Source: an uncultured Bacteroidales bacterium (lineage in GTDB: Bacteria > Bacteroidota > Bacteroidia > Bacteroidales > F082). From it: a stretch of 47,805 nt of DNA. The DNA is taken from NCBI GenBank assembly GCA_900318265.1, contig ONKA01000016.1, positions 1-47,805 on the forward strand, read 5' to 3'. A program made the position numbers and the translations under genes. The stretch's first letter is position 1. The number at the start of each line of letters is the position of its first letter. Below are positions 1-47,805 of the stretch, piece after piece. The notes under the pieces are model-generated. The model was not told where the DNA came from and searched no databases. It saw nothing but the letters and a program-made list of their open reading frames with translations.

Positions 1-86
1 GTCATTGCGGGCTTGACCCGCAATCTCCTGAAGCGAAAAGTGTCGTCTTCGCGCTTAGGAGATGGCGGATGCGTCTCCGCCATGAC
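1..86. repeat. Paired-hairpin palindromic element
   Basis: Two arms face each other: bases 1-29 (beginning GTCATTGCGGG) and 57-86 (ending CCGCCATGAC). The outer ends GTCAT/ATGAC and the CTCCT/AGGAG steps are complementary, and each arm also folds alone (TGCGGG with CCCGCA; GGCGGA with TCCGCC). This is the architecture of REP/REPIN-like elements. It lies downstream of the CYTH gene, so it could also act as a transcription stop, but no T-tract follows. The left part may be cut by the window edge. Confidence 0.6.
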
Positions 87-126
87 GGCAAAGGCTTAAG
101 GGTTGTGTAACCCAGTCTCTTTTAGG

Positions 127-603
127 TTATTTCCAGTTTTTATACGGATTCTTCATCAACATGGAGTTGAAGTACTTGGGGTCGCCGGTGACCTCTTCAC
201 CGAGCCAGGCAGGCTTGTCGAAGGGCTCGTTCTCGTCGGTGAGCTCGACTTCAGCGACGATGAGGCCGTCGTTGTCGCCATAAAACTCATCCACTTCCCA
301 AGTGTGCTTGCCATCGGTGTTCTTGACGAGATAGCGGGTCTTGTCGATGACACCAGGCTCGCAGATTTCGAGGAGCTGTTGCACCTCCTCGACGGGAATC
401 TCCTTCTCCCACTCAAAGCGGGCGGCGCCAGAGGCGTTGCCGATGCCCTTGATGGTGATGAAGCCCTTGTCGCCCTTCACACGCACGCGGACGGTGCGCT
501 CGGGCACGCTGGAGAGATAGCCTTGGGTGATGCGCGTGGCCTTGAAAGCCTCGGCCTTGAAGTCACCCTTTACCAAAAACTTTTTTTCAATCTCTTGTGC
601 CAT
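127..603 (-). CDS. CYTH domain protein (class IV adenylate cyclase / triphosphate tunnel family)
   Basis: A 158-residue protein that is essentially one CYTH domain. The N-terminal signature EIEKKFLV (residues 4-11) is the classic ExExK start of the triphosphate tunnel fold. It is followed by alternating charged strands (TVRVRVKGDKGFITIKG, residues 37-53) and the acidic strand EVELTDENEP near residue 118. The family binds triphosphates with a divalent metal; small bacterial stand-alone members are usually inorganic triphosphatases or of unknown substrate, and true cyclases are a minority. The length matches single-domain members. It lies six bases downstream of a second CYTH-like gene on the same strand, so the two are probably co-transcribed. 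The enzymatic activity is inferred from the family only. Confidence 0.88.
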   Translation of the reverse strand: MAQEIEKKFLVKGDFKAEAFKATRITQGYLSSVPERTVRVRVKGDKGFITIKGIGNASGAARFEWEKEIPVEEVQQLLEICEPGVIDKTRYLVKNTDGKHTWEVDEFYGDNDGLIVAEVELTDENEPFDKPAWLGEEVTGDPKYFNSMLMKNPYKNWK

Positions 604-609
604 AGTCGT

Positions 610-993
610 TTATTCGTTTATGTTTTCGACACCTTCCAAACCACAGTCCTTAATGGTCTTCTTGATGTCTTCGATCTCAGTTGACTCGGAGTTGATGGTC
701 ACCACCTTGGCGCCATTGATGAGCACCTCGCCAAACTCGCAGATGGTGTCGTTGACCATGTAGCCGAAGCGGCGTTTGTGGACGCGCACGGCAGCCAGGT
801 CGGGGTTGGCCTTCACCATGGCGATGAACTCGTCATAGGTATAGGTGTCCTTGGTCAGCTTGGGCATCTCGACCATAAAGGCGGGGAACACTTCCTTCTC
901 GAGCACCTCGCGACTGATGGGGAACTCGCCCTTCATCAGAGGATTCCACTGCTCGAGGCCGTCGACGCTCTGCACGAAGGTCTTGATGTCCAT
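610..993 (-). CDS. CYTH-like protein, N-terminally disrupted (probable frameshift)
   Basis: The open frame gives 127 residues from an internal ATG (MDIKTFVQSVDGLEQWNP). In the same frame, coding-quality sequence continues upstream to about position 1060 without any start codon (EICISRKNDINNTKIRDGK). An ATG at 1091 begins a different frame (MAKEEMKIGEV) that falls out of step near 1057-1062, so one missing base would join the two. I recall the family as carrying the TKIRDGKMDIKT core and an upstream EFRTF-type segment; the latter is absent here, so the gene is also short. The C-terminal half (VRVHKRRFGYMVNDTICEFGEV) looks like CYTH beta strands, and the neighbour 6 bases downstream is a CYTH protein. 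Either a pseudogene in progress or a sequencing/assembly error. Confidence 0.65.
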   Translation of the reverse strand: MDIKTFVQSVDGLEQWNPLMKGEFPISREVLEKEVFPAFMVEMPKLTKDTYTYDEFIAMVKANPDLAAVRVHKRRFGYMVNDTICEFGEVLINGAKVVTINSESTEIEDIKKTIKDCGLEGVENINE

Positions 994-1131
994 CTTGCCG
1001 TCGCGTATCTTGGTGTTGTTGATGTCGTTTTTGCGGGAGATGCAAATCTCGGCTTTGACACTTCGCCGATTTTCATTTCTTCTTTTGCCATAGGGTTATT
1101 AAAATTCAAAATTCAAAAATTCAAAATTCGG

Positions 1132-1198
1132 GGCCTTCGACAAGCTCAGGCACCCTTAACTTTCGTAAAAGCAAAGGTCCCTGAGCCTGTCGAAGGGC
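1132..1198. repeat. Inverted repeat of the CTTCGACAAGCTCAGG type
   Basis: Left arm 1132-1154 (GGCCTTCGACAAGCTCAGG...) and right arm 1177-1198 (...CTGAGCCTGTCGAAGG) are near-perfect complements separated by about 22 bases. It lies between the CYTH-like gene and the lamin-tail lipoprotein, preceded by short AAAATTC direct repeats (1100-1129). A related, expanded copy occurs inside the GHMP kinase gene at 18855-18902, and a partial one at 4042-4055. From memory this core is a recurrent intergenic motif in many bacterial genomes. Its role here is unknown. Confidence 0.7.
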
Positions 1199-1222
1199 CG
1201 ATTCACATGGTATTAAACCAAA

Positions 1223-2545
1223 TTATTCCTGCGGGATGTCTTCGCCTTCGGCGGGGTTGGCTTCACCCGGGGTCGGGTCGGCCAGCTTCCAGTCACCACC
1301 GTCGGGGGTACGGGCAAACGATTGAGGAGCCACGTTGGAGATGGTCAGGCCCCATTCAGTGCCTCTGGTATACTCGTCTCTCACCGTGCCATCGGGCATG
1401 AAGAGGGTGATACGGACGGTCTTCTTGGCCGACAGACCGCTGTGGAAGATCAAAGTCTCAGGAACTTCGGGATGGTCGAGGGTGACGTCCTCACTGTAAA
1501 GCAGCACATAGCCGCCAGCGGGAGCGACGACAGAGGCGTCGGCAGTCCAGGTGGCACCGGCGACATAGTCATCCTTCATGATGTACATGCCTTCCAATGA
1601 CAGGTCAACATTACCTTTGTTGTAGATTTCGATGAACTTGGTGTCGCCATTCAGCTCGTTGAGGACGAGGTTGGTGTAGTCGGGTTCTTCGGGAGTCGGA
1701 GGCTCAGGCGTCACACCACCTTCGAGGCCGAGGACGATGTTCTGTCCATCGGTGTTGGCATCACCTGGAGTGGCATCGGCATAGTACCAGTTGCCATCGG
1801 CATTGCGGCTGTAGGAGGCGGGGGCTTGGTTGCCAGCATAGCCGTAAGCATCGCCGTTCAGTTCAATGGCAGTCAGGTTGAAGTCATCGATAGAGGCACC
1901 AGCAGGCGTGAAGAGCTGGATACGGACGTTCTTCTTGGCGGAGAGACCGCTGTGGAAGATCAGGGCTTCGGGAACTTCGGGATGGTCGGCGACGACATCT
2001 TCGCTATAGAGCACGAGATAGGCACCGGCTTCAATCTTCACCGAGTTGTCGCTAAGCCAGTTTTGGGCACCGTCCTTCTCGATGTAAACGCCATTCAGAT
2101 TGATGGCATCGGCACCGGAGTTGTAGATTTCGATGAACTTGTCGTTACCATTAAGCTCATTGAGGCAGAGCACGCTATAGTCGATGGCGACAGCACCCAC
2201 TTCATATTCCATGGTAGGCGAAACGGCCGTAACCTCGCCATTCATAGCTTGCACGTAGAAGCTTACTTTGGTTTCATTCGGTTGGGCAGGGATGACAGCA
2301 GTGTAGACATCCTCTGCTGCCGTCATGGCCAGTTCCTTGCTTTCTTCATTGATGACATACACCAACTTGGCAGTGAAGTCCTTGAAGCTGGTGATGGTAG
2401 CCGTCACGGTAACATCATCGGAAGCCTGGACAGCCGTAGGAGCGTAAGAAACATTGGCGATATTGATGCCCGGATATTGCTTATCCTTTACGCAAGAGGC
2501 AAGACCCATCAAAAGAGCCAAAGCCACAAACATTATCTTTTTCAT
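1223..2545 (-). CDS. Lipoprotein with two lamin-tail domains
   Basis: A 440-residue exported lipoprotein. The signal peptide ends in a lipobox with Cys18 (GLASC). Residues ~25-120 look like an Ig-like strand-rich domain. Two lamin-tail (LTD) domains follow, at roughly 125-245 and 290-430. They are close internal copies: both contain LNELNG, KFIEIYN, LYSEDV, DHPEVPE and IFHSGLSAKK. A proline/glutamate linker (TPEPPTPEEPDY) separates them. LTD domains in secreted bacterial proteins are found with membrane-associated nucleases and hydrolases, and are thought to bind surfaces or other macromolecules. No catalytic domain is visible. It lies 38 bases downstream of the porin gene and is probably co-transcribed, which suggests the two work together at the outer membrane. 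Confidence 0.85.
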   Translation of the reverse strand: MKKIMFVALALLMGLASCVKDKQYPGINIANVSYAPTAVQASDDVTVTATITSFKDFTAKLVYVINEESKELAMTAAEDVYTAVIPAQPNETKVSFYVQAMNGEVTAVSPTMEYEVGAVAIDYSVLCLNELNGNDKFIEIYNSGADAINLNGVYIEKDGAQNWLSDNSVKIEAGAYLVLYSEDVVADHPEVPEALIFHSGLSAKKNVRIQLFTPAGASIDDFNLTAIELNGDAYGYAGNQAPASYSRNADGNWYYADATPGDANTDGQNIVLGLEGGVTPEPPTPEEPDYTNLVLNELNGDTKFIEIYNKGNVDLSLEGMYIMKDDYVAGATWTADASVVAPAGGYVLLYSEDVTLDHPEVPETLIFHSGLSAKKTVRITLFMPDGTVRDEYTRGTEWGLTISNVAPQSFARTPDGGDWKLADPTPGEANPAEGEDIPQE

Positions 2546-2583
2546 ATTATTCTCAATTTTATAAGGTTAGACAATTTGATGGA

Positions 2584-3972
2584 TTAGAAAGCGACCTGGA
2601 AACGGGCCAGCAGCATGTGGTAGTTCACACCAGCTTGGCCATCGGCGGCAGTGACCTTGGTGAAGTCCTTGGTCGGGTTGCCATCGGCATCGAGACCGAC
2701 ATAGAGTTTGCCCTTACCATTGGCATAACGGTCGTTGTTGACATATTGGTAGTTGAGACCAATCTTCACGTTCTTGGAAAAGTAGAAGTTGAGACCAGCA
2801 CCGTAGAGTTCGGCGGAACCACCGTAAATGGCTTGCTCGCCACGGCCATCGTAGTCGTTCATGTCGAGGAACTCATATTTGCCAACGAGTTCGATGTCGC
2901 CCCAGCTGCGACCAGCGCGGACGCGGTTGAACTTGGCACCATCGGAGTCGTAGCTCTGCTTGCCACCGAGGAGGAGGCAGGCACCTTCGACATACCAACC
3001 TTGGAAGTGATATGGCTTGTCGATGCCGACTTCAGGCTTCATGTATGTCCAATCCGATACCCAAGCACCTTCGAGGCGCAGACCATTGTAGTGACCGGCG
3101 AGTTCGGCAGTGGCGATGAGGTTGTGGTCGGTGTTCTTGATATCATCGGTATCGATGTATTTCTTACGGCTGATGTTGGTGGTGTTGCGGCAGCTGAAAC
3201 GGGTACCGCTATACACGCCCATCTCATCGGAAGTCTTGGGAGCGTCATACATGACTGCACCACCGACATGGATGCCGAGATCAGGTTCGTTGATGGGACG
3301 AATCACGACCTTACCGACATAGGAAAGGCCCTCGTCCATGCCATAGTCCTTGTTGTTAGCTTCAACAAAGTCGCGGGTCTCCTGGCCTTCAATCTCTTGG
3401 AAGAGCACGCTGGCGCTACCGAAGAAATACTTGTTGGTATACTTCGCGAAGACACCGAGGTGACGGCTAGGAGCGAAGGCGTTAATCACCATAGGACGTT
3501 CCATGAACATGAGATAACGCGAAGAAGTGTTGCGCGACATGGTGAAGTCGGGCTTCATGCTACCGACAGTGAACTGCCAGTTCTTCAAGCCGTTGTAGCG
3601 AACCACAGCGTCTTTCAGCTCGAAGGAGCCGTTAGCGAGTTCCATGTCGATCTCACCATACCATTCAGGGGTGATTTGAGCCTTGGCAGCAAAGCGTGCG
3701 CGACGAATGCTGGCGCCTGAGCCAATCGGGTCGGCCCATTCCTGGGCGCCGAAATAGTGACCAAAATCGACCTGCACTCTGGCATCGAACCAGAATTTGT
3801 AGTCTTTGTCTTTTGACTCGAACACCAAGATGCCGTCGCGACTCGAAGTCTGCAACGACTTGACGTTCACCTTGTTGCCATACTGGTCGACGGCTTGCGC
3901 CTTGTCTTCAGTCTGTGCAAAGGCCATTGAGCCCAACAAGAGGGCGGCCATCATTAATACAGTCTTTTTCAT
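2584..3972 (-). CDS. OprP/OprO-like phosphate-selective porin family protein
   Basis: An outer-membrane beta-barrel of 462 residues. The preferred start is the ATG at 3972 because it gives a clean signal peptide (MKKTVLMMAALLLGSMAFAQ). An in-frame ATG at 3984 would add MFHT in front. After a short linker comes the family's typical entry strand (KFWFDARVQVDFGHYFG), then SIRRARFAAKAQITPEWYGEIDMELANG. The remaining strands alternate aromatic and polar residues, and the chain ends in the terminal aromatic strand YHMLLARFQVAF. Family members form trimeric anion-selective pores, but many Bacteroidetes homologues have no tested substrate. A -7 box lies upstream at 4020-4027. Phosphate selectivity should not be assumed. 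Confidence 0.85.
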   Translation of the reverse strand: MKKTVLMMAALLLGSMAFAQTEDKAQAVDQYGNKVNVKSLQTSSRDGILVFESKDKDYKFWFDARVQVDFGHYFGAQEWADPIGSGASIRRARFAAKAQITPEWYGEIDMELANGSFELKDAVVRYNGLKNWQFTVGSMKPDFTMSRNTSSRYLMFMERPMVINAFAPSRHLGVFAKYTNKYFFGSASVLFQEIEGQETRDFVEANNKDYGMDEGLSYVGKVVIRPINEPDLGIHVGGAVMYDAPKTSDEMGVYSGTRFSCRNTTNISRKKYIDTDDIKNTDHNLIATAELAGHYNGLRLEGAWVSDWTYMKPEVGIDKPYHFQGWYVEGACLLLGGKQSYDSDGAKFNRVRAGRSWGDIELVGKYEFLDMNDYDGRGEQAIYGGSAELYGAGLNFYFSKNVKIGLNYQYVNNDRYANGKGKLYVGLDADGNPTKDFTKVTAADGQAGVNYHMLLARFQVAF

Positions 3973-4019
3973 AGTGTGAAACATTTTAGTTAAACTTAAT
4001 TTGAGATAGTTACAAACAG

Positions 4020-4027
4020 CAAAATTA
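4020..4027 (-). promoter_or_regulatory. Bacteroidetes -7 box for the porin operon
   Basis: Reads TAATTTTG on the minus strand, matching TAnnTTTG, with a TTG about 25 bases upstream. Transcription would start near 4013, about 40 bases before the porin start codon, and would also cover the lamin-tail lipoprotein gene. Confidence 0.55.
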
Positions 4028-4129
4028 GAAAAAAAAACAATGCTTCGACAAGCTCATCAAACAATGCAAGAAAAAAAATCGCCATTGTTTCGTTTTCCTT
4101 TTCTCAACATGTCTTTTCGCAAAAATGCC

Positions 4130-4137
4130 TACCTTTG
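4130..4137 (+). promoter_or_regulatory. Bacteroidetes -7 box that decides the start of the TPR regulator
   Basis: Reads TACCTTTG. It overlaps the codons after an upstream in-frame ATG at 4125, so the next ATG at 4143 is the likely start. That puts the start codon essentially at the transcription start site, implying a leaderless or nearly leaderless message. Confidence 0.5.
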
Positions 4138-4142
4138 CAGGC

Positions 4143-5831
4143 ATGAAATGGGTTCGTTCCATAGCGTTTTTGATGTTGTTGGCGGCCTTTGCCGCATGTG
4201 GCGACAATTCCGCCACGGTAGAGACGCAAAATTTTGCGTCTCTACAAACACGACAATTGCAGGCCATCGACAGCCTGATGTGGCAGCAGCCAGATAGCGC
4301 CTTGGCGCAAATCATTGATTATATGGATTGTACAGACGGTGCATGCACCGTCTCTACCGCGCACTATGCCCATCTCCTTTTGGCCGAATTGCTCTATAAA
4401 AACGATTATGAACAAACCAACCGCGCCGAATTGCTGCGGGCGGTGGCATATTACGATTCGTTGTGCGCCGAAAATGACGACATCGCGTTTTTGGATGCCC
4501 GTGCACATTACATGAATGGTGTGGGATTTTACGAGCGCGACAGTGTGGTGGCGGCCTGCGCCGAATACCTAAAAGCCTTGGAAGTGATGGAAAGCCATTT
4601 CGATGAAAAGGAATTGATTGGACATAAGGCGAGGTTTATGGCGATGGTCTATTCACATTTAACAAGTTTGTTTTCAGATCTCTATCTTCAAGAGCAATGT
4701 ATTTTTTTCGCGAAAGCTGCATTAAAACACTACAGCAAATATGGTGCTCCATCATGGCATCCCTCATGGATATTGACAGAAATTGGGATACAACATGAGA
4801 TATTAGAAAATCTTGATAGTGCAGAATACTATTTTCAAAAAGCAACTGAAACTTTGAACGACACGAATTGTCTCTCGTACAGGGATATTGCCAGTCTTTG
4901 CACATATCTTTCATACAGAAAAGACCATAATCCACAACTTGCATTAGAAAGAATGTATGGAATACTTGCTCAAGCAGAGAACGACAAGGAATATTATTCA
5001 AGAAGTTCAACAATTGGAGAAATCTTCTATCTTGAAAAACAATATGATTCAGCATGGGTGTATCTGTGCCGAATTTATGAGAATTCGCAATTTGATGATA
5101 TTAAAAAGCAAGCAGCGGAAAGGTTGTTGGAAATCTGCAAGACCCAAGGTCGTGATTCCGAAATTCTTGAATATGCCAATTATTTAGCACCCTATGCCAA
5201 TCAATTGGAGAATCATAGCGCCATGAGATCACAGCTAATAGAATTGTACAATACCTTTCGACAGAAAGCACTTGAACGTCAGTATCAGCAAATCATCATC
5301 AAGAACTCACGACGAACCGTAGCATTGTTATTTGGACTACTTATTTTTATGGTTGCCATTGTTGTCTTATTCCATCATAAAGATAAGCGGAGTTTGAGAC
5401 AACTTAAATCTGAAAGTCTTGGAGAAGTGCAAAACCATTTTGGGGAAAACAGTCTTGAACATTTTTTGGCAGAGCCTCTTTGCCAAGAAATCCTTCATTC
5501 CATCGTAGACAAAAACATCAAGCGGTCGGCCACGCCCGCCGATTATCCCGAACTTGTGCTCAACGAAAGCCAGCTCCAACAATTGGCTTTGGTCGTCAAC
5601 CGCTATTTTGGCTCATTCGAAAGTCAGCTTGAGCAGCGAGGTTTAAAGTCCAATCCCGTTTTGGTCAATCTCTGCCATCTCTATCTGCTCGGCATGGATG
5701 AAAAACAAACCGCCATCCTCCTCAATAGGGATTATTCATCCATCAAACGGTATGAAAAGAAACTGAAAAACGCATTCGAAACCCAAGAAAACATGGTTTC
5801 ATTTTTGAGAAACCACGTTTCAAGTATCTGA
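4143..5831 (+). CDS. Membrane-anchored TPR protein with C-terminal HTH (transcriptional regulator type)
   Basis: 562 residues from the ATG at 4143. It begins with a lipobox-type signal (Cys19 in AFAAC), followed by a long helical TPR-like region (~40-380), one transmembrane helix (~392-414, ALLFGLLIFMVAIVVLF) and a cytoplasmic basic tail. The tail ends in a helix-turn-helix-like segment (~500-555; LLGMDEKQTAILLNRDYSSI). This plan is common in Bacteroidetes, where an external sensor half is joined to a DNA-binding half. Two 28-bp palindromes (4218-4245 and 4330-4357) are translated in frame as VETQNFASLQ and TDGACTVST. By hand count, GC falls from about 53% before 4620 to about 36% between 4680 and 5100, so the sensor region is compositionally distinct. 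It probably controls the DUF3244 and lipoprotein genes that follow. Confidence 0.78.
   Translation: MKWVRSIAFLMLLAAFAACGDNSATVETQNFASLQTRQLQAIDSLMWQQPDSALAQIIDYMDCTDGACTVSTAHYAHLLLAELLYKNDYEQTNRAELLRAVAYYDSLCAENDDIAFLDARAHYMNGVGFYERDSVVAACAEYLKALEVMESHFDEKELIGHKARFMAMVYSHLTSLFSDLYLQEQCIFFAKAALKHYSKYGAPSWHPSWILTEIGIQHEILENLDSAEYYFQKATETLNDTNCLSYRDIASLCTYLSYRKDHNPQLALERMYGILAQAENDKEYYSRSSTIGEIFYLEKQYDSAWVYLCRIYENSQFDDIKKQAAERLLEICKTQGRDSEILEYANYLAPYANQLENHSAMRSQLIELYNTFRQKALERQYQQIIIKNSRRTVALLFGLLIFMVAIVVLFHHKDKRSLRQLKSESLGEVQNHFGENSLEHFLAEPLCQEILHSIVDKNIKRSATPADYPELVLNESQLQQLALVVNRYFGSFESQLEQRGLKSNPVLVNLCHLYLLGMDEKQTAILLNRDYSSIKRYEKKLKNAFETQENMVSFLRNHVSSI
4218..4245. repeat. GTAGAGACG palindrome, copy 1 (intragenic)
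   Basis: A perfect 28-bp palindrome with outer arms GTAGAGACG/CGTCTCTAC and centre CAAAATTTTG. It lies inside the TPR regulator just after the lipobox region and is translated in frame (VETQNFASLQ). Confidence 0.9.
4330..4357. repeat. GTAGAGACG palindrome, copy 2 (intragenic)
   Basis: 28 bp with one arm mismatch (GTACAGACG versus CGTCTCTAC) and centre GTGCATGCAC. It lies in the TPR regulator and is translated as TDGACTVST. The reading frame relative to the element differs from copy 1. Confidence 0.85.
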
Positions 5832-5899
5832 TAATCTATCTTTTACATCCTGCAACTTTTTGCAACTATTCTTTTTGACATTTTTCGGTTTTTTCGTTA

Positions 5900-5907
5900 T
5901 ACTTTTG
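5900..5907 (+). promoter_or_regulatory. Bacteroidetes -7 box for the DUF3244 gene
   Basis: Reads TACTTTTG, with TTTTTG (ending at 5877) about 22 bases upstream as the -33 element. The start codon is at 5937, giving a leader of roughly 22 bases. Confidence 0.6.
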
Positions 5908-5936
5908 TAGCAACAAAATCAAATAACGTTACAACT

Positions 5937-6314
5937 ATGAAGTATTTAAAAAACCGTCTCATCGTATTGATGCTTATGTTAATGATTCCCAATGCATGGA
6001 CTTTGGCTGATAATTGTTATCTATCAGACAATCACCATCCCATTCAAATTAAGGCTTCACATGTTCAAGGAGTCCCAAAAGGCTTCACCATCCAAGCCTC
6101 TATCAACGGTCATACGCTTACTGTTGCTTTCTCCCAAAACATTGGACAAGTTGAAGTTGAAATCACAACGGTAACTGGCAGCACGGTGGATTGCCTTTCT
6201 ATCCTCACACCCAATGGTCTGCAAAGCTACATTCCTAACACGGGAGACTACATTGTCACTTTCACCCTTTCCAATGGGGATGAGTATTACGGAGAATTTA
6301 CGGTCAGCGATTAA
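5937..6314 (+). CDS. DUF3244-like exported protein
   Basis: A 125-residue secreted or periplasmic protein. An N-terminal signal peptide (hydrophobic to about residue 22, IPNAWTLAD) precedes one small beta-sandwich. Strands are visible as TIQASINGHTLTVAF, GQVEVEITTVTGSTV and DYIVTFTLSNGDEYYGEFTV. This matches the DUF3244 pattern of small Ig-like proteins that sit next to TPR regulators in Bacteroidetes. Their function is not known. It has its own -7 box at 5900-5907 and ends two bases before the LytTR gene, so the two form a transcription unit downstream of the TPR regulator. The function is inferred from context only: a possible ligand or sensor partner of the regulator. Confidence 0.7.
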   Translation: MKYLKNRLIVLMLMLMIPNAWTLADNCYLSDNHHPIQIKASHVQGVPKGFTIQASINGHTLTVAFSQNIGQVEVEITTVTGSTVDCLSILTPNGLQSYIPNTGDYIVTFTLSNGDEYYGEFTVSD

Positions 6315-6316
6315 GC

Positions 6317-6751
6317 ATGGATCCTTTTGACGGACGGATTATCATCAGTGAGACCAAAGGCTTCAAGCAAGTGGAAGTGGCAAGCCTCTCGCATATCATC
6401 TGCGAAGACTACCTTTGCACACTATACATTACTAACGAAGAATCGGTAACCTGCGGCAAAAGCCTACGCTATTTCGAACAAGTCTTGCAGCCTTATCCCT
6501 TTGTCCGCATCCACCACATCGCCATCGTGAACCTCAGTCAGGTAGCTAAAGTTCACTTCAATGGCAGGCAACGCCATGTCGTCATGCACGACGGCACGGC
6601 GTTGCCCATTTCCGTGCGCAAATGGCCCCGCTTCCGAGACATATTTCGCTCTCATACACTTGCCACCAAAAACGACACACTTACAGCTGAAAGCGGCACA
6701 CCTACAAGAAAAACCAACACGCACCAAAACCAAGGATATGGTTTACTGTAA
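6317..6751 (+). CDS. Stand-alone LytTR-type DNA-binding protein
   Basis: A 144-residue protein made almost entirely of a LytTR domain (about residues 5-115). Recognisable elements are SLSHIICEDYLCTLYIT, the loop SLRYFEQVLQPYPFVRIHHIAIVNLSQV and VVMHDGTALPISVRKWPRF. LytTR domains bind direct-repeat promoter sites. No receiver or membrane domain precedes the domain here, so activity may be set by abundance or by a partner. The last ~30 residues are polar and repetitive (ATKNDTLTAESGTPTRKTNT) and look disordered. It is two bases downstream of the DUF3244 gene. Its stop codon overlaps the -7 box (6749-6756) of the next gene, so the two genes are physically but probably not transcriptionally fused. 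Confidence 0.85.
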   Translation: MDPFDGRIIISETKGFKQVEVASLSHIICEDYLCTLYITNEESVTCGKSLRYFEQVLQPYPFVRIHHIAIVNLSQVAKVHFNGRQRHVVMHDGTALPISVRKWPRFRDIFRSHTLATKNDTLTAESGTPTRKTNTHQNQGYGLL

Positions 6752-6756
6752 TTTTG
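6749..6756 (+). promoter_or_regulatory. Bacteroidetes -7 box overlapping the LytTR stop codon
   Basis: Reads TAATTTTG; its first three bases are the TAA stop of the LytTR gene. It would drive the lipoprotein at 6815 with a leader of about 50 bases. Confidence 0.5.
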
Positions 6757-6814
6757 CAGCATCTCTAACGATAGAACAAAAGTAACAACAAAACAAACAT
6801 CAAAATCAAACACA

Positions 6815-7849
6815 ATGAAAACGGCAAAACTTACCATGATGACCACCTTGATGGCCCTAATGCTCCTCGCTGTGGGATGCAAGAAAGAAAACGAAAACAC
6901 GGCAGAAAGACAACAAAACAATTCAACTCCTATGCTTCAGTTCAACTCATTTGATGAAGTAATAGATTACCTCGTAGATGAGAAAAAAAACAAAAGCAAC
7001 AAAGACGGCTTTGTTTCCTATGCTGAATACATGGAAAAAGAATACAAGGACTTGGATCCTGAAAACTTTTTTAAAACAAAAGAGGAGATGATACAGTATG
7101 CTTTAGAACATCATGACAAGTATCAACTTATTTTATGTGAAGACGGAGAATACATTTTCGAAACAAGATTGTATAATCATGATTACAAATATGTTGCAAA
7201 TAAAGATGGAATGTTTCAGGTTAAAAATAAGGTATATAAAATAATCGAAGGAGGCTTGGTGTATACTTTGGAATCACATATCCAAGAGCTGACAGACTAT
7301 GTTGACAACGGATTTAGAAATAATGATGATGTTTTCTCTTTTGTAATATTTGACGATAGCGTAAACACGGACAAAAACAATTGCTTATACTGTTCAAATA
7401 TGCACAATTGGACTAAAATTAATGAAGATAATAAACTGTATTTTGAAATAAAACTATATTTATCAAATAACAACACCAGAGTTACATATAAACATTATGC
7501 AAAACCTTATCATCATAATTTCTTAGGTTGGTTCGGCTGTCTTCGTACAATTACATGCTCGTATAATAATCAAGTAGTTTATAAAGATGCAGCAGGAGAT
7601 TGGCCACGTATAGGAGGAAACCAATGGATACCGCAATACCCATATCGATGGGATTTTCAAGAATCATGGACTAGCACTAGCGGTTTTGAAACTGTTAAAT
7701 ATGAATACGACTTTATACATTCTTGGATGTGGGAATATGAACATCCCAATACAGGAGGATTTGGGTTTAATGTTTTAGACGCAAGGGCTTCAACTCTTGA
7801 TGTTGGTGAAATACACGTATATTGCCCAAAACAATATGAAATTGGCTAA
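6815..7849 (+). CDS. AT-rich lipoprotein of unknown function
   Basis: 344 residues with a lipobox signal peptide (LLAVGC, Cys22). The mature part opens with polar residues (KKENENTAERQQNN), then a region (~40-110) with short helices (FDEVIDYLV, KTKEEMIQYALEHHDKYQLIL). A tryptophan- and tyrosine-rich C-terminal half follows (HNFLGWFGCLRTITCSYNN; SWMWEYEHPNTGG). The layout is reminiscent of Bacteroidetes lipoproteins of the DUF4848 kind, but I cannot confirm that. A line near 7381 has about 28% GC by hand count against ~50% in neighbouring genes, which suggests recent acquisition or fast evolution. It has its own promoter. No enzymatic motif was seen; a surface role is inferred from the signal only. 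Confidence 0.75.
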   Translation: MKTAKLTMMTTLMALMLLAVGCKKENENTAERQQNNSTPMLQFNSFDEVIDYLVDEKKNKSNKDGFVSYAEYMEKEYKDLDPENFFKTKEEMIQYALEHHDKYQLILCEDGEYIFETRLYNHDYKYVANKDGMFQVKNKVYKIIEGGLVYTLESHIQELTDYVDNGFRNNDDVFSFVIFDDSVNTDKNNCLYCSNMHNWTKINEDNKLYFEIKLYLSNNNTRVTYKHYAKPYHHNFLGWFGCLRTITCSYNNQVVYKDAAGDWPRIGGNQWIPQYPYRWDFQESWTSTSGFETVKYEYDFIHSWMWEYEHPNTGGFGFNVLDARASTLDVGEIHVYCPKQYEIG

Positions 7850-7900
7850 TCAACACTATTTACATAAGTAACTGTTCAGAATTAAACTGCATAATGCTTT

Positions 7901-7967
7901 GACACGGGACTATTAGACGCGGGACAAACCTATTGTCTCGTGTCTCGCGTCCCGAAGTCTCGTGTCT
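7901..7967. repeat. Palindromic element in a 191-base gap
   Basis: Outer arms GACACGGGAC (7901-7910) and GTCTCGTGTC (7958-7967) are near complements, with further G/C-rich inner arms (GACGCGGGACA near 7916; CTCGCGTCCC near 7944). ACATAA at 7862 and TTATGT at 7969 extend the pairing. It occupies most of the gap between the AT-rich lipoprotein and the first barrel gene and could also reduce read-through. Confidence 0.55.
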
Positions 7968-8041
7968 ATTATGTAAGCTCATCTACTTACAATATTCCAT
8001 TCATTATTGGAGTTATTAGAATAAATCAAAATACGACGTAA

Positions 8042-8644
8042 ATGTTTAGGAAGTCGATAATACTATTGGTTTCGCTTTTTTATTGCTATTCGCTCTTTCC
8101 TCAAAACAGTCAAGACGACCTTATGCCTTGGAACATAGAGATTCATTATAGGAAGCAACACGAAGGCAACCTTGATGCCAATTATCATTGTCTCGGCTTT
8201 GGGATGAACTATTCCCTTTCCAAATGGATTGATGCGGGCTTCTTCGTGAATAGCGGGACATACAAATACCAAATGACCGTCTCTTCCAACAACATCATAC
8301 TATTTGATGGAGATAGCCGCGACTTCTTTTGGAAATATGGTTTCAATACCAAATTGCATCCGCTATCTTTGCTATTCCCAAACTTTACGAGCATCGATGT
8401 CTATTTTGACGGATACCTTGGAGCTTTTTCCTATACTTCAGATTATTGGCCAAAAACAAACAAGTTCCTCTATGGCGCAGGTGTGGGTATTGCCTTGTAT
8501 CCGACAAGACACTTCGGTTTGTTTTACGAAAGGGCATACGACAATGTAAACAAAATCACGATTAACCAAAGCAATAAGGTAAAACCTATGAACCGTTTCG
8601 GCATCAACGTCCGTTTCGGCGGGCCGAAGAAATGGAGGAAATAA
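8042..8644 (+). CDS. Small outer-membrane beta-barrel protein (paralogue A)
   Basis: 200 residues: a signal peptide (MFRKSIILLVSLFYCYSLFPQ) followed by amphipathic strands typical of eight-stranded barrels (NYSLSKWIDAGFFVNSG, IDVYFDGYLGAFSYTS, LYGAGVGIALYPTRHFGLFYE). It ends in RFGINVRFGGPKKWRK, nearly identical to the end of the next gene (RFGLNVRFPGPKKWQR), so the two are tandem paralogues sharing a plan of about eight strands. No enzymatic motif is present. A role as an envelope structural protein or small porin is an inference from the fold. It lies 68 bases upstream of its paralogue and is probably co-transcribed with it. Confidence 0.78.
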   Translation: MFRKSIILLVSLFYCYSLFPQNSQDDLMPWNIEIHYRKQHEGNLDANYHCLGFGMNYSLSKWIDAGFFVNSGTYKYQMTVSSNNIILFDGDSRDFFWKYGFNTKLHPLSLLFPNFTSIDVYFDGYLGAFSYTSDYWPKTNKFLYGAGVGIALYPTRHFGLFYERAYDNVNKITINQSNKVKPMNRFGINVRFGGPKKWRK

Positions 8645-8712
8645 TGATTTTGCAATAAAACACCACGCCAAGCGTTAAGGCGATAGAATCAAAGTCCAAC
8701 AATAATTAATCA

Positions 8713-9393
8713 ATGAAAAAACTGGTTTTATTGGCCGCGTTGTTGCTGCCTGTTATGGCTTACGCACAAAGAGACATCCCTTTCACCTCATCAAAGCCCT
8801 TTAACAAGGGCAATTTCAAAATCGATGCGAGCTATTCGCAATTGATGCAGAAAATCCCTTATTCTGGCTATCCCGACTTTCGAGTTGGAATAGGCTATGG
8901 CATTACTAATTGGTGCGTGGTAGGGGTCTTCGGCAGTTTCGGCACCCATGAAAGCCTGATGAAAATAGGAGGTGGAACTATGTACAATGGCACAGATACC
9001 ATTTATGAACCACTTCTTTTTGATGGTAAAATGATTGAGCGCTACTATCATTATGGCATTGATGCAGAGTTGCATCCTCTGACCCTTTTGTTGCCGAATT
9101 TTTATTTCGTCGACATTTATTGCCGAGGCGAATTGGGCATGAGAACCGTAACAGAGCAGTATAAGCCTGATTACGATAGTCCTTCAACCGAGCCAGTCCG
9201 TAATAACTTTCTTTACGGTGGCAGTGTTGGCGTAGCCGTCAACCCATCGAAGTATTTCGGTGTCTTTTATGAATTGGCATTTGACAACCTAAATAAGGAA
9301 TACAAACCCAAAACAGACGAAATAAAGACCAAAGCCATCCACCGCTTCGGTCTCAACGTTCGATTCCCCGGGCCGAAAAAATGGCAACGGTAA
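8713..9393 (+). CDS. Small outer-membrane beta-barrel protein (paralogue B)
   Basis: 226 residues with a clear signal peptide (MKKLVLLAALLLPVMAYAQ) and a barrel of alternating strands (FKIDASYSQLMQ, FRVGIGYGITNWCVVGVFGSFG, FVDIYCRGELGMRTV, LYGGSVGVAVNPSKYFGVFYE). Shared blocks with the preceding protein (ELHPLTLLLPNF against KLHPLSLLFPNF; RFGLNVRF) show tandem duplication. It carries an extra loop around residues 155-170 (PDYDSPSTEPVRNN) that the paralogue lacks, which could be a surface-exposed variable loop. It is followed by a palindromic repeat and then the DUF4249/TonB pair. Confidence 0.8.
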   Translation: MKKLVLLAALLLPVMAYAQRDIPFTSSKPFNKGNFKIDASYSQLMQKIPYSGYPDFRVGIGYGITNWCVVGVFGSFGTHESLMKIGGGTMYNGTDTIYEPLLFDGKMIERYYHYGIDAELHPLTLLLPNFYFVDIYCRGELGMRTVTEQYKPDYDSPSTEPVRNNFLYGGSVGVAVNPSKYFGVFYELAFDNLNKEYKPKTDEIKTKAIHRFGLNVRFPGPKKWQR

Positions 9394-9399
9394 TCTTTT

Positions 9400-9492
9400 G
9401 TAGGGCTGTCACATCGTGGCAGCCGCTTGAAATTGTTTTTCCCGCGGCTGCCGTGGTACAACAGCCCTACAACCGTGGTACGACAGCCCTAC
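9400..9492. repeat. GTAGGGCTGT inverted repeat with an extra half copy
   Basis: GTAGGGCTGT (9400-9409) pairs perfectly with ACAGCCCTAC (9461-9470), and inner GGCAGCCGC (9418-9426) pairs with GCGGCTGCC (9444-9452). The right arm is repeated almost exactly at 9473-9492 (CCGTGGTACGACAGCCCTAC), giving one and a half elements. It fills the gap before the DUF4249 gene and shares the GTAG...CTAC ends of the 28-bp family. Confidence 0.75.
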
Positions 9493-9516
9493 AGACAATA
9501 AAATCAACATTTTAAT

Positions 9517-10449
9517 ATGAAAAAACCAATAATCCTTTTCCTCTTTGCTGCGCTCGTCTTCTGCAGTTGCCGCAAGCAGGTCAGCGACTACGACCGACCC
9601 GATTTTGACCCTCAACCCACTTTGAACGCCGTTCTTCAAGAAGACCAGCCCGTGTGGGCACAGGTCACTTTTGCACAATGTCTTGACTCGGTGCATCCTG
9701 CTCCTTGCACCGATGCCGAGGTGCTGCTTTATGTTGACGGACAGTTCACGGAAATACTACAACATGAAGGCAAAGGCCTTTATGTCGGCGAAACCACCAC
9801 CGAGGCTTTGCACGAATACGCCTGCAAGGTGATCATTCCAGGCTACGATACGCTCTTTGCCCAAACCGAGATGCCTGAAAAGCCGGTGGTGACCCATGTG
9901 GAGATCATGGAAAACGCCACCGTCAACGACGAAGGCAATCCCTGCGCTGCTGTGTTGGTCACATTTAGTAACAATCCTAATCGAAAAACCTATTTTAAAG
10001 CCAATATAGAGGCTATGTTTAAGTATCAGTACGACGCTGGCGGTTGTGGCACAATCACCAGCCATGTTGGCACTTCCATCAACACTGACGACCCAGTGTT
10101 GCTAAATGAAGGTTCCAGTTTACTGCTGTTTAGTAACGAAATCATCCGAGACACGGTTTATACGCTCAAAGTAAATACGAGTATCAATGGCTATGGCTTC
10201 AGTGGACAAGCCACAGGAACATACACCCGAACAGGCTATGTAGTTGTAAGTATGCATGGCGTTTCCGAGTCGGCCTATCGCTATCTGAAGAGCCAAGACG
10301 CTAATGGGGAGCCCGATGCCTATACCAATCTTTTTCTTGGCACCATCACTCCCATCAATCTTTATAGCAATGTAGAAAATGGCCGTGGCGTATTTGCCGC
10401 CATCGCTCCCATGACCTGTGACACCATTTTCATCAACCCCGAAGACTAA
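9517..10449 (+). CDS. DUF4249 lipoprotein (TonB-receptor partner)
   Basis: 310 residues with a lipobox signal (ALVFCSC, Cys ~19). The mature chain is beta-rich. The opening part has the DUF4249 pattern of a short linker followed by an Ig-like segment (PTLNAVLQEDQPVWAQVTFAQ, DAEVLLYVDGQFTEIL, LHEYACKVIIPGYDTLFAQTEMP). The C-terminal part holds aromatic strands typical of outer-leaflet lipoproteins. DUF4249 genes regularly precede SusC-like receptors, and here the TonB receptor starts five bases after this stop codon. By analogy with SusD-like lids it probably forms a surface complex with the receptor, though its substrate is unknown. Confidence 0.8.
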   Translation: MKKPIILFLFAALVFCSCRKQVSDYDRPDFDPQPTLNAVLQEDQPVWAQVTFAQCLDSVHPAPCTDAEVLLYVDGQFTEILQHEGKGLYVGETTTEALHEYACKVIIPGYDTLFAQTEMPEKPVVTHVEIMENATVNDEGNPCAAVLVTFSNNPNRKTYFKANIEAMFKYQYDAGGCGTITSHVGTSINTDDPVLLNEGSSLLLFSNEIIRDTVYTLKVNTSINGYGFSGQATGTYTRTGYVVVSMHGVSESAYRYLKSQDANGEPDAYTNLFLGTITPINLYSNVENGRGVFAAIAPMTCDTIFINPED

Positions 10450-10454
10450 GCGCC

Positions 10455-12797
10455 ATGAAAAAAATGTTTTTGATGATATGCCTTTTGGTTTCTCTCTTTG
10501 CCCAAGCCCAACAAACCCACCTCTCTGGATTCGTCAGCGATGCCAACGACGGCGAGCGCATCATCGGTGCCAATGTCTTTCTTCAAGACCGCACAAAAGG
10601 CGTGGCCACCGACCAAAAGGGTTATTTCAACCTCGCCGTGGAGTTGCCTGCCACACTTTGCATTTCGTGCATAGGCTATGAAGAAAAATGCATCAAGGTG
10701 GACCTAGCCGACAAGCCGCTGCAAATTCATTTGCAACCTTTGACCGAAACCCTTCAATCCGTCGAAGTCAATGCCACCCGTATCGAGCGAAAAACAAACT
10801 TCAACACCTTGACCCTCAATGCCAAGAGCATTGACCAACTGCCCACCATCGGCAGTCGGCCCGACATCATCAAGGCGGCACAACAATTGCCCGGCATCGA
10901 AGCAGCCACCGAAGCCTCCAGCCTGATGATTGTGCGTGGTGGCAATCCTGGCGAAAACCTTTACATGCTCGACAATGTGCCGCTTATCTATGTCAACCAC
11001 TTGGGCGGTTTCATGTCGGTGTTCAACTCCGAGATGATCAACACCATGGACATCTACAAGGGCGGTTTTCCAGCACGCTATGGCGGCAAACTGTCCTCTA
11101 TCGTTGACTTGACCGCCAAGAAAGGCGACCCCACCAAGTTGAAAGGCTCGCTCAGCGCAGGCCTCACCGACTTGGCCTTTGCCGTGGAAGGCCCAGGCGG
11201 GCTGAAGAACTCCAGTTTTATCATCACGGGCCGCAAGACCCTCACTGAAGCGTTGCTTTACATTGCCAGCCAAATCAGCAAAGAGCAAGGCGGACAAGAC
11301 TATAACATTGCCTACGGTTTCCACGACATCAACGCCAAGTACACTTGGGCACCCGATGCCAAAAACAGTTTTGCGTTCAACATCTATGAGGGCGATGACT
11401 ACATGCGCATCTGGAAGAACAAGAGGGAGAACGGCGACATCGAGCGCAACAGCATCGGCAACATCTGGGGCAATCTGCTCGTCTCGGGTCAATGGAACAG
11501 CGCGGTAAGTTCACGGCTTTTCATGGCCAACACCTTGTCGTTCACGCAATACCGATTGAAGAACAACATGAAGGCCTACCTTAGAAACGCCGTTGACACT
11601 ACGGATTTCTTCGTCAAGACCTCTTCGCGCGTCAGCGATGTTTCGCTCCGCTCCGATTGGAAACTCTTTGTCAACAATGCCTACACCTTGGAATATGGCC
11701 TGCAAACTTCCTATCTCAACTATCGTCCCAACCACTTCACCAGCAGTTTCTCAGAAACCAACTTGCCTGACATTTCGAGTGTGTTCGACAACTCGCTTTA
11801 TCTGGACAACAAGCTGAAGTTTGGCACTTGGTTCAACGGCTCCATCGGTTTGAGAGCGAATAGTTTTGTGAACAAAGGGTATCATCACTTCGCTTGGGAG
11901 CCGAGGCTGAACCTCAACTTTACCGTTGGAGGAAACACCATCAACCTGACCGCCATGCGCGTCACGCAGAACGCCCACCTGATGATGACACCTGGCTCCA
12001 TCATGAACAACGAGGTGTGGATTCCCGCCGATGCGCGCATCAAGCCCGCCACCTCCGACCAGGCCTCTGTCGGTTGGCAGCGAGGTTTTTGGCAAGACCA
12101 TATTAGCGTGGAAGTGGATGCCTACTACAAGCTGCTCCGCGACTTGGCCACCTACCGCGAGGGCTACAGCACCCTTCTCGGCGACTCCGACTGGCGCAAC
12201 AAAGTAGAAGCGGGCGGTAAGGGCAAATCGTATGGCGTTGAAATGATGACGCGCTTCAACTTCAACCGTTTGGACGGCTATGTGGGCTATACTTGGTCGC
12301 ACACCACGCGGCAGTTTGACCATATCAACAACGGTAAAGAATATGTGTTTGAATACGACCGCCCAAACTCCATCAACATCAATGTGAACTATCAACTGAC
12401 GGAGCGATGGTCGTTGAGTGCATTGTGGACCTATCAGACGGGATTGCCTTTCACGCCTGTTATCGGGGTACAGAACACGCCTGTCATCACGCCTGAAGGC
12501 GATGTGCATTTTGAGCAAACCAACATCTACGGCGAGCGCAACAGTGCCAGGATGCGCGACTACCACCGCCTCGACTTGGCCGCCAAGTTCAAGACCAAGA
12601 ACGAGAAAGGCCGCAAAGCCGAATGGACGTTCTCTATCTACAATGTGTATTGCCGACAGAATCCGTACTATTACTACTATGGCGATAAGAAAGGCGACCC
12701 GCTGTATTGGAACCAGTTCCCTGACGAACCGCAAACGCTATGGCAGCGGACTTTCTTCCCGATTATACCGTCGTTTTCTTATAAGGTGTGGTTTTAA
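10455..12797 (+). CDS. TonB-dependent receptor with N-terminal carboxypeptidase-regulatory-like domain
   Basis: 780 residues. The signal peptide (ending about residue 19, LFAQAQQ) is followed by a CarboxypepD-regulatory-like domain (~22-105; LSGFVSDANDGERIIGANVFLQ). The plug (~115-230) carries LNAKSIDQLPTIGSRPDII, IVRGGNPGENLYMLDNVPL and YKGGFPARYGGKLSSIVDL. The 22-strand barrel then extends to the terminal aromatic strand PSFSYKVWF. This is the outer-membrane transporter of a DUF4249-type pair and would use TonB energy to import a ligand that cannot be predicted from the sequence. It is shorter than SusC proteins (~1000 residues), as usual for this subgroup. The gene is five bases behind the DUF4249 gene. 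Confidence 0.92.
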   Translation: MKKMFLMICLLVSLFAQAQQTHLSGFVSDANDGERIIGANVFLQDRTKGVATDQKGYFNLAVELPATLCISCIGYEEKCIKVDLADKPLQIHLQPLTETLQSVEVNATRIERKTNFNTLTLNAKSIDQLPTIGSRPDIIKAAQQLPGIEAATEASSLMIVRGGNPGENLYMLDNVPLIYVNHLGGFMSVFNSEMINTMDIYKGGFPARYGGKLSSIVDLTAKKGDPTKLKGSLSAGLTDLAFAVEGPGGLKNSSFIITGRKTLTEALLYIASQISKEQGGQDYNIAYGFHDINAKYTWAPDAKNSFAFNIYEGDDYMRIWKNKRENGDIERNSIGNIWGNLLVSGQWNSAVSSRLFMANTLSFTQYRLKNNMKAYLRNAVDTTDFFVKTSSRVSDVSLRSDWKLFVNNAYTLEYGLQTSYLNYRPNHFTSSFSETNLPDISSVFDNSLYLDNKLKFGTWFNGSIGLRANSFVNKGYHHFAWEPRLNLNFTVGGNTINLTAMRVTQNAHLMMTPGSIMNNEVWIPADARIKPATSDQASVGWQRGFWQDHISVEVDAYYKLLRDLATYREGYSTLLGDSDWRNKVEAGGKGKSYGVEMMTRFNFNRLDGYVGYTWSHTTRQFDHINNGKEYVFEYDRPNSININVNYQLTERWSLSALWTYQTGLPFTPVIGVQNTPVITPEGDVHFEQTNIYGERNSARMRDYHRLDLAAKFKTKNEKGRKAEWTFSIYNVYCRQNPYYYYYGDKKGDPLYWNQFPDEPQTLWQRTFFPIIPSFSYKVWF

Positions 12798-12821
12798 AAC
12801 ATCTACTTTTCACTTTTTTCC

Positions 12822-12829
12822 TATTTTTG
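12822..12829 (+). promoter_or_regulatory. Bacteroidetes -7 box for asd
   Basis: Reads TATTTTTG, giving a transcription start about 20 bases ahead of the asd ATG. An AAAGGAGG-like purine run (12842-12850) supplies a ribosome binding site. Confidence 0.65.
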
Positions 12830-12857
12830 CGCCCAAATAGCAAAAGGAGGAACAAAA

Positions 12858-13910
12858 ATGAAAATCGCAGTGGTAGGAGCCACCGGCTTGGTCGGCTCGA
12901 AGATGCTTCAAGTGCTTGACGAACAGAAGGTTCAGATTGACGAATTGGTTGTCGCCGCCTCGGAACGCTCCGTGGGCAAGGAAATCGTTTTCCAAGGCAA
13001 AACTTATAAAGTGGTCAGCGTTGACGATGCCATCGCTGCCCGTCCCGACATCGCCATCTTCTCGGCAGGAGCATCGGCTTCGAAACAATATGCTCCGCGT
13101 TTTGCCGAACAAGGCACCTTCGTCGTCGACAACAGCTCGGCCTGGCGCATGGAGAAAGACGTGCCTTTGGTTGTCCCCGAAATCAATGCCGACACCATCA
13201 CCAAGGACACGCACATCATCGCCAACCCCAACTGCTCCACCATACAGATGGTGATGGCCTTGGCGCCCATCCATAAGGCCTACGGCATCAAACGCTTGGT
13301 CATCAGCACTTACCAAAGCGTGACCGGAAGCGGCGTGAAAGGAGCCTATCAGCTCAGTCGGGAAGAAGATGCTCGGCGATCTGCCTATAGCAGTATGCCA
13401 GGTGCAGGTGCATTTCCTGCTGGTGTATATCAGTTTTCCCCTGCCTATCCGCATCAAATCTACTATAATGTCATCCCGCAGGCTGGCGACTTCGTCGACA
13501 ACGGATACACCACCGAGGAGGAGAAACTGGTGAACGAGACACGCAAAATCCTGCGTGACGACCATATCGCCATCACCGCAACGGCTACGCGCGTACCCGT
13601 CACGGGAGGCCACAGCGAAGCTGTCAATGTGGAAACGGAAAGGCCATTTGAAATCGACGATGTCCGCAAACTGCTGGAGGCCATGCCTGGCGTCATCGTT
13701 AAGGACGACCCTGCCAACAGCATCTACCCCATGCCCCTTTATGCCTTCGACAAGGACGAAGTCTTCGTGGGTCGCATCCGCCGCGACTATAGCATCGCCA
13801 ATGGTTTGAACTTTTGGGTTGTCAGCGACAACATCCGCAAAGGCGCCGCAACCAACGCGGTACAGATAGCTAAATACTTAATTGAATCAAAACTTGTTAA
13901 TGCGGAATGA
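12858..13910 (+). CDS. asd: Aspartate-semialdehyde dehydrogenase
   Basis: 350 residues. It makes L-aspartate-4-semialdehyde from aspartyl phosphate with NADPH, the branch point to lysine/diaminopimelate, threonine and methionine. Visible features are the Rossmann start (VVGATGLVGSKML), SAGASASKQYAP, the active-site segment IANPNCSTIQMV (Cys ~125) and STYQSVTGSGVKGA. The substrate and catalytic-His segment PVTGGHSEAVNVE and the tail IRKGAATNAVQIA also match. Compared with remembered Bacteroidetes homologues of about 335 residues, there is an extra stretch of about 17 residues near 168-190 (SSMPGAGAFPAGVYQ) before AYPHQIYYNVIP. The codons of that stretch look different from those around it. It has its own promoter; ribF follows about 70 bases later. 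Confidence 0.95.
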   Translation: MKIAVVGATGLVGSKMLQVLDEQKVQIDELVVAASERSVGKEIVFQGKTYKVVSVDDAIAARPDIAIFSAGASASKQYAPRFAEQGTFVVDNSSAWRMEKDVPLVVPEINADTITKDTHIIANPNCSTIQMVMALAPIHKAYGIKRLVISTYQSVTGSGVKGAYQLSREEDARRSAYSSMPGAGAFPAGVYQFSPAYPHQIYYNVIPQAGDFVDNGYTTEEEKLVNETRKILRDDHIAITATATRVPVTGGHSEAVNVETERPFEIDDVRKLLEAMPGVIVKDDPANSIYPMPLYAFDKDEVFVGRIRRDYSIANGLNFWVVSDNIRKGAATNAVQIAKYLIESKLVNAE

Positions 13911-13979
13911 GGAATGCGGAATGCAGAATGCAGTTCAAGCTCCATTCAGCATTCATCATTCATCATTCATCATTTATCG

Positions 13980-14927
13980 ATGAAGGTTTATAGAAACATA
14001 ATAGAAGCTAGAAATATCCCCCACGCCGTGGTCACCATCGGCACCTTCGATGGCGTCCACCTTGGCCATCAGGCCATCTTCAACAAGATGAAGAGCTTGG
14101 CCCAAGGCATTGGCGGTGAGACGGTTGTCGTTACTTTTAGCCCCCATCCGCGGCAAGTGCTCAATATCGATAGCTCCAACCTGCGTTTCCTCTGCACACC
14201 AGAAGAGAAGCTGAAGAAATTCGAGGAGTATGGCATCGACAACGTGGTCATCATCAACTTCACCAAGGAGTTTTCGCGCACACCCTCGGAGGTGTTCATC
14301 AAGGACTACATCATCGACAACATCCATCCCGATTATATCGTTGTGGGCTACGACCATCACTTCGGCAAGAACCGCATGGGCGACTTCGGTCTGCTCAACG
14401 ACATGAAGCTGAAATATGGCTTTAAGGTGGAACGTGTTGCCGCACAGGATGTTGAGAATATCGCCATCAGCTCCACGAAGATCCGTAACGCCCTTGCAAC
14501 GGGCAATGTGAAGCGTGCCAACCAACTATTGGGCTACACCTATTCTGTCACTGCAGAGGTCGTTGTGGGCAACAAGATTGGGCGCACCTTGGGCTTCCCC
14601 ACCGCCAACCTTGAGTTACCAAGGGAATACATGCTCATCAGCAACCGAGGCGTGTATGCCTGCCTCGTTGACTACGAAGGCAAGACCTACAAGGCCATGG
14701 CCAACATCGGGCACCGGCCCACCATCGGCGACCGCAGCGAGGACAACCCCATCATTGAGGTCAACCTATTCGATTTCGACGGTGACCTCTACGGCAAACA
14801 TATCCATGTGCGTTTCATCGACCGCATCCGCGACGAGGAGAAGTTTGACGGGCTGGACGAGTTGAAAACCCAATTGGAACAAGACCGAGATAAAGCTTAT
14901 AAACTATTAGAAAACATAAAGTTATAA
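13980..14927 (+). CDS. ribF: Bifunctional riboflavin kinase / FAD synthetase
   Basis: 315 residues from the ATG at 13980. An in-frame ATG at 13914 would prepend residues translated from the simple-repeat intergenic sequence (ATTCATCATTCATC) and is rejected. The FAD-synthetase half carries TIGTFDGVHLGHQ, VGYDHHFGKNRMGDF and the SSTKIRNAL motif. The riboflavin kinase half (~residues 180-310) shows GRTLGFPTANLELP, RGVYACLVDY and the NIGHRPTIGD motif. The enzyme phosphorylates riboflavin to FMN and adenylates it to FAD in the cytoplasm. It lies downstream of asd on the same strand with a 69-base gap of direct repeats, so co-transcription is possible. Confidence 0.94.
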   Translation: MKVYRNIIEARNIPHAVVTIGTFDGVHLGHQAIFNKMKSLAQGIGGETVVVTFSPHPRQVLNIDSSNLRFLCTPEEKLKKFEEYGIDNVVIINFTKEFSRTPSEVFIKDYIIDNIHPDYIVVGYDHHFGKNRMGDFGLLNDMKLKYGFKVERVAAQDVENIAISSTKIRNALATGNVKRANQLLGYTYSVTAEVVVGNKIGRTLGFPTANLELPREYMLISNRGVYACLVDYEGKTYKAMANIGHRPTIGDRSEDNPIIEVNLFDFDGDLYGKHIHVRFIDRIRDEEKFDGLDELKTQLEQDRDKAYKLLENIKL

Positions 14928-14943
14928 TAAAATCACAAAACAT

Positions 14944-15066
14944 ACAAAACCCACAAAACCCCATTTTATAGGTGGGCGGCACCCAACTGGGTTGCCGCCG
15001 GAAAGCGGGCCAGTTGGCCGCTTTCCCTACTAAAAAGTAAAGTTTTGACAGTTTTGTGGGTTTTGT
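14944..15066. repeat. MITE-like element with 16-bp terminal inverted repeats
   Basis: ACAAAACCCACAAAAC (14944-14959) is the exact complement of 15051-15066. Between them lie two separate hairpins: 14975-14999 (GGCGGC...GCCGCC) and 15000-15026 (GGAAAGCGG...CCGCTTTCC). It spans nearly the whole gap between ribF and rlmH. Terminal inverted repeats with internal hairpins and no coding capacity are the layout of a miniature inverted-repeat element, although no target duplication is obvious. The right end is only nine bases from the rlmH start codon and may affect its translation. Confidence 0.6.
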
Positions 15067-15075
15067 GACAAAAAA

Positions 15076-15549
15076 ATGAAGATTCTGCTATTGGTCATCG
15101 GGAAAACGGATGAAGACTACCTCATCACCGGCATCAAGAAATATGTGGGCCGCATAGGGCATTATGCCTCGTTCGAGATGAAAGAGATTCCTGACCCTCG
15201 CAACCGCAAAACCCTCAGCGAAGACCAACAAAAGAAAGCCGAAAGTTTCCTGCTCTTGCAACAACTCCAACCAGGCGACCAAGTTATTTTGTTGGACGAA
15301 AACGGCAAGCAGTATACCTCGGTGGAGTTTTCCGAAAGCCTTGAAAAACAGATGGCATCAGGTGCAAAAAGACTCGTTTTTATCATCGGAGGACCCTATG
15401 GATTCGCTCAAGAAGTGTACGACCGCGCCAACGCCAAGATATCGCTCTCACCCATGACCTTCAGCCACCAAATGGTACGGCTTATTTTCGTCGAGCAGCT
15501 TTATAGGGCCTTCACCATTCTGAAAGGCGAACCATATCATCATCAATAA
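15076..15549 (+). CDS. rlmH: 23S rRNA (pseudouridine-1915-N3)-methyltransferase
   Basis: 157 residues, the normal length for this SPOUT-class methyltransferase. It methylates pseudouridine 1915 in helix 69 of 23S rRNA in assembled ribosomes, using S-adenosylmethionine. The trefoil-knot motifs are present: ILLDENGKQYTSVEFSE, FIIGGPYGFAQEVYDRAN and the hallmark C-terminus SLSPMTFSHQMVRLIFVEQL...KGEPYHHQ. It begins nine bases after the MITE-like element. The GIN-domain lipoprotein follows after 30 bases and may share the transcript. Confidence 0.96.
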   Translation: MKILLLVIGKTDEDYLITGIKKYVGRIGHYASFEMKEIPDPRNRKTLSEDQQKKAESFLLLQQLQPGDQVILLDENGKQYTSVEFSESLEKQMASGAKRLVFIIGGPYGFAQEVYDRANAKISLSPMTFSHQMVRLIFVEQLYRAFTILKGEPYHHQ

Positions 15550-15579
15550 TAAAAACAGCAACAACATCGTTTAATCAAT

Positions 15580-16422
15580 ATGAAAACCATCAAAACCATA
15601 CTCATCCTTTGCGTGGCGCTGTGCTTCGCCACCTCCTGCAAAAAAGAGGTCGACATGACCCTAATGCAAAAGACCGTTCTCGAGAACGCGAACATTAGTC
15701 AGGTCTATGTCTTCGACTCTTGGGAAGTCACGATTGTCGCCGATGACCGCAGCTATGTGGAATTAGAGTACTCCGCCTATCTGGAGCCTGGGCTCCAAGT
15801 CGAAATTGAAAACTCAAGGCTTGAAATCGGTTTCACCAGCAACGTGAATCCCGTACCAGGTTCGGTTTTCAAAGCCACAGTGCATACAACGGAAAAGGAA
15901 TTCTTTGCTGTCAGGGCCGAAAACTCCTCAGTCATCACCATGGAAGGGCCTTTCGAACTGGAAAACTCCATAGATATCGAACTGATTGATGCCTCAGTGT
16001 GCAGCGGGTTTAAAGTTTCGGCCGAATCCTGCTCTATCCTTGCAACAAACGCTTCGCAATTACTTGGTGTGGATTATCAGGGGAAAAATTGTGTGTTATT
16101 GGTTACCAAAAGTTCTTCCTGCAAAGGCAGTTTTAACGTCGAAAATTCTTTCAACGCGAGTGCGCTTATCTCCTCGCAAATAATCGTTTTCGGCGGGGCG
16201 ATGCCTTCAGCATCCATTGAGGTTAAGGAGGAAGGGACCATTAATATGGTTCAGGCCGAGGTAAATGACATGAAAGTTCATCTGGAGGGTGCATCGGAGG
16301 CTACCGTCAATGTCACGGAAACCATACGTGGATTCATTCTTTCGAGCTCTACCTTGTATTATAAAGGCCATCCTCAGATTGACGTCGATTGTTCCGAAGA
16401 TTCACAACTCATCCATTTCTAA
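15580..16422 (+). CDS. GIN-domain (DUF2807-like) lipoprotein
   Basis: 280 residues with a lipobox signal peptide (ATSCKK, Cys20). The mature chain is almost pure beta: repeated short strands with serine, valine and asparagine ladders (FFAVRAENSSVITMEGPFELENSIDIELIDAS; LLVTKSSSCKGSFNVENSF). This is the head-GIN pattern of a right-handed parallel beta-helix formerly called putative auto-transporter adhesin. It would be a surface or periplasmic structural protein; no enzyme motif is seen. It is about 30 bases downstream of rlmH. A new promoter (16482-16489) separates it from the next operon. Confidence 0.75.
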   Translation: MKTIKTILILCVALCFATSCKKEVDMTLMQKTVLENANISQVYVFDSWEVTIVADDRSYVELEYSAYLEPGLQVEIENSRLEIGFTSNVNPVPGSVFKATVHTTEKEFFAVRAENSSVITMEGPFELENSIDIELIDASVCSGFKVSAESCSILATNASQLLGVDYQGKNCVLLVTKSSSCKGSFNVENSFNASALISSQIIVFGGAMPSASIEVKEEGTINMVQAEVNDMKVHLEGASEATVNVTETIRGFILSSSTLYYKGHPQIDVDCSEDSQLIHF

Positions 16423-16481
16423 TTTTGGCCTGAAATTTGCTATTTTCGACCCCGTTGCACCGAAGCAACATGAATTTTTAC

Positions 16482-16489
16482 TAATTTTG
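16482..16489 (+). promoter_or_regulatory. Bacteroidetes -7 box for the DUF4468-mvaA-kinase operon
   Basis: Reads TAATTTTG, with TTG at 16455-16457 as a possible -33 element. It lies 22 bases before the DUF4468 start codon. Confidence 0.55.
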
Positions 16490-16511
16490 TAACCAAATTA
16501 AAAAAATCGAA

Positions 16512-17036
16512 ATGAAAAAAGTAGCATTGTTATTCGTCGCCGTCCTGTTTGCGACTGTTACCTTTGCCCAATCCAACCTTCCCATCGACGCCAAGACGGA
16601 GAAAATCTGCTTCCGCAAGGTCATCAACACCGTAGGTTCTGAAGACGAGGTGTTTAACCGTATCTACAGCCAGTTCATGAACAGCTATTACAAGAGCCCT
16701 GCCACCATCCTCAACCAAAACGACGGTCGCACCATGAAAGGCAAGCACCAGTTCCAGCTCGACAACGGCGAAATCGTCAAGTCGAAATGGCCCTGGATCA
16801 CCTATTATTTCACCATTGAGGTGCGCGAAGGTCGTGTGCGCTACACCCTCACCGACTTCATGCAGAAGACCCAATCGAACCATCCCTGCGAAGAATGGAT
16901 GAACAAGGAAGATCCTTTGTATCAGCCTGTTTGGGACAAGTATCTAGAGCAGATTGCTGCTTTTGCCGAAGATTGGGGCAAGAAGTTTGAGGAAAGCCTC
17001 GTCCCCGAAAAGGTGATCGAAGAAGAGGAATGGTAA
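16512..17036 (+). CDS. DUF4468-like exported protein
   Basis: 174 residues. The signal peptide (MKKVALLFVAVLFATVTFAQ) precedes one alpha/beta domain of the DUF4468 kind. Visible parts are KICFRKVINTVGSEDEVFNRIYSQF near the start, GRTMKGKHQFQLDNGEIV, and the paired strands WITYYFTIEVREGRVRYTLTDF. An acidic helical tail follows (AEDWGKKFEESLVPEKVIEEEEW). The family is described as having a TBP-like fold; its role is unknown and it is probably periplasmic. It sits eight bases ahead of mvaA in the same operon, a pairing with no obvious functional reason that may simply reflect shared transcription. Confidence 0.75.
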   Translation: MKKVALLFVAVLFATVTFAQSNLPIDAKTEKICFRKVINTVGSEDEVFNRIYSQFMNSYYKSPATILNQNDGRTMKGKHQFQLDNGEIVKSKWPWITYYFTIEVREGRVRYTLTDFMQKTQSNHPCEEWMNKEDPLYQPVWDKYLEQIAAFAEDWGKKFEESLVPEKVIEEEEW

Positions 17037-17044
17037 ACTAGGCT

Positions 17045-18370
17045 ATGGCCACTCGCGAACGCATAAAAAAGGGATTTTCGAAACTTCTCAAGGAAGAGAA
17101 GTTGAAGCTTATTGCCAACTATTTTGAGAACCCCGGCGAGGTCGTCAACCTGCTGAAAAGCTATTGGCATCCCGACTCGAAGCAACAGCAGCTCTTCGAC
17201 GAGTTCAGCGAGAATACCATCACCAATTTTTTCATCCCCTACGGCATCTCGCCCAACGTGACCATCAACGGCAAGGACTATGTCGTGCCCATGGTCATCG
17301 AGGAGAGCTCCGTGGTAGCTGCAGCCTCGGCAGCAGCCAAGTTTTGGGGCGAACGCGGCGGCTTCCATGCCGAGGTCATCGACGTGCGCAAGGTCGGACA
17401 GGTGCACTTCGGCTGGAGTGGCGACAAGGAAAAACTAGTGGCCCTATTCCCGAAAATCGAGGAACGTCTGTTGGCCGACACCGCTACCATGACCGAGAAA
17501 ATGCGGAAACGTGGCGGCGGCATCCTTGGGATGAAGCTCATCGACTACACCACACAAATTCCTGACTATTACCAGATTCGCGTCGAATTTGGCACAGGCG
17601 ACGCCATGGGTGCCAACTTCATCAACTCAGCCTTGGAGCAGTTTGGCCACAGTTTGCAGGACTTCTTCGCCGAACAAAAAGACCTCCCTGAAGAGCTCCG
17701 CAAGGTGGAGATCATCATGACCATCCTGTCGAACAACACACCCGACTGCCGCGTAAAGGTCTGGGTGGAATGTCCCGTGGAGCAATTGGACGGCATCGAC
17801 GAGCACCTTTCGGGTGCCGAATATGCCAAGAAATTCAAGAAGGCTGTCGACATCGCCCACATTGACACCGACCGCGCCACCACGCACAACAAGGGCATCT
17901 ACAACGGCATCGATGCAGTGGTCATCGCCACGGGCAACGACTTCCGCGCCGTAGAGGCGGCGGGCCATACCTTCGCCTCGCGCAACGGACATTATGAGAG
18001 CCTTTCGAGCGTCACCCTTGAAAACGGCATCTTCCACTTCGAACTGGAGGTGCCGATGGCCTTGGGCACCGTGGGAGGCCTGACCAGCCTGCACCCCTTG
18101 GCCAAGAAGACGTTGGAACTCTTGGGCAATCCCACCGCCAAAGAACTGATGATGATTGCCGCCACGATGGGTCTGGCCAACAACTTCTCCGCCGTGCGCT
18201 CGCTGACCACCAAAGGCATCCAAGCCGGCCACATGAAGATGCATTTGAACAATATCCTCAACCAACTCAATGCTTCGGACGAGGACAAAAAGAAAGCGCG
18301 GGAATACTTCAAGGACAAGACCGTGTCATACGCAGGCGTTGAACAATACCTTGAATCCTTGAAAAAATGA
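17045..18370 (+). CDS. mvaA: Hydroxymethylglutaryl-CoA reductase, class II
   Basis: 441 residues, in the size range of bacterial class II enzymes, with no membrane region. Family segments include the N-terminal ENPGEVVNLL region, MVIEESSVVAAASAAAKFW (substrate-binding), VEFGTGDAMGANFINSALEQ (cofactor/catalytic DAMGAN), a catalytic lysine region and a C-terminal flap with MKMHLNNILNQL (catalytic His). The enzyme interconverts HMG-CoA and mevalonate. Class II enzymes are often called degradative, but in Bacteroidetes they supply mevalonate for isoprenoids. The stop codon overlaps the start of the GYDIA-type kinase (ATGA), a strong sign of translational coupling and of a mevalonate-pathway operon. 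Confidence 0.93.
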   Translation: MATRERIKKGFSKLLKEEKLKLIANYFENPGEVVNLLKSYWHPDSKQQQLFDEFSENTITNFFIPYGISPNVTINGKDYVVPMVIEESSVVAAASAAAKFWGERGGFHAEVIDVRKVGQVHFGWSGDKEKLVALFPKIEERLLADTATMTEKMRKRGGGILGMKLIDYTTQIPDYYQIRVEFGTGDAMGANFINSALEQFGHSLQDFFAEQKDLPEELRKVEIIMTILSNNTPDCRVKVWVECPVEQLDGIDEHLSGAEYAKKFKKAVDIAHIDTDRATTHNKGIYNGIDAVVIATGNDFRAVEAAGHTFASRNGHYESLSSVTLENGIFHFELEVPMALGTVGGLTSLHPLAKKTLELLGNPTAKELMMIAATMGLANNFSAVRSLTTKGIQAGHMKMHLNNILNQLNASDEDKKKAREYFKDKTVSYAGVEQYLESLKK

Positions 18371-19332
18371 GCCTTTACCGAGCCAACGGAAAATTCCTTT
18401 TGACAGGTGAATACCTCGTCCTGAAAGGCGCGTTGGCCTTGGCTCTGCCGTTGAAATTGGGGCAGACATTGTCTGTAGAGACGCGCCATGGCACGTCTCT
18501 ACAATGGGATGCCTACAAACCTGACGGTCCTTGGTTTTCGGTAACCTTGAACCCTAAAAACCTTGAAATTATCGACAGCGACGACCAACCCAAAGCCGAA
18601 AAACTCAGACAAATCCTGCAAGCCGTCAAGCAATTGAATTCCAAGGCCTTTGAAGGCAACCATTTGATATTCAACACCCATCTCGACTTCGACCCAAATT
18701 GGGGCCTCGGCAGCAGCTCCACCTTGATTGCCAATTTGGCACGATGGGCGAATGTCAATCCATACGAACTGCTGAAAATGACCTTCGGTGGCTCGGGCTA
18801 TGATATTGCTTGCGCCACAGTTGAGCGACCCATTTACTATCAAGTAAAAACCGAGGTCCCTGAGCCCGAGGTTGCTGAGCAACGTCGAAGCATCGAAGGG
18901 CCGACACCAACAGTTGAACCCATTAACTTCACTCCACACTTTGCCAACCATCTGTTTTTCGTCTATCAAGGCCAAAAGCAAAGCTCGTCAAAGGAAATCA
19001 AGGCGTTTTTAGCCAAAGCAAATCCCGTTGATTTACAAAAAGATATTGATGCCGTCTCGGAAATAAGTCGTGCCGTGCCGAAATGCCAAAGTTTGGACGA
19101 GTTCGCTATGCTTATGCAATGCCACGAGCGCATCGTCAGCCGCTGCATTGGGCAAGAACCAGTTCAAAAACATTTCCCCGATTTCGAGGGTGCTTTGAAA
19201 TCGTTGGGCGCATGGGGTGGCGATTTCATTTTGGCCGCCACCGAATGGGACGAAAGCCAAGTGAAAGCCTATTTCAAAGGGAAAGGCTTAGATGTGGTAT
19301 TTGGTTACAAAGAACTGGTACTCAATCCGTAA
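18367..19332 (+). CDS. GYDIA family GHMP kinase (mevalonate-kinase type)
   Basis: 321 residues. GHMP-kinase signatures are YRANGKFLLTGEYLVLKGALAL at the N-terminus, the phosphate-binding loop NWGLGSSSTLIANLARW, and the name-giving motif GGSGYDIACATVERPIYY. GYDIA kinases are a Bacteroidetes group next to HMG-CoA reductase, so phosphorylation of mevalonate or a later intermediate is likely but not proven. Two palindromic elements are translated in frame: a 28-bp copy at 18475-18502 (VETRHGTSLQ) and an expanded CTTCGA-type element at 18855-18902 (around EVPEPEVAEQ), which forms an acidic loop between the GYDIA motif and the C-terminal domain. Its end overlaps the convergent U32 gene by 11 bases. 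Confidence 0.85.
   Translation: MSLYRANGKFLLTGEYLVLKGALALALPLKLGQTLSVETRHGTSLQWDAYKPDGPWFSVTLNPKNLEIIDSDDQPKAEKLRQILQAVKQLNSKAFEGNHLIFNTHLDFDPNWGLGSSSTLIANLARWANVNPYELLKMTFGGSGYDIACATVERPIYYQVKTEVPEPEVAEQRRSIEGPTPTVEPINFTPHFANHLFFVYQGQKQSSSKEIKAFLAKANPVDLQKDIDAVSEISRAVPKCQSLDEFAMLMQCHERIVSRCIGQEPVQKHFPDFEGALKSLGAWGGDFILAATEWDESQVKAYFKGKGLDVVFGYKELVLNP
18475..18502. repeat. GTAGAGACG palindrome, copy 3 (intragenic)
   Basis: 28 bp with centre CGCCATGGCA and one inner mismatch, within the GHMP kinase. It is translated as VETRHGTSLQ, the same frame as copy 1, after the N-terminal beta strand QTLS. Confidence 0.88.
18855..18902. repeat. Intragenic element related to the 1132-1198 repeat
   Basis: Starts GGTCCCTGAGCC and ends CGAAGGGCC, the same outer arms as the 1132-1198 repeat, but with an inserted middle (GAGGTTGCTGAGCAACGTCG) containing its own GTTGCTGAGCAAC hairpin. 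It is 48 bases long, a multiple of three, and is read through in frame in the GHMP kinase. Confidence 0.7.
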
Positions 19333-21076
19333 CAGCAGAAACCGTCATCAAACAATTCCTGCAATCAAATTCGAGGCGGAAGGTGTTCGCTCCGTTGCGG
19401 ATGAATAATGGCGTGGCTTTTTGGCCTGTTTCCTTGCTGCACATCCCATTGGCATAACGGATGCAATGGTGGCAGGTCATAAGGGCGGTGGGAATTTCGT
19501 CGGGATTTGTGACCGTTGTAGAGACGGTGCATGCACAGTCTCTACGGAATCCACGGTTATTCTTATGATTTTCAACCAATTCCTCTGTCAATTTCGCCAC
19601 CAAATCGCGTTTCATCTCGCCAATGACAGAGGCAGGAATGAGACGCGGTTCGCTGAATTTCAATTCCAAATTAATGGGGTTGAAAACCGTGTCACCCCAT
19701 TGCAAGGCCTTCTTGCGGATGTTTTCCGTGGCCTTTTCGGGGTTGTTGGCGGTGATTTTGTCGCATTTTTGCGTAGAGACGCACGGCCGTGCGTCTCTAC
19801 GCAAAAATGCGAACAATTCATACCCCGTTCCCGTTTCCGACAACACCAAATCGATGTCCATCTTGCGGTTACCAGTTGATGCCTCCACCTGTTTCTGCCA
19901 TTCGAGGTCGAGGTTGCGGTAGATTTTTGAGCCACGGAAGGCGCCGTGTGGCCTGTTTGTAGAGACGGTGTGCACACCGTCTCTACCGATGTTTACCACA
20001 TCGGCCCGCAGGCCCACCAATTCGTTATCCTGATTCAAAAAACACAGGCCGTCGCCATTGCGCAGGGTTTTGTCGGTATCGATTTCCATTCGGAGGGGAT
20101 TGCACCAACTGACCTCGCCTACGTATTCGCCCATCGATTTCGGAGTAAAAGGCGAACCTATGCCTTTTTGTCGACCATTGATGAAATAGTCGGTGAAGCC
20201 ACGGTTGAAGGATTTCTCAGGGTTGATATCAAATGTGTAGCTACAATGTCCGTATGATGCCGGTTCCAAATCACTGCGTCGGTTGATGATCTCATCCAGT
20301 TTTTGGCGGTAAAAGGCCGTCACATTCTTCACATAATCAGCATCTTTTAGTCGGCCTTCAATCTTGAAGCTGGTGATGCCCGCATCAATCAATTCCTCCA
20401 AATGCGCGCTGTTGTTGAGGTCTTTCAGGCAGAGCAAGTGTCGGTTCTTAATCAGCACCTTGCCGTTCTCGTCAAGCAAGTCCCAAGGCAAGCGGCACGG
20501 CTGGGCACAGGCACCACGATTGGCGCTGCGATTGCCGATATACTGGCTGAGATAGCACCGGCCGCTGTGGCTGACGCAGAGTGCGCCATGCACGAAAAAC
20601 TCCAATGGCACAGTGGTCTTCTCACGAATCTCCCTAATTTGTTTCAGACTCAACTCACGACCAAGGACAACTTGTTCGAAACCAAGTTGTTCCAATTGCT
20701 GCACCTTCTCCAACGTCAGGTTGTCGCACTGCGTGCTGGCATGGAGCGGAATGGGCGGCAGGTCGAGGTTAAGCAGTTGCATATCCTGTACAATGAGCGC
20801 ATCAACGCCAACGTTCCAGCAGTCGTATGCCATCTTGCTGGCGCGTTCCAATTCGCGTTCATACAACAACGTATTCAGCGTCACATAAACCTTGGCATCA
20901 AACAAGGCCGCGTGGCGGCAAAGGCGTTCGATGTCTTGAATACTATTAGAGGCTTTTTCGCGTGCTCCGAAGTCGGGGCCACCGATATAGACAGCATCGG
21001 CACCATGATTGATGGCAGCTATGCCTACCTCGGCATCCTTTGCAGGCGAGAGCAGTTCTATCTTCATTTTTTTCAT
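19322..21076 (-). CDS. U32 family peptidase-like protein (TrhP/RlhA type)
   Basis: 584 residues. The N-terminal TIM-barrel domain opens with ELLSPAKDAEVGIAAINHGADAVYIG. The U32 signature with its Fe-S cysteines spans about residues 160-200 (FVHGALCVSHSGRCYLSQYI...NRGACAQPC). The DUF3656-like C-terminal region ends with a second Cys cluster (MTCHHCIRYANGMC). Characterised relatives hydroxylate tRNA uridine (TrhP) or 23S rRNA C2501 (RlhA) using prephenate; protease activity is not well supported for this group. Three palindromic elements are translated in frame: RDGVHTVST, RRDARPCVST and RDCACTVST. The last lies near the C-terminus. The gene diverges from the first SGNH gene across a 69-base promoter region. 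Confidence 0.88.
   Translation of the reverse strand: MKKMKIELLSPAKDAEVGIAAINHGADAVYIGGPDFGAREKASNSIQDIERLCRHAALFDAKVYVTLNTLLYERELERASKMAYDCWNVGVDALIVQDMQLLNLDLPPIPLHASTQCDNLTLEKVQQLEQLGFEQVVLGRELSLKQIREIREKTTVPLEFFVHGALCVSHSGRCYLSQYIGNRSANRGACAQPCRLPWDLLDENGKVLIKNRHLLCLKDLNNSAHLEELIDAGITSFKIEGRLKDADYVKNVTAFYRQKLDEIINRRSDLEPASYGHCSYTFDINPEKSFNRGFTDYFINGRQKGIGSPFTPKSMGEYVGEVSWCNPLRMEIDTDKTLRNGDGLCFLNQDNELVGLRADVVNIGRDGVHTVSTNRPHGAFRGSKIYRNLDLEWQKQVEASTGNRKMDIDLVLSETGTGYELFAFLRRDARPCVSTQKCDKITANNPEKATENIRKKALQWGDTVFNPINLELKFSEPRLIPASVIGEMKRDLVAKLTEELVENHKNNRGFRRDCACTVSTTVTNPDEIPTALMTCHHCIRYANGMCSKETGQKATPLFIRNGANTFRLEFDCRNCLMTVSAVTD
19518..19545. repeat. GTAGAGACG palindrome, copy 4 (intragenic)
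   Basis: 28 bp, centre GTGCATGCAC, one mismatch in the right arm. It is translated on the minus strand as RDCACTVST near the end of the U32 gene. Confidence 0.88.
19761..19812. repeat. GTAGAGACG palindrome, copy 5, extended to a 52-bp perfect palindrome
   Basis: The 28-bp core 19773-19800 (centre GCACGGCCGTGC) is flanked by TCGCATTTTTGC and its exact complement GCAAAAATGCGA, so 52 bp are perfectly self-complementary. All of it lies within the U32 coding region (FAFLRRDARPCVSTQKCD). Confidence 0.93.
19959..19986. repeat. GTAGAGACG palindrome, copy 6 (intragenic)
   Basis: A perfect 28-bp palindrome with centre GTGTGCACAC, translated as GRDGVHTVST in the middle of the U32 protein, just before NRPHGAFRGSKIY. 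Confidence 0.9.
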
Positions 21077-21080
21077 GCTG

Positions 21081-21088
21081 CAAAAGTA
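21081..21088 (-). promoter_or_regulatory. Bacteroidetes -7 box for the U32 gene
   Basis: Reads TACTTTTG on the minus strand, only four bases upstream of the ATG at 21076. The message is therefore leaderless, or translation begins at the next in-frame ATG (21067). Confidence 0.5.
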
Positions 21089-21119
21089 CGGTTTTTCGCC
21101 TTGATGACGATAATTTTCC

Positions 21120-21127
21120 TATTTTTG
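21120..21127 (+). promoter_or_regulatory. Bacteroidetes -7 box for the first SGNH gene
   Basis: Reads TATTTTTG, preceded by CGATAATTTTCC, a block repeated upstream of the first MBOAT gene at 22651-22666. It lies 18 bases ahead of the ATG at 21146. Confidence 0.65.
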
Positions 21128-21145
21128 CAAATCTCCCATTTAGGA

Positions 21146-22558
21146 ATGCCTAACCGAACTAAGGTCATATTATTTGTATTAACAGCTATTTTGCTGTTTC
21201 TCTTCCCGCTACAACAATTAACAGGGCTATTCAAATTTAGGAAATTGTCAGGCGTAATGGAAGAACAGCCCAAGCCTAAGTTGACTGTCGAGCGATGGAA
21301 GGACTATCAGTTCCAAGAGGGTGTTGAGGCTTACCTACAGCAGCATTATGGATTTCGTGAACCCTTGACGCGCCTCTACAACCAATACATTTGGGACTTT
21401 TATGGAAAGACCTTCGCCAAAGACAGGAGTTGGGTCTTCGTCAGTGACGACGGCTGGTACTACGAATCAGGCTATGTGAAGGAGTACTACGAAGGCAATT
21501 CCTGGGGATATGCTGAAGATAGTGTACAGATGGCGCAAATCCTTGGTAAAAAAGCACTAATGATTTCGCAAGTCCAACAAATTCTCAATGGGCTCGACAT
21601 CCATCTCTTCGTATTATTAGAACCAGGAAAAGAGCAGATTTATCCCGAACACATCCCTGCAAACACCAAATACCACCGAGAGAAAGTCTTCTCTGCTCAT
21701 GAATTTCTTCATCAGCGATTTGAAACATTAGGTATCAACTATATAGATGCTGGAGAATGGTTTCAGCAAATGAAAGACACTGCCGACTTTCTCCTCTTTC
21801 CCCAGACAGGAACACATTGGAGTAACCTAGCCTCCATGTATGTGGCCGATAGCCTAATTCGTTATATGGAGCATTTGGGTGATGTCAATATCCAAAACTT
21901 CACCATAGGAAACAAATATGTCAGAACGAAAGAACCCGACGACGACTTGGAACAATGGCTCAACCTAATACGTCCCCTGAAAAGAGCGCCAAACTATTAT
22001 GCCAAAATCCGCCTTGAAAAAGACCCAACTGCTGTAAAGCCCAAATTGATTACCATTGGCGATTCTTTCTATTGGAACTTGCTCAACCACAGCCCATTCA
22101 AGAAGATATTTAGTGCTTATCCCTTTTGGTACTATTTCAGCACTGCTTATTACACTGGCTCCTATGAAAGACACATCACCGACATCGATCCACTTGAAGA
22201 GGTGTTGTCGGCAGACTTTATCATGCTGGCTTACAGCACGCCACAGCAGTATGAGATAGGCAACGGCTTCGCAGAGCGTTTCCTATTGGAATGGTGTTAT
22301 GACGACGGTGAAATCGAACAATTGAAAAACGAGATGAAGGAACGCATCCACATTAATCACAACTGGATGGTTTCCATTACTGAAAAGGCAGAAAAACTCA
22401 ACGTTCCTGTCGACTCGGTCTTGAACATGGAATCGTCCTATTTCATTAAACAACAACCCGATGCCTGCTTCCCTGCATTGAATGATAGTGTTCCTCTGAA
22501 ACAGTCGAATAAAGCAAATCGCCTCGTAAGCCAAATCAAAACTGAGAATCGTGACTGA
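21146..22558 (+). CDS. AlgX/DHHW-like SGNH protein 1 (putative envelope O-acyltransferase)
   Basis: 470 residues from the ATG at 21146; the open frame extends upstream only as antisense of the U32 gene. An N-terminal membrane anchor (~6-24) is followed by YGFREPLTRLYNQYIWDFYGKTF, a hallmark shared by all four SGNH proteins here. The catalytic-type domain has TGTHWS (His224) and IGDSFYW (Ser307). In AlgX/AlgJ the motif is DxH; here the Asp position is Gly222, while Ser and His are kept. One C-terminal helical module (~425-465; NHNWMVSITEKAEKL) is present. It has its own promoter and precedes the MBOAT genes. Family role: moving acetyl groups onto exported polysaccharide at the periplasmic face. 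Confidence 0.8.
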   Translation: MPNRTKVILFVLTAILLFLFPLQQLTGLFKFRKLSGVMEEQPKPKLTVERWKDYQFQEGVEAYLQQHYGFREPLTRLYNQYIWDFYGKTFAKDRSWVFVSDDGWYYESGYVKEYYEGNSWGYAEDSVQMAQILGKKALMISQVQQILNGLDIHLFVLLEPGKEQIYPEHIPANTKYHREKVFSAHEFLHQRFETLGINYIDAGEWFQQMKDTADFLLFPQTGTHWSNLASMYVADSLIRYMEHLGDVNIQNFTIGNKYVRTKEPDDDLEQWLNLIRPLKRAPNYYAKIRLEKDPTAVKPKLITIGDSFYWNLLNHSPFKKIFSAYPFWYYFSTAYYTGSYERHITDIDPLEEVLSADFIMLAYSTPQQYEIGNGFAERFLLEWCYDDGEIEQLKNEMKERIHINHNWMVSITEKAEKLNVPVDSVLNMESSYFIKQQPDACFPALNDSVPLKQSNKANRLVSQIKTENRD

Positions 22559-22562
22559 AAGT

Positions 22563-22623
22563 TACCATGCCCTTCTCAACTTCCTTGTGAGGCAAAAACA
22601 GTTCTATCTTTTTCGTTTTCATG
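22563..22623 (-). pseudogene. Vestige of the 5' end of the U32 gene
   Basis: On the minus strand, the ATG at 22623 starts a 28-codon frame, MKTKKIELFLPHKEVEKGMV and so on, ending at a TGA. It aligns with the U32 N-terminus (MKKMKIELLSPAKDAEVGIA) at about 10 of 20 positions, and the DNA around the start codon (CAGCATGAAAA, AGATAGAACTG) is nearly the same. The sequence on its other side, up to the -7 box at 22667, likewise resembles the region between U32 and SGNH 1. It is therefore the remnant of a duplicated divergent promoter region, not a working gene. Confidence 0.65.
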
Positions 22624-22666
22624 CTGTAAAATAAAGGATTTATCGGGACGATAAAGATAATTTTCC

Positions 22667-22674
22667 TATTTTTG
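22667..22674 (+). promoter_or_regulatory. Bacteroidetes -7 box for the MBOAT/SGNH operon
   Basis: Reads TATTTTTG with GATAATTTTCC in front, the same arrangement as at 21109-21127. It would drive the six tightly spaced genes from 22749 to 32109. Confidence 0.6.
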
Positions 22675-22748
22675 CACTTGCATCCCTGACCTGCAGACAA
22701 CCACGCTGCAAATCTAAGGTTTGCAACATGTAATCAGCTTGTGAAGAT

Positions 22749-24215
22749 ATGGTATTCAGCAGTAACATATTTCTTCTCTACTTCATGCCAGCATTTTTCC
22801 TAGTTTATTTCCTCATGCCAAGGAAAAGCCGAAACTATGTACTCTTGCTGGCTTCACTCATTTTCTATGCCTGGGGAGCCCCTGAATTCATCATACAACT
22901 GATTGTTTCAACGGTAATCAACTTTTTCTTAGTCAACTGGATGTGCAAGACAGAGAAGTCTAACTTAAAGAAGCTACTCTGTGGTCTATCCATCATCATT
23001 CCCATAGGGTTACTGCTCTTTTACAAGTATGGTAACTTCACTTTAGAGAACCTGAATGTCGTCCTTGCATTGACGGGGCACGCACCGCTTACCTGGAAGC
23101 GTATCATGCTGCCCATCGGCATCTCGTTCTTCTCGTTCCAAAGCGTAACCTACACCTTGGACACCTACCGTGGCGTCAACAAGCCGATGGAGAAACTCAC
23201 CGACTTTGTGCTGTATATCACCATGTTCCCGCAATTGATTGCTGGTCCTATCATCCGCTATTGCGACGTGGCCGACCAAATCCGCAACCGTGAATCGACC
23301 ATGGACGACCGACTGCAAGGTTTTTATCGGTTTGTCATCGGCTTATGCAAGAAAATCCTTATCGCCGATGTGATCGGAGCCCAAGTGGATGCCATCTTGG
23401 GTCCAGCCAACTTCTCGCTTTTGGATGCAGGACAAGTGTCCGAAATATTCACTCGCGTGGCGACTTTGGACAGCACCACTGCTTGGATTGTATCATTAGC
23501 CTATACCTTCCAGATTTATTTCGACTTTGCGGGTTACAGCGACATGGCCATAGGCTTGGGTCGCATCATGGGCTTCAAGTTCCCTGAAAACTTCGACAAT
23601 CCTTACACTTCATGCTCCATCACCGAGTTTTGGCGTCGATGGCATAAAACCTTGGGGGCCTTCATCATGAACTACCTCTACATTCCACTCGGCGGCAACC
23701 GTAAGGGCAAAGGCCGCATGTACTTTAACTTGTGGGTCTGCTTCTTGCTCTCGGGCTTGTGGCATGGTGCTTCATGGAATTTCGTCGTTTGGGGCGCATT
23801 GCACGGCTTCTTCATTTGTGCCGACAAGCTCTTCCTCGGCAAGGTGATGAAACAAATCGGCAAAGTGCCCAGCGTCATCCTCACCTTCCTCACGGTAAAC
23901 CTCATTTGGGTGTTCTTCCGCGTCGAAAACTTTGGCTTGGCCTGGCTTCTCATCAAGCGGATGTTTGCCTTCGATTTTACTTTACTGCCCTTCAGTGCCA
24001 ACGCGCAACTCTACGTTACGATGATTGTGGCCGCCTTCTTCTCCTTCCTCACCCTGACGAAGTTCGGACAAAAAGCGGAGGAGAAGGTTTACTTCAATGA
24101 TTTCACCAACGACCAACACATTGCAGTGTGGATTGTAGGCGCTTTTGCCTTTGTGTTCTGCATTGCCTCGTTGAACGCCTCCAACTTCAGTCCATTTATC
24201 TATTTCAGGTTTTAA
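22749..24215 (+). CDS. AlgI-like MBOAT family O-acyltransferase 1
   Basis: 488 residues, multi-pass membrane protein with 10 or more helices. AlgI/DltB-type marks are the opening MVFSSNIFLLYFMPAFFLVY and PIGISFFSFQSVTYTLDTYRG. Also present are YITMFPQLIAGPIIRYCDVADQI, QIYFDFAGYSDMAIGLGRIMG and TEFWRRWHKTLGAFI. The catalytic segment is LSGLWHGASWNFVVWGALHG, with the invariant His339 and the second His352. MBOAT proteins take acetyl from acetyl-CoA in the cytoplasm and pass it through the membrane to an SGNH partner. It is first in the six-gene operon, with only three bases to the next gene. Confidence 0.93.
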   Translation: MVFSSNIFLLYFMPAFFLVYFLMPRKSRNYVLLLASLIFYAWGAPEFIIQLIVSTVINFFLVNWMCKTEKSNLKKLLCGLSIIIPIGLLLFYKYGNFTLENLNVVLALTGHAPLTWKRIMLPIGISFFSFQSVTYTLDTYRGVNKPMEKLTDFVLYITMFPQLIAGPIIRYCDVADQIRNRESTMDDRLQGFYRFVIGLCKKILIADVIGAQVDAILGPANFSLLDAGQVSEIFTRVATLDSTTAWIVSLAYTFQIYFDFAGYSDMAIGLGRIMGFKFPENFDNPYTSCSITEFWRRWHKTLGAFIMNYLYIPLGGNRKGKGRMYFNLWVCFLLSGLWHGASWNFVVWGALHGFFICADKLFLGKVMKQIGKVPSVILTFLTVNLIWVFFRVENFGLAWLLIKRMFAFDFTLLPFSANAQLYVTMIVAAFFSFLTLTKFGQKAEEKVYFNDFTNDQHIAVWIVGAFAFVFCIASLNASNFSPFIYFRF

Positions 24216-24218
24216 ACC

Positions 24219-25907
24219 ATGGGAAAATTCAAGATATCATACGGTCTAATACTTTTCACCTTGCTGATGGTCTTCCTCTTCGTGCCCGTCATTCAGGAAT
24301 GGGGTGGTGTCTTCCCCGTGAAGCCCTTGAAAGGTGTCTTTGAGCCTACACCCAAGCCCGAGATGTCATTCGACAATTACAAGTCGAACACCTATCAAGC
24401 TCAAATCGAGAAATATGTCAGCGAGAATTTCGGAATGAGAGAGCCCGTCATTCGGCTCTACAACCAATATGTGTGGTCGGCCTACAACAAGACCTATTGC
24501 CATTTCATCGTGCCTGGAAAGGACGGCTATCTATATTATGCCTTGGCGGTGAACGAGCATTATGGCCTTGAACTACCGAAACATTACAAGTCGAACGAGG
24601 AAGCCATGAAAGATGCCGACACCGAACTTCGGCAAATGAACAAGCTACGCCATGTGCTGAAAGACTATGGCATCGAGTTCGTCGCCTTTATCGCACCCGA
24701 CAAACCAGAGGTCTACCCCGAATACCTGCCTCGCCGCGATGCCGATACCAACTCTATCCACCTGACTGACTACTTCTCGCGCCGTATGGATGAGATAGGC
24801 TTCCCCTATATTAACATGACGGATTGGTTTGTTAAAATGAGAGACACCGCCTCGTTCCCCATCTTCCCTAAGACCGACTCCCATTGGCGCTATTCGGCCA
24901 TCTATGGTTACGACTCGCTCTTCCGCTTCATCAATGCCTTGGATGGCGAAGCCAAGTTCCCCAACATCCACATCGGACCGCCCACTGCCTATGAATCCGA
25001 CAAGCTGGAAGGAGATGAAGAGACACTCAACCTCATCTTCCGCATCCGTGACGACAAGACCAAATACAAATCGGACATCACGGTGGAAACGGATACCACC
25101 CAGCGCAAGCCAAAGGTGTTGTTTATCGGTGACTCGTTCATTTGGAGTTTGGGCGAATTTATGCCTGCCCGCGAAATCATGGCCGACCGTGAGATTTGGT
25201 TCTATAACAACACCGCTTATGTTGACTTTGACAACAAAACCGTAAGCGTCAAAGAAATCGACCGCCTCAGCCATATCCTCAATGCGGACTATGTGGTGTT
25301 CTATTCAGTGGGTCACCAATGGTGGGAGGCCACTTACGGCTTCGCCAAGGACGCCCTGCTTCAACTCTGTGTAAGCGACAGCCTCTTTGAGGCAAGCGTC
25401 ACCGACTACGCCAACAGGTTCCGCGACATGGAAGGCAACGATGACCTCACAGAAGAGGAACTCCGCAAAAACATGGCTTGGATGTTGAGAAACGACCCCG
25501 AACTCATCTCTGGCCTCGACGGCGAGGAGATGCCTACCATCCGCAACACCGAGCGCATCGAAGAAGCTTTGGGCATCAACCGCATCAGAAACGACAAAGA
25601 CTGGTTGAACGCACTCAGTTTCTATGCCGTACAACATGACATGAGCACCGACGAAGCCTTACGCGAAGAGGCTCAACGCATCGCCCAAGGCAAATCGCCG
25701 CTGCGCGATGAGATCGTCATCGACACGGTGGCCTATATCCAAATGAAAAAGCAACAGATCATGGAACAATGGCGACAAATTCCAGAAATGACAAAGATGG
25801 TCCAAGAAAAAGCTCAAAAGCGAGGACTTCCCTTCGAGGTCATGCTTGAGAAAGACATTCAATGGGTCCTTGACAGACAAGCCGAAGAAGGAAAACTATT
25901 CCAATAA
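24219..25907 (+). CDS. AlgX/DHHW-like SGNH protein 2 (canonical catalytic motifs)
   Basis: 562 residues with an N-terminal membrane anchor (YGLILFTLLMVFLFVPVI) and the shared FGMREPVIRLYNQYVW segment. This is the only member of the four with both standard motifs: KTDSHWR (Asp220, His222) and IGDSFIW (Ser306). It is therefore the best candidate for active acyl transfer. The C-terminal extension holds two helical modules: ~445-490 (NDKDWLNALSFYAVQHDM) and ~515-555 (MVQEKAQKRGLPFEVMLEKD). It lies between MBOAT 1 (three-base gap) and MBOAT 2 (18-base gap). The substrate, presumably an envelope or secreted polysaccharide, cannot be read from sequence. Confidence 0.83.
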   Translation: MGKFKISYGLILFTLLMVFLFVPVIQEWGGVFPVKPLKGVFEPTPKPEMSFDNYKSNTYQAQIEKYVSENFGMREPVIRLYNQYVWSAYNKTYCHFIVPGKDGYLYYALAVNEHYGLELPKHYKSNEEAMKDADTELRQMNKLRHVLKDYGIEFVAFIAPDKPEVYPEYLPRRDADTNSIHLTDYFSRRMDEIGFPYINMTDWFVKMRDTASFPIFPKTDSHWRYSAIYGYDSLFRFINALDGEAKFPNIHIGPPTAYESDKLEGDEETLNLIFRIRDDKTKYKSDITVETDTTQRKPKVLFIGDSFIWSLGEFMPAREIMADREIWFYNNTAYVDFDNKTVSVKEIDRLSHILNADYVVFYSVGHQWWEATYGFAKDALLQLCVSDSLFEASVTDYANRFRDMEGNDDLTEEELRKNMAWMLRNDPELISGLDGEEMPTIRNTERIEEALGINRIRNDKDWLNALSFYAVQHDMSTDEALREEAQRIAQGKSPLRDEIVIDTVAYIQMKKQQIMEQWRQIPEMTKMVQEKAQKRGLPFEVMLEKDIQWVLDRQAEEGKLFQ

Positions 25908-25925
25908 TCAGAAAAGACATGTAAC

Positions 25926-27395
25926 ATGGTATTCAGTAGCAACATATTCCTACTCTACTTCATGCCCATCTTCTTCCTCGTGTATTTCATCCTACCGAAG
26001 AAGGTGCGCAACTATTTCCTGCTGCTCGCCTCGCTGGTGTTTTACGCCTGGGGCGCGCCAGAGTTCATCATCCACCTCATCGTGTCGGTCATCGCCAACT
26101 TCTACCTGGTGCGGTGGATGAACAAAACCGAGAAACCTGGTCTGAAGAAACTGCTTTGCGGCATCTCTATCGCTATCAGCATCGGGCTGCTGTTCTACTT
26201 CAAGTACGGCAACTTCACCATGCAGAACATCAACTCGGTGCTGGCCTGGTTCCATGCCGAGCCGCTGCAATGGACCAAAATCCTGCTGCCTATAGGTATC
26301 TCCTTCTTCTCGTTCCAAAGCGTCACATACACCTTGGACACTTACCGAAAGGTGAATGAGCCAATGCAACGGCTGAGCGACTACATGCTTTACATCGTTA
26401 TGTTCCCGCAACTGATTGCCGGTCCCATCGTGCGCTACTGCGACATTGCCGACCAGATTCGCAACCGCGAGTCGCTTTATACGGACAGGTTGCATGGCTT
26501 CTATCGTTTCGTCATCGGTCTGTGCAAAAAGATCCTCATCGCCGACGTCATCGGATTCCAAGTCGACCAGATTTTGGGACCGTCGAACTACGATGTGCTG
26601 ACCTCTGCCCAACTCGCCGACATCGCCAACAAAATCGCAACCATCGACTCGACCAGCGCTTGGATAGCCATCTTCGCCTTCACCTTCCAAATCTACTTCG
26701 ACTTCGCTGGTTACTCCGACATGGCCATTGGTTTGGGCCGCATGATGGGCTTCAAGTTCCCAGAGAACTTCGACAACCCATACGTTTCCACTACCATATC
26801 AGAGTTTTGGAGACGTTGGCACCAGACTTTCAGCGTATTCATCAAGAACTACCTCTACTTCCCCTTAGGCGGTAGCCGTGTGAAGACCGAAGCCCGCAAA
26901 TACTTCAACCTGTGGTTCTGCTTCCTCATCAGCGGCTTGTGGCATGGAGCAGCGTGGAACTTCGTGGTCTACGGCGCCCTGCAAGGCATCTTCATCTGCG
27001 CCGACAAGCTGTTCTTGAAGAAGTTCAACGAGCGATTGGGGCGGATTCCCAGTGTGTTCTTCACCTTCCTCATCATCGTGCTGACGCGCTGCTTCTTCCG
27101 CATCGAGCGCATCGACCTGTCGTGGATGTTCATCAAGCGCCTGTTTGCCTTCGAATTCGCTCCCTTCCATTTCGGCGACAACCCGCATCTCTATGTGACC
27201 ATGATTATAGCCGCCTTCTTCTCATTCTTCACCCTCTCGAAGTTCGGCTTGAAGGTACAAGATAAAGTCTACTTCACCGAATATAACCGCCGTCAGCATA
27301 TCATCGCGTTTGTAATCAGCATACTTGCCTTCATCTTCTGCCTTGGCGCCTTGAATGCCAGTGGCTTTAGTCCATTCATTTATTTCAGATTCTAA
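25926..27395 (+). CDS. AlgI-like MBOAT family O-acyltransferase 2
   Basis: 489 residues and close to MBOAT 1 throughout (same opening MVFSSNIFLLYFMP, SFFSFQSVTYTLDTYRK, FPENFDNPYVS, ISGLWHGAAWNFVVYG). The catalytic His340 is kept, but the second family histidine, in GALHG of MBOAT 1, is Gln353 here (GALQG). This could reduce or retune activity. Membrane topology is as for AlgI. Gene spacing is 18 bases upstream and two bases downstream, so it belongs to the same transcript. Strong similarity to MBOAT 1 points to tandem duplication of an MBOAT-SGNH pair. Confidence 0.92.
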   Translation: MVFSSNIFLLYFMPIFFLVYFILPKKVRNYFLLLASLVFYAWGAPEFIIHLIVSVIANFYLVRWMNKTEKPGLKKLLCGISIAISIGLLFYFKYGNFTMQNINSVLAWFHAEPLQWTKILLPIGISFFSFQSVTYTLDTYRKVNEPMQRLSDYMLYIVMFPQLIAGPIVRYCDIADQIRNRESLYTDRLHGFYRFVIGLCKKILIADVIGFQVDQILGPSNYDVLTSAQLADIANKIATIDSTSAWIAIFAFTFQIYFDFAGYSDMAIGLGRMMGFKFPENFDNPYVSTTISEFWRRWHQTFSVFIKNYLYFPLGGSRVKTEARKYFNLWFCFLISGLWHGAAWNFVVYGALQGIFICADKLFLKKFNERLGRIPSVFFTFLIIVLTRCFFRIERIDLSWMFIKRLFAFEFAPFHFGDNPHLYVTMIIAAFFSFFTLSKFGLKVQDKVYFTEYNRRQHIIAFVISILAFIFCLGALNASGFSPFIYFRF

Positions 27396-27397
27396 CC

Positions 27398-28729
27398 ATG
27401 AAAAACAAGGCCTTTCTCATACAGTTCGTGATTCTCACGGTAGCCTGCGTCGCCATTTTGGTTCAAGGCTTCACCCATTGGGTACCCTTGAAGCTGGCGG
27501 GCTTTGTCGGGCAGCCCGAGAAGGTGCAACTGACTTGGAAGACATACTCCGAAGGGAAATTTCAGGATTATCTCTCCGACTATGCCAAGCAAAAGGGTGG
27601 CTTCCGCGAGCCATGCATCCGGGCCTACAACCAATGCTTGTATTCGTTGTTCAAGAAAACGACCAACGACAACATCGTCTTCGGCGAGAACGGCGAGCTT
27701 TACCTTGAAATGTATCTCCATGAAGTGACGGGCAAGACCCTCAAAGATTGTTACGGTTCGGAAGACTATTTCAAATCCAGGGCACGGAAAGATATTGAAA
27801 AAACCCTGGTGCTCATCGACAGCCTGCGGAAACACAACACGGCCTTCCTTTTCGTGGAGGCGCCTTCCAAGACTTGGGTCTATCCCGAATACATGCCCCA
27901 TCCTTACTGCGACTCCATCATGCCCTTCTGTGTTCAGGACTACTACACACAACTATTTGAGGAGAACGGCATTCCGCACATCGACTTCCTAAGCTATTTC
28001 AAGTCGCTCAAAGGCAAGACAGAATATCCGCTCTATTCGCCCTACGGCACCCACTGGGCAGAGAGCACCATCCCCTTTGTGGCCGACTCGATACTGAGAA
28101 AGATAGAGAGCCTCATCGGGCAGGAAATGCCGCACATCGTATGCCTCGACGAAAACCTGCAAACCCGCTATTCGAAACAGGACGGAGAACTGGAAGACCT
28201 GATGAACCTTTTGTTCCCGCTCCGGAAACCTGCCCTGCCACAACCCATCATGGCCCTCAGCGACACCACATTACGCAAGCCCAACCTCCTCGTCATTGCC
28301 GACAGCTATTTCATCCAATTGCAGGAGTCGGCCTTCGCGAACTGTTTCAACCGTTGTGATTATTGGAAGTACAATAACGAGGTCATTACCAAGGACATTG
28401 AATTCAAAGGGAAGGTGTCGGAATACCTCGAAGCCTACAAGACGATAGATGAAGCTGACCTCATCATGGTCATCAACACGGCACCTTACGCCTACAACTA
28501 CATGTTCGGTTTCTGCGAGACTGCAAACTTGGCCTTCCTCGATCACGACCACCAACGCATGGAGAAACTCATAGAAGAAACCATCGAACGCATCAAAGGC
28601 TCCACAGAATGGTATGAAAGCATCAGAAGGCAAGCAGTGGAAGAACACCGAGACCTTGACTCTCTGTTGAGAGGGCATGCCCGATATGCCATTTGGATGG
28701 ACGAAAAACAAAGACAAGAACAACAGTAA
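27398..28729 (+). CDS. AlgX/DHHW-like SGNH protein 3 (divergent motifs)
   Basis: 443 residues, the shortest of the set. It has an N-terminal membrane anchor (FLIQFVILTVACVAILVQ), then GGFREPCIRAYNQCLYSLFKK. The catalytic-type motifs are YGTHWA (His219, Gly217 in place of Asp) and VIADSYFI (Ser303 in ADS rather than GDS). One C-terminal helical module (~400-440; GSTEWYESIRRQAVEEHRDL) is present. It starts two bases after MBOAT 2 and ends seven bases before MBOAT 3. The Ser-His pair is retained, so activity is possible, but both motif contexts are altered; a substrate-binding or regulatory role is an alternative. Confidence 0.78.
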   Translation: MKNKAFLIQFVILTVACVAILVQGFTHWVPLKLAGFVGQPEKVQLTWKTYSEGKFQDYLSDYAKQKGGFREPCIRAYNQCLYSLFKKTTNDNIVFGENGELYLEMYLHEVTGKTLKDCYGSEDYFKSRARKDIEKTLVLIDSLRKHNTAFLFVEAPSKTWVYPEYMPHPYCDSIMPFCVQDYYTQLFEENGIPHIDFLSYFKSLKGKTEYPLYSPYGTHWAESTIPFVADSILRKIESLIGQEMPHIVCLDENLQTRYSKQDGELEDLMNLLFPLRKPALPQPIMALSDTTLRKPNLLVIADSYFIQLQESAFANCFNRCDYWKYNNEVITKDIEFKGKVSEYLEAYKTIDEADLIMVINTAPYAYNYMFGFCETANLAFLDHDHQRMEKLIEETIERIKGSTEWYESIRRQAVEEHRDLDSLLRGHARYAIWMDEKQRQEQQ

Positions 28730-28736
28730 AAGCACC

Positions 28737-30149
28737 ATGGTATTCAGTAGCAACATATTCCTCTTGTTCTTCTTGCCGATATTTCTGTTGGCCTATTTCG
28801 TCACGCCCCAACGGTTCCGCAACTATACTCTGTTGCTCGCCTCATTGGTGTTTTATGCCTATGGTGCCCCCGATTTCATCCTAATTCTTGTTGCTGCTTG
28901 TGTAGTCAACTTCTTCTTGGTGAAAGGCATGGTCCGAGCCCAAAATCCTAAAACCAAAAAAGGCATCTGCGCCTTGTCGGTCGTACTTGCGCTTTCGCTC
29001 CTGCTCTACTTCAAATATGCCAACTTCTTCGTCGACAACCTCAATGCCTTATTGGGTTGGATGCACCATGTGCCCGTGGGATGGCGCGACGTGGCCTTGC
29101 CCATCGGCATTTCGTTCTTCACCTTCCAGTCGCTTACCTACACCATCGATGTGTATCGCGGTACCACACTGCCCAGCCGTCGTCTGACCGATTACGTGCT
29201 GTATATCATGATGTTTCCACAACTCATCGCTGGTCCTATCGTGAGATACAACAGCGTGGCTGCCCAGATCATCAGTCGACAATCAACTATGGAAGGCCGT
29301 ATGACGGGCTTCTATCGCTTCGTCATTGGTTTGGCAAAGAAAGTGTTGATTGCCAACACATTGGCACAGGTTGCCGACCAAGCCTTTGCCTTGGGTGACG
29401 GACTCTCTACGGGTGCAGCATGGATCGGCATGTTGTCGTACACCTTCCAGATCTACTTCGACTTCTCGGGCTACAGCGACATGGCCATCGGTCTAGGACG
29501 TATGATGGGCTTCAGCTTCCCCGAAAACTTCATGAACCCTTATACCAGTCGAAGCATCACCGAGTTTTGGCGTCGTTGGCACATGACCTTGGGCACCTTC
29601 ATGAAGGAATACCTGTACATTCCCTTGGGAGGCAATCGCAAAGGCGCAGCACGCACCTATCTCAACCTTGTCATCGTCTTCCTATGCTCAGGTTTCTGGC
29701 ATGGTGCCGCATGGACCTTTGTGCTTTGGGGTGCCTACCACGGCCTATTCCAAATCTTCGACCGCATAGGCATGGCCAAGATACTCGACAAGATGGGAAA
29801 GTTGCCTTCCATGCTACTGACCTTCTTAGTAGTCAACTTGGGCTGGGTGCTGTTTCGTGCCGACGGTGTGCAGCAGGCGGGGACGTTCTATCAGGCCTTG
29901 TTTGCTTTCAAGAGTGGGGCTGCGCTTACCTTGGATGCCCATTTCTGGACTGTATTTGTCTTGGCCGTCGTGTTCTCCTTCATCACCTTGCTGAAAGGCG
30001 GACAGAAGCTACAAGACCGTGTGTTTGCCGAGACTTACACCGTCAGACGCAGTTGGGTGATGTTTGCCGTCACCACCTTGTTGTTCATCCTCTCCGTTGG
30101 CTCGCTGATGGTGTCCGACTTTAATCCCTTCATTTACTTCAGATTCTGA
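28737..30149 (+). CDS. AlgI-like MBOAT family O-acyltransferase 3
   Basis: 470 residues from the ATG at 28737. This start is chosen because MVFSSNIFLLFFLP matches the starts of MBOATs 1 and 2, while the upstream in-frame ATG at 28677 lies inside the previous gene. Catalytic region CSGFWHGAAWTFVLWGAYHG with His322 and His335. Other family blocks are PIGISFFTFQSLTYTIDVYRG, FPQLIAGPIVRYNSV and QIYFDFSGYSDMAIGLGRMMG. It is more divergent than MBOATs 1 and 2, suggesting an older duplication. It is followed after four bases by the largest SGNH protein. As with the others, it would deliver acyl groups across the inner membrane. Confidence 0.92.
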   Translation: MVFSSNIFLLFFLPIFLLAYFVTPQRFRNYTLLLASLVFYAYGAPDFILILVAACVVNFFLVKGMVRAQNPKTKKGICALSVVLALSLLLYFKYANFFVDNLNALLGWMHHVPVGWRDVALPIGISFFTFQSLTYTIDVYRGTTLPSRRLTDYVLYIMMFPQLIAGPIVRYNSVAAQIISRQSTMEGRMTGFYRFVIGLAKKVLIANTLAQVADQAFALGDGLSTGAAWIGMLSYTFQIYFDFSGYSDMAIGLGRMMGFSFPENFMNPYTSRSITEFWRRWHMTLGTFMKEYLYIPLGGNRKGAARTYLNLVIVFLCSGFWHGAAWTFVLWGAYHGLFQIFDRIGMAKILDKMGKLPSMLLTFLVVNLGWVLFRADGVQQAGTFYQALFAFKSGAALTLDAHFWTVFVLAVVFSFITLLKGGQKLQDRVFAETYTVRRSWVMFAVTTLLFILSVGSLMVSDFNPFIYFRF

Positions 30150-30153
30150 CACG

Positions 30154-32109
30154 ATGAAAAAGAAAACGATATACGACATAGTGCTTTTCGCCCTGCTCAG
30201 CATCCTAGCCTTCTTGCCGATGGCACAGGAGCATCTTCACCTTTTTGATTTGAAGCAGTTGGTCGGCGTGATGGTCGAAGCCAAAAAGCCAGAGTTGACT
30301 AAAGAAAACTATGTCTCTGGCCAATACCAACAACAGATGGAAGCCTATGCCGGGCAAAACTTCGGCTTCCACGAGAGCATCATACGTCTCTACAACCAAT
30401 ATCTTTACGACTTCTACCGCAAGACCTATAACGAAGAAATCATTCCTGGCAGAGACGGCTGGTTCTATTATCAGCAAAACGTGAACGACTATTACGGCAC
30501 AGAGATGTACCGTTGGCAGCCCACCGTGGAAAAGGCCCGTGCGACCTACGACCGCGAGGCACGGCTAATGTGGAAGCTGAGAGGTGTGCTCCACGACTAC
30601 GACAAGGAATTTCTCATGTTCATGGCACCAGAGAAGGGCTTTCTCTATCCCGAACATCTGCCCAAGCGGCAAATCGACACCACCACCATCAATGCAAGGC
30701 TGTATTATTCCCAGAAATTCGATGAATACGACTTTCCCTACATCGAGATGACAAAGTGGTTCCAAGCCATCAAGGAAGCCGACACCGTACCCTATATCCT
30801 CATTCCCCAGTCGGGAGCCCATTGGAGCTTCTCCTCAGTCATTGCCGCTGACTCGCTGTTCCGCTTCATGGGTAACCTGAAAAACGAAAAACTGGGCACA
30901 TTGAAAGTAGGACCACTGAGAGAAAGCTCTGAGCAGACCAAAATCGGCGACTATGACCTCGAAAACACCCTAAACCTCTGGCGCACCGTGTCGCACAAAG
31001 GCGAAAAACTATTGGATGCCGAAGTGACTGTCATATCCGACTCAACCACTGTGAAGCCTAACGTATTGTTTGTAGGCAACTCCTATCTGTTCCGTATGAA
31101 CTATTTCGTCCCGTTCGAGGACATGTTCTCCTACACCGACTACTGGTTCTATAACTCTACCGCCTATTATGGCGAACATTATGCTTTAAAAAGAAGTGTT
31201 TGGGAAATCGACTTCCTGCAACGACTTATGGACGCCGACTACATAGTTTGGTTTACCACAGGAAATCAGATGTATAAGGTCAGTTACGGCTTTGTAGAAC
31301 GAGCTTTGATGACCTTATGTGTAAGTGACGACCGCGTCAATGATGTCCGTAACCAATTGATGGATAGCCTTCGCCACGACAGCACCTTCATGTCGACCAT
31401 CGACACTCTTTCCGATACCAAAGGTGTTGAGCTAAGAAAGCAACTTTGGCAACAATCCAACAACCTCATCACTCGCAATCCCGAATACTACTTCCCTGAA
31501 CTGGCTGGCGACAGCATTCCCACCGCCAGAAACCCTAAAATACCTGAATACTTGGTGATCAAAAACATCAAGAAAGACGACGATTGGATGATTAGCCTGC
31601 AATGCCAAACCATCATCCACAATGCCACTTTAGACAACATACTAAAGATGGAAGCACAAAACGTACTCAACGGCTGGCCTCTGATGCGTGACGAGCAAAA
31701 TGTGGTTTCCAAAGAAAACTATGTAAACAGCCTTGTGGCTGACATGAAGCTTGAACTTCAGGGCAAACCGGTTTCTGTCCAGGCCATTAAAGACAAGGCC
31801 ACTGCGACGGGCAAAACCTTTGAAGAACAGCTTGAGGCTGACGCCCGATGGATCATCAACGACAGAATCAACAGGGGCGTGATTGACTTGAACTTTTTCG
31901 CTGAAGAAGAGCAGAAAAGAAACATTGAAAAGACAATGGAAGAGCTAGTGCGCGACATGGAACAGGAACTACTCGAAAAGCCAACTTCGGTCCAATCCAT
32001 CAAGGAGAAAGCTTCTGCAAATGGCAGGACATTCGAAGAGCAACTTCATGTCGACGCCCAATGGATTATCAACGACAAAATCAGCCGAGGCATAATTCGT
32101 GTGGAATAG
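30154..32109 (+). CDS. AlgX/DHHW-like SGNH protein 4 with three C-terminal helical modules
   Basis: 651 residues, the longest member. It has a membrane anchor (IVLFALLSILAFLPMAQ), then FGFHESIIRLYNQYLYDFYRK. The motifs are QSGAHWS (His223, Gly221 for Asp) and FVGNSYLF (Ser310 in GNS, so the usual Asp next to Ser is Asn309). Three helical modules follow the domain: ~468-510 (KDDDWMISLQCQTII), ~535-575 (IKDKATATGKTFEEQL) and ~610-648 (IKEKASANGRTFEEQL). The last two are near-identical tandem copies ending ARWIINDRINRG and AQWIINDKISRG. It closes the operon and ends two bases before the convergent CotH gene. Confidence 0.8.
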   Translation: MKKKTIYDIVLFALLSILAFLPMAQEHLHLFDLKQLVGVMVEAKKPELTKENYVSGQYQQQMEAYAGQNFGFHESIIRLYNQYLYDFYRKTYNEEIIPGRDGWFYYQQNVNDYYGTEMYRWQPTVEKARATYDREARLMWKLRGVLHDYDKEFLMFMAPEKGFLYPEHLPKRQIDTTTINARLYYSQKFDEYDFPYIEMTKWFQAIKEADTVPYILIPQSGAHWSFSSVIAADSLFRFMGNLKNEKLGTLKVGPLRESSEQTKIGDYDLENTLNLWRTVSHKGEKLLDAEVTVISDSTTVKPNVLFVGNSYLFRMNYFVPFEDMFSYTDYWFYNSTAYYGEHYALKRSVWEIDFLQRLMDADYIVWFTTGNQMYKVSYGFVERALMTLCVSDDRVNDVRNQLMDSLRHDSTFMSTIDTLSDTKGVELRKQLWQQSNNLITRNPEYYFPELAGDSIPTARNPKIPEYLVIKNIKKDDDWMISLQCQTIIHNATLDNILKMEAQNVLNGWPLMRDEQNVVSKENYVNSLVADMKLELQGKPVSVQAIKDKATATGKTFEEQLEADARWIINDRINRGVIDLNFFAEEEQKRNIEKTMEELVRDMEQELLEKPTSVQSIKEKASANGRTFEEQLHVDAQWIINDKISRGIIRVE

Positions 32110-32111
32110 CC

Positions 32112-33908
32112 TTAATAGCGCACGATGCGCTCTGTATGGCTCCCTACTCGCAGCATATACACGCCTGGAGTTAGATGAGGTTTGAGGATGATACCCTCAC
32201 CGCTGTCAAAGGTACAAGTCTCAGAAAACACTTTCCTACCCATGACGTCATAAATGGCTACCTCTTGCGCCTTAACATCATCAGTCCACCCGAGGAGATG
32301 TATCTCATCTTCGAAAGGATTGGGATAGCAGGCAACCCTAAATGAGGTCTCCCCAACAGCAAGATAATCCCTGATTTCCTCGATGAAATACTCATGGCGT
32401 CGACGCATAAATTCGTCAGCCATCTCCATATCCGTAAACCATCGGTTCATGCTCCAAGGAAAATGGAACCGATGATATTGGTCTTCAGCTTCACCTTCAA
32501 CGAGTTGACGGTATTCGTCCAATAACGATTTCATGAAATCATACCCGAAATAAGTATGTGATAGCTCATTGTAACGCTTGCAGAGCTGGAATCTGAACTC
32601 CTTGTTCTCCAAGAAATGGCTCAATACCACGCTATTACCTCCCGAATGGAGCGCATGGTCGAGCGCTTGGTACTCGACACGTGAAAAACAGCCATCACCG
32701 TCGTAAAACATCATCCGAAATGGTCTTCCAGGGGCCAATTGACCAATTTTCACATTGTTACCAGGCCAGTCCAAATTGGCAGTAAAAGTCTCCAATAGAA
32801 TATAGTCGATAAAACTAGGCACATCCATGTGCGCGAAAGCATAGGCTGAGTCTTCGGGTTGGGTCAAGTCGGCATTCGAAATGAACGAATAAAAACTACG
32901 CCATTCTGTGATGTCGCCATAATTGGGAACGCCCCAATACTTGATAATGGCTATGCTGTCGAGGTCGGCATTGTAATGCTCTTTAAGATAATGCTCATCG
33001 GCAGACTCCTCCAAGGTGTAGATGCCCCAATACTCACCATTGATGAACACGACAGTCTGCCTTACCGACATCGCATCAATATTCAGTTTACCGGCCACCT
33101 TTTGAGAAAGATAGTCAGTGCCACCCATCTGCAGCCAGTTGCTACAACGATATGGGTGCAAGCAGAAATTCTTGTACTTGACTATTGGCGAGTCCTTGAA
33201 AAACCGAAACAAGAAATGCTTCTTTCCATACTCCTCGCGGGCATAGAGTTTCATGCCTTTTTGCTGGAACCATCGCGAAGCATTTCCATGCGTGCGCATA
33301 CCGCAAAGCTGATTGATGCCCGTGTTATCGGGCTCATAAAACTCCATGTTGATTTGGCGTTCCCATTCAATGCCTTTCATCCTGTAGTTGCCCGTATGCG
33401 TCGAGTCGGCAGGATCGTAAAGGGCGCCTGGGATGAAGTTGCCCGTCTCGTAGTCGAACAGCGACAAGGAATCGGCCATGATCGACAACACCGGCATGCC
33501 ATGAAGGTCGCAATCGAGCGAACGGATGAAATAGGAGTTACTGACCACCTGGCTCACGCAGCTGTCATTTTGGTCGAAGGCCGCCGCACGAATGACGATG
33601 CCTCGTTTGATGTCATCAGGCAGATAAAACTGCGACGGGATGGTGTTGTTAATGGTGTAGATGTTCGACTTTGAAAACATGGAAGCATTCAAAGTCATGG
33701 CACCTTCATAACGCGGCGATTGTGCCGTAGGACAACTGCCGTTGGTGGTATAACGGATATGGTTTTGCGGATTGGTATTGCTGAGTCTCAAAGCGAACAC
33801 GTTGTCGTAGATCCCGCCTTGGACCGAAAAGAGGACCGTATCGTTTTGGGCTTTAGCACCAAAAACGATCAACATAGCGAATAGTATGAAACAGAAGCGT
33901 TTGCGCAT
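32112..33908 (-). CDS. CotH kinase-like secreted protein with T9SS sorting tail
   Basis: 598 residues from the ATG at 33908; an upstream in-frame start would translate the palindromic repeat and is rejected. A signal peptide (FCFILFAMLIVFGAKAQ) precedes a short beta region with RYTTNGSCP, resembling a chitobiase/FN3-like domain. The CotH domain follows (~160-490), with GMRTHGNASRW, the SADEHYLKEHYN segment, NNVKIGQ and FMMFYDGDGCF-like metal/active-site residues (PFRMMFYDGDGCF). The C-terminal ~75 residues carry the T9SS type A pattern (ACYPNPFEDEIHLLG...GVYMLRVG...ERIVRY), so it is exported across the outer membrane. CotH proteins are atypical protein kinases in spore formers; the substrate here is unknown. 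Confidence 0.85.
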   Translation of the reverse strand: MRKRFCFILFAMLIVFGAKAQNDTVLFSVQGGIYDNVFALRLSNTNPQNHIRYTTNGSCPTAQSPRYEGAMTLNASMFSKSNIYTINNTIPSQFYLPDDIKRGIVIRAAAFDQNDSCVSQVVSNSYFIRSLDCDLHGMPVLSIMADSLSLFDYETGNFIPGALYDPADSTHTGNYRMKGIEWERQINMEFYEPDNTGINQLCGMRTHGNASRWFQQKGMKLYAREEYGKKHFLFRFFKDSPIVKYKNFCLHPYRCSNWLQMGGTDYLSQKVAGKLNIDAMSVRQTVVFINGEYWGIYTLEESADEHYLKEHYNADLDSIAIIKYWGVPNYGDITEWRSFYSFISNADLTQPEDSAYAFAHMDVPSFIDYILLETFTANLDWPGNNVKIGQLAPGRPFRMMFYDGDGCFSRVEYQALDHALHSGGNSVVLSHFLENKEFRFQLCKRYNELSHTYFGYDFMKSLLDEYRQLVEGEAEDQYHRFHFPWSMNRWFTDMEMADEFMRRRHEYFIEEIRDYLAVGETSFRVACYPNPFEDEIHLLGWTDDVKAQEVAIYDVMGRKVFSETCTFDSGEGIILKPHLTPGVYMLRVGSHTERIVRY

Positions 33909-33929
33909 AACGTTGCAATAACGTTGCAA
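33909..33929 (-). repeat. Tandem AACGTTGCAA direct repeat in the CotH leader
   Basis: AACGTTGCAA occurs at 33909-33918 and again at 33920-33929, immediately between the -7 box and the CotH start codon. Two close copies of a near-palindromic 10-mer could be an operator or part of the untranslated leader. Nothing else in the window matches it. Confidence 0.4.
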
Positions 33930-33934
33930 AAATA
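33927..33934 (-). promoter_or_regulatory. Bacteroidetes -7 box for the CotH gene
   Basis: Reads TATTTTTG on the minus strand, about 18 bases ahead of the start codon at 33908, and supports that start. Confidence 0.6.
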
Positions 33935-33943
33935 CAAAAAAAT

Positions 33944-33971
33944 GTAGAGACGCAGCGTGCTGCGTCTCTAC
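33944..33971. repeat. GTAGAGACG palindrome, copy 7 (intergenic)
   Basis: 28 bp with centre CAGCGTGCTG and arms GTAGAGACG/CGTCTCTAC. It is the only copy outside a coding region, lying between the S46 gene end (33997) and the CotH promoter. Confidence 0.9.
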
Positions 33972-33996
33972 AATTGATTTCATTAAAATCTATCAA

Positions 33997-36210
33997 TTAG
34001 ATTTTTTCCTCTTCCACGCGCAGCGGCTTGGGTTCGCCTCTGCGGATGTCGAGTTCGTTGATGAGGTTGGTGGCACCAGCGTACTTGTCGATGATGAAAA
34101 GCACATAGCGCACGTCCACGTTGATGGTACGCTGCAGTTTGGGCTCAAAGTTGACGTCGCCGCTCATGGCTTCCCAGTTGCCGTCGAAGGCGAGGCCGAT
34201 GAGTTCGCCCTTGCCGTTCATGATGGGGCTACCAGAGTTACCACCCGTGATGTCGTTGGTCGACAGGAAGCAAACAACGAGTTCGCCGTTGTCGTCAGCG
34301 TATGCACCGAAGTCCTTCTTCTCGATGAGTTCGATGAGGCGCTTGGGGGCGTCAAACTCGTAGTCGCCAGGCACATACTTCTCAAGGATACCGTTAGCGG
34401 TGCAGATGTAGTCGTAATGCACGGCGTCGGCAGGCATGTAGTCCTGCACCGAGCCGTAGCTCATACGCATCGTCGAGTTGGCATCGGGATAGAGGCTCTT
34501 GCCAGGTTGAGTGGCGGCGTAGTACTCGCGCAGACCCTTCACGAAGACGTGGTCGTTCTCACTCACAGTCTGCATAGCCTGACGATAGGCACCCACATTT
34601 TGCATGATGGCTTCCATCATCGAGGTGTTCATGATGTATGCATAATCCTTACCGATCTTCTTGGGGCTGGGCTTGGCCAAGAAAGCCTTGATGCTCTCAG
34701 GAGTGGCGAAGATGGACTTGGTGTAGACCTCCTCGGTGAAAGCGTCGATATCGCCCTTGAATTTCTTGTCGATGATGCTATAGATTTCAGGCAGTTCATC
34801 GGCCTTGAAGGCATTCTTGTAGATCTTCAACATCTCGGCAAAGGTCTTCTTCTCCACCTGAGGGTCGGTCTCGGCGAAGAGCTCGTCCACATTCATCTGT
34901 TGGAGCATCATCAGTGCCATGGCTTCGGCATCCTTGTCCTTGTCCATGTAGGCTTGATAATAGGAACCGAACTGTGCAGCGATGCCAGCGGCACCCACGT
35001 TGGCAACAAAGTTAGGATAATAGATATACTTGGCCACATTACCAAGGTTCTTGTAGGCCTCTTTCAGGTTCGGCAGGGCGTTCTTGTATTCGGTCTTATT
35101 GTTCTTGTTCACCCAGTTGGTGAAGTCTTTCTCCAAGGCAACCTTGCTCTCGCTGACCTTGTTCTTGCGGAGCATCTTGCACTGGCCGATGAAGTTCTTC
35201 CAAGTGTTGGCTAAACCAGCGTGGTTGTCGGCATACATCAGGTTGATGTGTTCGTCCACCTTCATGTATTCTTCCATCACTTCGAGTTCCTTGCCAAAAA
35301 TGTCGATAATGGTGGGATAGAAAGTGTCCACATTGTAGTCGATACCATAGCTCGACATGTAACGCTCGGTGCTGCCAGGGAAACCCCAAATCATGGTGAA
35401 GTCGTCCTTCTGCACGCCATCGAGGCTGATGGGCAGGTGGTGCTTGGGCGTCAGCGGCACATTGTCCTTGCTGTAGGCGGCAGGTTGACCATCTTTGCCA
35501 GCATAAACGCGGAAGATGCTGAAGTCGCCAGTGTGACGAGGCCACATCCAGTTGTCGGTGTCGCCACCGAACTTACCAATCGAAGAGTTGGCCACACCAA
35601 CGAGACGCACATCCGGGAACACTTGATAGACAAACATGTAGTACTCGTTGCCCTCAAAGAAACCCTTGATGACGGGGTTGTACTTGCCATCTTCCGAAGC
35701 AGCAGTTTCCAACTCCTTGATTTTCTTACGGATGGCAGCCTGCTGATCCTGATAGTCCATATCGTCGGTCACCACACCGAGGATGTCCTTGGTGACATCT
35801 TCCATGCGGATGAGGAAGCTGGCGGTCATTTCGGGGGCGGGCAGTTCCTCGCCGTAGTTCTTGGCCCAGAAGCCGTCGCGGAGATAGTCATGTTGATCGG
35901 AGCTGAGTTTTTGGATGGCGCCATAGCCACAGTGGTGGTTGGTGAAGAGCAAACCGTGTTCGCTCACGATTTCACCTGTGCAGAAGAAGCCACGCGGTTG
36001 GGCTTCGCTACCGAGACCCACGATGGCGTCTTTCAGACTGCTGTGGTTGATGCTGTAAAGCTCTTCAGGGGTCAGTTGAAGACCCATCTTCTGCATGTCA
36101 ACATAATTCAGGCGCTCGACGAACATCGGGAGCCACATGCCTTCATCGGCATACACGCGGCCAACCGAAACGAGGATGGCCATTGCAATGATTCCTAATA
36201 CTTTTTTCAT
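33997..36210 (-). CDS. S46 family dipeptidyl peptidase (DPP7-like)
   Basis: 737 residues with a signal peptide (to about residue 21, GRVYADEG). The serine-peptidase triad segments are FTNHHCGYGAIQ (His, ~85), GGDTDNWMWPRHTGDFSIF (Asp, ~225) and the nucleophile motif TGGNSGSPIMNG (Ser ~655). Counting 18 residues on from that Ser lands on Gly (FDGNWEAMSGD). In characterised enzymes of this family Gly at that position goes with DPP7 (hydrophobic P1) and Arg with DPP11 (acidic P1), so DPP7-like specificity is inferred. It removes N-terminal dipeptides from peptides in the periplasm or at the surface. It lies 32 bases downstream of the C69 dipeptidase on the same strand, a sensible peptide-use operon. 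Confidence 0.93.
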   Translation of the reverse strand: MKKVLGIIAMAILVSVGRVYADEGMWLPMFVERLNYVDMQKMGLQLTPEELYSINHSSLKDAIVGLGSEAQPRGFFCTGEIVSEHGLLFTNHHCGYGAIQKLSSDQHDYLRDGFWAKNYGEELPAPEMTASFLIRMEDVTKDILGVVTDDMDYQDQQAAIRKKIKELETAASEDGKYNPVIKGFFEGNEYYMFVYQVFPDVRLVGVANSSIGKFGGDTDNWMWPRHTGDFSIFRVYAGKDGQPAAYSKDNVPLTPKHHLPISLDGVQKDDFTMIWGFPGSTERYMSSYGIDYNVDTFYPTIIDIFGKELEVMEEYMKVDEHINLMYADNHAGLANTWKNFIGQCKMLRKNKVSESKVALEKDFTNWVNKNNKTEYKNALPNLKEAYKNLGNVAKYIYYPNFVANVGAAGIAAQFGSYYQAYMDKDKDAEAMALMMLQQMNVDELFAETDPQVEKKTFAEMLKIYKNAFKADELPEIYSIIDKKFKGDIDAFTEEVYTKSIFATPESIKAFLAKPSPKKIGKDYAYIMNTSMMEAIMQNVGAYRQAMQTVSENDHVFVKGLREYYAATQPGKSLYPDANSTMRMSYGSVQDYMPADAVHYDYICTANGILEKYVPGDYEFDAPKRLIELIEKKDFGAYADDNGELVVCFLSTNDITGGNSGSPIMNGKGELIGLAFDGNWEAMSGDVNFEPKLQRTINVDVRYVLFIIDKYAGATNLINELDIRRGEPKPLRVEEEKI

Positions 36211-36242
36211 TGATTGATGATAGTTTATTATGATTTGAAAAA

Positions 36243-37985
36243 TTAATATGCTTTATACTTGTCACCCGTCTTCTCGATGAGGATGCGATAGTACTCTTCG
36301 CTATATTTCGGGTGTTCACTCTTGATGGGCGTATATTTCTGTCCGGGTTTGTCGGGTTGGGCGGTGTTCAGGTTACCGTCCACATATTTCATAAACAGCT
36401 CATGATAGAACTGTTTCCACATCTGGGTCAGCTTGCTGGCCTGGTTGCAGGAGAACTCGGTCAATTCCTTCACTTGAGCCTCTCTACCTTTGATGGTGTT
36501 GACACGTTCATCCAAGGCAGGGATTTCCTTTTCCACCCAGCTGGTCTCCAACTGATGTTGACGCTCACGAATCTCGGGATGGATGTAGTTGTATTTGGTA
36601 TAGGCCCAGTTGCTCATCTGGTTGAAGGTCCAGAAGGCGGAGGTCTCAGACCACTCGCTCATCGAGCCATTGCCTTCGCGGAAGCACTCGGGAATCTCAG
36701 TCATGCAAGTGTACATCGGGCAGTAGACGCAGTTGTCGGTGTCGTCGACACCAAACCAAATGATGCCGCCGATGGGCCATTCCAGGTAACCACGGCTTTG
36801 GGCCACGAAGCTGAAGCCCGTCTGCTGGGTGGCAGTGGTACGCTCGTGCACGTATGTCACACCGTCGACTTCCCAGTCCATGGGACGCCAGCGATAAGGG
36901 CAATGGAACGGACCAGCGCCCACGTCTTGCGACATGTCGAGGTCGGTGCCTTCGAGATGGTCGCGCATGAAGTCCATCATGTCGAGCACGCTCACCTTCT
37001 TGTTGGGCTTCACCCAAAGAGGCATGCGGTTGGTCGGGAAGTTGTCGGGGGTCTGGCACATGCCAGCCTTGTAGGGTTGGGCGCGCTTGATGTCGCGACC
37101 CGTGGCGTAACCCCAATAGTCCTTCATGTTGTCGGTCACCTTATTGAACATAGCCCACACGCGCAGGTCGCAGAAACGGGCACCATCGAAAGTGACAGGA
37201 TTGTAGACATCAGAGAAGGAGAATTTGTCGTCTGGACCATCATAAAGCTTGGCTTGCTTGGCAAAGCTGATGACATCGTCGGCATAGACGCAGTCAATGT
37301 TCGGGTCTTTCAGCAGCTTGTCAATGTTCTTGAAGGTGATGCTGGTCTTGCACTTGCGTGAGGCCAAGGGGAAGGTGGTGATACGCGCTTGGTTGGCGTG
37401 ACCGCTCACATAACCATCGGGGATACGGCGGGCCACCCAAACAGCACCTTTGTTGTGTTTGCCTTTGCCAATCATCTCAAGGATCCAGCACTCTTCGGTG
37501 TCGGAGATGGAGAATGACTCACCTTCGCTGACATAGCCGTAGTTGGCTACCAGTTCGCCCATGCATTTGATGGCTTCGCGGGCGGTCTTGGCACGCTGCA
37601 GCGTGATGTAAATCAGGCTACCGTAGTCGATGATGCCGGGGCCTTCCCAAAGGCTTTCGATGCCGCCGTAGGTCGTTTCACCGATAGCGAGTTGCCATTC
37701 GTTCATATTGCCGACCACGTTGTAGGTATGAGCCACTTGGGGGATTTGTCCACGGAACATGCCGCCGTCCCAGTCGTAGACGTCAAGCATGGCGCCAGCG
37801 GGCCAGTCTTGGGCGGGATAGTGATAGAGTTCACCATACAGCACGTGACTATCGGCAGCATAGCTGATCATGCAGGAGCCATCGGTCGAAGCACTTTTGG
37901 TAATCAAGAAGTTAGTGCAGGCGTTGGCTTTTCCGAAACAAAAAACGAGAGCCAAAGCCAGGATTGCAGTGAATACTTTTTTCAT
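36243..37985 (-). CDS. C69 family dipeptidase
   Basis: 580 residues. The signal peptide (ALALVFCFGKANA) is followed directly by CTNFLITKSAS. In C69 (PepD-like, Ntn-hydrolase) enzymes the catalytic Cys is exposed at the N-terminus after processing, and here it is residue 23. Other family blocks are YGELYHYPAQDWPAGA, ETTYGGIESLWEGPGIIDYG and WVARRIPDGYVSGHANQARI. The C-terminal half includes RPMDWEVDGVTYVHERTTATQQTG-type sequence typical of exported Bacteroidetes members. It would split dipeptides such as those released by the S46 enzyme 32 bases downstream. A -7 box lies at 38024-38031. Confidence 0.9.
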   Translation of the reverse strand: MKKVFTAILALALVFCFGKANACTNFLITKSASTDGSCMISYAADSHVLYGELYHYPAQDWPAGAMLDVYDWDGGMFRGQIPQVAHTYNVVGNMNEWQLAIGETTYGGIESLWEGPGIIDYGSLIYITLQRAKTAREAIKCMGELVANYGYVSEGESFSISDTEECWILEMIGKGKHNKGAVWVARRIPDGYVSGHANQARITTFPLASRKCKTSITFKNIDKLLKDPNIDCVYADDVISFAKQAKLYDGPDDKFSFSDVYNPVTFDGARFCDLRVWAMFNKVTDNMKDYWGYATGRDIKRAQPYKAGMCQTPDNFPTNRMPLWVKPNKKVSVLDMMDFMRDHLEGTDLDMSQDVGAGPFHCPYRWRPMDWEVDGVTYVHERTTATQQTGFSFVAQSRGYLEWPIGGIIWFGVDDTDNCVYCPMYTCMTEIPECFREGNGSMSEWSETSAFWTFNQMSNWAYTKYNYIHPEIRERQHQLETSWVEKEIPALDERVNTIKGREAQVKELTEFSCNQASKLTQMWKQFYHELFMKYVDGNLNTAQPDKPGQKYTPIKSEHPKYSEEYYRILIEKTGDKYKAY

Positions 37986-38023
37986 AGGATATTAGATTAA
38001 TCGATGATTACAAAATGGGGCTA

Positions 38024-38031
38024 CAAAGATA
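38024..38031 (-). promoter_or_regulatory. Bacteroidetes -7 box for the C69/S46 operon
   Basis: Reads TATCTTTG on the minus strand, about 39 bases before the C69 start codon at 37985. Confidence 0.55.
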
Positions 38032-38077
38032 GTAAAATGTTTCTTTAGGAAGTGCTGATTTGCATAATTGTTTTTTG

Positions 38078-38152
38078 ACTATGGCTTATGACAATGACTA
38101 TGACCGCTTCAACTTCGATGAAAAGGTCATAGTCATAGTCAACGGCCATAGT
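38078..38152. repeat. Long hairpin at the start of the small AT-rich gene
   Basis: Left arm 38078-38105 (ACTATGGC...ATGACTATGACC) and right arm 38125-38152 (GGTCATAGTCAT...GGCCATAGT) pair over most of 28 bases with a 19-base loop. If the downstream gene starts at 38081, this is translated as its first 25 residues; if it starts at 38297 it is upstream regulatory or mobile sequence. Confidence 0.75.
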
Positions 38153-38776
38153 ATAGAAATAATCTTTAAGATAATAAAAACCAACAATATATCCGACAGC
38201 AAACGACAACAAACGACTACTGTCGACTACAAACGTTTAATCAACGGTTTAGTATTGCCGAATGGTTTTTCTTTGCAGCGAGAAAACGAAATAGATATGA
38301 CAGACAAGAAAGCATTTGATAGAGAGCATCAATCCAAAATACCTTTTGAGGAATTGGTCAATCTCATTAACCAAAAGTGTGACTATAAGTTTGCCATCAT
38401 CGATAATGAGGTTGATGAAGAACTTATGGCCATGGCTCGAAAGGAAGGCATTGATTTGTATGGGTATAAACATGTGATTGAGACTTCAGGAGTGAGACAT
38501 TCTGAATCACGGCATGGAAACAAAAGCAATGACAGAAATCCACTGACCATCGAAGACTACCTCCTTATTCCTTACATTATCAAATATCGTGACAAGGTGG
38601 AGTTCTCCAACAAGAAAACCAAATTACATGGATTGAAAACTATTGTTTATCGGAAAACCGTTGGCAATCTTTATGTTTATGTTGAAGAAATCCGTATCGG
38701 AAGAAACAAAAGTCTCGCTTTTCAAACACTTTATAAAAGAACAATAAGAAAAGCCTCCCGGCAAAGGGAGGCTTAG
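38081..38776 (+). CDS. Small AT-rich protein, possible PBECR-like nuclease domain
   Basis: 231 residues from the first ATG (38081), or 159 from the ATG at 38297 (MTDKKAFDREHQ). The first 25 residues of the longer form are the translation of a long hairpin, so the shorter start may be the real one. The C-terminal part (LTIEDYLLIPYIIKYRDKVEF...LKTIVYRKTVGNLYVYVEEIRIGRNKSLAFQTLYK) resembles the phage-associated barnase/EndoU/colicin/RelE-like fold often found in polymorphic toxins and phage proteins. That is a weak, pattern-based match and no catalytic residues are assigned. About 35% GC by hand count suggests transfer. Its last codons coincide with a terminator-like hairpin (38751-38774). Confidence 0.55.
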   Translation: MAYDNDYDRFNFDEKVIVIVNGHSIEIIFKIIKTNNISDSKRQQTTTVDYKRLINGLVLPNGFSLQRENEIDMTDKKAFDREHQSKIPFEELVNLINQKCDYKFAIIDNEVDEELMAMARKEGIDLYGYKHVIETSGVRHSESRHGNKSNDRNPLTIEDYLLIPYIIKYRDKVEFSNKKTKLHGLKTIVYRKTVGNLYVYVEEIRIGRNKSLAFQTLYKRTIRKASRQREA

Positions 38777-38866
38777 CTTGTTATCGCGGGGGGTGTCGTG
38801 CTTCTTGGCCCGTCCCTCACGTCTTGATAATTCATTTGTTTTTCATTCCGTTTTCCGCGACCAACT
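38745..38866 (-). ncRNA. Candidate small RNA with its own promoter and terminator
   Basis: A minus-strand -7 box TATTTTTG (38872-38879) lies ~100 bases ahead of the minus-strand terminator (38751-38774), and no coding frame of note lies between. The predicted transcript starts near 38865. It contains complementary stretches TCGCGG (38860-38855) and CCGCGA (38789-38784) that would close a long stem around an AT-rich internal region, and then runs into the terminator. A rod with an open centre recalls 6S-like RNAs, including the 6S-Flavo type, but the sequence alone does not settle this. It could also act in cis on the gene whose 3' end it overlaps. Confidence 0.4.
38751..38774 (-). terminator. 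Intrinsic terminator on the minus strand
   Basis: A perfect 9-bp stem AAGCCTCCC/GGGAGGCTT with a six-base loop. On the minus strand it is followed by TTCTTATTGTTC, a T-rich tail; on the plus strand no T-tract follows. It therefore terminates a minus-strand transcript, the candidate small RNA described below, while overlapping the end of the plus-strand coding region. Confidence 0.6.
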
Positions 38867-38871
38867 GCCTG

Positions 38872-38879
38872 CAAAAATA
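38872..38879 (-). promoter_or_regulatory. Bacteroidetes -7 box for the candidate small RNA
   Basis: Reads TATTTTTG on the minus strand and points away from the helicase, with no minus-strand gene within 850 bases. It is the main evidence for a non-coding transcript here. Confidence 0.5.
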
Positions 38880-38907
38880 CAACAAATAATCAAATCCCGC
38901 CACAAAG

Positions 38908-41457
38908 ATGAAAAATAATACCTATTTTAGCACTATGAACGCGATCCAAAACATGGCACAGCAAACCTTTACTAACCAGAAACTTGAGTTCGTCGAAGAG
39001 CTGGTGCTCTACACCGACGCCCACATCTTCCTCACAGGAAGAGCTGGCACGGGAAAGACCACATTCCTGAAGAACCTTCCACTGAAGACCTACAAGCGCA
39101 TGGTCGTGGTGGCACCCACAGGCGTGGCTGCCATCAATGCGGGCGGGCAGACCATCCACTCGTTTTTCCAACTGCCTTTTGGGCCGCAACTGCCAGAAAA
39201 CGCATTAGGTAGAGGCTACAATGCAAAAACAATGGCCGCGCAATACCAAAAACTCAACAAGAAGAAAATCAACCTGATGCGCAGCCTCGACCTGCTCATT
39301 ATTGATGAGATCAGTATGGTGCGCGCCGATGTCTTGGATGCCATCGATGCGGTGCTGCGCCGTGTGCGCCGCTCGCAGAAACCCTTTGGTGGTCTGCAAT
39401 TGCTAATGATCGGTGATGTGCACCAACTGGCACCCGTGGCCAAGCCCGAGGAATGGGAAGTGTTGTCGCCCTATTACGACACACCCTACTTCTTCGGTAG
39501 CCAAGTGCTGAAAAAAGCGCCCTATGTCTGTGTGGAACTGGAACATATCTACCGCCAACACGATGACGACTTTATTTCCCTATTGAACAAGGTACGCAAC
39601 AACCAAATGGATGCCGATTGCGTGCGGGTGCTCAATAGTCGTTTCAAACCGGGCTTCGTGCCCAATGACGAAGAAGGCTACATCACCCTGACCACCCACA
39701 ACTACCAAGCCGACCAAATCAACGAGTCGAAACTAGCTGCCATAAAGGAAAAGACGCTGACTTTCAAGGCAGATGTCCATGGCACCTTTCCCGAGAACAC
39801 CTACCCCACCAAGGAAGAATTGGAGCTGAAGATTGGAGCGCAAGTGATGTTTGTCAAAAATGACCCCACTCCAGAGAAGGCGTTCTTCAATGGTAAGATC
39901 GGACGGTTGGTGGACTACGATGAAAAGGAAGGCACTGTCACTGTGTTGAGTGACGGTGAGCGAATCACCGTGCCAAAACTGAAATGGCAGAACATGGAAT
40001 ACACCATCAATGCTGATAATCAAGATATTGAAGAAAAAGAAATCGGCAGCTTCACTCAAATACCCCTGCGTTTGGCTTGGGCGGTCACCATCCACAAGAG
40101 CCAAGGCCTTACCTTCGACAAGGTCATCGTCAACGCCGGACAAGCCTTCGCCCACGGACAGGTCTACGTCGCCCTCAGCCGTTGCACATCGTTGGAAGGC
40201 CTCGTGCTGAAGACACGCATCAGCTCCAACGCCTTGGTCAACGATTTCTCCGTCAACCAATTTGTGGAACAACTTCCCGAGAAAGAGCCTACCCAAGAAA
40301 AAGTCGACCAGCTGCGCCACGACTACGAGCTGGAGACCATGCTCGAACTCATCAACTTCGATGGCATCTACAAAGACTTTGGCAGGCTAATGAAGGTGCT
40401 TTACGACAATGACACACTCTTTGAACACTCGTTGATCCAAGACCTCTCGCAGCGACGCAACAAGATTCATGAGGAACTTTGTTCTATCGGCATCAAGTTC
40501 GAAGGCCAAATTCGGAAACTACACGACCAAGCGCCTTCATGCGAGCAAAACCCAACCTTGCAGGAGCGATTAATAAAAGGTGTGGCCTACTTCGATGAGC
40601 ATTTGAAAGCCACCGCCAAAGGGTTGTTCGACTTGCCCTTCAAGACTGACAACCAATCCGTTAACGAGCAACTCACAGAGGCCTTGAAACTGCTTAAGGA
40701 GGACATCTACCTGAAAGGTTGCTGCTTGGAAGCCTGCAAAGACGGCTTCACGGTCAGGGAATACCAAAAGACCAAGTCGGTGAAAGCCATCGAGGCAGAG
40801 AAAAGCGGGAAGAAGAAGGTGGAAATCAAGGATGATGTCATGGACAAGAGTCCGCTTTACGCCCAACTGCGTGCCTGGCGCTCGCGCAAAGCCGATGAAC
40901 TCGAAGCAGAACTCTATACCATCATTCCCAACAAACCGCTGAAACTCATTGCCCAAGAGAAGCCAGTCACTTTACAGACCTTGAAACAAATCGAGGGCAT
41001 GGGGCCGAAGCGTGTGAAAGCATACGGTGCAGAAATTCTCGACATCGTCCTGCGCTTCATAGGCGAGAACCCTGAAACTGCCAACCTTGGTGAGATGCCC
41101 GAAGAACCCGAAAAAAAAGAGAAGAAACCCAAAGGCGAGACCTACCTCGTCACCAAATCGATGTTCGACAATGGCATGTCGGTCGAGGCCATTGCCAAAG
41201 AGAGAGGTTTTGTCACCAGCACAATTTACAGCCATTTGGCGCATTTGGTGGAGCAAGGCCTGATCGATGCATATCAATTTATTGACAAAGAAAAGTATAA
41301 CGAAATCTTGGACTATTTCGAATCAACCTTCGATCCTAATCTCACAGCAGCCAAGGATGTACTCGGTGAAGAATACGAATACGGTGAAATCAGAGCCGTC
41401 CTCGCCGAACTCCAACGTGAGCACTTCTTTGACACCCCACCACAAGAGGAGAACTAA
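38908..41457 (+). CDS. Pif1-like helicase with HRDC and HTH C-terminal domains
   Basis: 849 residues. The Walker A motif is LTGRAGTGKTTFLKN (~45), followed by VVVAPTGVAAINAGGQTIHSF, Walker B LLIIDEISMVRADV and the GDVHQLAPV motif. The C-terminal helicase motifs are WAVTIHKSQGLTFDKVIVN and YVALSRCTSLEGLVL. After the helicase core come a linker region, an HRDC-type helical domain (~650-715; LRAWRSRKADELEAELYTI) and a C-terminal HTH segment (MSVEAIAKERGFVTSTIYSHL). This combination is typical of Bacteroidetes Pif1/RecD-like helicases thought to resolve structured DNA, though the exact role is untested. ATGs at 38935 and 38953 are alternative starts; a weak -7-like TATTTTAG at 38922 favours 38935. 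Confidence 0.9.
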   Translation: MKNNTYFSTMNAIQNMAQQTFTNQKLEFVEELVLYTDAHIFLTGRAGTGKTTFLKNLPLKTYKRMVVVAPTGVAAINAGGQTIHSFFQLPFGPQLPENALGRGYNAKTMAAQYQKLNKKKINLMRSLDLLIIDEISMVRADVLDAIDAVLRRVRRSQKPFGGLQLLMIGDVHQLAPVAKPEEWEVLSPYYDTPYFFGSQVLKKAPYVCVELEHIYRQHDDDFISLLNKVRNNQMDADCVRVLNSRFKPGFVPNDEEGYITLTTHNYQADQINESKLAAIKEKTLTFKADVHGTFPENTYPTKEELELKIGAQVMFVKNDPTPEKAFFNGKIGRLVDYDEKEGTVTVLSDGERITVPKLKWQNMEYTINADNQDIEEKEIGSFTQIPLRLAWAVTIHKSQGLTFDKVIVNAGQAFAHGQVYVALSRCTSLEGLVLKTRISSNALVNDFSVNQFVEQLPEKEPTQEKVDQLRHDYELETMLELINFDGIYKDFGRLMKVLYDNDTLFEHSLIQDLSQRRNKIHEELCSIGIKFEGQIRKLHDQAPSCEQNPTLQERLIKGVAYFDEHLKATAKGLFDLPFKTDNQSVNEQLTEALKLLKEDIYLKGCCLEACKDGFTVREYQKTKSVKAIEAEKSGKKKVEIKDDVMDKSPLYAQLRAWRSRKADELEAELYTIIPNKPLKLIAQEKPVTLQTLKQIEGMGPKRVKAYGAEILDIVLRFIGENPETANLGEMPEEPEKKEKKPKGETYLVTKSMFDNGMSVEAIAKERGFVTSTIYSHLAHLVEQGLIDAYQFIDKEKYNEILDYFESTFDPNLTAAKDVLGEEYEYGEIRAVLAELQREHFFDTPPQEEN

Positions 41458-41465
41458 ACCAAAGC

Positions 41466-42077
41466 GTGTCGAAGACACGCTATCCTATTTACCCCACATG
41501 CAGTGTGGGGCTACACACACCACTAGCATGGGGCTACACACACCACCCCATCTACCCCACATGCAGTGTGGGGAGACACAGACCATCCACCCCACACTGT
41601 GTGGGGCCCACAAAACACATCACCATAAGCTACACAACATCATACTACCACATCGTCATCCGCACCTACCGTAGCGAACCCACCATCAACGAAGAATACG
41701 AGCGGGAACTATACGCCTACATCTACGGCATAGCAAAGAATCTGAAATGCCAAACCTACCGCATAGGCGGCATTGCCGACCATATACACATGTTCGTATC
41801 CTTGCCGTCATACTTATCACTAGCCTCGTTCGTGCAACGGGTGAAGACAGACAGCAGCAAGTGGCTGAAAGCAAATCCTCACTTTCCACGCTTTTGTGGC
41901 TGGGGACGAGAGTATGCCGGATTCAGCTATAGCTTGCGCGACAAGGACATGATTGTAGGCTACATCAAGAAGCAGAAAGAGCATCATCGTAAGAAGACTT
42001 TTGCCGAGGAGCATCGAGCTTTCCTAACAGAGAACGGAGTCAGTATCGACGAGAGATACTTTCTTCGAGATGACTAG
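41466..42077 (+). CDS. HUH tyrosine transposase, RAYT type (IS200/IS605-like)
   Basis: The open frame from a GTG is 203 residues, but only the last ~150 match the Y1 transposase family. That part begins YYHIVIRTYRSEPT, has the HUH motif GGIADHIHMFVSLP, the PRFCGWGREYAGFSYS block and the Tyr-bearing helix YIKKQKEHHRKKTFAEEH. The first ~50 residues are translated palindromes (TCSVG repeats) and are unlikely to be real protein. At the place where such proteins usually start there is ATA (41625) rather than ATG, so the native start may be lost or non-standard. The enzyme would cut and rejoin single-stranded hairpin DNA; activity of this copy is uncertain. Confidence 0.78.
   Translation: MSKTRYPIYPTCSVGLHTPLAWGYTHHPIYPTCSVGRHRPSTPHCVGPTKHITISYTTSYYHIVIRTYRSEPTINEEYERELYAYIYGIAKNLKCQTYRIGGIADHIHMFVSLPSYLSLASFVQRVKTDSSKWLKANPHFPRFCGWGREYAGFSYSLRDKDMIVGYIKKQKEHHRKKTFAEEHRAFLTENGVSIDERYFLRDD
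41492..41606. repeat. Cluster of three CCCCACA...TGTGGGG palindromes
   Basis: CCCCACATGCAGTGTGGGG occurs at 41492-41510 and identically at 41555-41573, and CCCCACACTGTGTGGGG at 41590-41606. Spacers contain CTACACACACCA repeats. The cluster sits between the left hairpin and the transposase core, where REP-like substrates or transposase-recognition sites would be expected. Confidence 0.8.
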
Positions 42078-42203
42078 TAGCGTGTCTCCGACACGCGCAA
42101 AAAAACTTGTAATCCAAAACACCAACGCCCTGATTATCAGCATCAATTTATTGTAAAAGTTTGTAATCGCCCCTTCGCGTGTAAAAAAGCCCAATTTTAG
42201 TTA

Positions 42204-42211
42204 TACTTTTG
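42204..42211 (+). promoter_or_regulatory. Bacteroidetes -7 box for the second TPR regulator
   Basis: Reads TACTTTTG, 22 bases before the ATG at 42233. It overlaps an upstream in-frame TTG (42209), arguing against that as the start. Confidence 0.6.
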
Positions 42212-42232
42212 CGTTTGAAAAACGAACGCATT

Positions 42233-43816
42233 ATGAACAGCCTTTCGGTCATGATCAACAAACGCTTTTTGCTCTTACTCGGAGTGGTCATGCTCCTTCC
42301 CGCTTGCAATACCAAAAGCAAGTCGGAAAGGATGCAAGCCGTTGTCAACGAGGTGCGCACCAAATACAAGGCCTTCGAGGACATCAGTCAGGACGACCAA
42401 ATCTTTGAGGCATACGATTTCTTCGTGAAGCAAAAAGACTATGGCAACGCTGCGCCTGCTGCCCTCTATAGCGGCTGTGTGCGCCAAGCCAAAAAGGAAT
42501 ATGAGTCCGCGATGAACTGCTACAAGGAAGCCGACAAGTACGGGCGGATGGTCGGCGACTCGGTCAGCGCGGCCTTCGCTCAATATTATATAGGTGACCT
42601 GCTCAACAATAGCGGTAACGAAACCGAAGCCATCACGAACTACAAAGCCGCAGCAGAGTTGTGGGGCGACAGTCTTTCGCGCAAAGCCAAATGCCTCAAT
42701 GCCGTAGCCATGATGAACATCGTCATCGACAAGTATGACAGTGCTTTTGTCTATCTCGACCAAGCCTTGCATTTGGCCCAAACCGCCGAAGACAAGATCA
42801 CCGAAGCTTCGGTTTGGAACAACTATTCCGTTGCTTATCAGCTTCTTGACAAATACGACAACGCCAAAGAATGCTTGCGGAAAGCCTTACCCCTAACAGA
42901 CCAAAAACGCCGTCCCATTGCCTTGCTCAACCTCGCCAAAGTGCATTTGGCCTTGGAAGAGCGCGATTCGTTGGAATACTATAAGACGCAGATGCTCAAC
43001 GCAATAGAGGAAACAGACATCAAACCAGAGACACAAGCTGCCGTATATGGATTTTTGATTAAGGACGCTCTCGCCGTAGGCGACTATGAAAGTGCCTATC
43101 AGTTTGAAAAACAGCACGAACAAGTGGCCTTGGACATCCTCGGTGACCAAACCCAAAGCTCCGTCCTCGAAATCCAAAAGAAATACGACTTTGAGGCACA
43201 GGCCAACCAACACAACCGCCAAATGCTCTCGCGACAAAGGCTGATTATCGTGCTGACCATCGTCCTGATTGCGGCTTTGGTTTTAGTCACCATATTGATT
43301 CTCAACGCTTTGAAAAAGAAGCGTATTGAAGCCGAGATTAATGCGAACCTGCTGGAACTGAAGAAACGCAACGCGCAACAACAGCAAGAGCAGACTGCAA
43401 TGCAAGCACAATACGATGAACTACAAAAACAAAACGCGCAACAAAGCGAACTACAGGCAGAATTCGGCGACAAGCTGAAAGACGAATACTTGCAGAAATG
43501 CAACATCATCCGATGCTTCGAGGTGTTGTCGCGCGACAGGAGCAACCCGATCGCTTTCAAGGATTTGGAGAAGTCGCTCTTTGATGGCGAAGACCATTGG
43601 GCAGGTTTCGAAGCCGCTTTCGAAGGGGTGCATCCGGGCTTCATCGCCTTTGTGCATAAGCAATATCCCGAATTGACTGATTTGGAGTTCCGCTATTGCC
43701 TACTGTCGCACTTCAAACTCTCGCGGCAAGAGTATGCCAATGTGCTCGGTTGCAGTGTTTATAATGTAGACAAAATCCGCGCAAGTCTCAATAACAAAAT
43801 GAATACAAAACAATAA
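42233..43816 (+). CDS. Membrane-anchored TPR protein with coiled coil and C-terminal HTH (regulator type)
   Basis: 527 residues from the ATG at 42233. The lipobox signal has Cys25 (LLPAC). TPR-like helical repeats follow (~40-320), for example YESAMNCYKEADKYGRM, AITNYKAAAELWGDSL and YDNAKECLRKALPL. Then come a transmembrane helix (~337-360, LIIVLTIVLIAALVLVTILIL) and a glutamine-rich coiled coil (~365-420). A C-terminal DNA-binding-like segment (~470-525; LTDLEFRYCLLSHFKLSRQEYANVLGCSV) completes it. The architecture is the same as the regulator at 4143, so these are two systems of one kind. It is four bases upstream of a small lipoprotein gene and probably leads and regulates the operon to about 46.7 kb. 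Confidence 0.82.
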   Translation: MNSLSVMINKRFLLLLGVVMLLPACNTKSKSERMQAVVNEVRTKYKAFEDISQDDQIFEAYDFFVKQKDYGNAAPAALYSGCVRQAKKEYESAMNCYKEADKYGRMVGDSVSAAFAQYYIGDLLNNSGNETEAITNYKAAAELWGDSLSRKAKCLNAVAMMNIVIDKYDSAFVYLDQALHLAQTAEDKITEASVWNNYSVAYQLLDKYDNAKECLRKALPLTDQKRRPIALLNLAKVHLALEERDSLEYYKTQMLNAIEETDIKPETQAAVYGFLIKDALAVGDYESAYQFEKQHEQVALDILGDQTQSSVLEIQKKYDFEAQANQHNRQMLSRQRLIIVLTIVLIAALVLVTILILNALKKKRIEAEINANLLELKKRNAQQQQEQTAMQAQYDELQKQNAQQSELQAEFGDKLKDEYLQKCNIIRCFEVLSRDRSNPIAFKDLEKSLFDGEDHWAGFEAAFEGVHPGFIAFVHKQYPELTDLEFRYCLLSHFKLSRQEYANVLGCSVYNVDKIRASLNNKMNTKQ

Positions 43817-43820
43817 CACC

Positions 43821-44234
43821 ATGAAGACCAAATACTTATCATTCATTACGATCTTGTTTGTCACCTTGATTACGGCTTCTTGCAGTAAGCCATACAATCC
43901 GAGCAACCTCATTGACGACAAAGACAAAATCGACATCAAGGGCTCGCTTTCCAATGGCGACATGCGCTATCCGAACATTGAGGCGGGTTATTGGGGAAAG
44001 ACCGTTTATGTGTACTTCCACGATTATATGGGTGAATGCGTCGTCAGCATCAGCAACAGACAAGACCATGTCATTTTTTGCGACACCGTAACTTCGGGTT
44101 ACGACACAGGAACGCGATTCTATATGGGCGACCAACCCTTGGGCCGCTATCACCTCGTCATCAGCAACGGCACCGACGAGGCCGAGGGATGGTTCAACAA
44201 CTTCAAGATTGTCGCCGTTAGGCCAAAGCAGTAG
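43821..44234 (+). CDS. Small DUF3244-like lipoprotein
   Basis: 137 residues with a lipobox signal (ITASC, Cys21). The mature domain has short strands (TVYVYFHDYMGECVVSISNRQD, RYHLVISNGTDEAEGWFNNFKIVAV) resembling the small beta-sandwich at 5937. It occupies the same place, directly behind a TPR regulator (four-base gap). Likely a periplasmic or surface partner of the regulator; function unknown. Confidence 0.65.
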   Translation: MKTKYLSFITILFVTLITASCSKPYNPSNLIDDKDKIDIKGSLSNGDMRYPNIEAGYWGKTVYVYFHDYMGECVVSISNRQDHVIFCDTVTSGYDTGTRFYMGDQPLGRYHLVISNGTDEAEGWFNNFKIVAVRPKQ

Positions 44235-44282
44235 ATTCAAAATTCAAGATTTAAGATTTAAAGATTTAAAAATCAAATCATT

Positions 44283-44882
44283 ATGAAAAGATCGGCCATC
44301 CTATTAAGTCTAATGGTTTTGCTTTCCATAGCGACGTTGGCTCAAAATTCAGAAAAGCCCTATTCATTAGTGGCGCATGTTGGCGGTGGAAGTGGTTCTT
44401 TCCCTTTCCTGGATGGCGATATGACTACCAGCCATCGCATTGCTGCATTGGGAATCGATGGTAAATATGATTTTGCCGAACACTGGTCGCTTTTGGTAGG
44501 TTTGGACTACCAATTTTGGTATTTCAAAGGCTATTATATTCATAGTGCCCCCAATGGTGTTGAGAATCATCCCTACACAGCGACTGGACATATCGTGCGA
44601 CTACCCATCCGTTTGGAGTTTCACAAGCGCTGGTTTTATTTGGCTTTTGGCCCTTATTTGGAAAAGGCATTCGGAGATGTTTCTGCAGGCAGCATCAAAG
44701 AGATTGCTACCCTCGGACCTACAATGGAAATAGGCGGTAGGATTCAACTTTCTGATAATGGCAAACTTCGAATCGGACTACAAACCTCAGTGGGAACCAC
44801 ACTTAGCTATCATAAAGAACTGTTTTTCGGACGAGTAGAAGCCAACGCCTTATTGCGGATTGGATATGAATATCATTTCTGA
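44283..44882 (+). CDS. Small outer-membrane beta-barrel protein
   Basis: 199 residues. The signal peptide (MKRSAILLSLMVLLSIATLAQ) precedes amphipathic strands (IAALGIDGKYDFAEHWSLLVGLDYQFWYF, IVRLPIRLEFHKRWFYLAFGPYLE, LRIGLQTSVGTTLSYHK). It closes with the aromatic end LLRIGYEYHF, as expected for an outer-membrane barrel recognised by the BAM machinery. The preceding 48-base gap contains AT-rich direct repeats (ATTCAAAATTC, ATTTAA). It is the first of three consecutive barrel genes in this operon. Its role is unknown. Confidence 0.78.
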   Translation: MKRSAILLSLMVLLSIATLAQNSEKPYSLVAHVGGGSGSFPFLDGDMTTSHRIAALGIDGKYDFAEHWSLLVGLDYQFWYFKGYYIHSAPNGVENHPYTATGHIVRLPIRLEFHKRWFYLAFGPYLEKAFGDVSAGSIKEIATLGPTMEIGGRIQLSDNGKLRIGLQTSVGTTLSYHKELFFGRVEANALLRIGYEYHF

Positions 44883-44909
44883 TTTCAAAAATTTAAAATT
44901 CAATAAGTT

Positions 44910-45482
44910 ATGAAAACGAAATTCATCGTCCTAGGTTTGCTGCTTGCAATAAGTAGTCTCCACGCCCAAGAAAAAGGACAATTCGTGCTTCAAGCCGAAG
45001 CCAATGCCGGCGTGCTTTTCCACGACTTGTTGAAAGACAATCGAAAAGTTCATCCCGAAGTTGCCCTTGGATCGGTTTTTGGCTATCAAGTCGGTGACCA
45101 TTTGAGTTTGGGCGTTGGTGCCAATGTCCGCCAAACTTCCGATGTGGTCACTTGGTTGCCGGTGTTCGCCTCGGCCAAGTATCGCTTCAATGGCAGCAAT
45201 GTCAAGCCCTTTGTGGAGGCCCGTTGCGGCTATGCCTTTTGCCTATTGGGTTTGGGCTATAAAGGCAGTAGTTATGTGTCATCGGCTTTATGCGAGGGCT
45301 TTTATGCCACCGTGGCTGGCGGTTGTTCTTTCGGACATTCCGACCTCGGCCTTGGTGTGCAGTTCATCAATATCCACACCTACGAAATGGACTATGACAT
45401 CACGCCTCCGCAAAAACAAAGTCAAGGCATCAAACCCGCTGTTTTCGTCAGCTATGCGTACAATTTCCACTTCGGAAAGTAA
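44910..45482 (+). CDS. Small outer-membrane beta-barrel protein
   Basis: 190 residues with signal peptide MKTKFIVLGLLLAISSLHAQ. Barrel strands include FVLQAEANAGVLFHD, LGSVFGYQVGDHLSLGVGANV and FVEARCGYAFCLLGLGYKG, ending AVFVSYAYNFHFGK. The opening (MKTKFI.LGLL) is almost the same as in the next gene, suggesting related origin. It lies 27 bases downstream of one barrel gene and 21 bases upstream of another. It has no enzymatic motif; it is presumably a small channel or structural protein. Confidence 0.77.
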   Translation: MKTKFIVLGLLLAISSLHAQEKGQFVLQAEANAGVLFHDLLKDNRKVHPEVALGSVFGYQVGDHLSLGVGANVRQTSDVVTWLPVFASAKYRFNGSNVKPFVEARCGYAFCLLGLGYKGSSYVSSALCEGFYATVAGGCSFGHSDLGLGVQFINIHTYEMDYDITPPQKQSQGIKPAVFVSYAYNFHFGK

Positions 45483-45503
45483 ATAATTTAAATCCAAATA
45501 TTT

Positions 45504-46124
45504 ATGAAAACCAAATTTATCATCCTCGGTTTGCTCGTCGCCTTGGCAGTGCCTGCCTTCGCGCAGCGCGACACCATCCGAAGCAACAAGAACGAGTTCA
45601 GTTTCGGCTACGGCGTGAAACCTTCAAGCAGTTTCCGTTATAACCCAGGCCAACACTATTATCCATTGGAGGAACATATTGGTGCCATTTATGCTACCTA
45701 CACGCGCCGCCTCACCAAGGTCATCGGCATCGGAGCCACCTATTGCCTCGACCCGCGCGTCTACAATTATTATGAAAAACCCAGTACTCAAGTAGGGCAC
45801 ATCGCATGCCTTAGTGAGTCGAGTCACACGCTGATGTTTCACCTCAAAATCAATTGGCTCAACACGAAGTATGTGAACCTCTACAGCAAAATCGGGCAAG
45901 GCATCATGGCTTGGGGCTACAACCTCAAGGAATACCGACCCGACTTGTATCAAATCAACATGCCGTCCAACAAATTCATAGATAGGATCGACTACGCCTA
46001 CCAGTTTGTTCCCATCGGGGTAGAAGTCGGCACGAAGCAATATGCTGGCTTCATCCAGTGCGGCATCGGCATGGAAGGCATGATCAGCATTGGTTTTCGT
46101 TACGGACTAAAAGATAAGGAGTAA
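45504..46124 (+). CDS. Small outer-membrane beta-barrel protein
   Basis: 206 residues with signal peptide MKTKFIILGLLVALAVPAFAQ. Strands alternate as in the preceding two barrels (FSFGYGVKPSSSFRYN, AIYATYTRRLTKVIGIGATY, VPIGVEVGTKQYAGFIQCGIGMEGMISIGFRYGLK). The internal segment HTLMFHLKINWLNTKYVNLYSKIGQG looks like two long strands with a periplasmic turn. It is five bases ahead of a lipoprotein gene, so the two are probably made together. Function unknown. Confidence 0.77.
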   Translation: MKTKFIILGLLVALAVPAFAQRDTIRSNKNEFSFGYGVKPSSSFRYNPGQHYYPLEEHIGAIYATYTRRLTKVIGIGATYCLDPRVYNYYEKPSTQVGHIACLSESSHTLMFHLKINWLNTKYVNLYSKIGQGIMAWGYNLKEYRPDLYQINMPSNKFIDRIDYAYQFVPIGVEVGTKQYAGFIQCGIGMEGMISIGFRYGLKDKE

Positions 46125-46129
46125 ACGCC

Positions 46130-46732
46130 ATGAAAAGACACTTGATATTCTGCATTGCCCTCGTGGCCGTGATGGCCTCTTGCGTGAAAGAGCCTCAAAT
46201 CTACCGTCGCCTCTCCGATGAAGAATCGGCCATCGTCCCCTATCAGATGGGGCAAACCATCCGAATGCTCAACCAAGACAGCGACACACTCTGCTTCACC
46301 GTTGTACACGACACCAGTTATGTAGCCTATAACTACGACGACTCCCGTTATCACCCTTACGAAAAAATGATTGAGCCTCGTCCCTATTTCTATGCTCGTG
46401 AAGTGGTGCTTCAAAGTCCGCATGAAGACAGTTGCCTGCTGCGTTGCATCGTGGCACCCGAGAAGGTGGTCACCGTCACTTACGAAGAGCTCCGCCTTTA
46501 CCAGGACAGAGATTTCTATTATTGGCATACCCTTCTTGGCCGCACCCTCCCCTTGAATGACCTGGCCACCACCACTTTCACGATTGGGGAAACCACCTAC
46601 GAGGATGTGCATGTCGACCAAGGGTCCTATATGGCAGACACCACCATGGTTTCCTATGCTTGGTACTACAGCGAACAACAAGGACTGATTGCAGCAAAAC
46701 ATGATAACTATTCGCTGACACTGATACCATAA
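46130..46732 (+). CDS. Lipoprotein of unknown function
   Basis: 200 residues with a lipobox signal (VMASC, Cys17), followed by a mixed alpha/beta chain rich in charged residues and tyrosine (QDRDFYYWHTLLGRTLPL; TTTFTIGETTYEDVHVDQGS). No recognised domain. It is the last gene of the operon that begins with the TPR regulator and lies five bases after a barrel gene; a role on the periplasmic or outer face is inferred from the signal only. Confidence 0.7.
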   Translation: MKRHLIFCIALVAVMASCVKEPQIYRRLSDEESAIVPYQMGQTIRMLNQDSDTLCFTVVHDTSYVAYNYDDSRYHPYEKMIEPRPYFYAREVVLQSPHEDSCLLRCIVAPEKVVTVTYEELRLYQDRDFYYWHTLLGRTLPLNDLATTTFTIGETTYEDVHVDQGSYMADTTMVSYAWYYSEQQGLIAAKHDNYSLTLIP

Positions 46733-46752
46733 TTAATAACGAATAAAAACAT

Positions 46753-46760
46753 TACTTTTG
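46753..46760 (+). promoter_or_regulatory. Bacteroidetes -7 box for the last operon
   Basis: Reads TACTTTTG, about 60 bases ahead of the ATG at 46822. It starts a new transcription unit after the TPR-regulator operon. Confidence 0.6.
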
Positions 46761-46821
46761 CACCGACAAAAGAATAAAATCAAATACCATTTAAAACATA
46801 AACCATCTAAAACATAAAAAA

Positions 46822-47382
46822 ATGAAAAAGATTTTCTTAACCTTAGTGATGGCGCTTTTCGCCGTCGGCGCTTTTGCGCAGAATGATGAAGTAACCGGAG
46901 TGCGCATCCCCAGCGGATACCAAGGCTTCTTTGAAATGGGCAACACCTTGTTGCACTTCGACAAGAACATTTCCACCACCATTCAACTCTCGACCACACA
47001 CGGCGGTTATTTCAACGAGCACCTCTTTGCAGGTATGGGAATCGCCTATGAATGGAATCGAGATTATGAATTTGTGCCCATCTACGCCAACCTCCGCTAT
47101 GTGTTCATGAGCCACTCCGTCGTCAGCCCCATCGTGAGTCTACGCTTAGGCTCTTATCTTGGCGACGACATCGGTGCTTATGGCGACCTTGCCGTAGGTG
47201 TTCGCTTTGCGTCGAAGCGTGACTTCGCCGTCAGCGTCTTAGTAGCCGGTACATATTATGACAAAATCACACGCAACTACTATGAAGAGTGGACGGACAG
47301 CCAAGGCGTATGGCACCATGAGAATGTGGAAAGACAGATCAACCCCTCAGGCATCGCTGTAAGAGTGGGCATCGAGTGGTAA
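46822..47382 (+). CDS. Small outer-membrane beta-barrel protein
   Basis: 186 residues with a clear signal peptide (MKKIFLTLVMALFAVGAFAQ). The barrel has IPSGYQGFFEMGNTLLHFD, a strand hairpin around HGGYFNEHLFAGMGIAYEWN and the closing IAVRVGIEW. Compared with the barrel genes at 44-46 kb it has its own promoter and a different N-terminus, so it may respond to other signals. It precedes a lipoprotein gene by 30 bases. Function unknown. Confidence 0.78.
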   Translation: MKKIFLTLVMALFAVGAFAQNDEVTGVRIPSGYQGFFEMGNTLLHFDKNISTTIQLSTTHGGYFNEHLFAGMGIAYEWNRDYEFVPIYANLRYVFMSHSVVSPIVSLRLGSYLGDDIGAYGDLAVGVRFASKRDFAVSVLVAGTYYDKITRNYYEEWTDSQGVWHHENVERQINPSGIAVRVGIEW

Positions 47383-47412
47383 TGTCTCAACACGAATCAA
47401 AACATCTCTGTC

Positions 47413-47805
47413 ATGAACAAATTGAAACATCTTCTGTTCCTCATTGTGGCCTCCCTATTGCTTGCAAGTTGCGGCAAAGACCCTGTGGAGCCCAAACTGA
47501 TGATTTCAGCCGATACCCTCGTCTTCAAAGGCAACCAAACCTGCACCCTCACCGTGACCACCAACAACACGGAACGCAGGGAGTTTCACGCCTATAGTCC
47601 CTGCGAATGGATAAGAGTCAGCCCAACCTCGGGCCGCATCACGGAAGGCGAAACAGTGGAGCTCACCCTTACCTCATACCTTGAAGACCCTCTGACCGTC
47701 CAAGAAGGCACGTTATTCCTCACCTCGGCTTACGACAATAAAGAGGTGAAACTGATCGGATTGCCTGATGACTATTCCAGTTACCTCCTCACCGACAGGC
47801 TTTTC
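47413..47805 (+). CDS. Lipoprotein with BACON-like domain (runs off the window)
   Basis: 131 codons are visible from the ATG at 47413 with no stop. The signal peptide has a lipobox (LLLASC, Cys20). The next ~85 residues fit a BACON/Ig-like domain (LMISADTLVFKGNQTCTLTV, the CEWIRVSPTSGRITEGETVELTLT core and a strand ending GTLFLTS). BACON domains in Bacteroidetes are carbohydrate- or mucin-binding modules placed before enzymatic regions. The rest of the gene, possibly with a catalytic domain, lies outside the window. It is 30 bases behind the preceding barrel gene. Confidence 0.75.
   Translation, partial: MNKLKHLLFLIVASLLLASCGKDPVEPKLMISADTLVFKGNQTCTLTVTTNNTERREFHAYSPCEWIRVSPTSGRITEGETVELTLTSYLEDPLTVQEGTLFLTSAYDNKEVKLIGLPDDYSSYLLTDRLF

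What the first reader, a model, noticed from the sequence alone, without database searches (positions are those of the whole stretch)
4218..33971. A 28-bp palindrome family living inside protein-coding genes
Seven copies of a palindrome with arms GTAGAGACG/CGTCTCTAC occur at 4218, 4330, 18475, 19518, 19773, 19959 and 33944. Six lie inside coding regions (TPR regulator x2, GHMP kinase x1, U32 protein x3), all translated without a stop. Two frames are used, giving VETxxxxSLQ or RDxxxxxVST peptides, so the repeat sequence itself tolerates translation in several frames. The arms are conserved while the central ~10 bases vary yet stay self-complementary, implying selection on pairing rather than sequence. 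This resembles the protein-inserted palindromic elements of Rickettsia, but with a different sequence and in Bacteroidetes. The inserted peptides fall at domain edges or linkers as far as can be judged.
Basis: partly seen in the sequence, partly recalled or inferred. Interest (0 to 1): 0.78.

Follow-up and report, generated by a model that had tools for sequence, protein, structure and literature searches.

The report
Mobile DNA palindromes inside bacterial proteins
A rumen bacterium's genome is sprinkled with a 28-letter mirror-image DNA repeat of a known mobile kind (a REP element with a likely transposase partner), and about a third of the copies sit inside genes, where they are read in frame as short peptides, in the one protein modelled at loops or a linker.

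Summary
In detail: exactly seven copies lie at the stated places (arms exact in five, one mismatch in two), six of them inside genes. The genome has 62 perfect-arm copies; the reversed-pattern control finds 0.

The element is a GTAG-type REP of the "double-foot" kind (GTAG at both ends), described for TnpAREP/RAYT subclass 2.4 in Cyanobacteria and Bacteroidetes. A likely cognate transposase gene lies on contig C6. It carries one REP in frame between its HuH and Y motifs and has another ending 18 bp before its start; some homologues in relatives show the same layout.

By my count 23 of 62 copies lie inside genes, in the two frames without a stop. Most others lie between same-direction or convergent genes, as REPs do. 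In the modelled U32 protein the three copies map to two beta-hairpin tips and a low-confidence linker.

Two corrections: insertions are not clean 30-bp additions (+15 bp against true empties at one site), and cores are mostly discrete subfamilies.

The surprise: in three loops of one protein, relatives carry the repeat with another core, in another frame (one site), other palindromes, or nothing. That looks new to me, but my literature search was limited.

The parts
4218..4245 (.). double-foot REP, core CAAAATTTTG; encodes VETQNFASLQ shortly after the lipoprotein signal (my reading) of the TPR gene
4330..4357 (.). double-foot REP with one arm mismatch, core GTGCATGCAC; encodes CTDGACTVST in the TPR gene; a paralogue (C39:23634) has a copy at what looks like the matching place (read by eye)
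18475..18502 (.). double-foot REP, core CGCCATGGCA; encodes VETRHGTSLQ in the GHMP kinase; three relatives have it with altered or other cores
19518..19545 (.). double-foot REP with one arm mismatch (site C of the U32 protein, residues 511-520, low-confidence linker)
19773..19800 (.). double-foot REP, core CACGGCCGTG (site B, residues 426-435, beta-hairpin tip); flanks extend the stem by at least 12 bp
19959..19986 (.). double-foot REP, core GTGTGCACAC (site A, residues 364-373, beta-hairpin tip)
33944..33971 (.). double-foot REP, core CAGCGTGCTG; upstream of the CotH/T9SS gene (start read by me at 33908)
4143..5831 (+). host gene: TPR lipoprotein (562 aa; my naming), two REP inserts
   Evidence: no family hit
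18367..19332 (+). host gene: GYDIA-family GHMP kinase (321 aa), one REP insert
   Evidence: NF040656, 334.9 bits
19322..21076 (-). host gene: U32/DUF3656 protein (584 aa), three REP inserts
   Evidence: PF01136 E 5.2e-72, PF12392 E 3e-12
41466..42077 (+). IS200-like transposase resembling TnpA subclass 1.2 (YIKKQKEHH); not the cognate transposase; carries other palindromes
   Evidence: subclass motif from PMC6006769

Best explanation
The repeats are non-autonomous REP elements of the double-foot GTAG type. A REP-associated tyrosine transposase (RAYT/TnpAREP) copies or moves them, probably as single-stranded hairpins whose GTAG ends it recognises. Most copies settle between genes. Those that land in genes survive only where the 28 bp, together with a compensating local change, keeps the frame, avoids the one frame that reads TAG, and falls in a tolerant loop or linker. 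Once in a loop the element can persist while its core is exchanged for that of another REP subfamily, or the insert turns over to another palindrome. Shown: the repeat family, the transposase gene with the repeat inside and beside it, in-frame positions, shared sites in the U32 protein, core differences at orthologous places. Inferred: movement by this transposase, the ssDNA route, loss of host bases at insertion, and core exchange rather than repeated re-insertion.
For: 62 perfect-arm copies, control 0. 59 of the 60 genus genomes searched, own included, have the pattern, and 58 of 395 genomes drawn across the phylum, with a control hit in one genome. Candidate RAYT at C6:57755-58318: NF047646 59.1 bits (cut-off 80), PDB 4er8 TnpAREP E 4.5e-5, motifs NHLH, WQ, YIENNV. 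One REP lies between HuH and Y and one ends 18 bp before the start codon, both with core GTGTGCACAC, the genome's commonest. Of 30 RAYT loci examined (own included), 9 have a double-foot REP between HuH and Y, 10 have one starting within 100 bp of the open frame, and 15 have none in the locus by the pattern. In the genus, 37 genomes with a RAYT hit have a median of 23 REPs and 22 without have 13.5 (Mann-Whitney p 0.008, no correction for kinship). By script 40 copies lie between called genes: 19 convergent, 18 same-direction, 3 divergent. U32 site A without using the arm pattern: 15 of 83 loci have the 28-mer with at most 2 arm mismatches at one fixed junction, with five core types. Site C is filled in two frames in different lineages.
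Against: 22 of 59 same-genus relatives have no RAYT hit at E 1e-5, and 21 of these still have REPs; draft genomes may miss the gene. 15 of 30 RAYT loci show no double-foot REP by the pattern. The own RAYT scores below the NCBIfam cut-off and its motifs deviate from subclass 2.4 (NHLH; V where the table has P). No pair of very close genomes with and without a copy was found, so insertion itself is not seen. No transposition was measured.
Confidence: 0.82

Rival explanations
1. Palindromes made and kept perfect by DNA polymerase template switching between arms (quasipalindrome correction) rather than by a transposase; loops of proteins are simply where such mutations are tolerated.
For: At 19773 the window's two flanks extend the stem by at least 12 bp, while relatives L070-L072 have the repeat without complementary flanks; no other of the 62 copies has more than 3 extra complementary bp. 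L230 has a paired change in both arms at site B. Several other inserts at the same loops are also inverted repeats of other sequence. Template switching in coding DNA is documented in yeast (PMC8604942, abstract seen).
Against: It cannot create the same GTAGAGACG arms at 62 places or in 58 of 395 genomes of a phylum, nor explain the REP in and around RAYT genes.
Confidence: 0.1
2. Selection for the hairpin in mRNA or DNA (attenuation, stability, recombination signal) keeps the palindrome in genes; the peptide is a by-product.
For: Different palindrome families occupy the same loop. At site A, 15 loci keep the arms with at most 2 mismatches although right flanks have diverged (right-flank identity 0.79 over the 17 loci compared). 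The 98-99% arm identity is no evidence, because the search pattern demanded the arms.
Against: 20 of 83 loci are empty-like at site A; most copies lie outside genes; 15 of 62 share a mismatched pair. Conversion among copies or recent spread would also keep arms alike.
Confidence: 0.08
3. Ordinary conserved protein sequence that happens to be palindromic at the DNA level.
For: At U32 site A the REP peptide ends in TVST where empty homologues have TVSC; in the sorting-domain proteins the length from VYPNP to GQ differs little with and without it. All three GHMP orthologues read have the insert.
Against: Same DNA in unrelated genes and between genes; two reading frames at site C; empty orthologues at site A.
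Confidence: 0.02

Closest known systems
Double-foot REPs of TnpAREP/RAYT subclass 2.4 (Quentin et al. 2018, PMC6006769, passages seen; it assigns Bertels RAYT group 4 to this subclass)
   Same: GTAG at one end and its complement at the other; Bacteroidetes host; REPs flank the transposase gene and also sit in frame inside it between HuH and Y motifs
   Different: Own RAYT has NHLH and YIENNV where their table gives NH[IFV]H and YIxNNP; in-frame copies in many other proteins and core differences at orthologous sites, which the passages I read do not describe
GTAG REPs with intragenic copies (Di Nocera et al. 2013, PMC3733652, parts 1-4 of 8 and passages seen)
   Same: 20-40 bp palindromes ending in GTAG, mostly between same-direction or convergent genes, some inside ORFs in frame, linked to RAYTs
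   Different: That paper lists GTAG repeats in Proteobacteria, Cyanobacteria, Chloroflexi and the PVC group, and for Bacteroidetes only the CGTC type; GTAG at both ends here
Rickettsia palindromic elements (RPE)
   Same: palindromes inserted in frame in protein genes
   Different: RPE-4 and RPE-6 are CGTC-type REPs (PMC3733652); different sequence and phylum
Cyanobacterial very small mobile repeats (Elhai et al. 2008)
   Same: very small mobile repeats (from the title)
   Different: seen only as a reference in PMC3733652; the paper is not held, so not compared

Membership tests
GTAG-type REP | 20-40 bp palindrome with GTAG at its foot | tested here: met
   28 bp with GTAG at both ends
GTAG-type REP | many dispersed copies, mainly in non-divergent intergenic places | tested here: met
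   62 copies; 40 classed between genes by script: 19 convergent, 18 same-direction, 3 divergent; 4 of the 40 I read as inside genes. No genome-wide baseline of gene orientations was computed
GTAG-type REP | associated RAYT gene flanked by the same REP | tested here: met
   C6:57755-58318 with a REP ending 18 bp before its start and one inside; two degenerate copies downstream
Double-foot REP of subclass 2.4 | GT[AG]G at one end and C[TC]AC at the other | tested here: met
   definition read
Double-foot REP of subclass 2.4 | REP in frame inside the transposase gene between HuH and Y | tested here: met
   own copy; 9 of 30 loci in all, own included
TnpAREP subclass 2.4 | motifs NH[IFV]H, WQ, YIxNNP | tested here: inconclusive
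   own copy NHLH, WQ, YIENNV, so two of three motifs deviate; several homologues have NHVH or NHIH, and some YIxNNP. No subclass model was run
RAYT (NCBIfam NF047646) | score at or above the 80-bit cut-off | tested here: not met
   59.1 bits, E 4.5e-16; the profile match spans the REP insert. Hence called a likely RAYT only
Rickettsia RPE / CGTC REP | CGTC at the end of the repeat | tested here: not met
   ends are GTAG/CTAC; CGTC occurs inside the arm
GTAG-type REP | mobilised by its RAYT | not testable with these tools
   no experiment; only gene layout and the copy-number link

The most novel reading that the evidence does not exclude
The REPs act as exchangeable loop cassettes. Because the common cores are 10 bp long, swapping the core between REP subfamilies at a fixed place keeps the frame and rewrites about four residues of a protein loop at a stroke. 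RAYT activity (or hairpin template switching) would thus be a slow diversity generator for protein surfaces, with certain loops (U32 hairpins, T9SS sorting domains) as standing docking sites for many kinds of palindrome.
Probability: 0.13. Interest if true: 0.85.

Novelty: new variant of a known kind. Interest (0 to 1): 0.55.

Why it matters
REPs are usually treated as extragenic. Here about a third of the copies lie in genes, and loops of one orthologous protein are filled, refilled and re-cored across relatives, with two reading frames used at one site. This gives a natural record of how short mobile DNA becomes protein sequence and which loops tolerate it. It also offers a dense data set (dozens of rumen Bacteroidales genomes) for asking how RAYTs insert REPs and whether cores are exchanged. 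And it warns that such decapeptides in protein alignments can be mobile-DNA relics, not motifs.

Tried and rejected
Clean 30-bp insertion: 141 distinct sites from all fetched loci (own and relatives) had their flanks joined and searched against those loci; 62 had an aligned place lacking intact arms. Nets of 15, 0, 12 or 18 bp make up 39 of the 62; one gave 30. The 11 zeros are degenerate copies or other palindromes, not empties, and some of the 12-18 rows compare with other inserts (L233, L188). Many rows repeat the same U32 sites in different genomes, and gapped junctions at 67-83% identity are rough. No close pair with and without a copy was found.

PF01797 as marker of the cognate transposase: 4 hits in the genome, none with this repeat within 1.5 kb; three resemble subclass 1.2 and L019 is a different RAYT with its own palindromes. 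The likely partner was missed there: its Pfam match is weak (E 0.002, below the Pfam cut-off).

L019-type RAYT as partner: 15 of 100 genomes have it; in the loci I read (L049, L050, L054-L057) it is flanked by other palindromes, although an arm or copy of the present repeat occurs near two of them (L054, L057). Rejected.

GHMP empty site: of 19 fetched relative loci only 3 held the gene; all three had the insert, two of them degenerate. PDB search for U32 gave nothing at E 0.01 and for GHMP only weak WD40-type and one other hit.

First version of the arm comparison: arm identity (98-99%) is set by the search pattern; one search repeats site A without it (17 loci with at most 5 mismatches: arms 0.88, core 0.48, right flank 0.79; one of the 17, L263, is probably not the repeat).

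Paper searches with nothing on point: the arm sequence itself (143 papers, 20 listed, none on REPs among them), REP/in-frame/Bacteroidales, F082 repeats.
Full report
What is there. The window is contig C7 of a 2.98-Mb, 50-contig draft genome. Its nearest named relatives are uncultured Bacteroidales or Bacteroidia assemblies, many from ruminants, among them "bacterium F082". Arms are exact in five copies (0.00 expected in 100 shuffles). The genome holds 62 perfect-arm copies with a reversed-pattern control of 0; I located all 62 (35 + 27).

Spread. Of 100 genomes searched (own included), 73 have the pattern: 59 of 60 in the genus (one has none) and 14 of 40 others in the order. Across the phylum 58 of 395 genomes have it, with a control hit in one. 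These searches fix the arms; the cores listed differ between groups.

Where the copies lie. A simple codon-usage gene caller trained on this genome's fetched stretches puts 21 of 62 inside genes, 40 between genes and 1 unplaced. Two of the 21 (C7:33944, C41:14015) I read as lying before the true start. Four of the 40 (C7:4218, C6:58017, C39:23634, C41:3127) I read as inside genes. My hand count is therefore 23 of 62. The caller marks 80% of the window as coding, so genes are under-hit. The 40 comprise 19 convergent, 18 same-direction and 3 divergent places; without the four they are 18, 17 and 1. Within genes two frames occur: VETxxxxSLQ type (17 by hand) and RDxxxxxVST type (6). The third frame reads TAG, so a copy in it would end the gene and could not be counted here. 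Seven copies sit at the same place in proteins that by motif (my reading, no model run on them) end in T9SS sorting domains (VYPNPTNGILF-VET...SLP-xYRITN); two of the seven are on one 9.5-kb contig with identical near flanks, so not independent. One more (C26:57599) sits in another loop of such a domain.

The likely transposase. On contig C6 an ORF of 188 aa (57755-58318, minus strand) has the HuH motif NHLH, then WQ and YIENNV. It matches NCBIfam REP_Tyr_transpos at 59.1 bits (cut-off 80), Pfam Y1_Tnp only at E 0.002, and the solved E. coli TnpAREP 4er8 at E 4.5e-5. A perfect repeat lies in frame between HuH and Y, a second (58337-58364) ends 18 bp before the start codon, and two degenerate ones lie downstream. 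Matches occur in 55 of 100 genomes searched, own included. Of the 30 best loci, 9 have a double-foot repeat between HuH and Y, 10 have one starting within 100 bp outside the open frame, and 15 have none in the locus by the pattern. Where several copies surround one gene they often share one core (for example L197, L200, L203). Two loci from other families of the order (L220, L222) carry a sister repeat with arms GTAGAGAC. In the genus, genomes with a hit have more repeats than those without (medians 23 and 13.5, n 37 and 22, p 0.008, no correction for kinship), yet 21 of the 22 without a hit still have some.

What this is in known terms. Di Nocera et al. 2013 (PMC3733652; parts 1-4 of 8 and passages read) describe GTAG REPs, their RAYTs, their bias to non-divergent intergenic places and some in-frame intragenic copies. 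Quentin et al. 2018 (PMC6006769; passages read) describe for TnpAREP subclass 2.4, found in Cyanobacteria and Bacteroidetes, "double foot" REPs with GT[AG]G and its complement, and REPs inserted in frame in the transposase gene between HuH and Y. The present element meets these features; the transposase's own motifs fit the subclass only in part.

Inside one protein. I compared the U32 protein in 83 distinct loci. At site A (19959), 20 loci are empty-like (for example RADVVNGNTVSCNRPHG), 29 are longer, and 34 have another sequence form there. Taking a fixed junction and not the arm pattern, 15 loci have the 28-mer with at most 2 arm mismatches, with five core types: GTGTGCACAC in nine, TGCCATGGCG in three, and GTGCATGCAC, CAAAATTTTG and CGCGGCCGTG in one each. 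L255 keeps more host sequence and looks like a separate event. In three loci with longer inserts (L081, L229, L239) the last bases of the repeat (CCGTCTCTAC or more) remain after a different left part, as if another palindrome had overwritten half of it. Site B (19773) has 14 loci filled by the strict pattern, all in one frame, with several core types. By simple tags, other relatives have there a GTAGGGAC-type REP (L233, L235, L268) or an ATTGCGAG-type repeat (L236, L245, L251, L258, L260, L266, L269), and some have tandem or inverted repeats (L083, L088). Site C (19518) has 12 loci by the strict pattern: 7 in the RD/VST frame and 5 in the VET/SLQ frame, in different lineages, so the linker was hit at least twice. 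An AlphaFold2 model from 45 sequences (pLDDT 82, pTM 0.81) puts A (residues 364-373) and B (426-435) at tips of beta-hairpins and C (511-520) in a linker with block pLDDT 63-65.

Insertion is not simple. At site A the gain over true empties (L232, L238, L245) is 15 bp, not 28 or 30. Gains of 12, 15 or 18 bp recur elsewhere, but some of those comparators carry other inserts and many rows are the same site in other genomes; one row gives 30. Since 28 is not a multiple of three, surviving in-gene copies must come with, or later acquire, a compensating change. Whether the transposase removes host bases or selection kept such events I cannot tell.

A template-switch trace. At 19773 the flanks of the window's copy extend the stem by at least 12 bp (TCGCATTTTTGC...GCAAAAATGCGA); relatives L070-L072 have the same repeat without complementary flanks there. 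None of the other 61 copies has more than 3 extra pairs. This fits copying of one flank onto the other, a known kind of mutation at quasipalindromes (PMC8604942, abstract; others in the listing). Together with subfamily structure (16 core types, 48 of 62 copies in four) it can explain self-complementary cores without selection on pairing.

Judgement. The element is a new member of a known kind. Its behaviour in the U32 gene - several cores at one junction, two frames at one linker, other palindromes in the same loops - I did not see described in the passages read or in the ten paper searches, which cover open-licence papers only and of which I saw listings. I therefore call it a new variant, with the cassette reading kept as an open, less likely idea.

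Noticed in passing
window 41464-42098: A transposase resembling TnpA subclass 1.2 (YIKKQKEHH) lies between GCGTGTC..GACACGC inverted repeats, with three CCCCACA..TGTGGGG palindromes near its 5' end; the table in PMC6006769 gives no REP for subclass 1.2.
   Followed up: partly
window 18858-18902: The GHMP gene carries a second in-frame repeat-like insert (CCCTGAGCC..TCGAAGGG type, giving VPEP..EGPTP) with a further short stretch nested in it that three relatives lack.
   Followed up: partly
window 1223-8623: 7.4 kb at 95% DNA identity to genome G031 (C26) while the U32 region of the same pair is 77%: recent transfer or a mixed draft genome.
   Followed up: partly
window 22749-30149: Three diverged copies of one gene (repeats D1-D3) alternate with other genes, a local triplication.
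   Followed up: no
L049, L050, L054-L057: Another RAYT group in the genus lies beside its own palindromes (GGTTCGCAAGCGTCCCGC and GCAATCGGCCCGATTGC types): several REP-transposase pairs seem to coexist.
   Followed up: partly
L054 1302, L055 2218-2282, L057 1210-1251: Genes beside these RAYTs that look like T9SS sorting-domain proteins (my reading) carry double-foot and GTAGGGAC-type repeats in about the same stretch.
   Followed up: no
L064 1162-2157: A RAYT-like frame with repeated QVSAPA-type peptides, perhaps in-frame expansions of yet another repeat.
   Followed up: no
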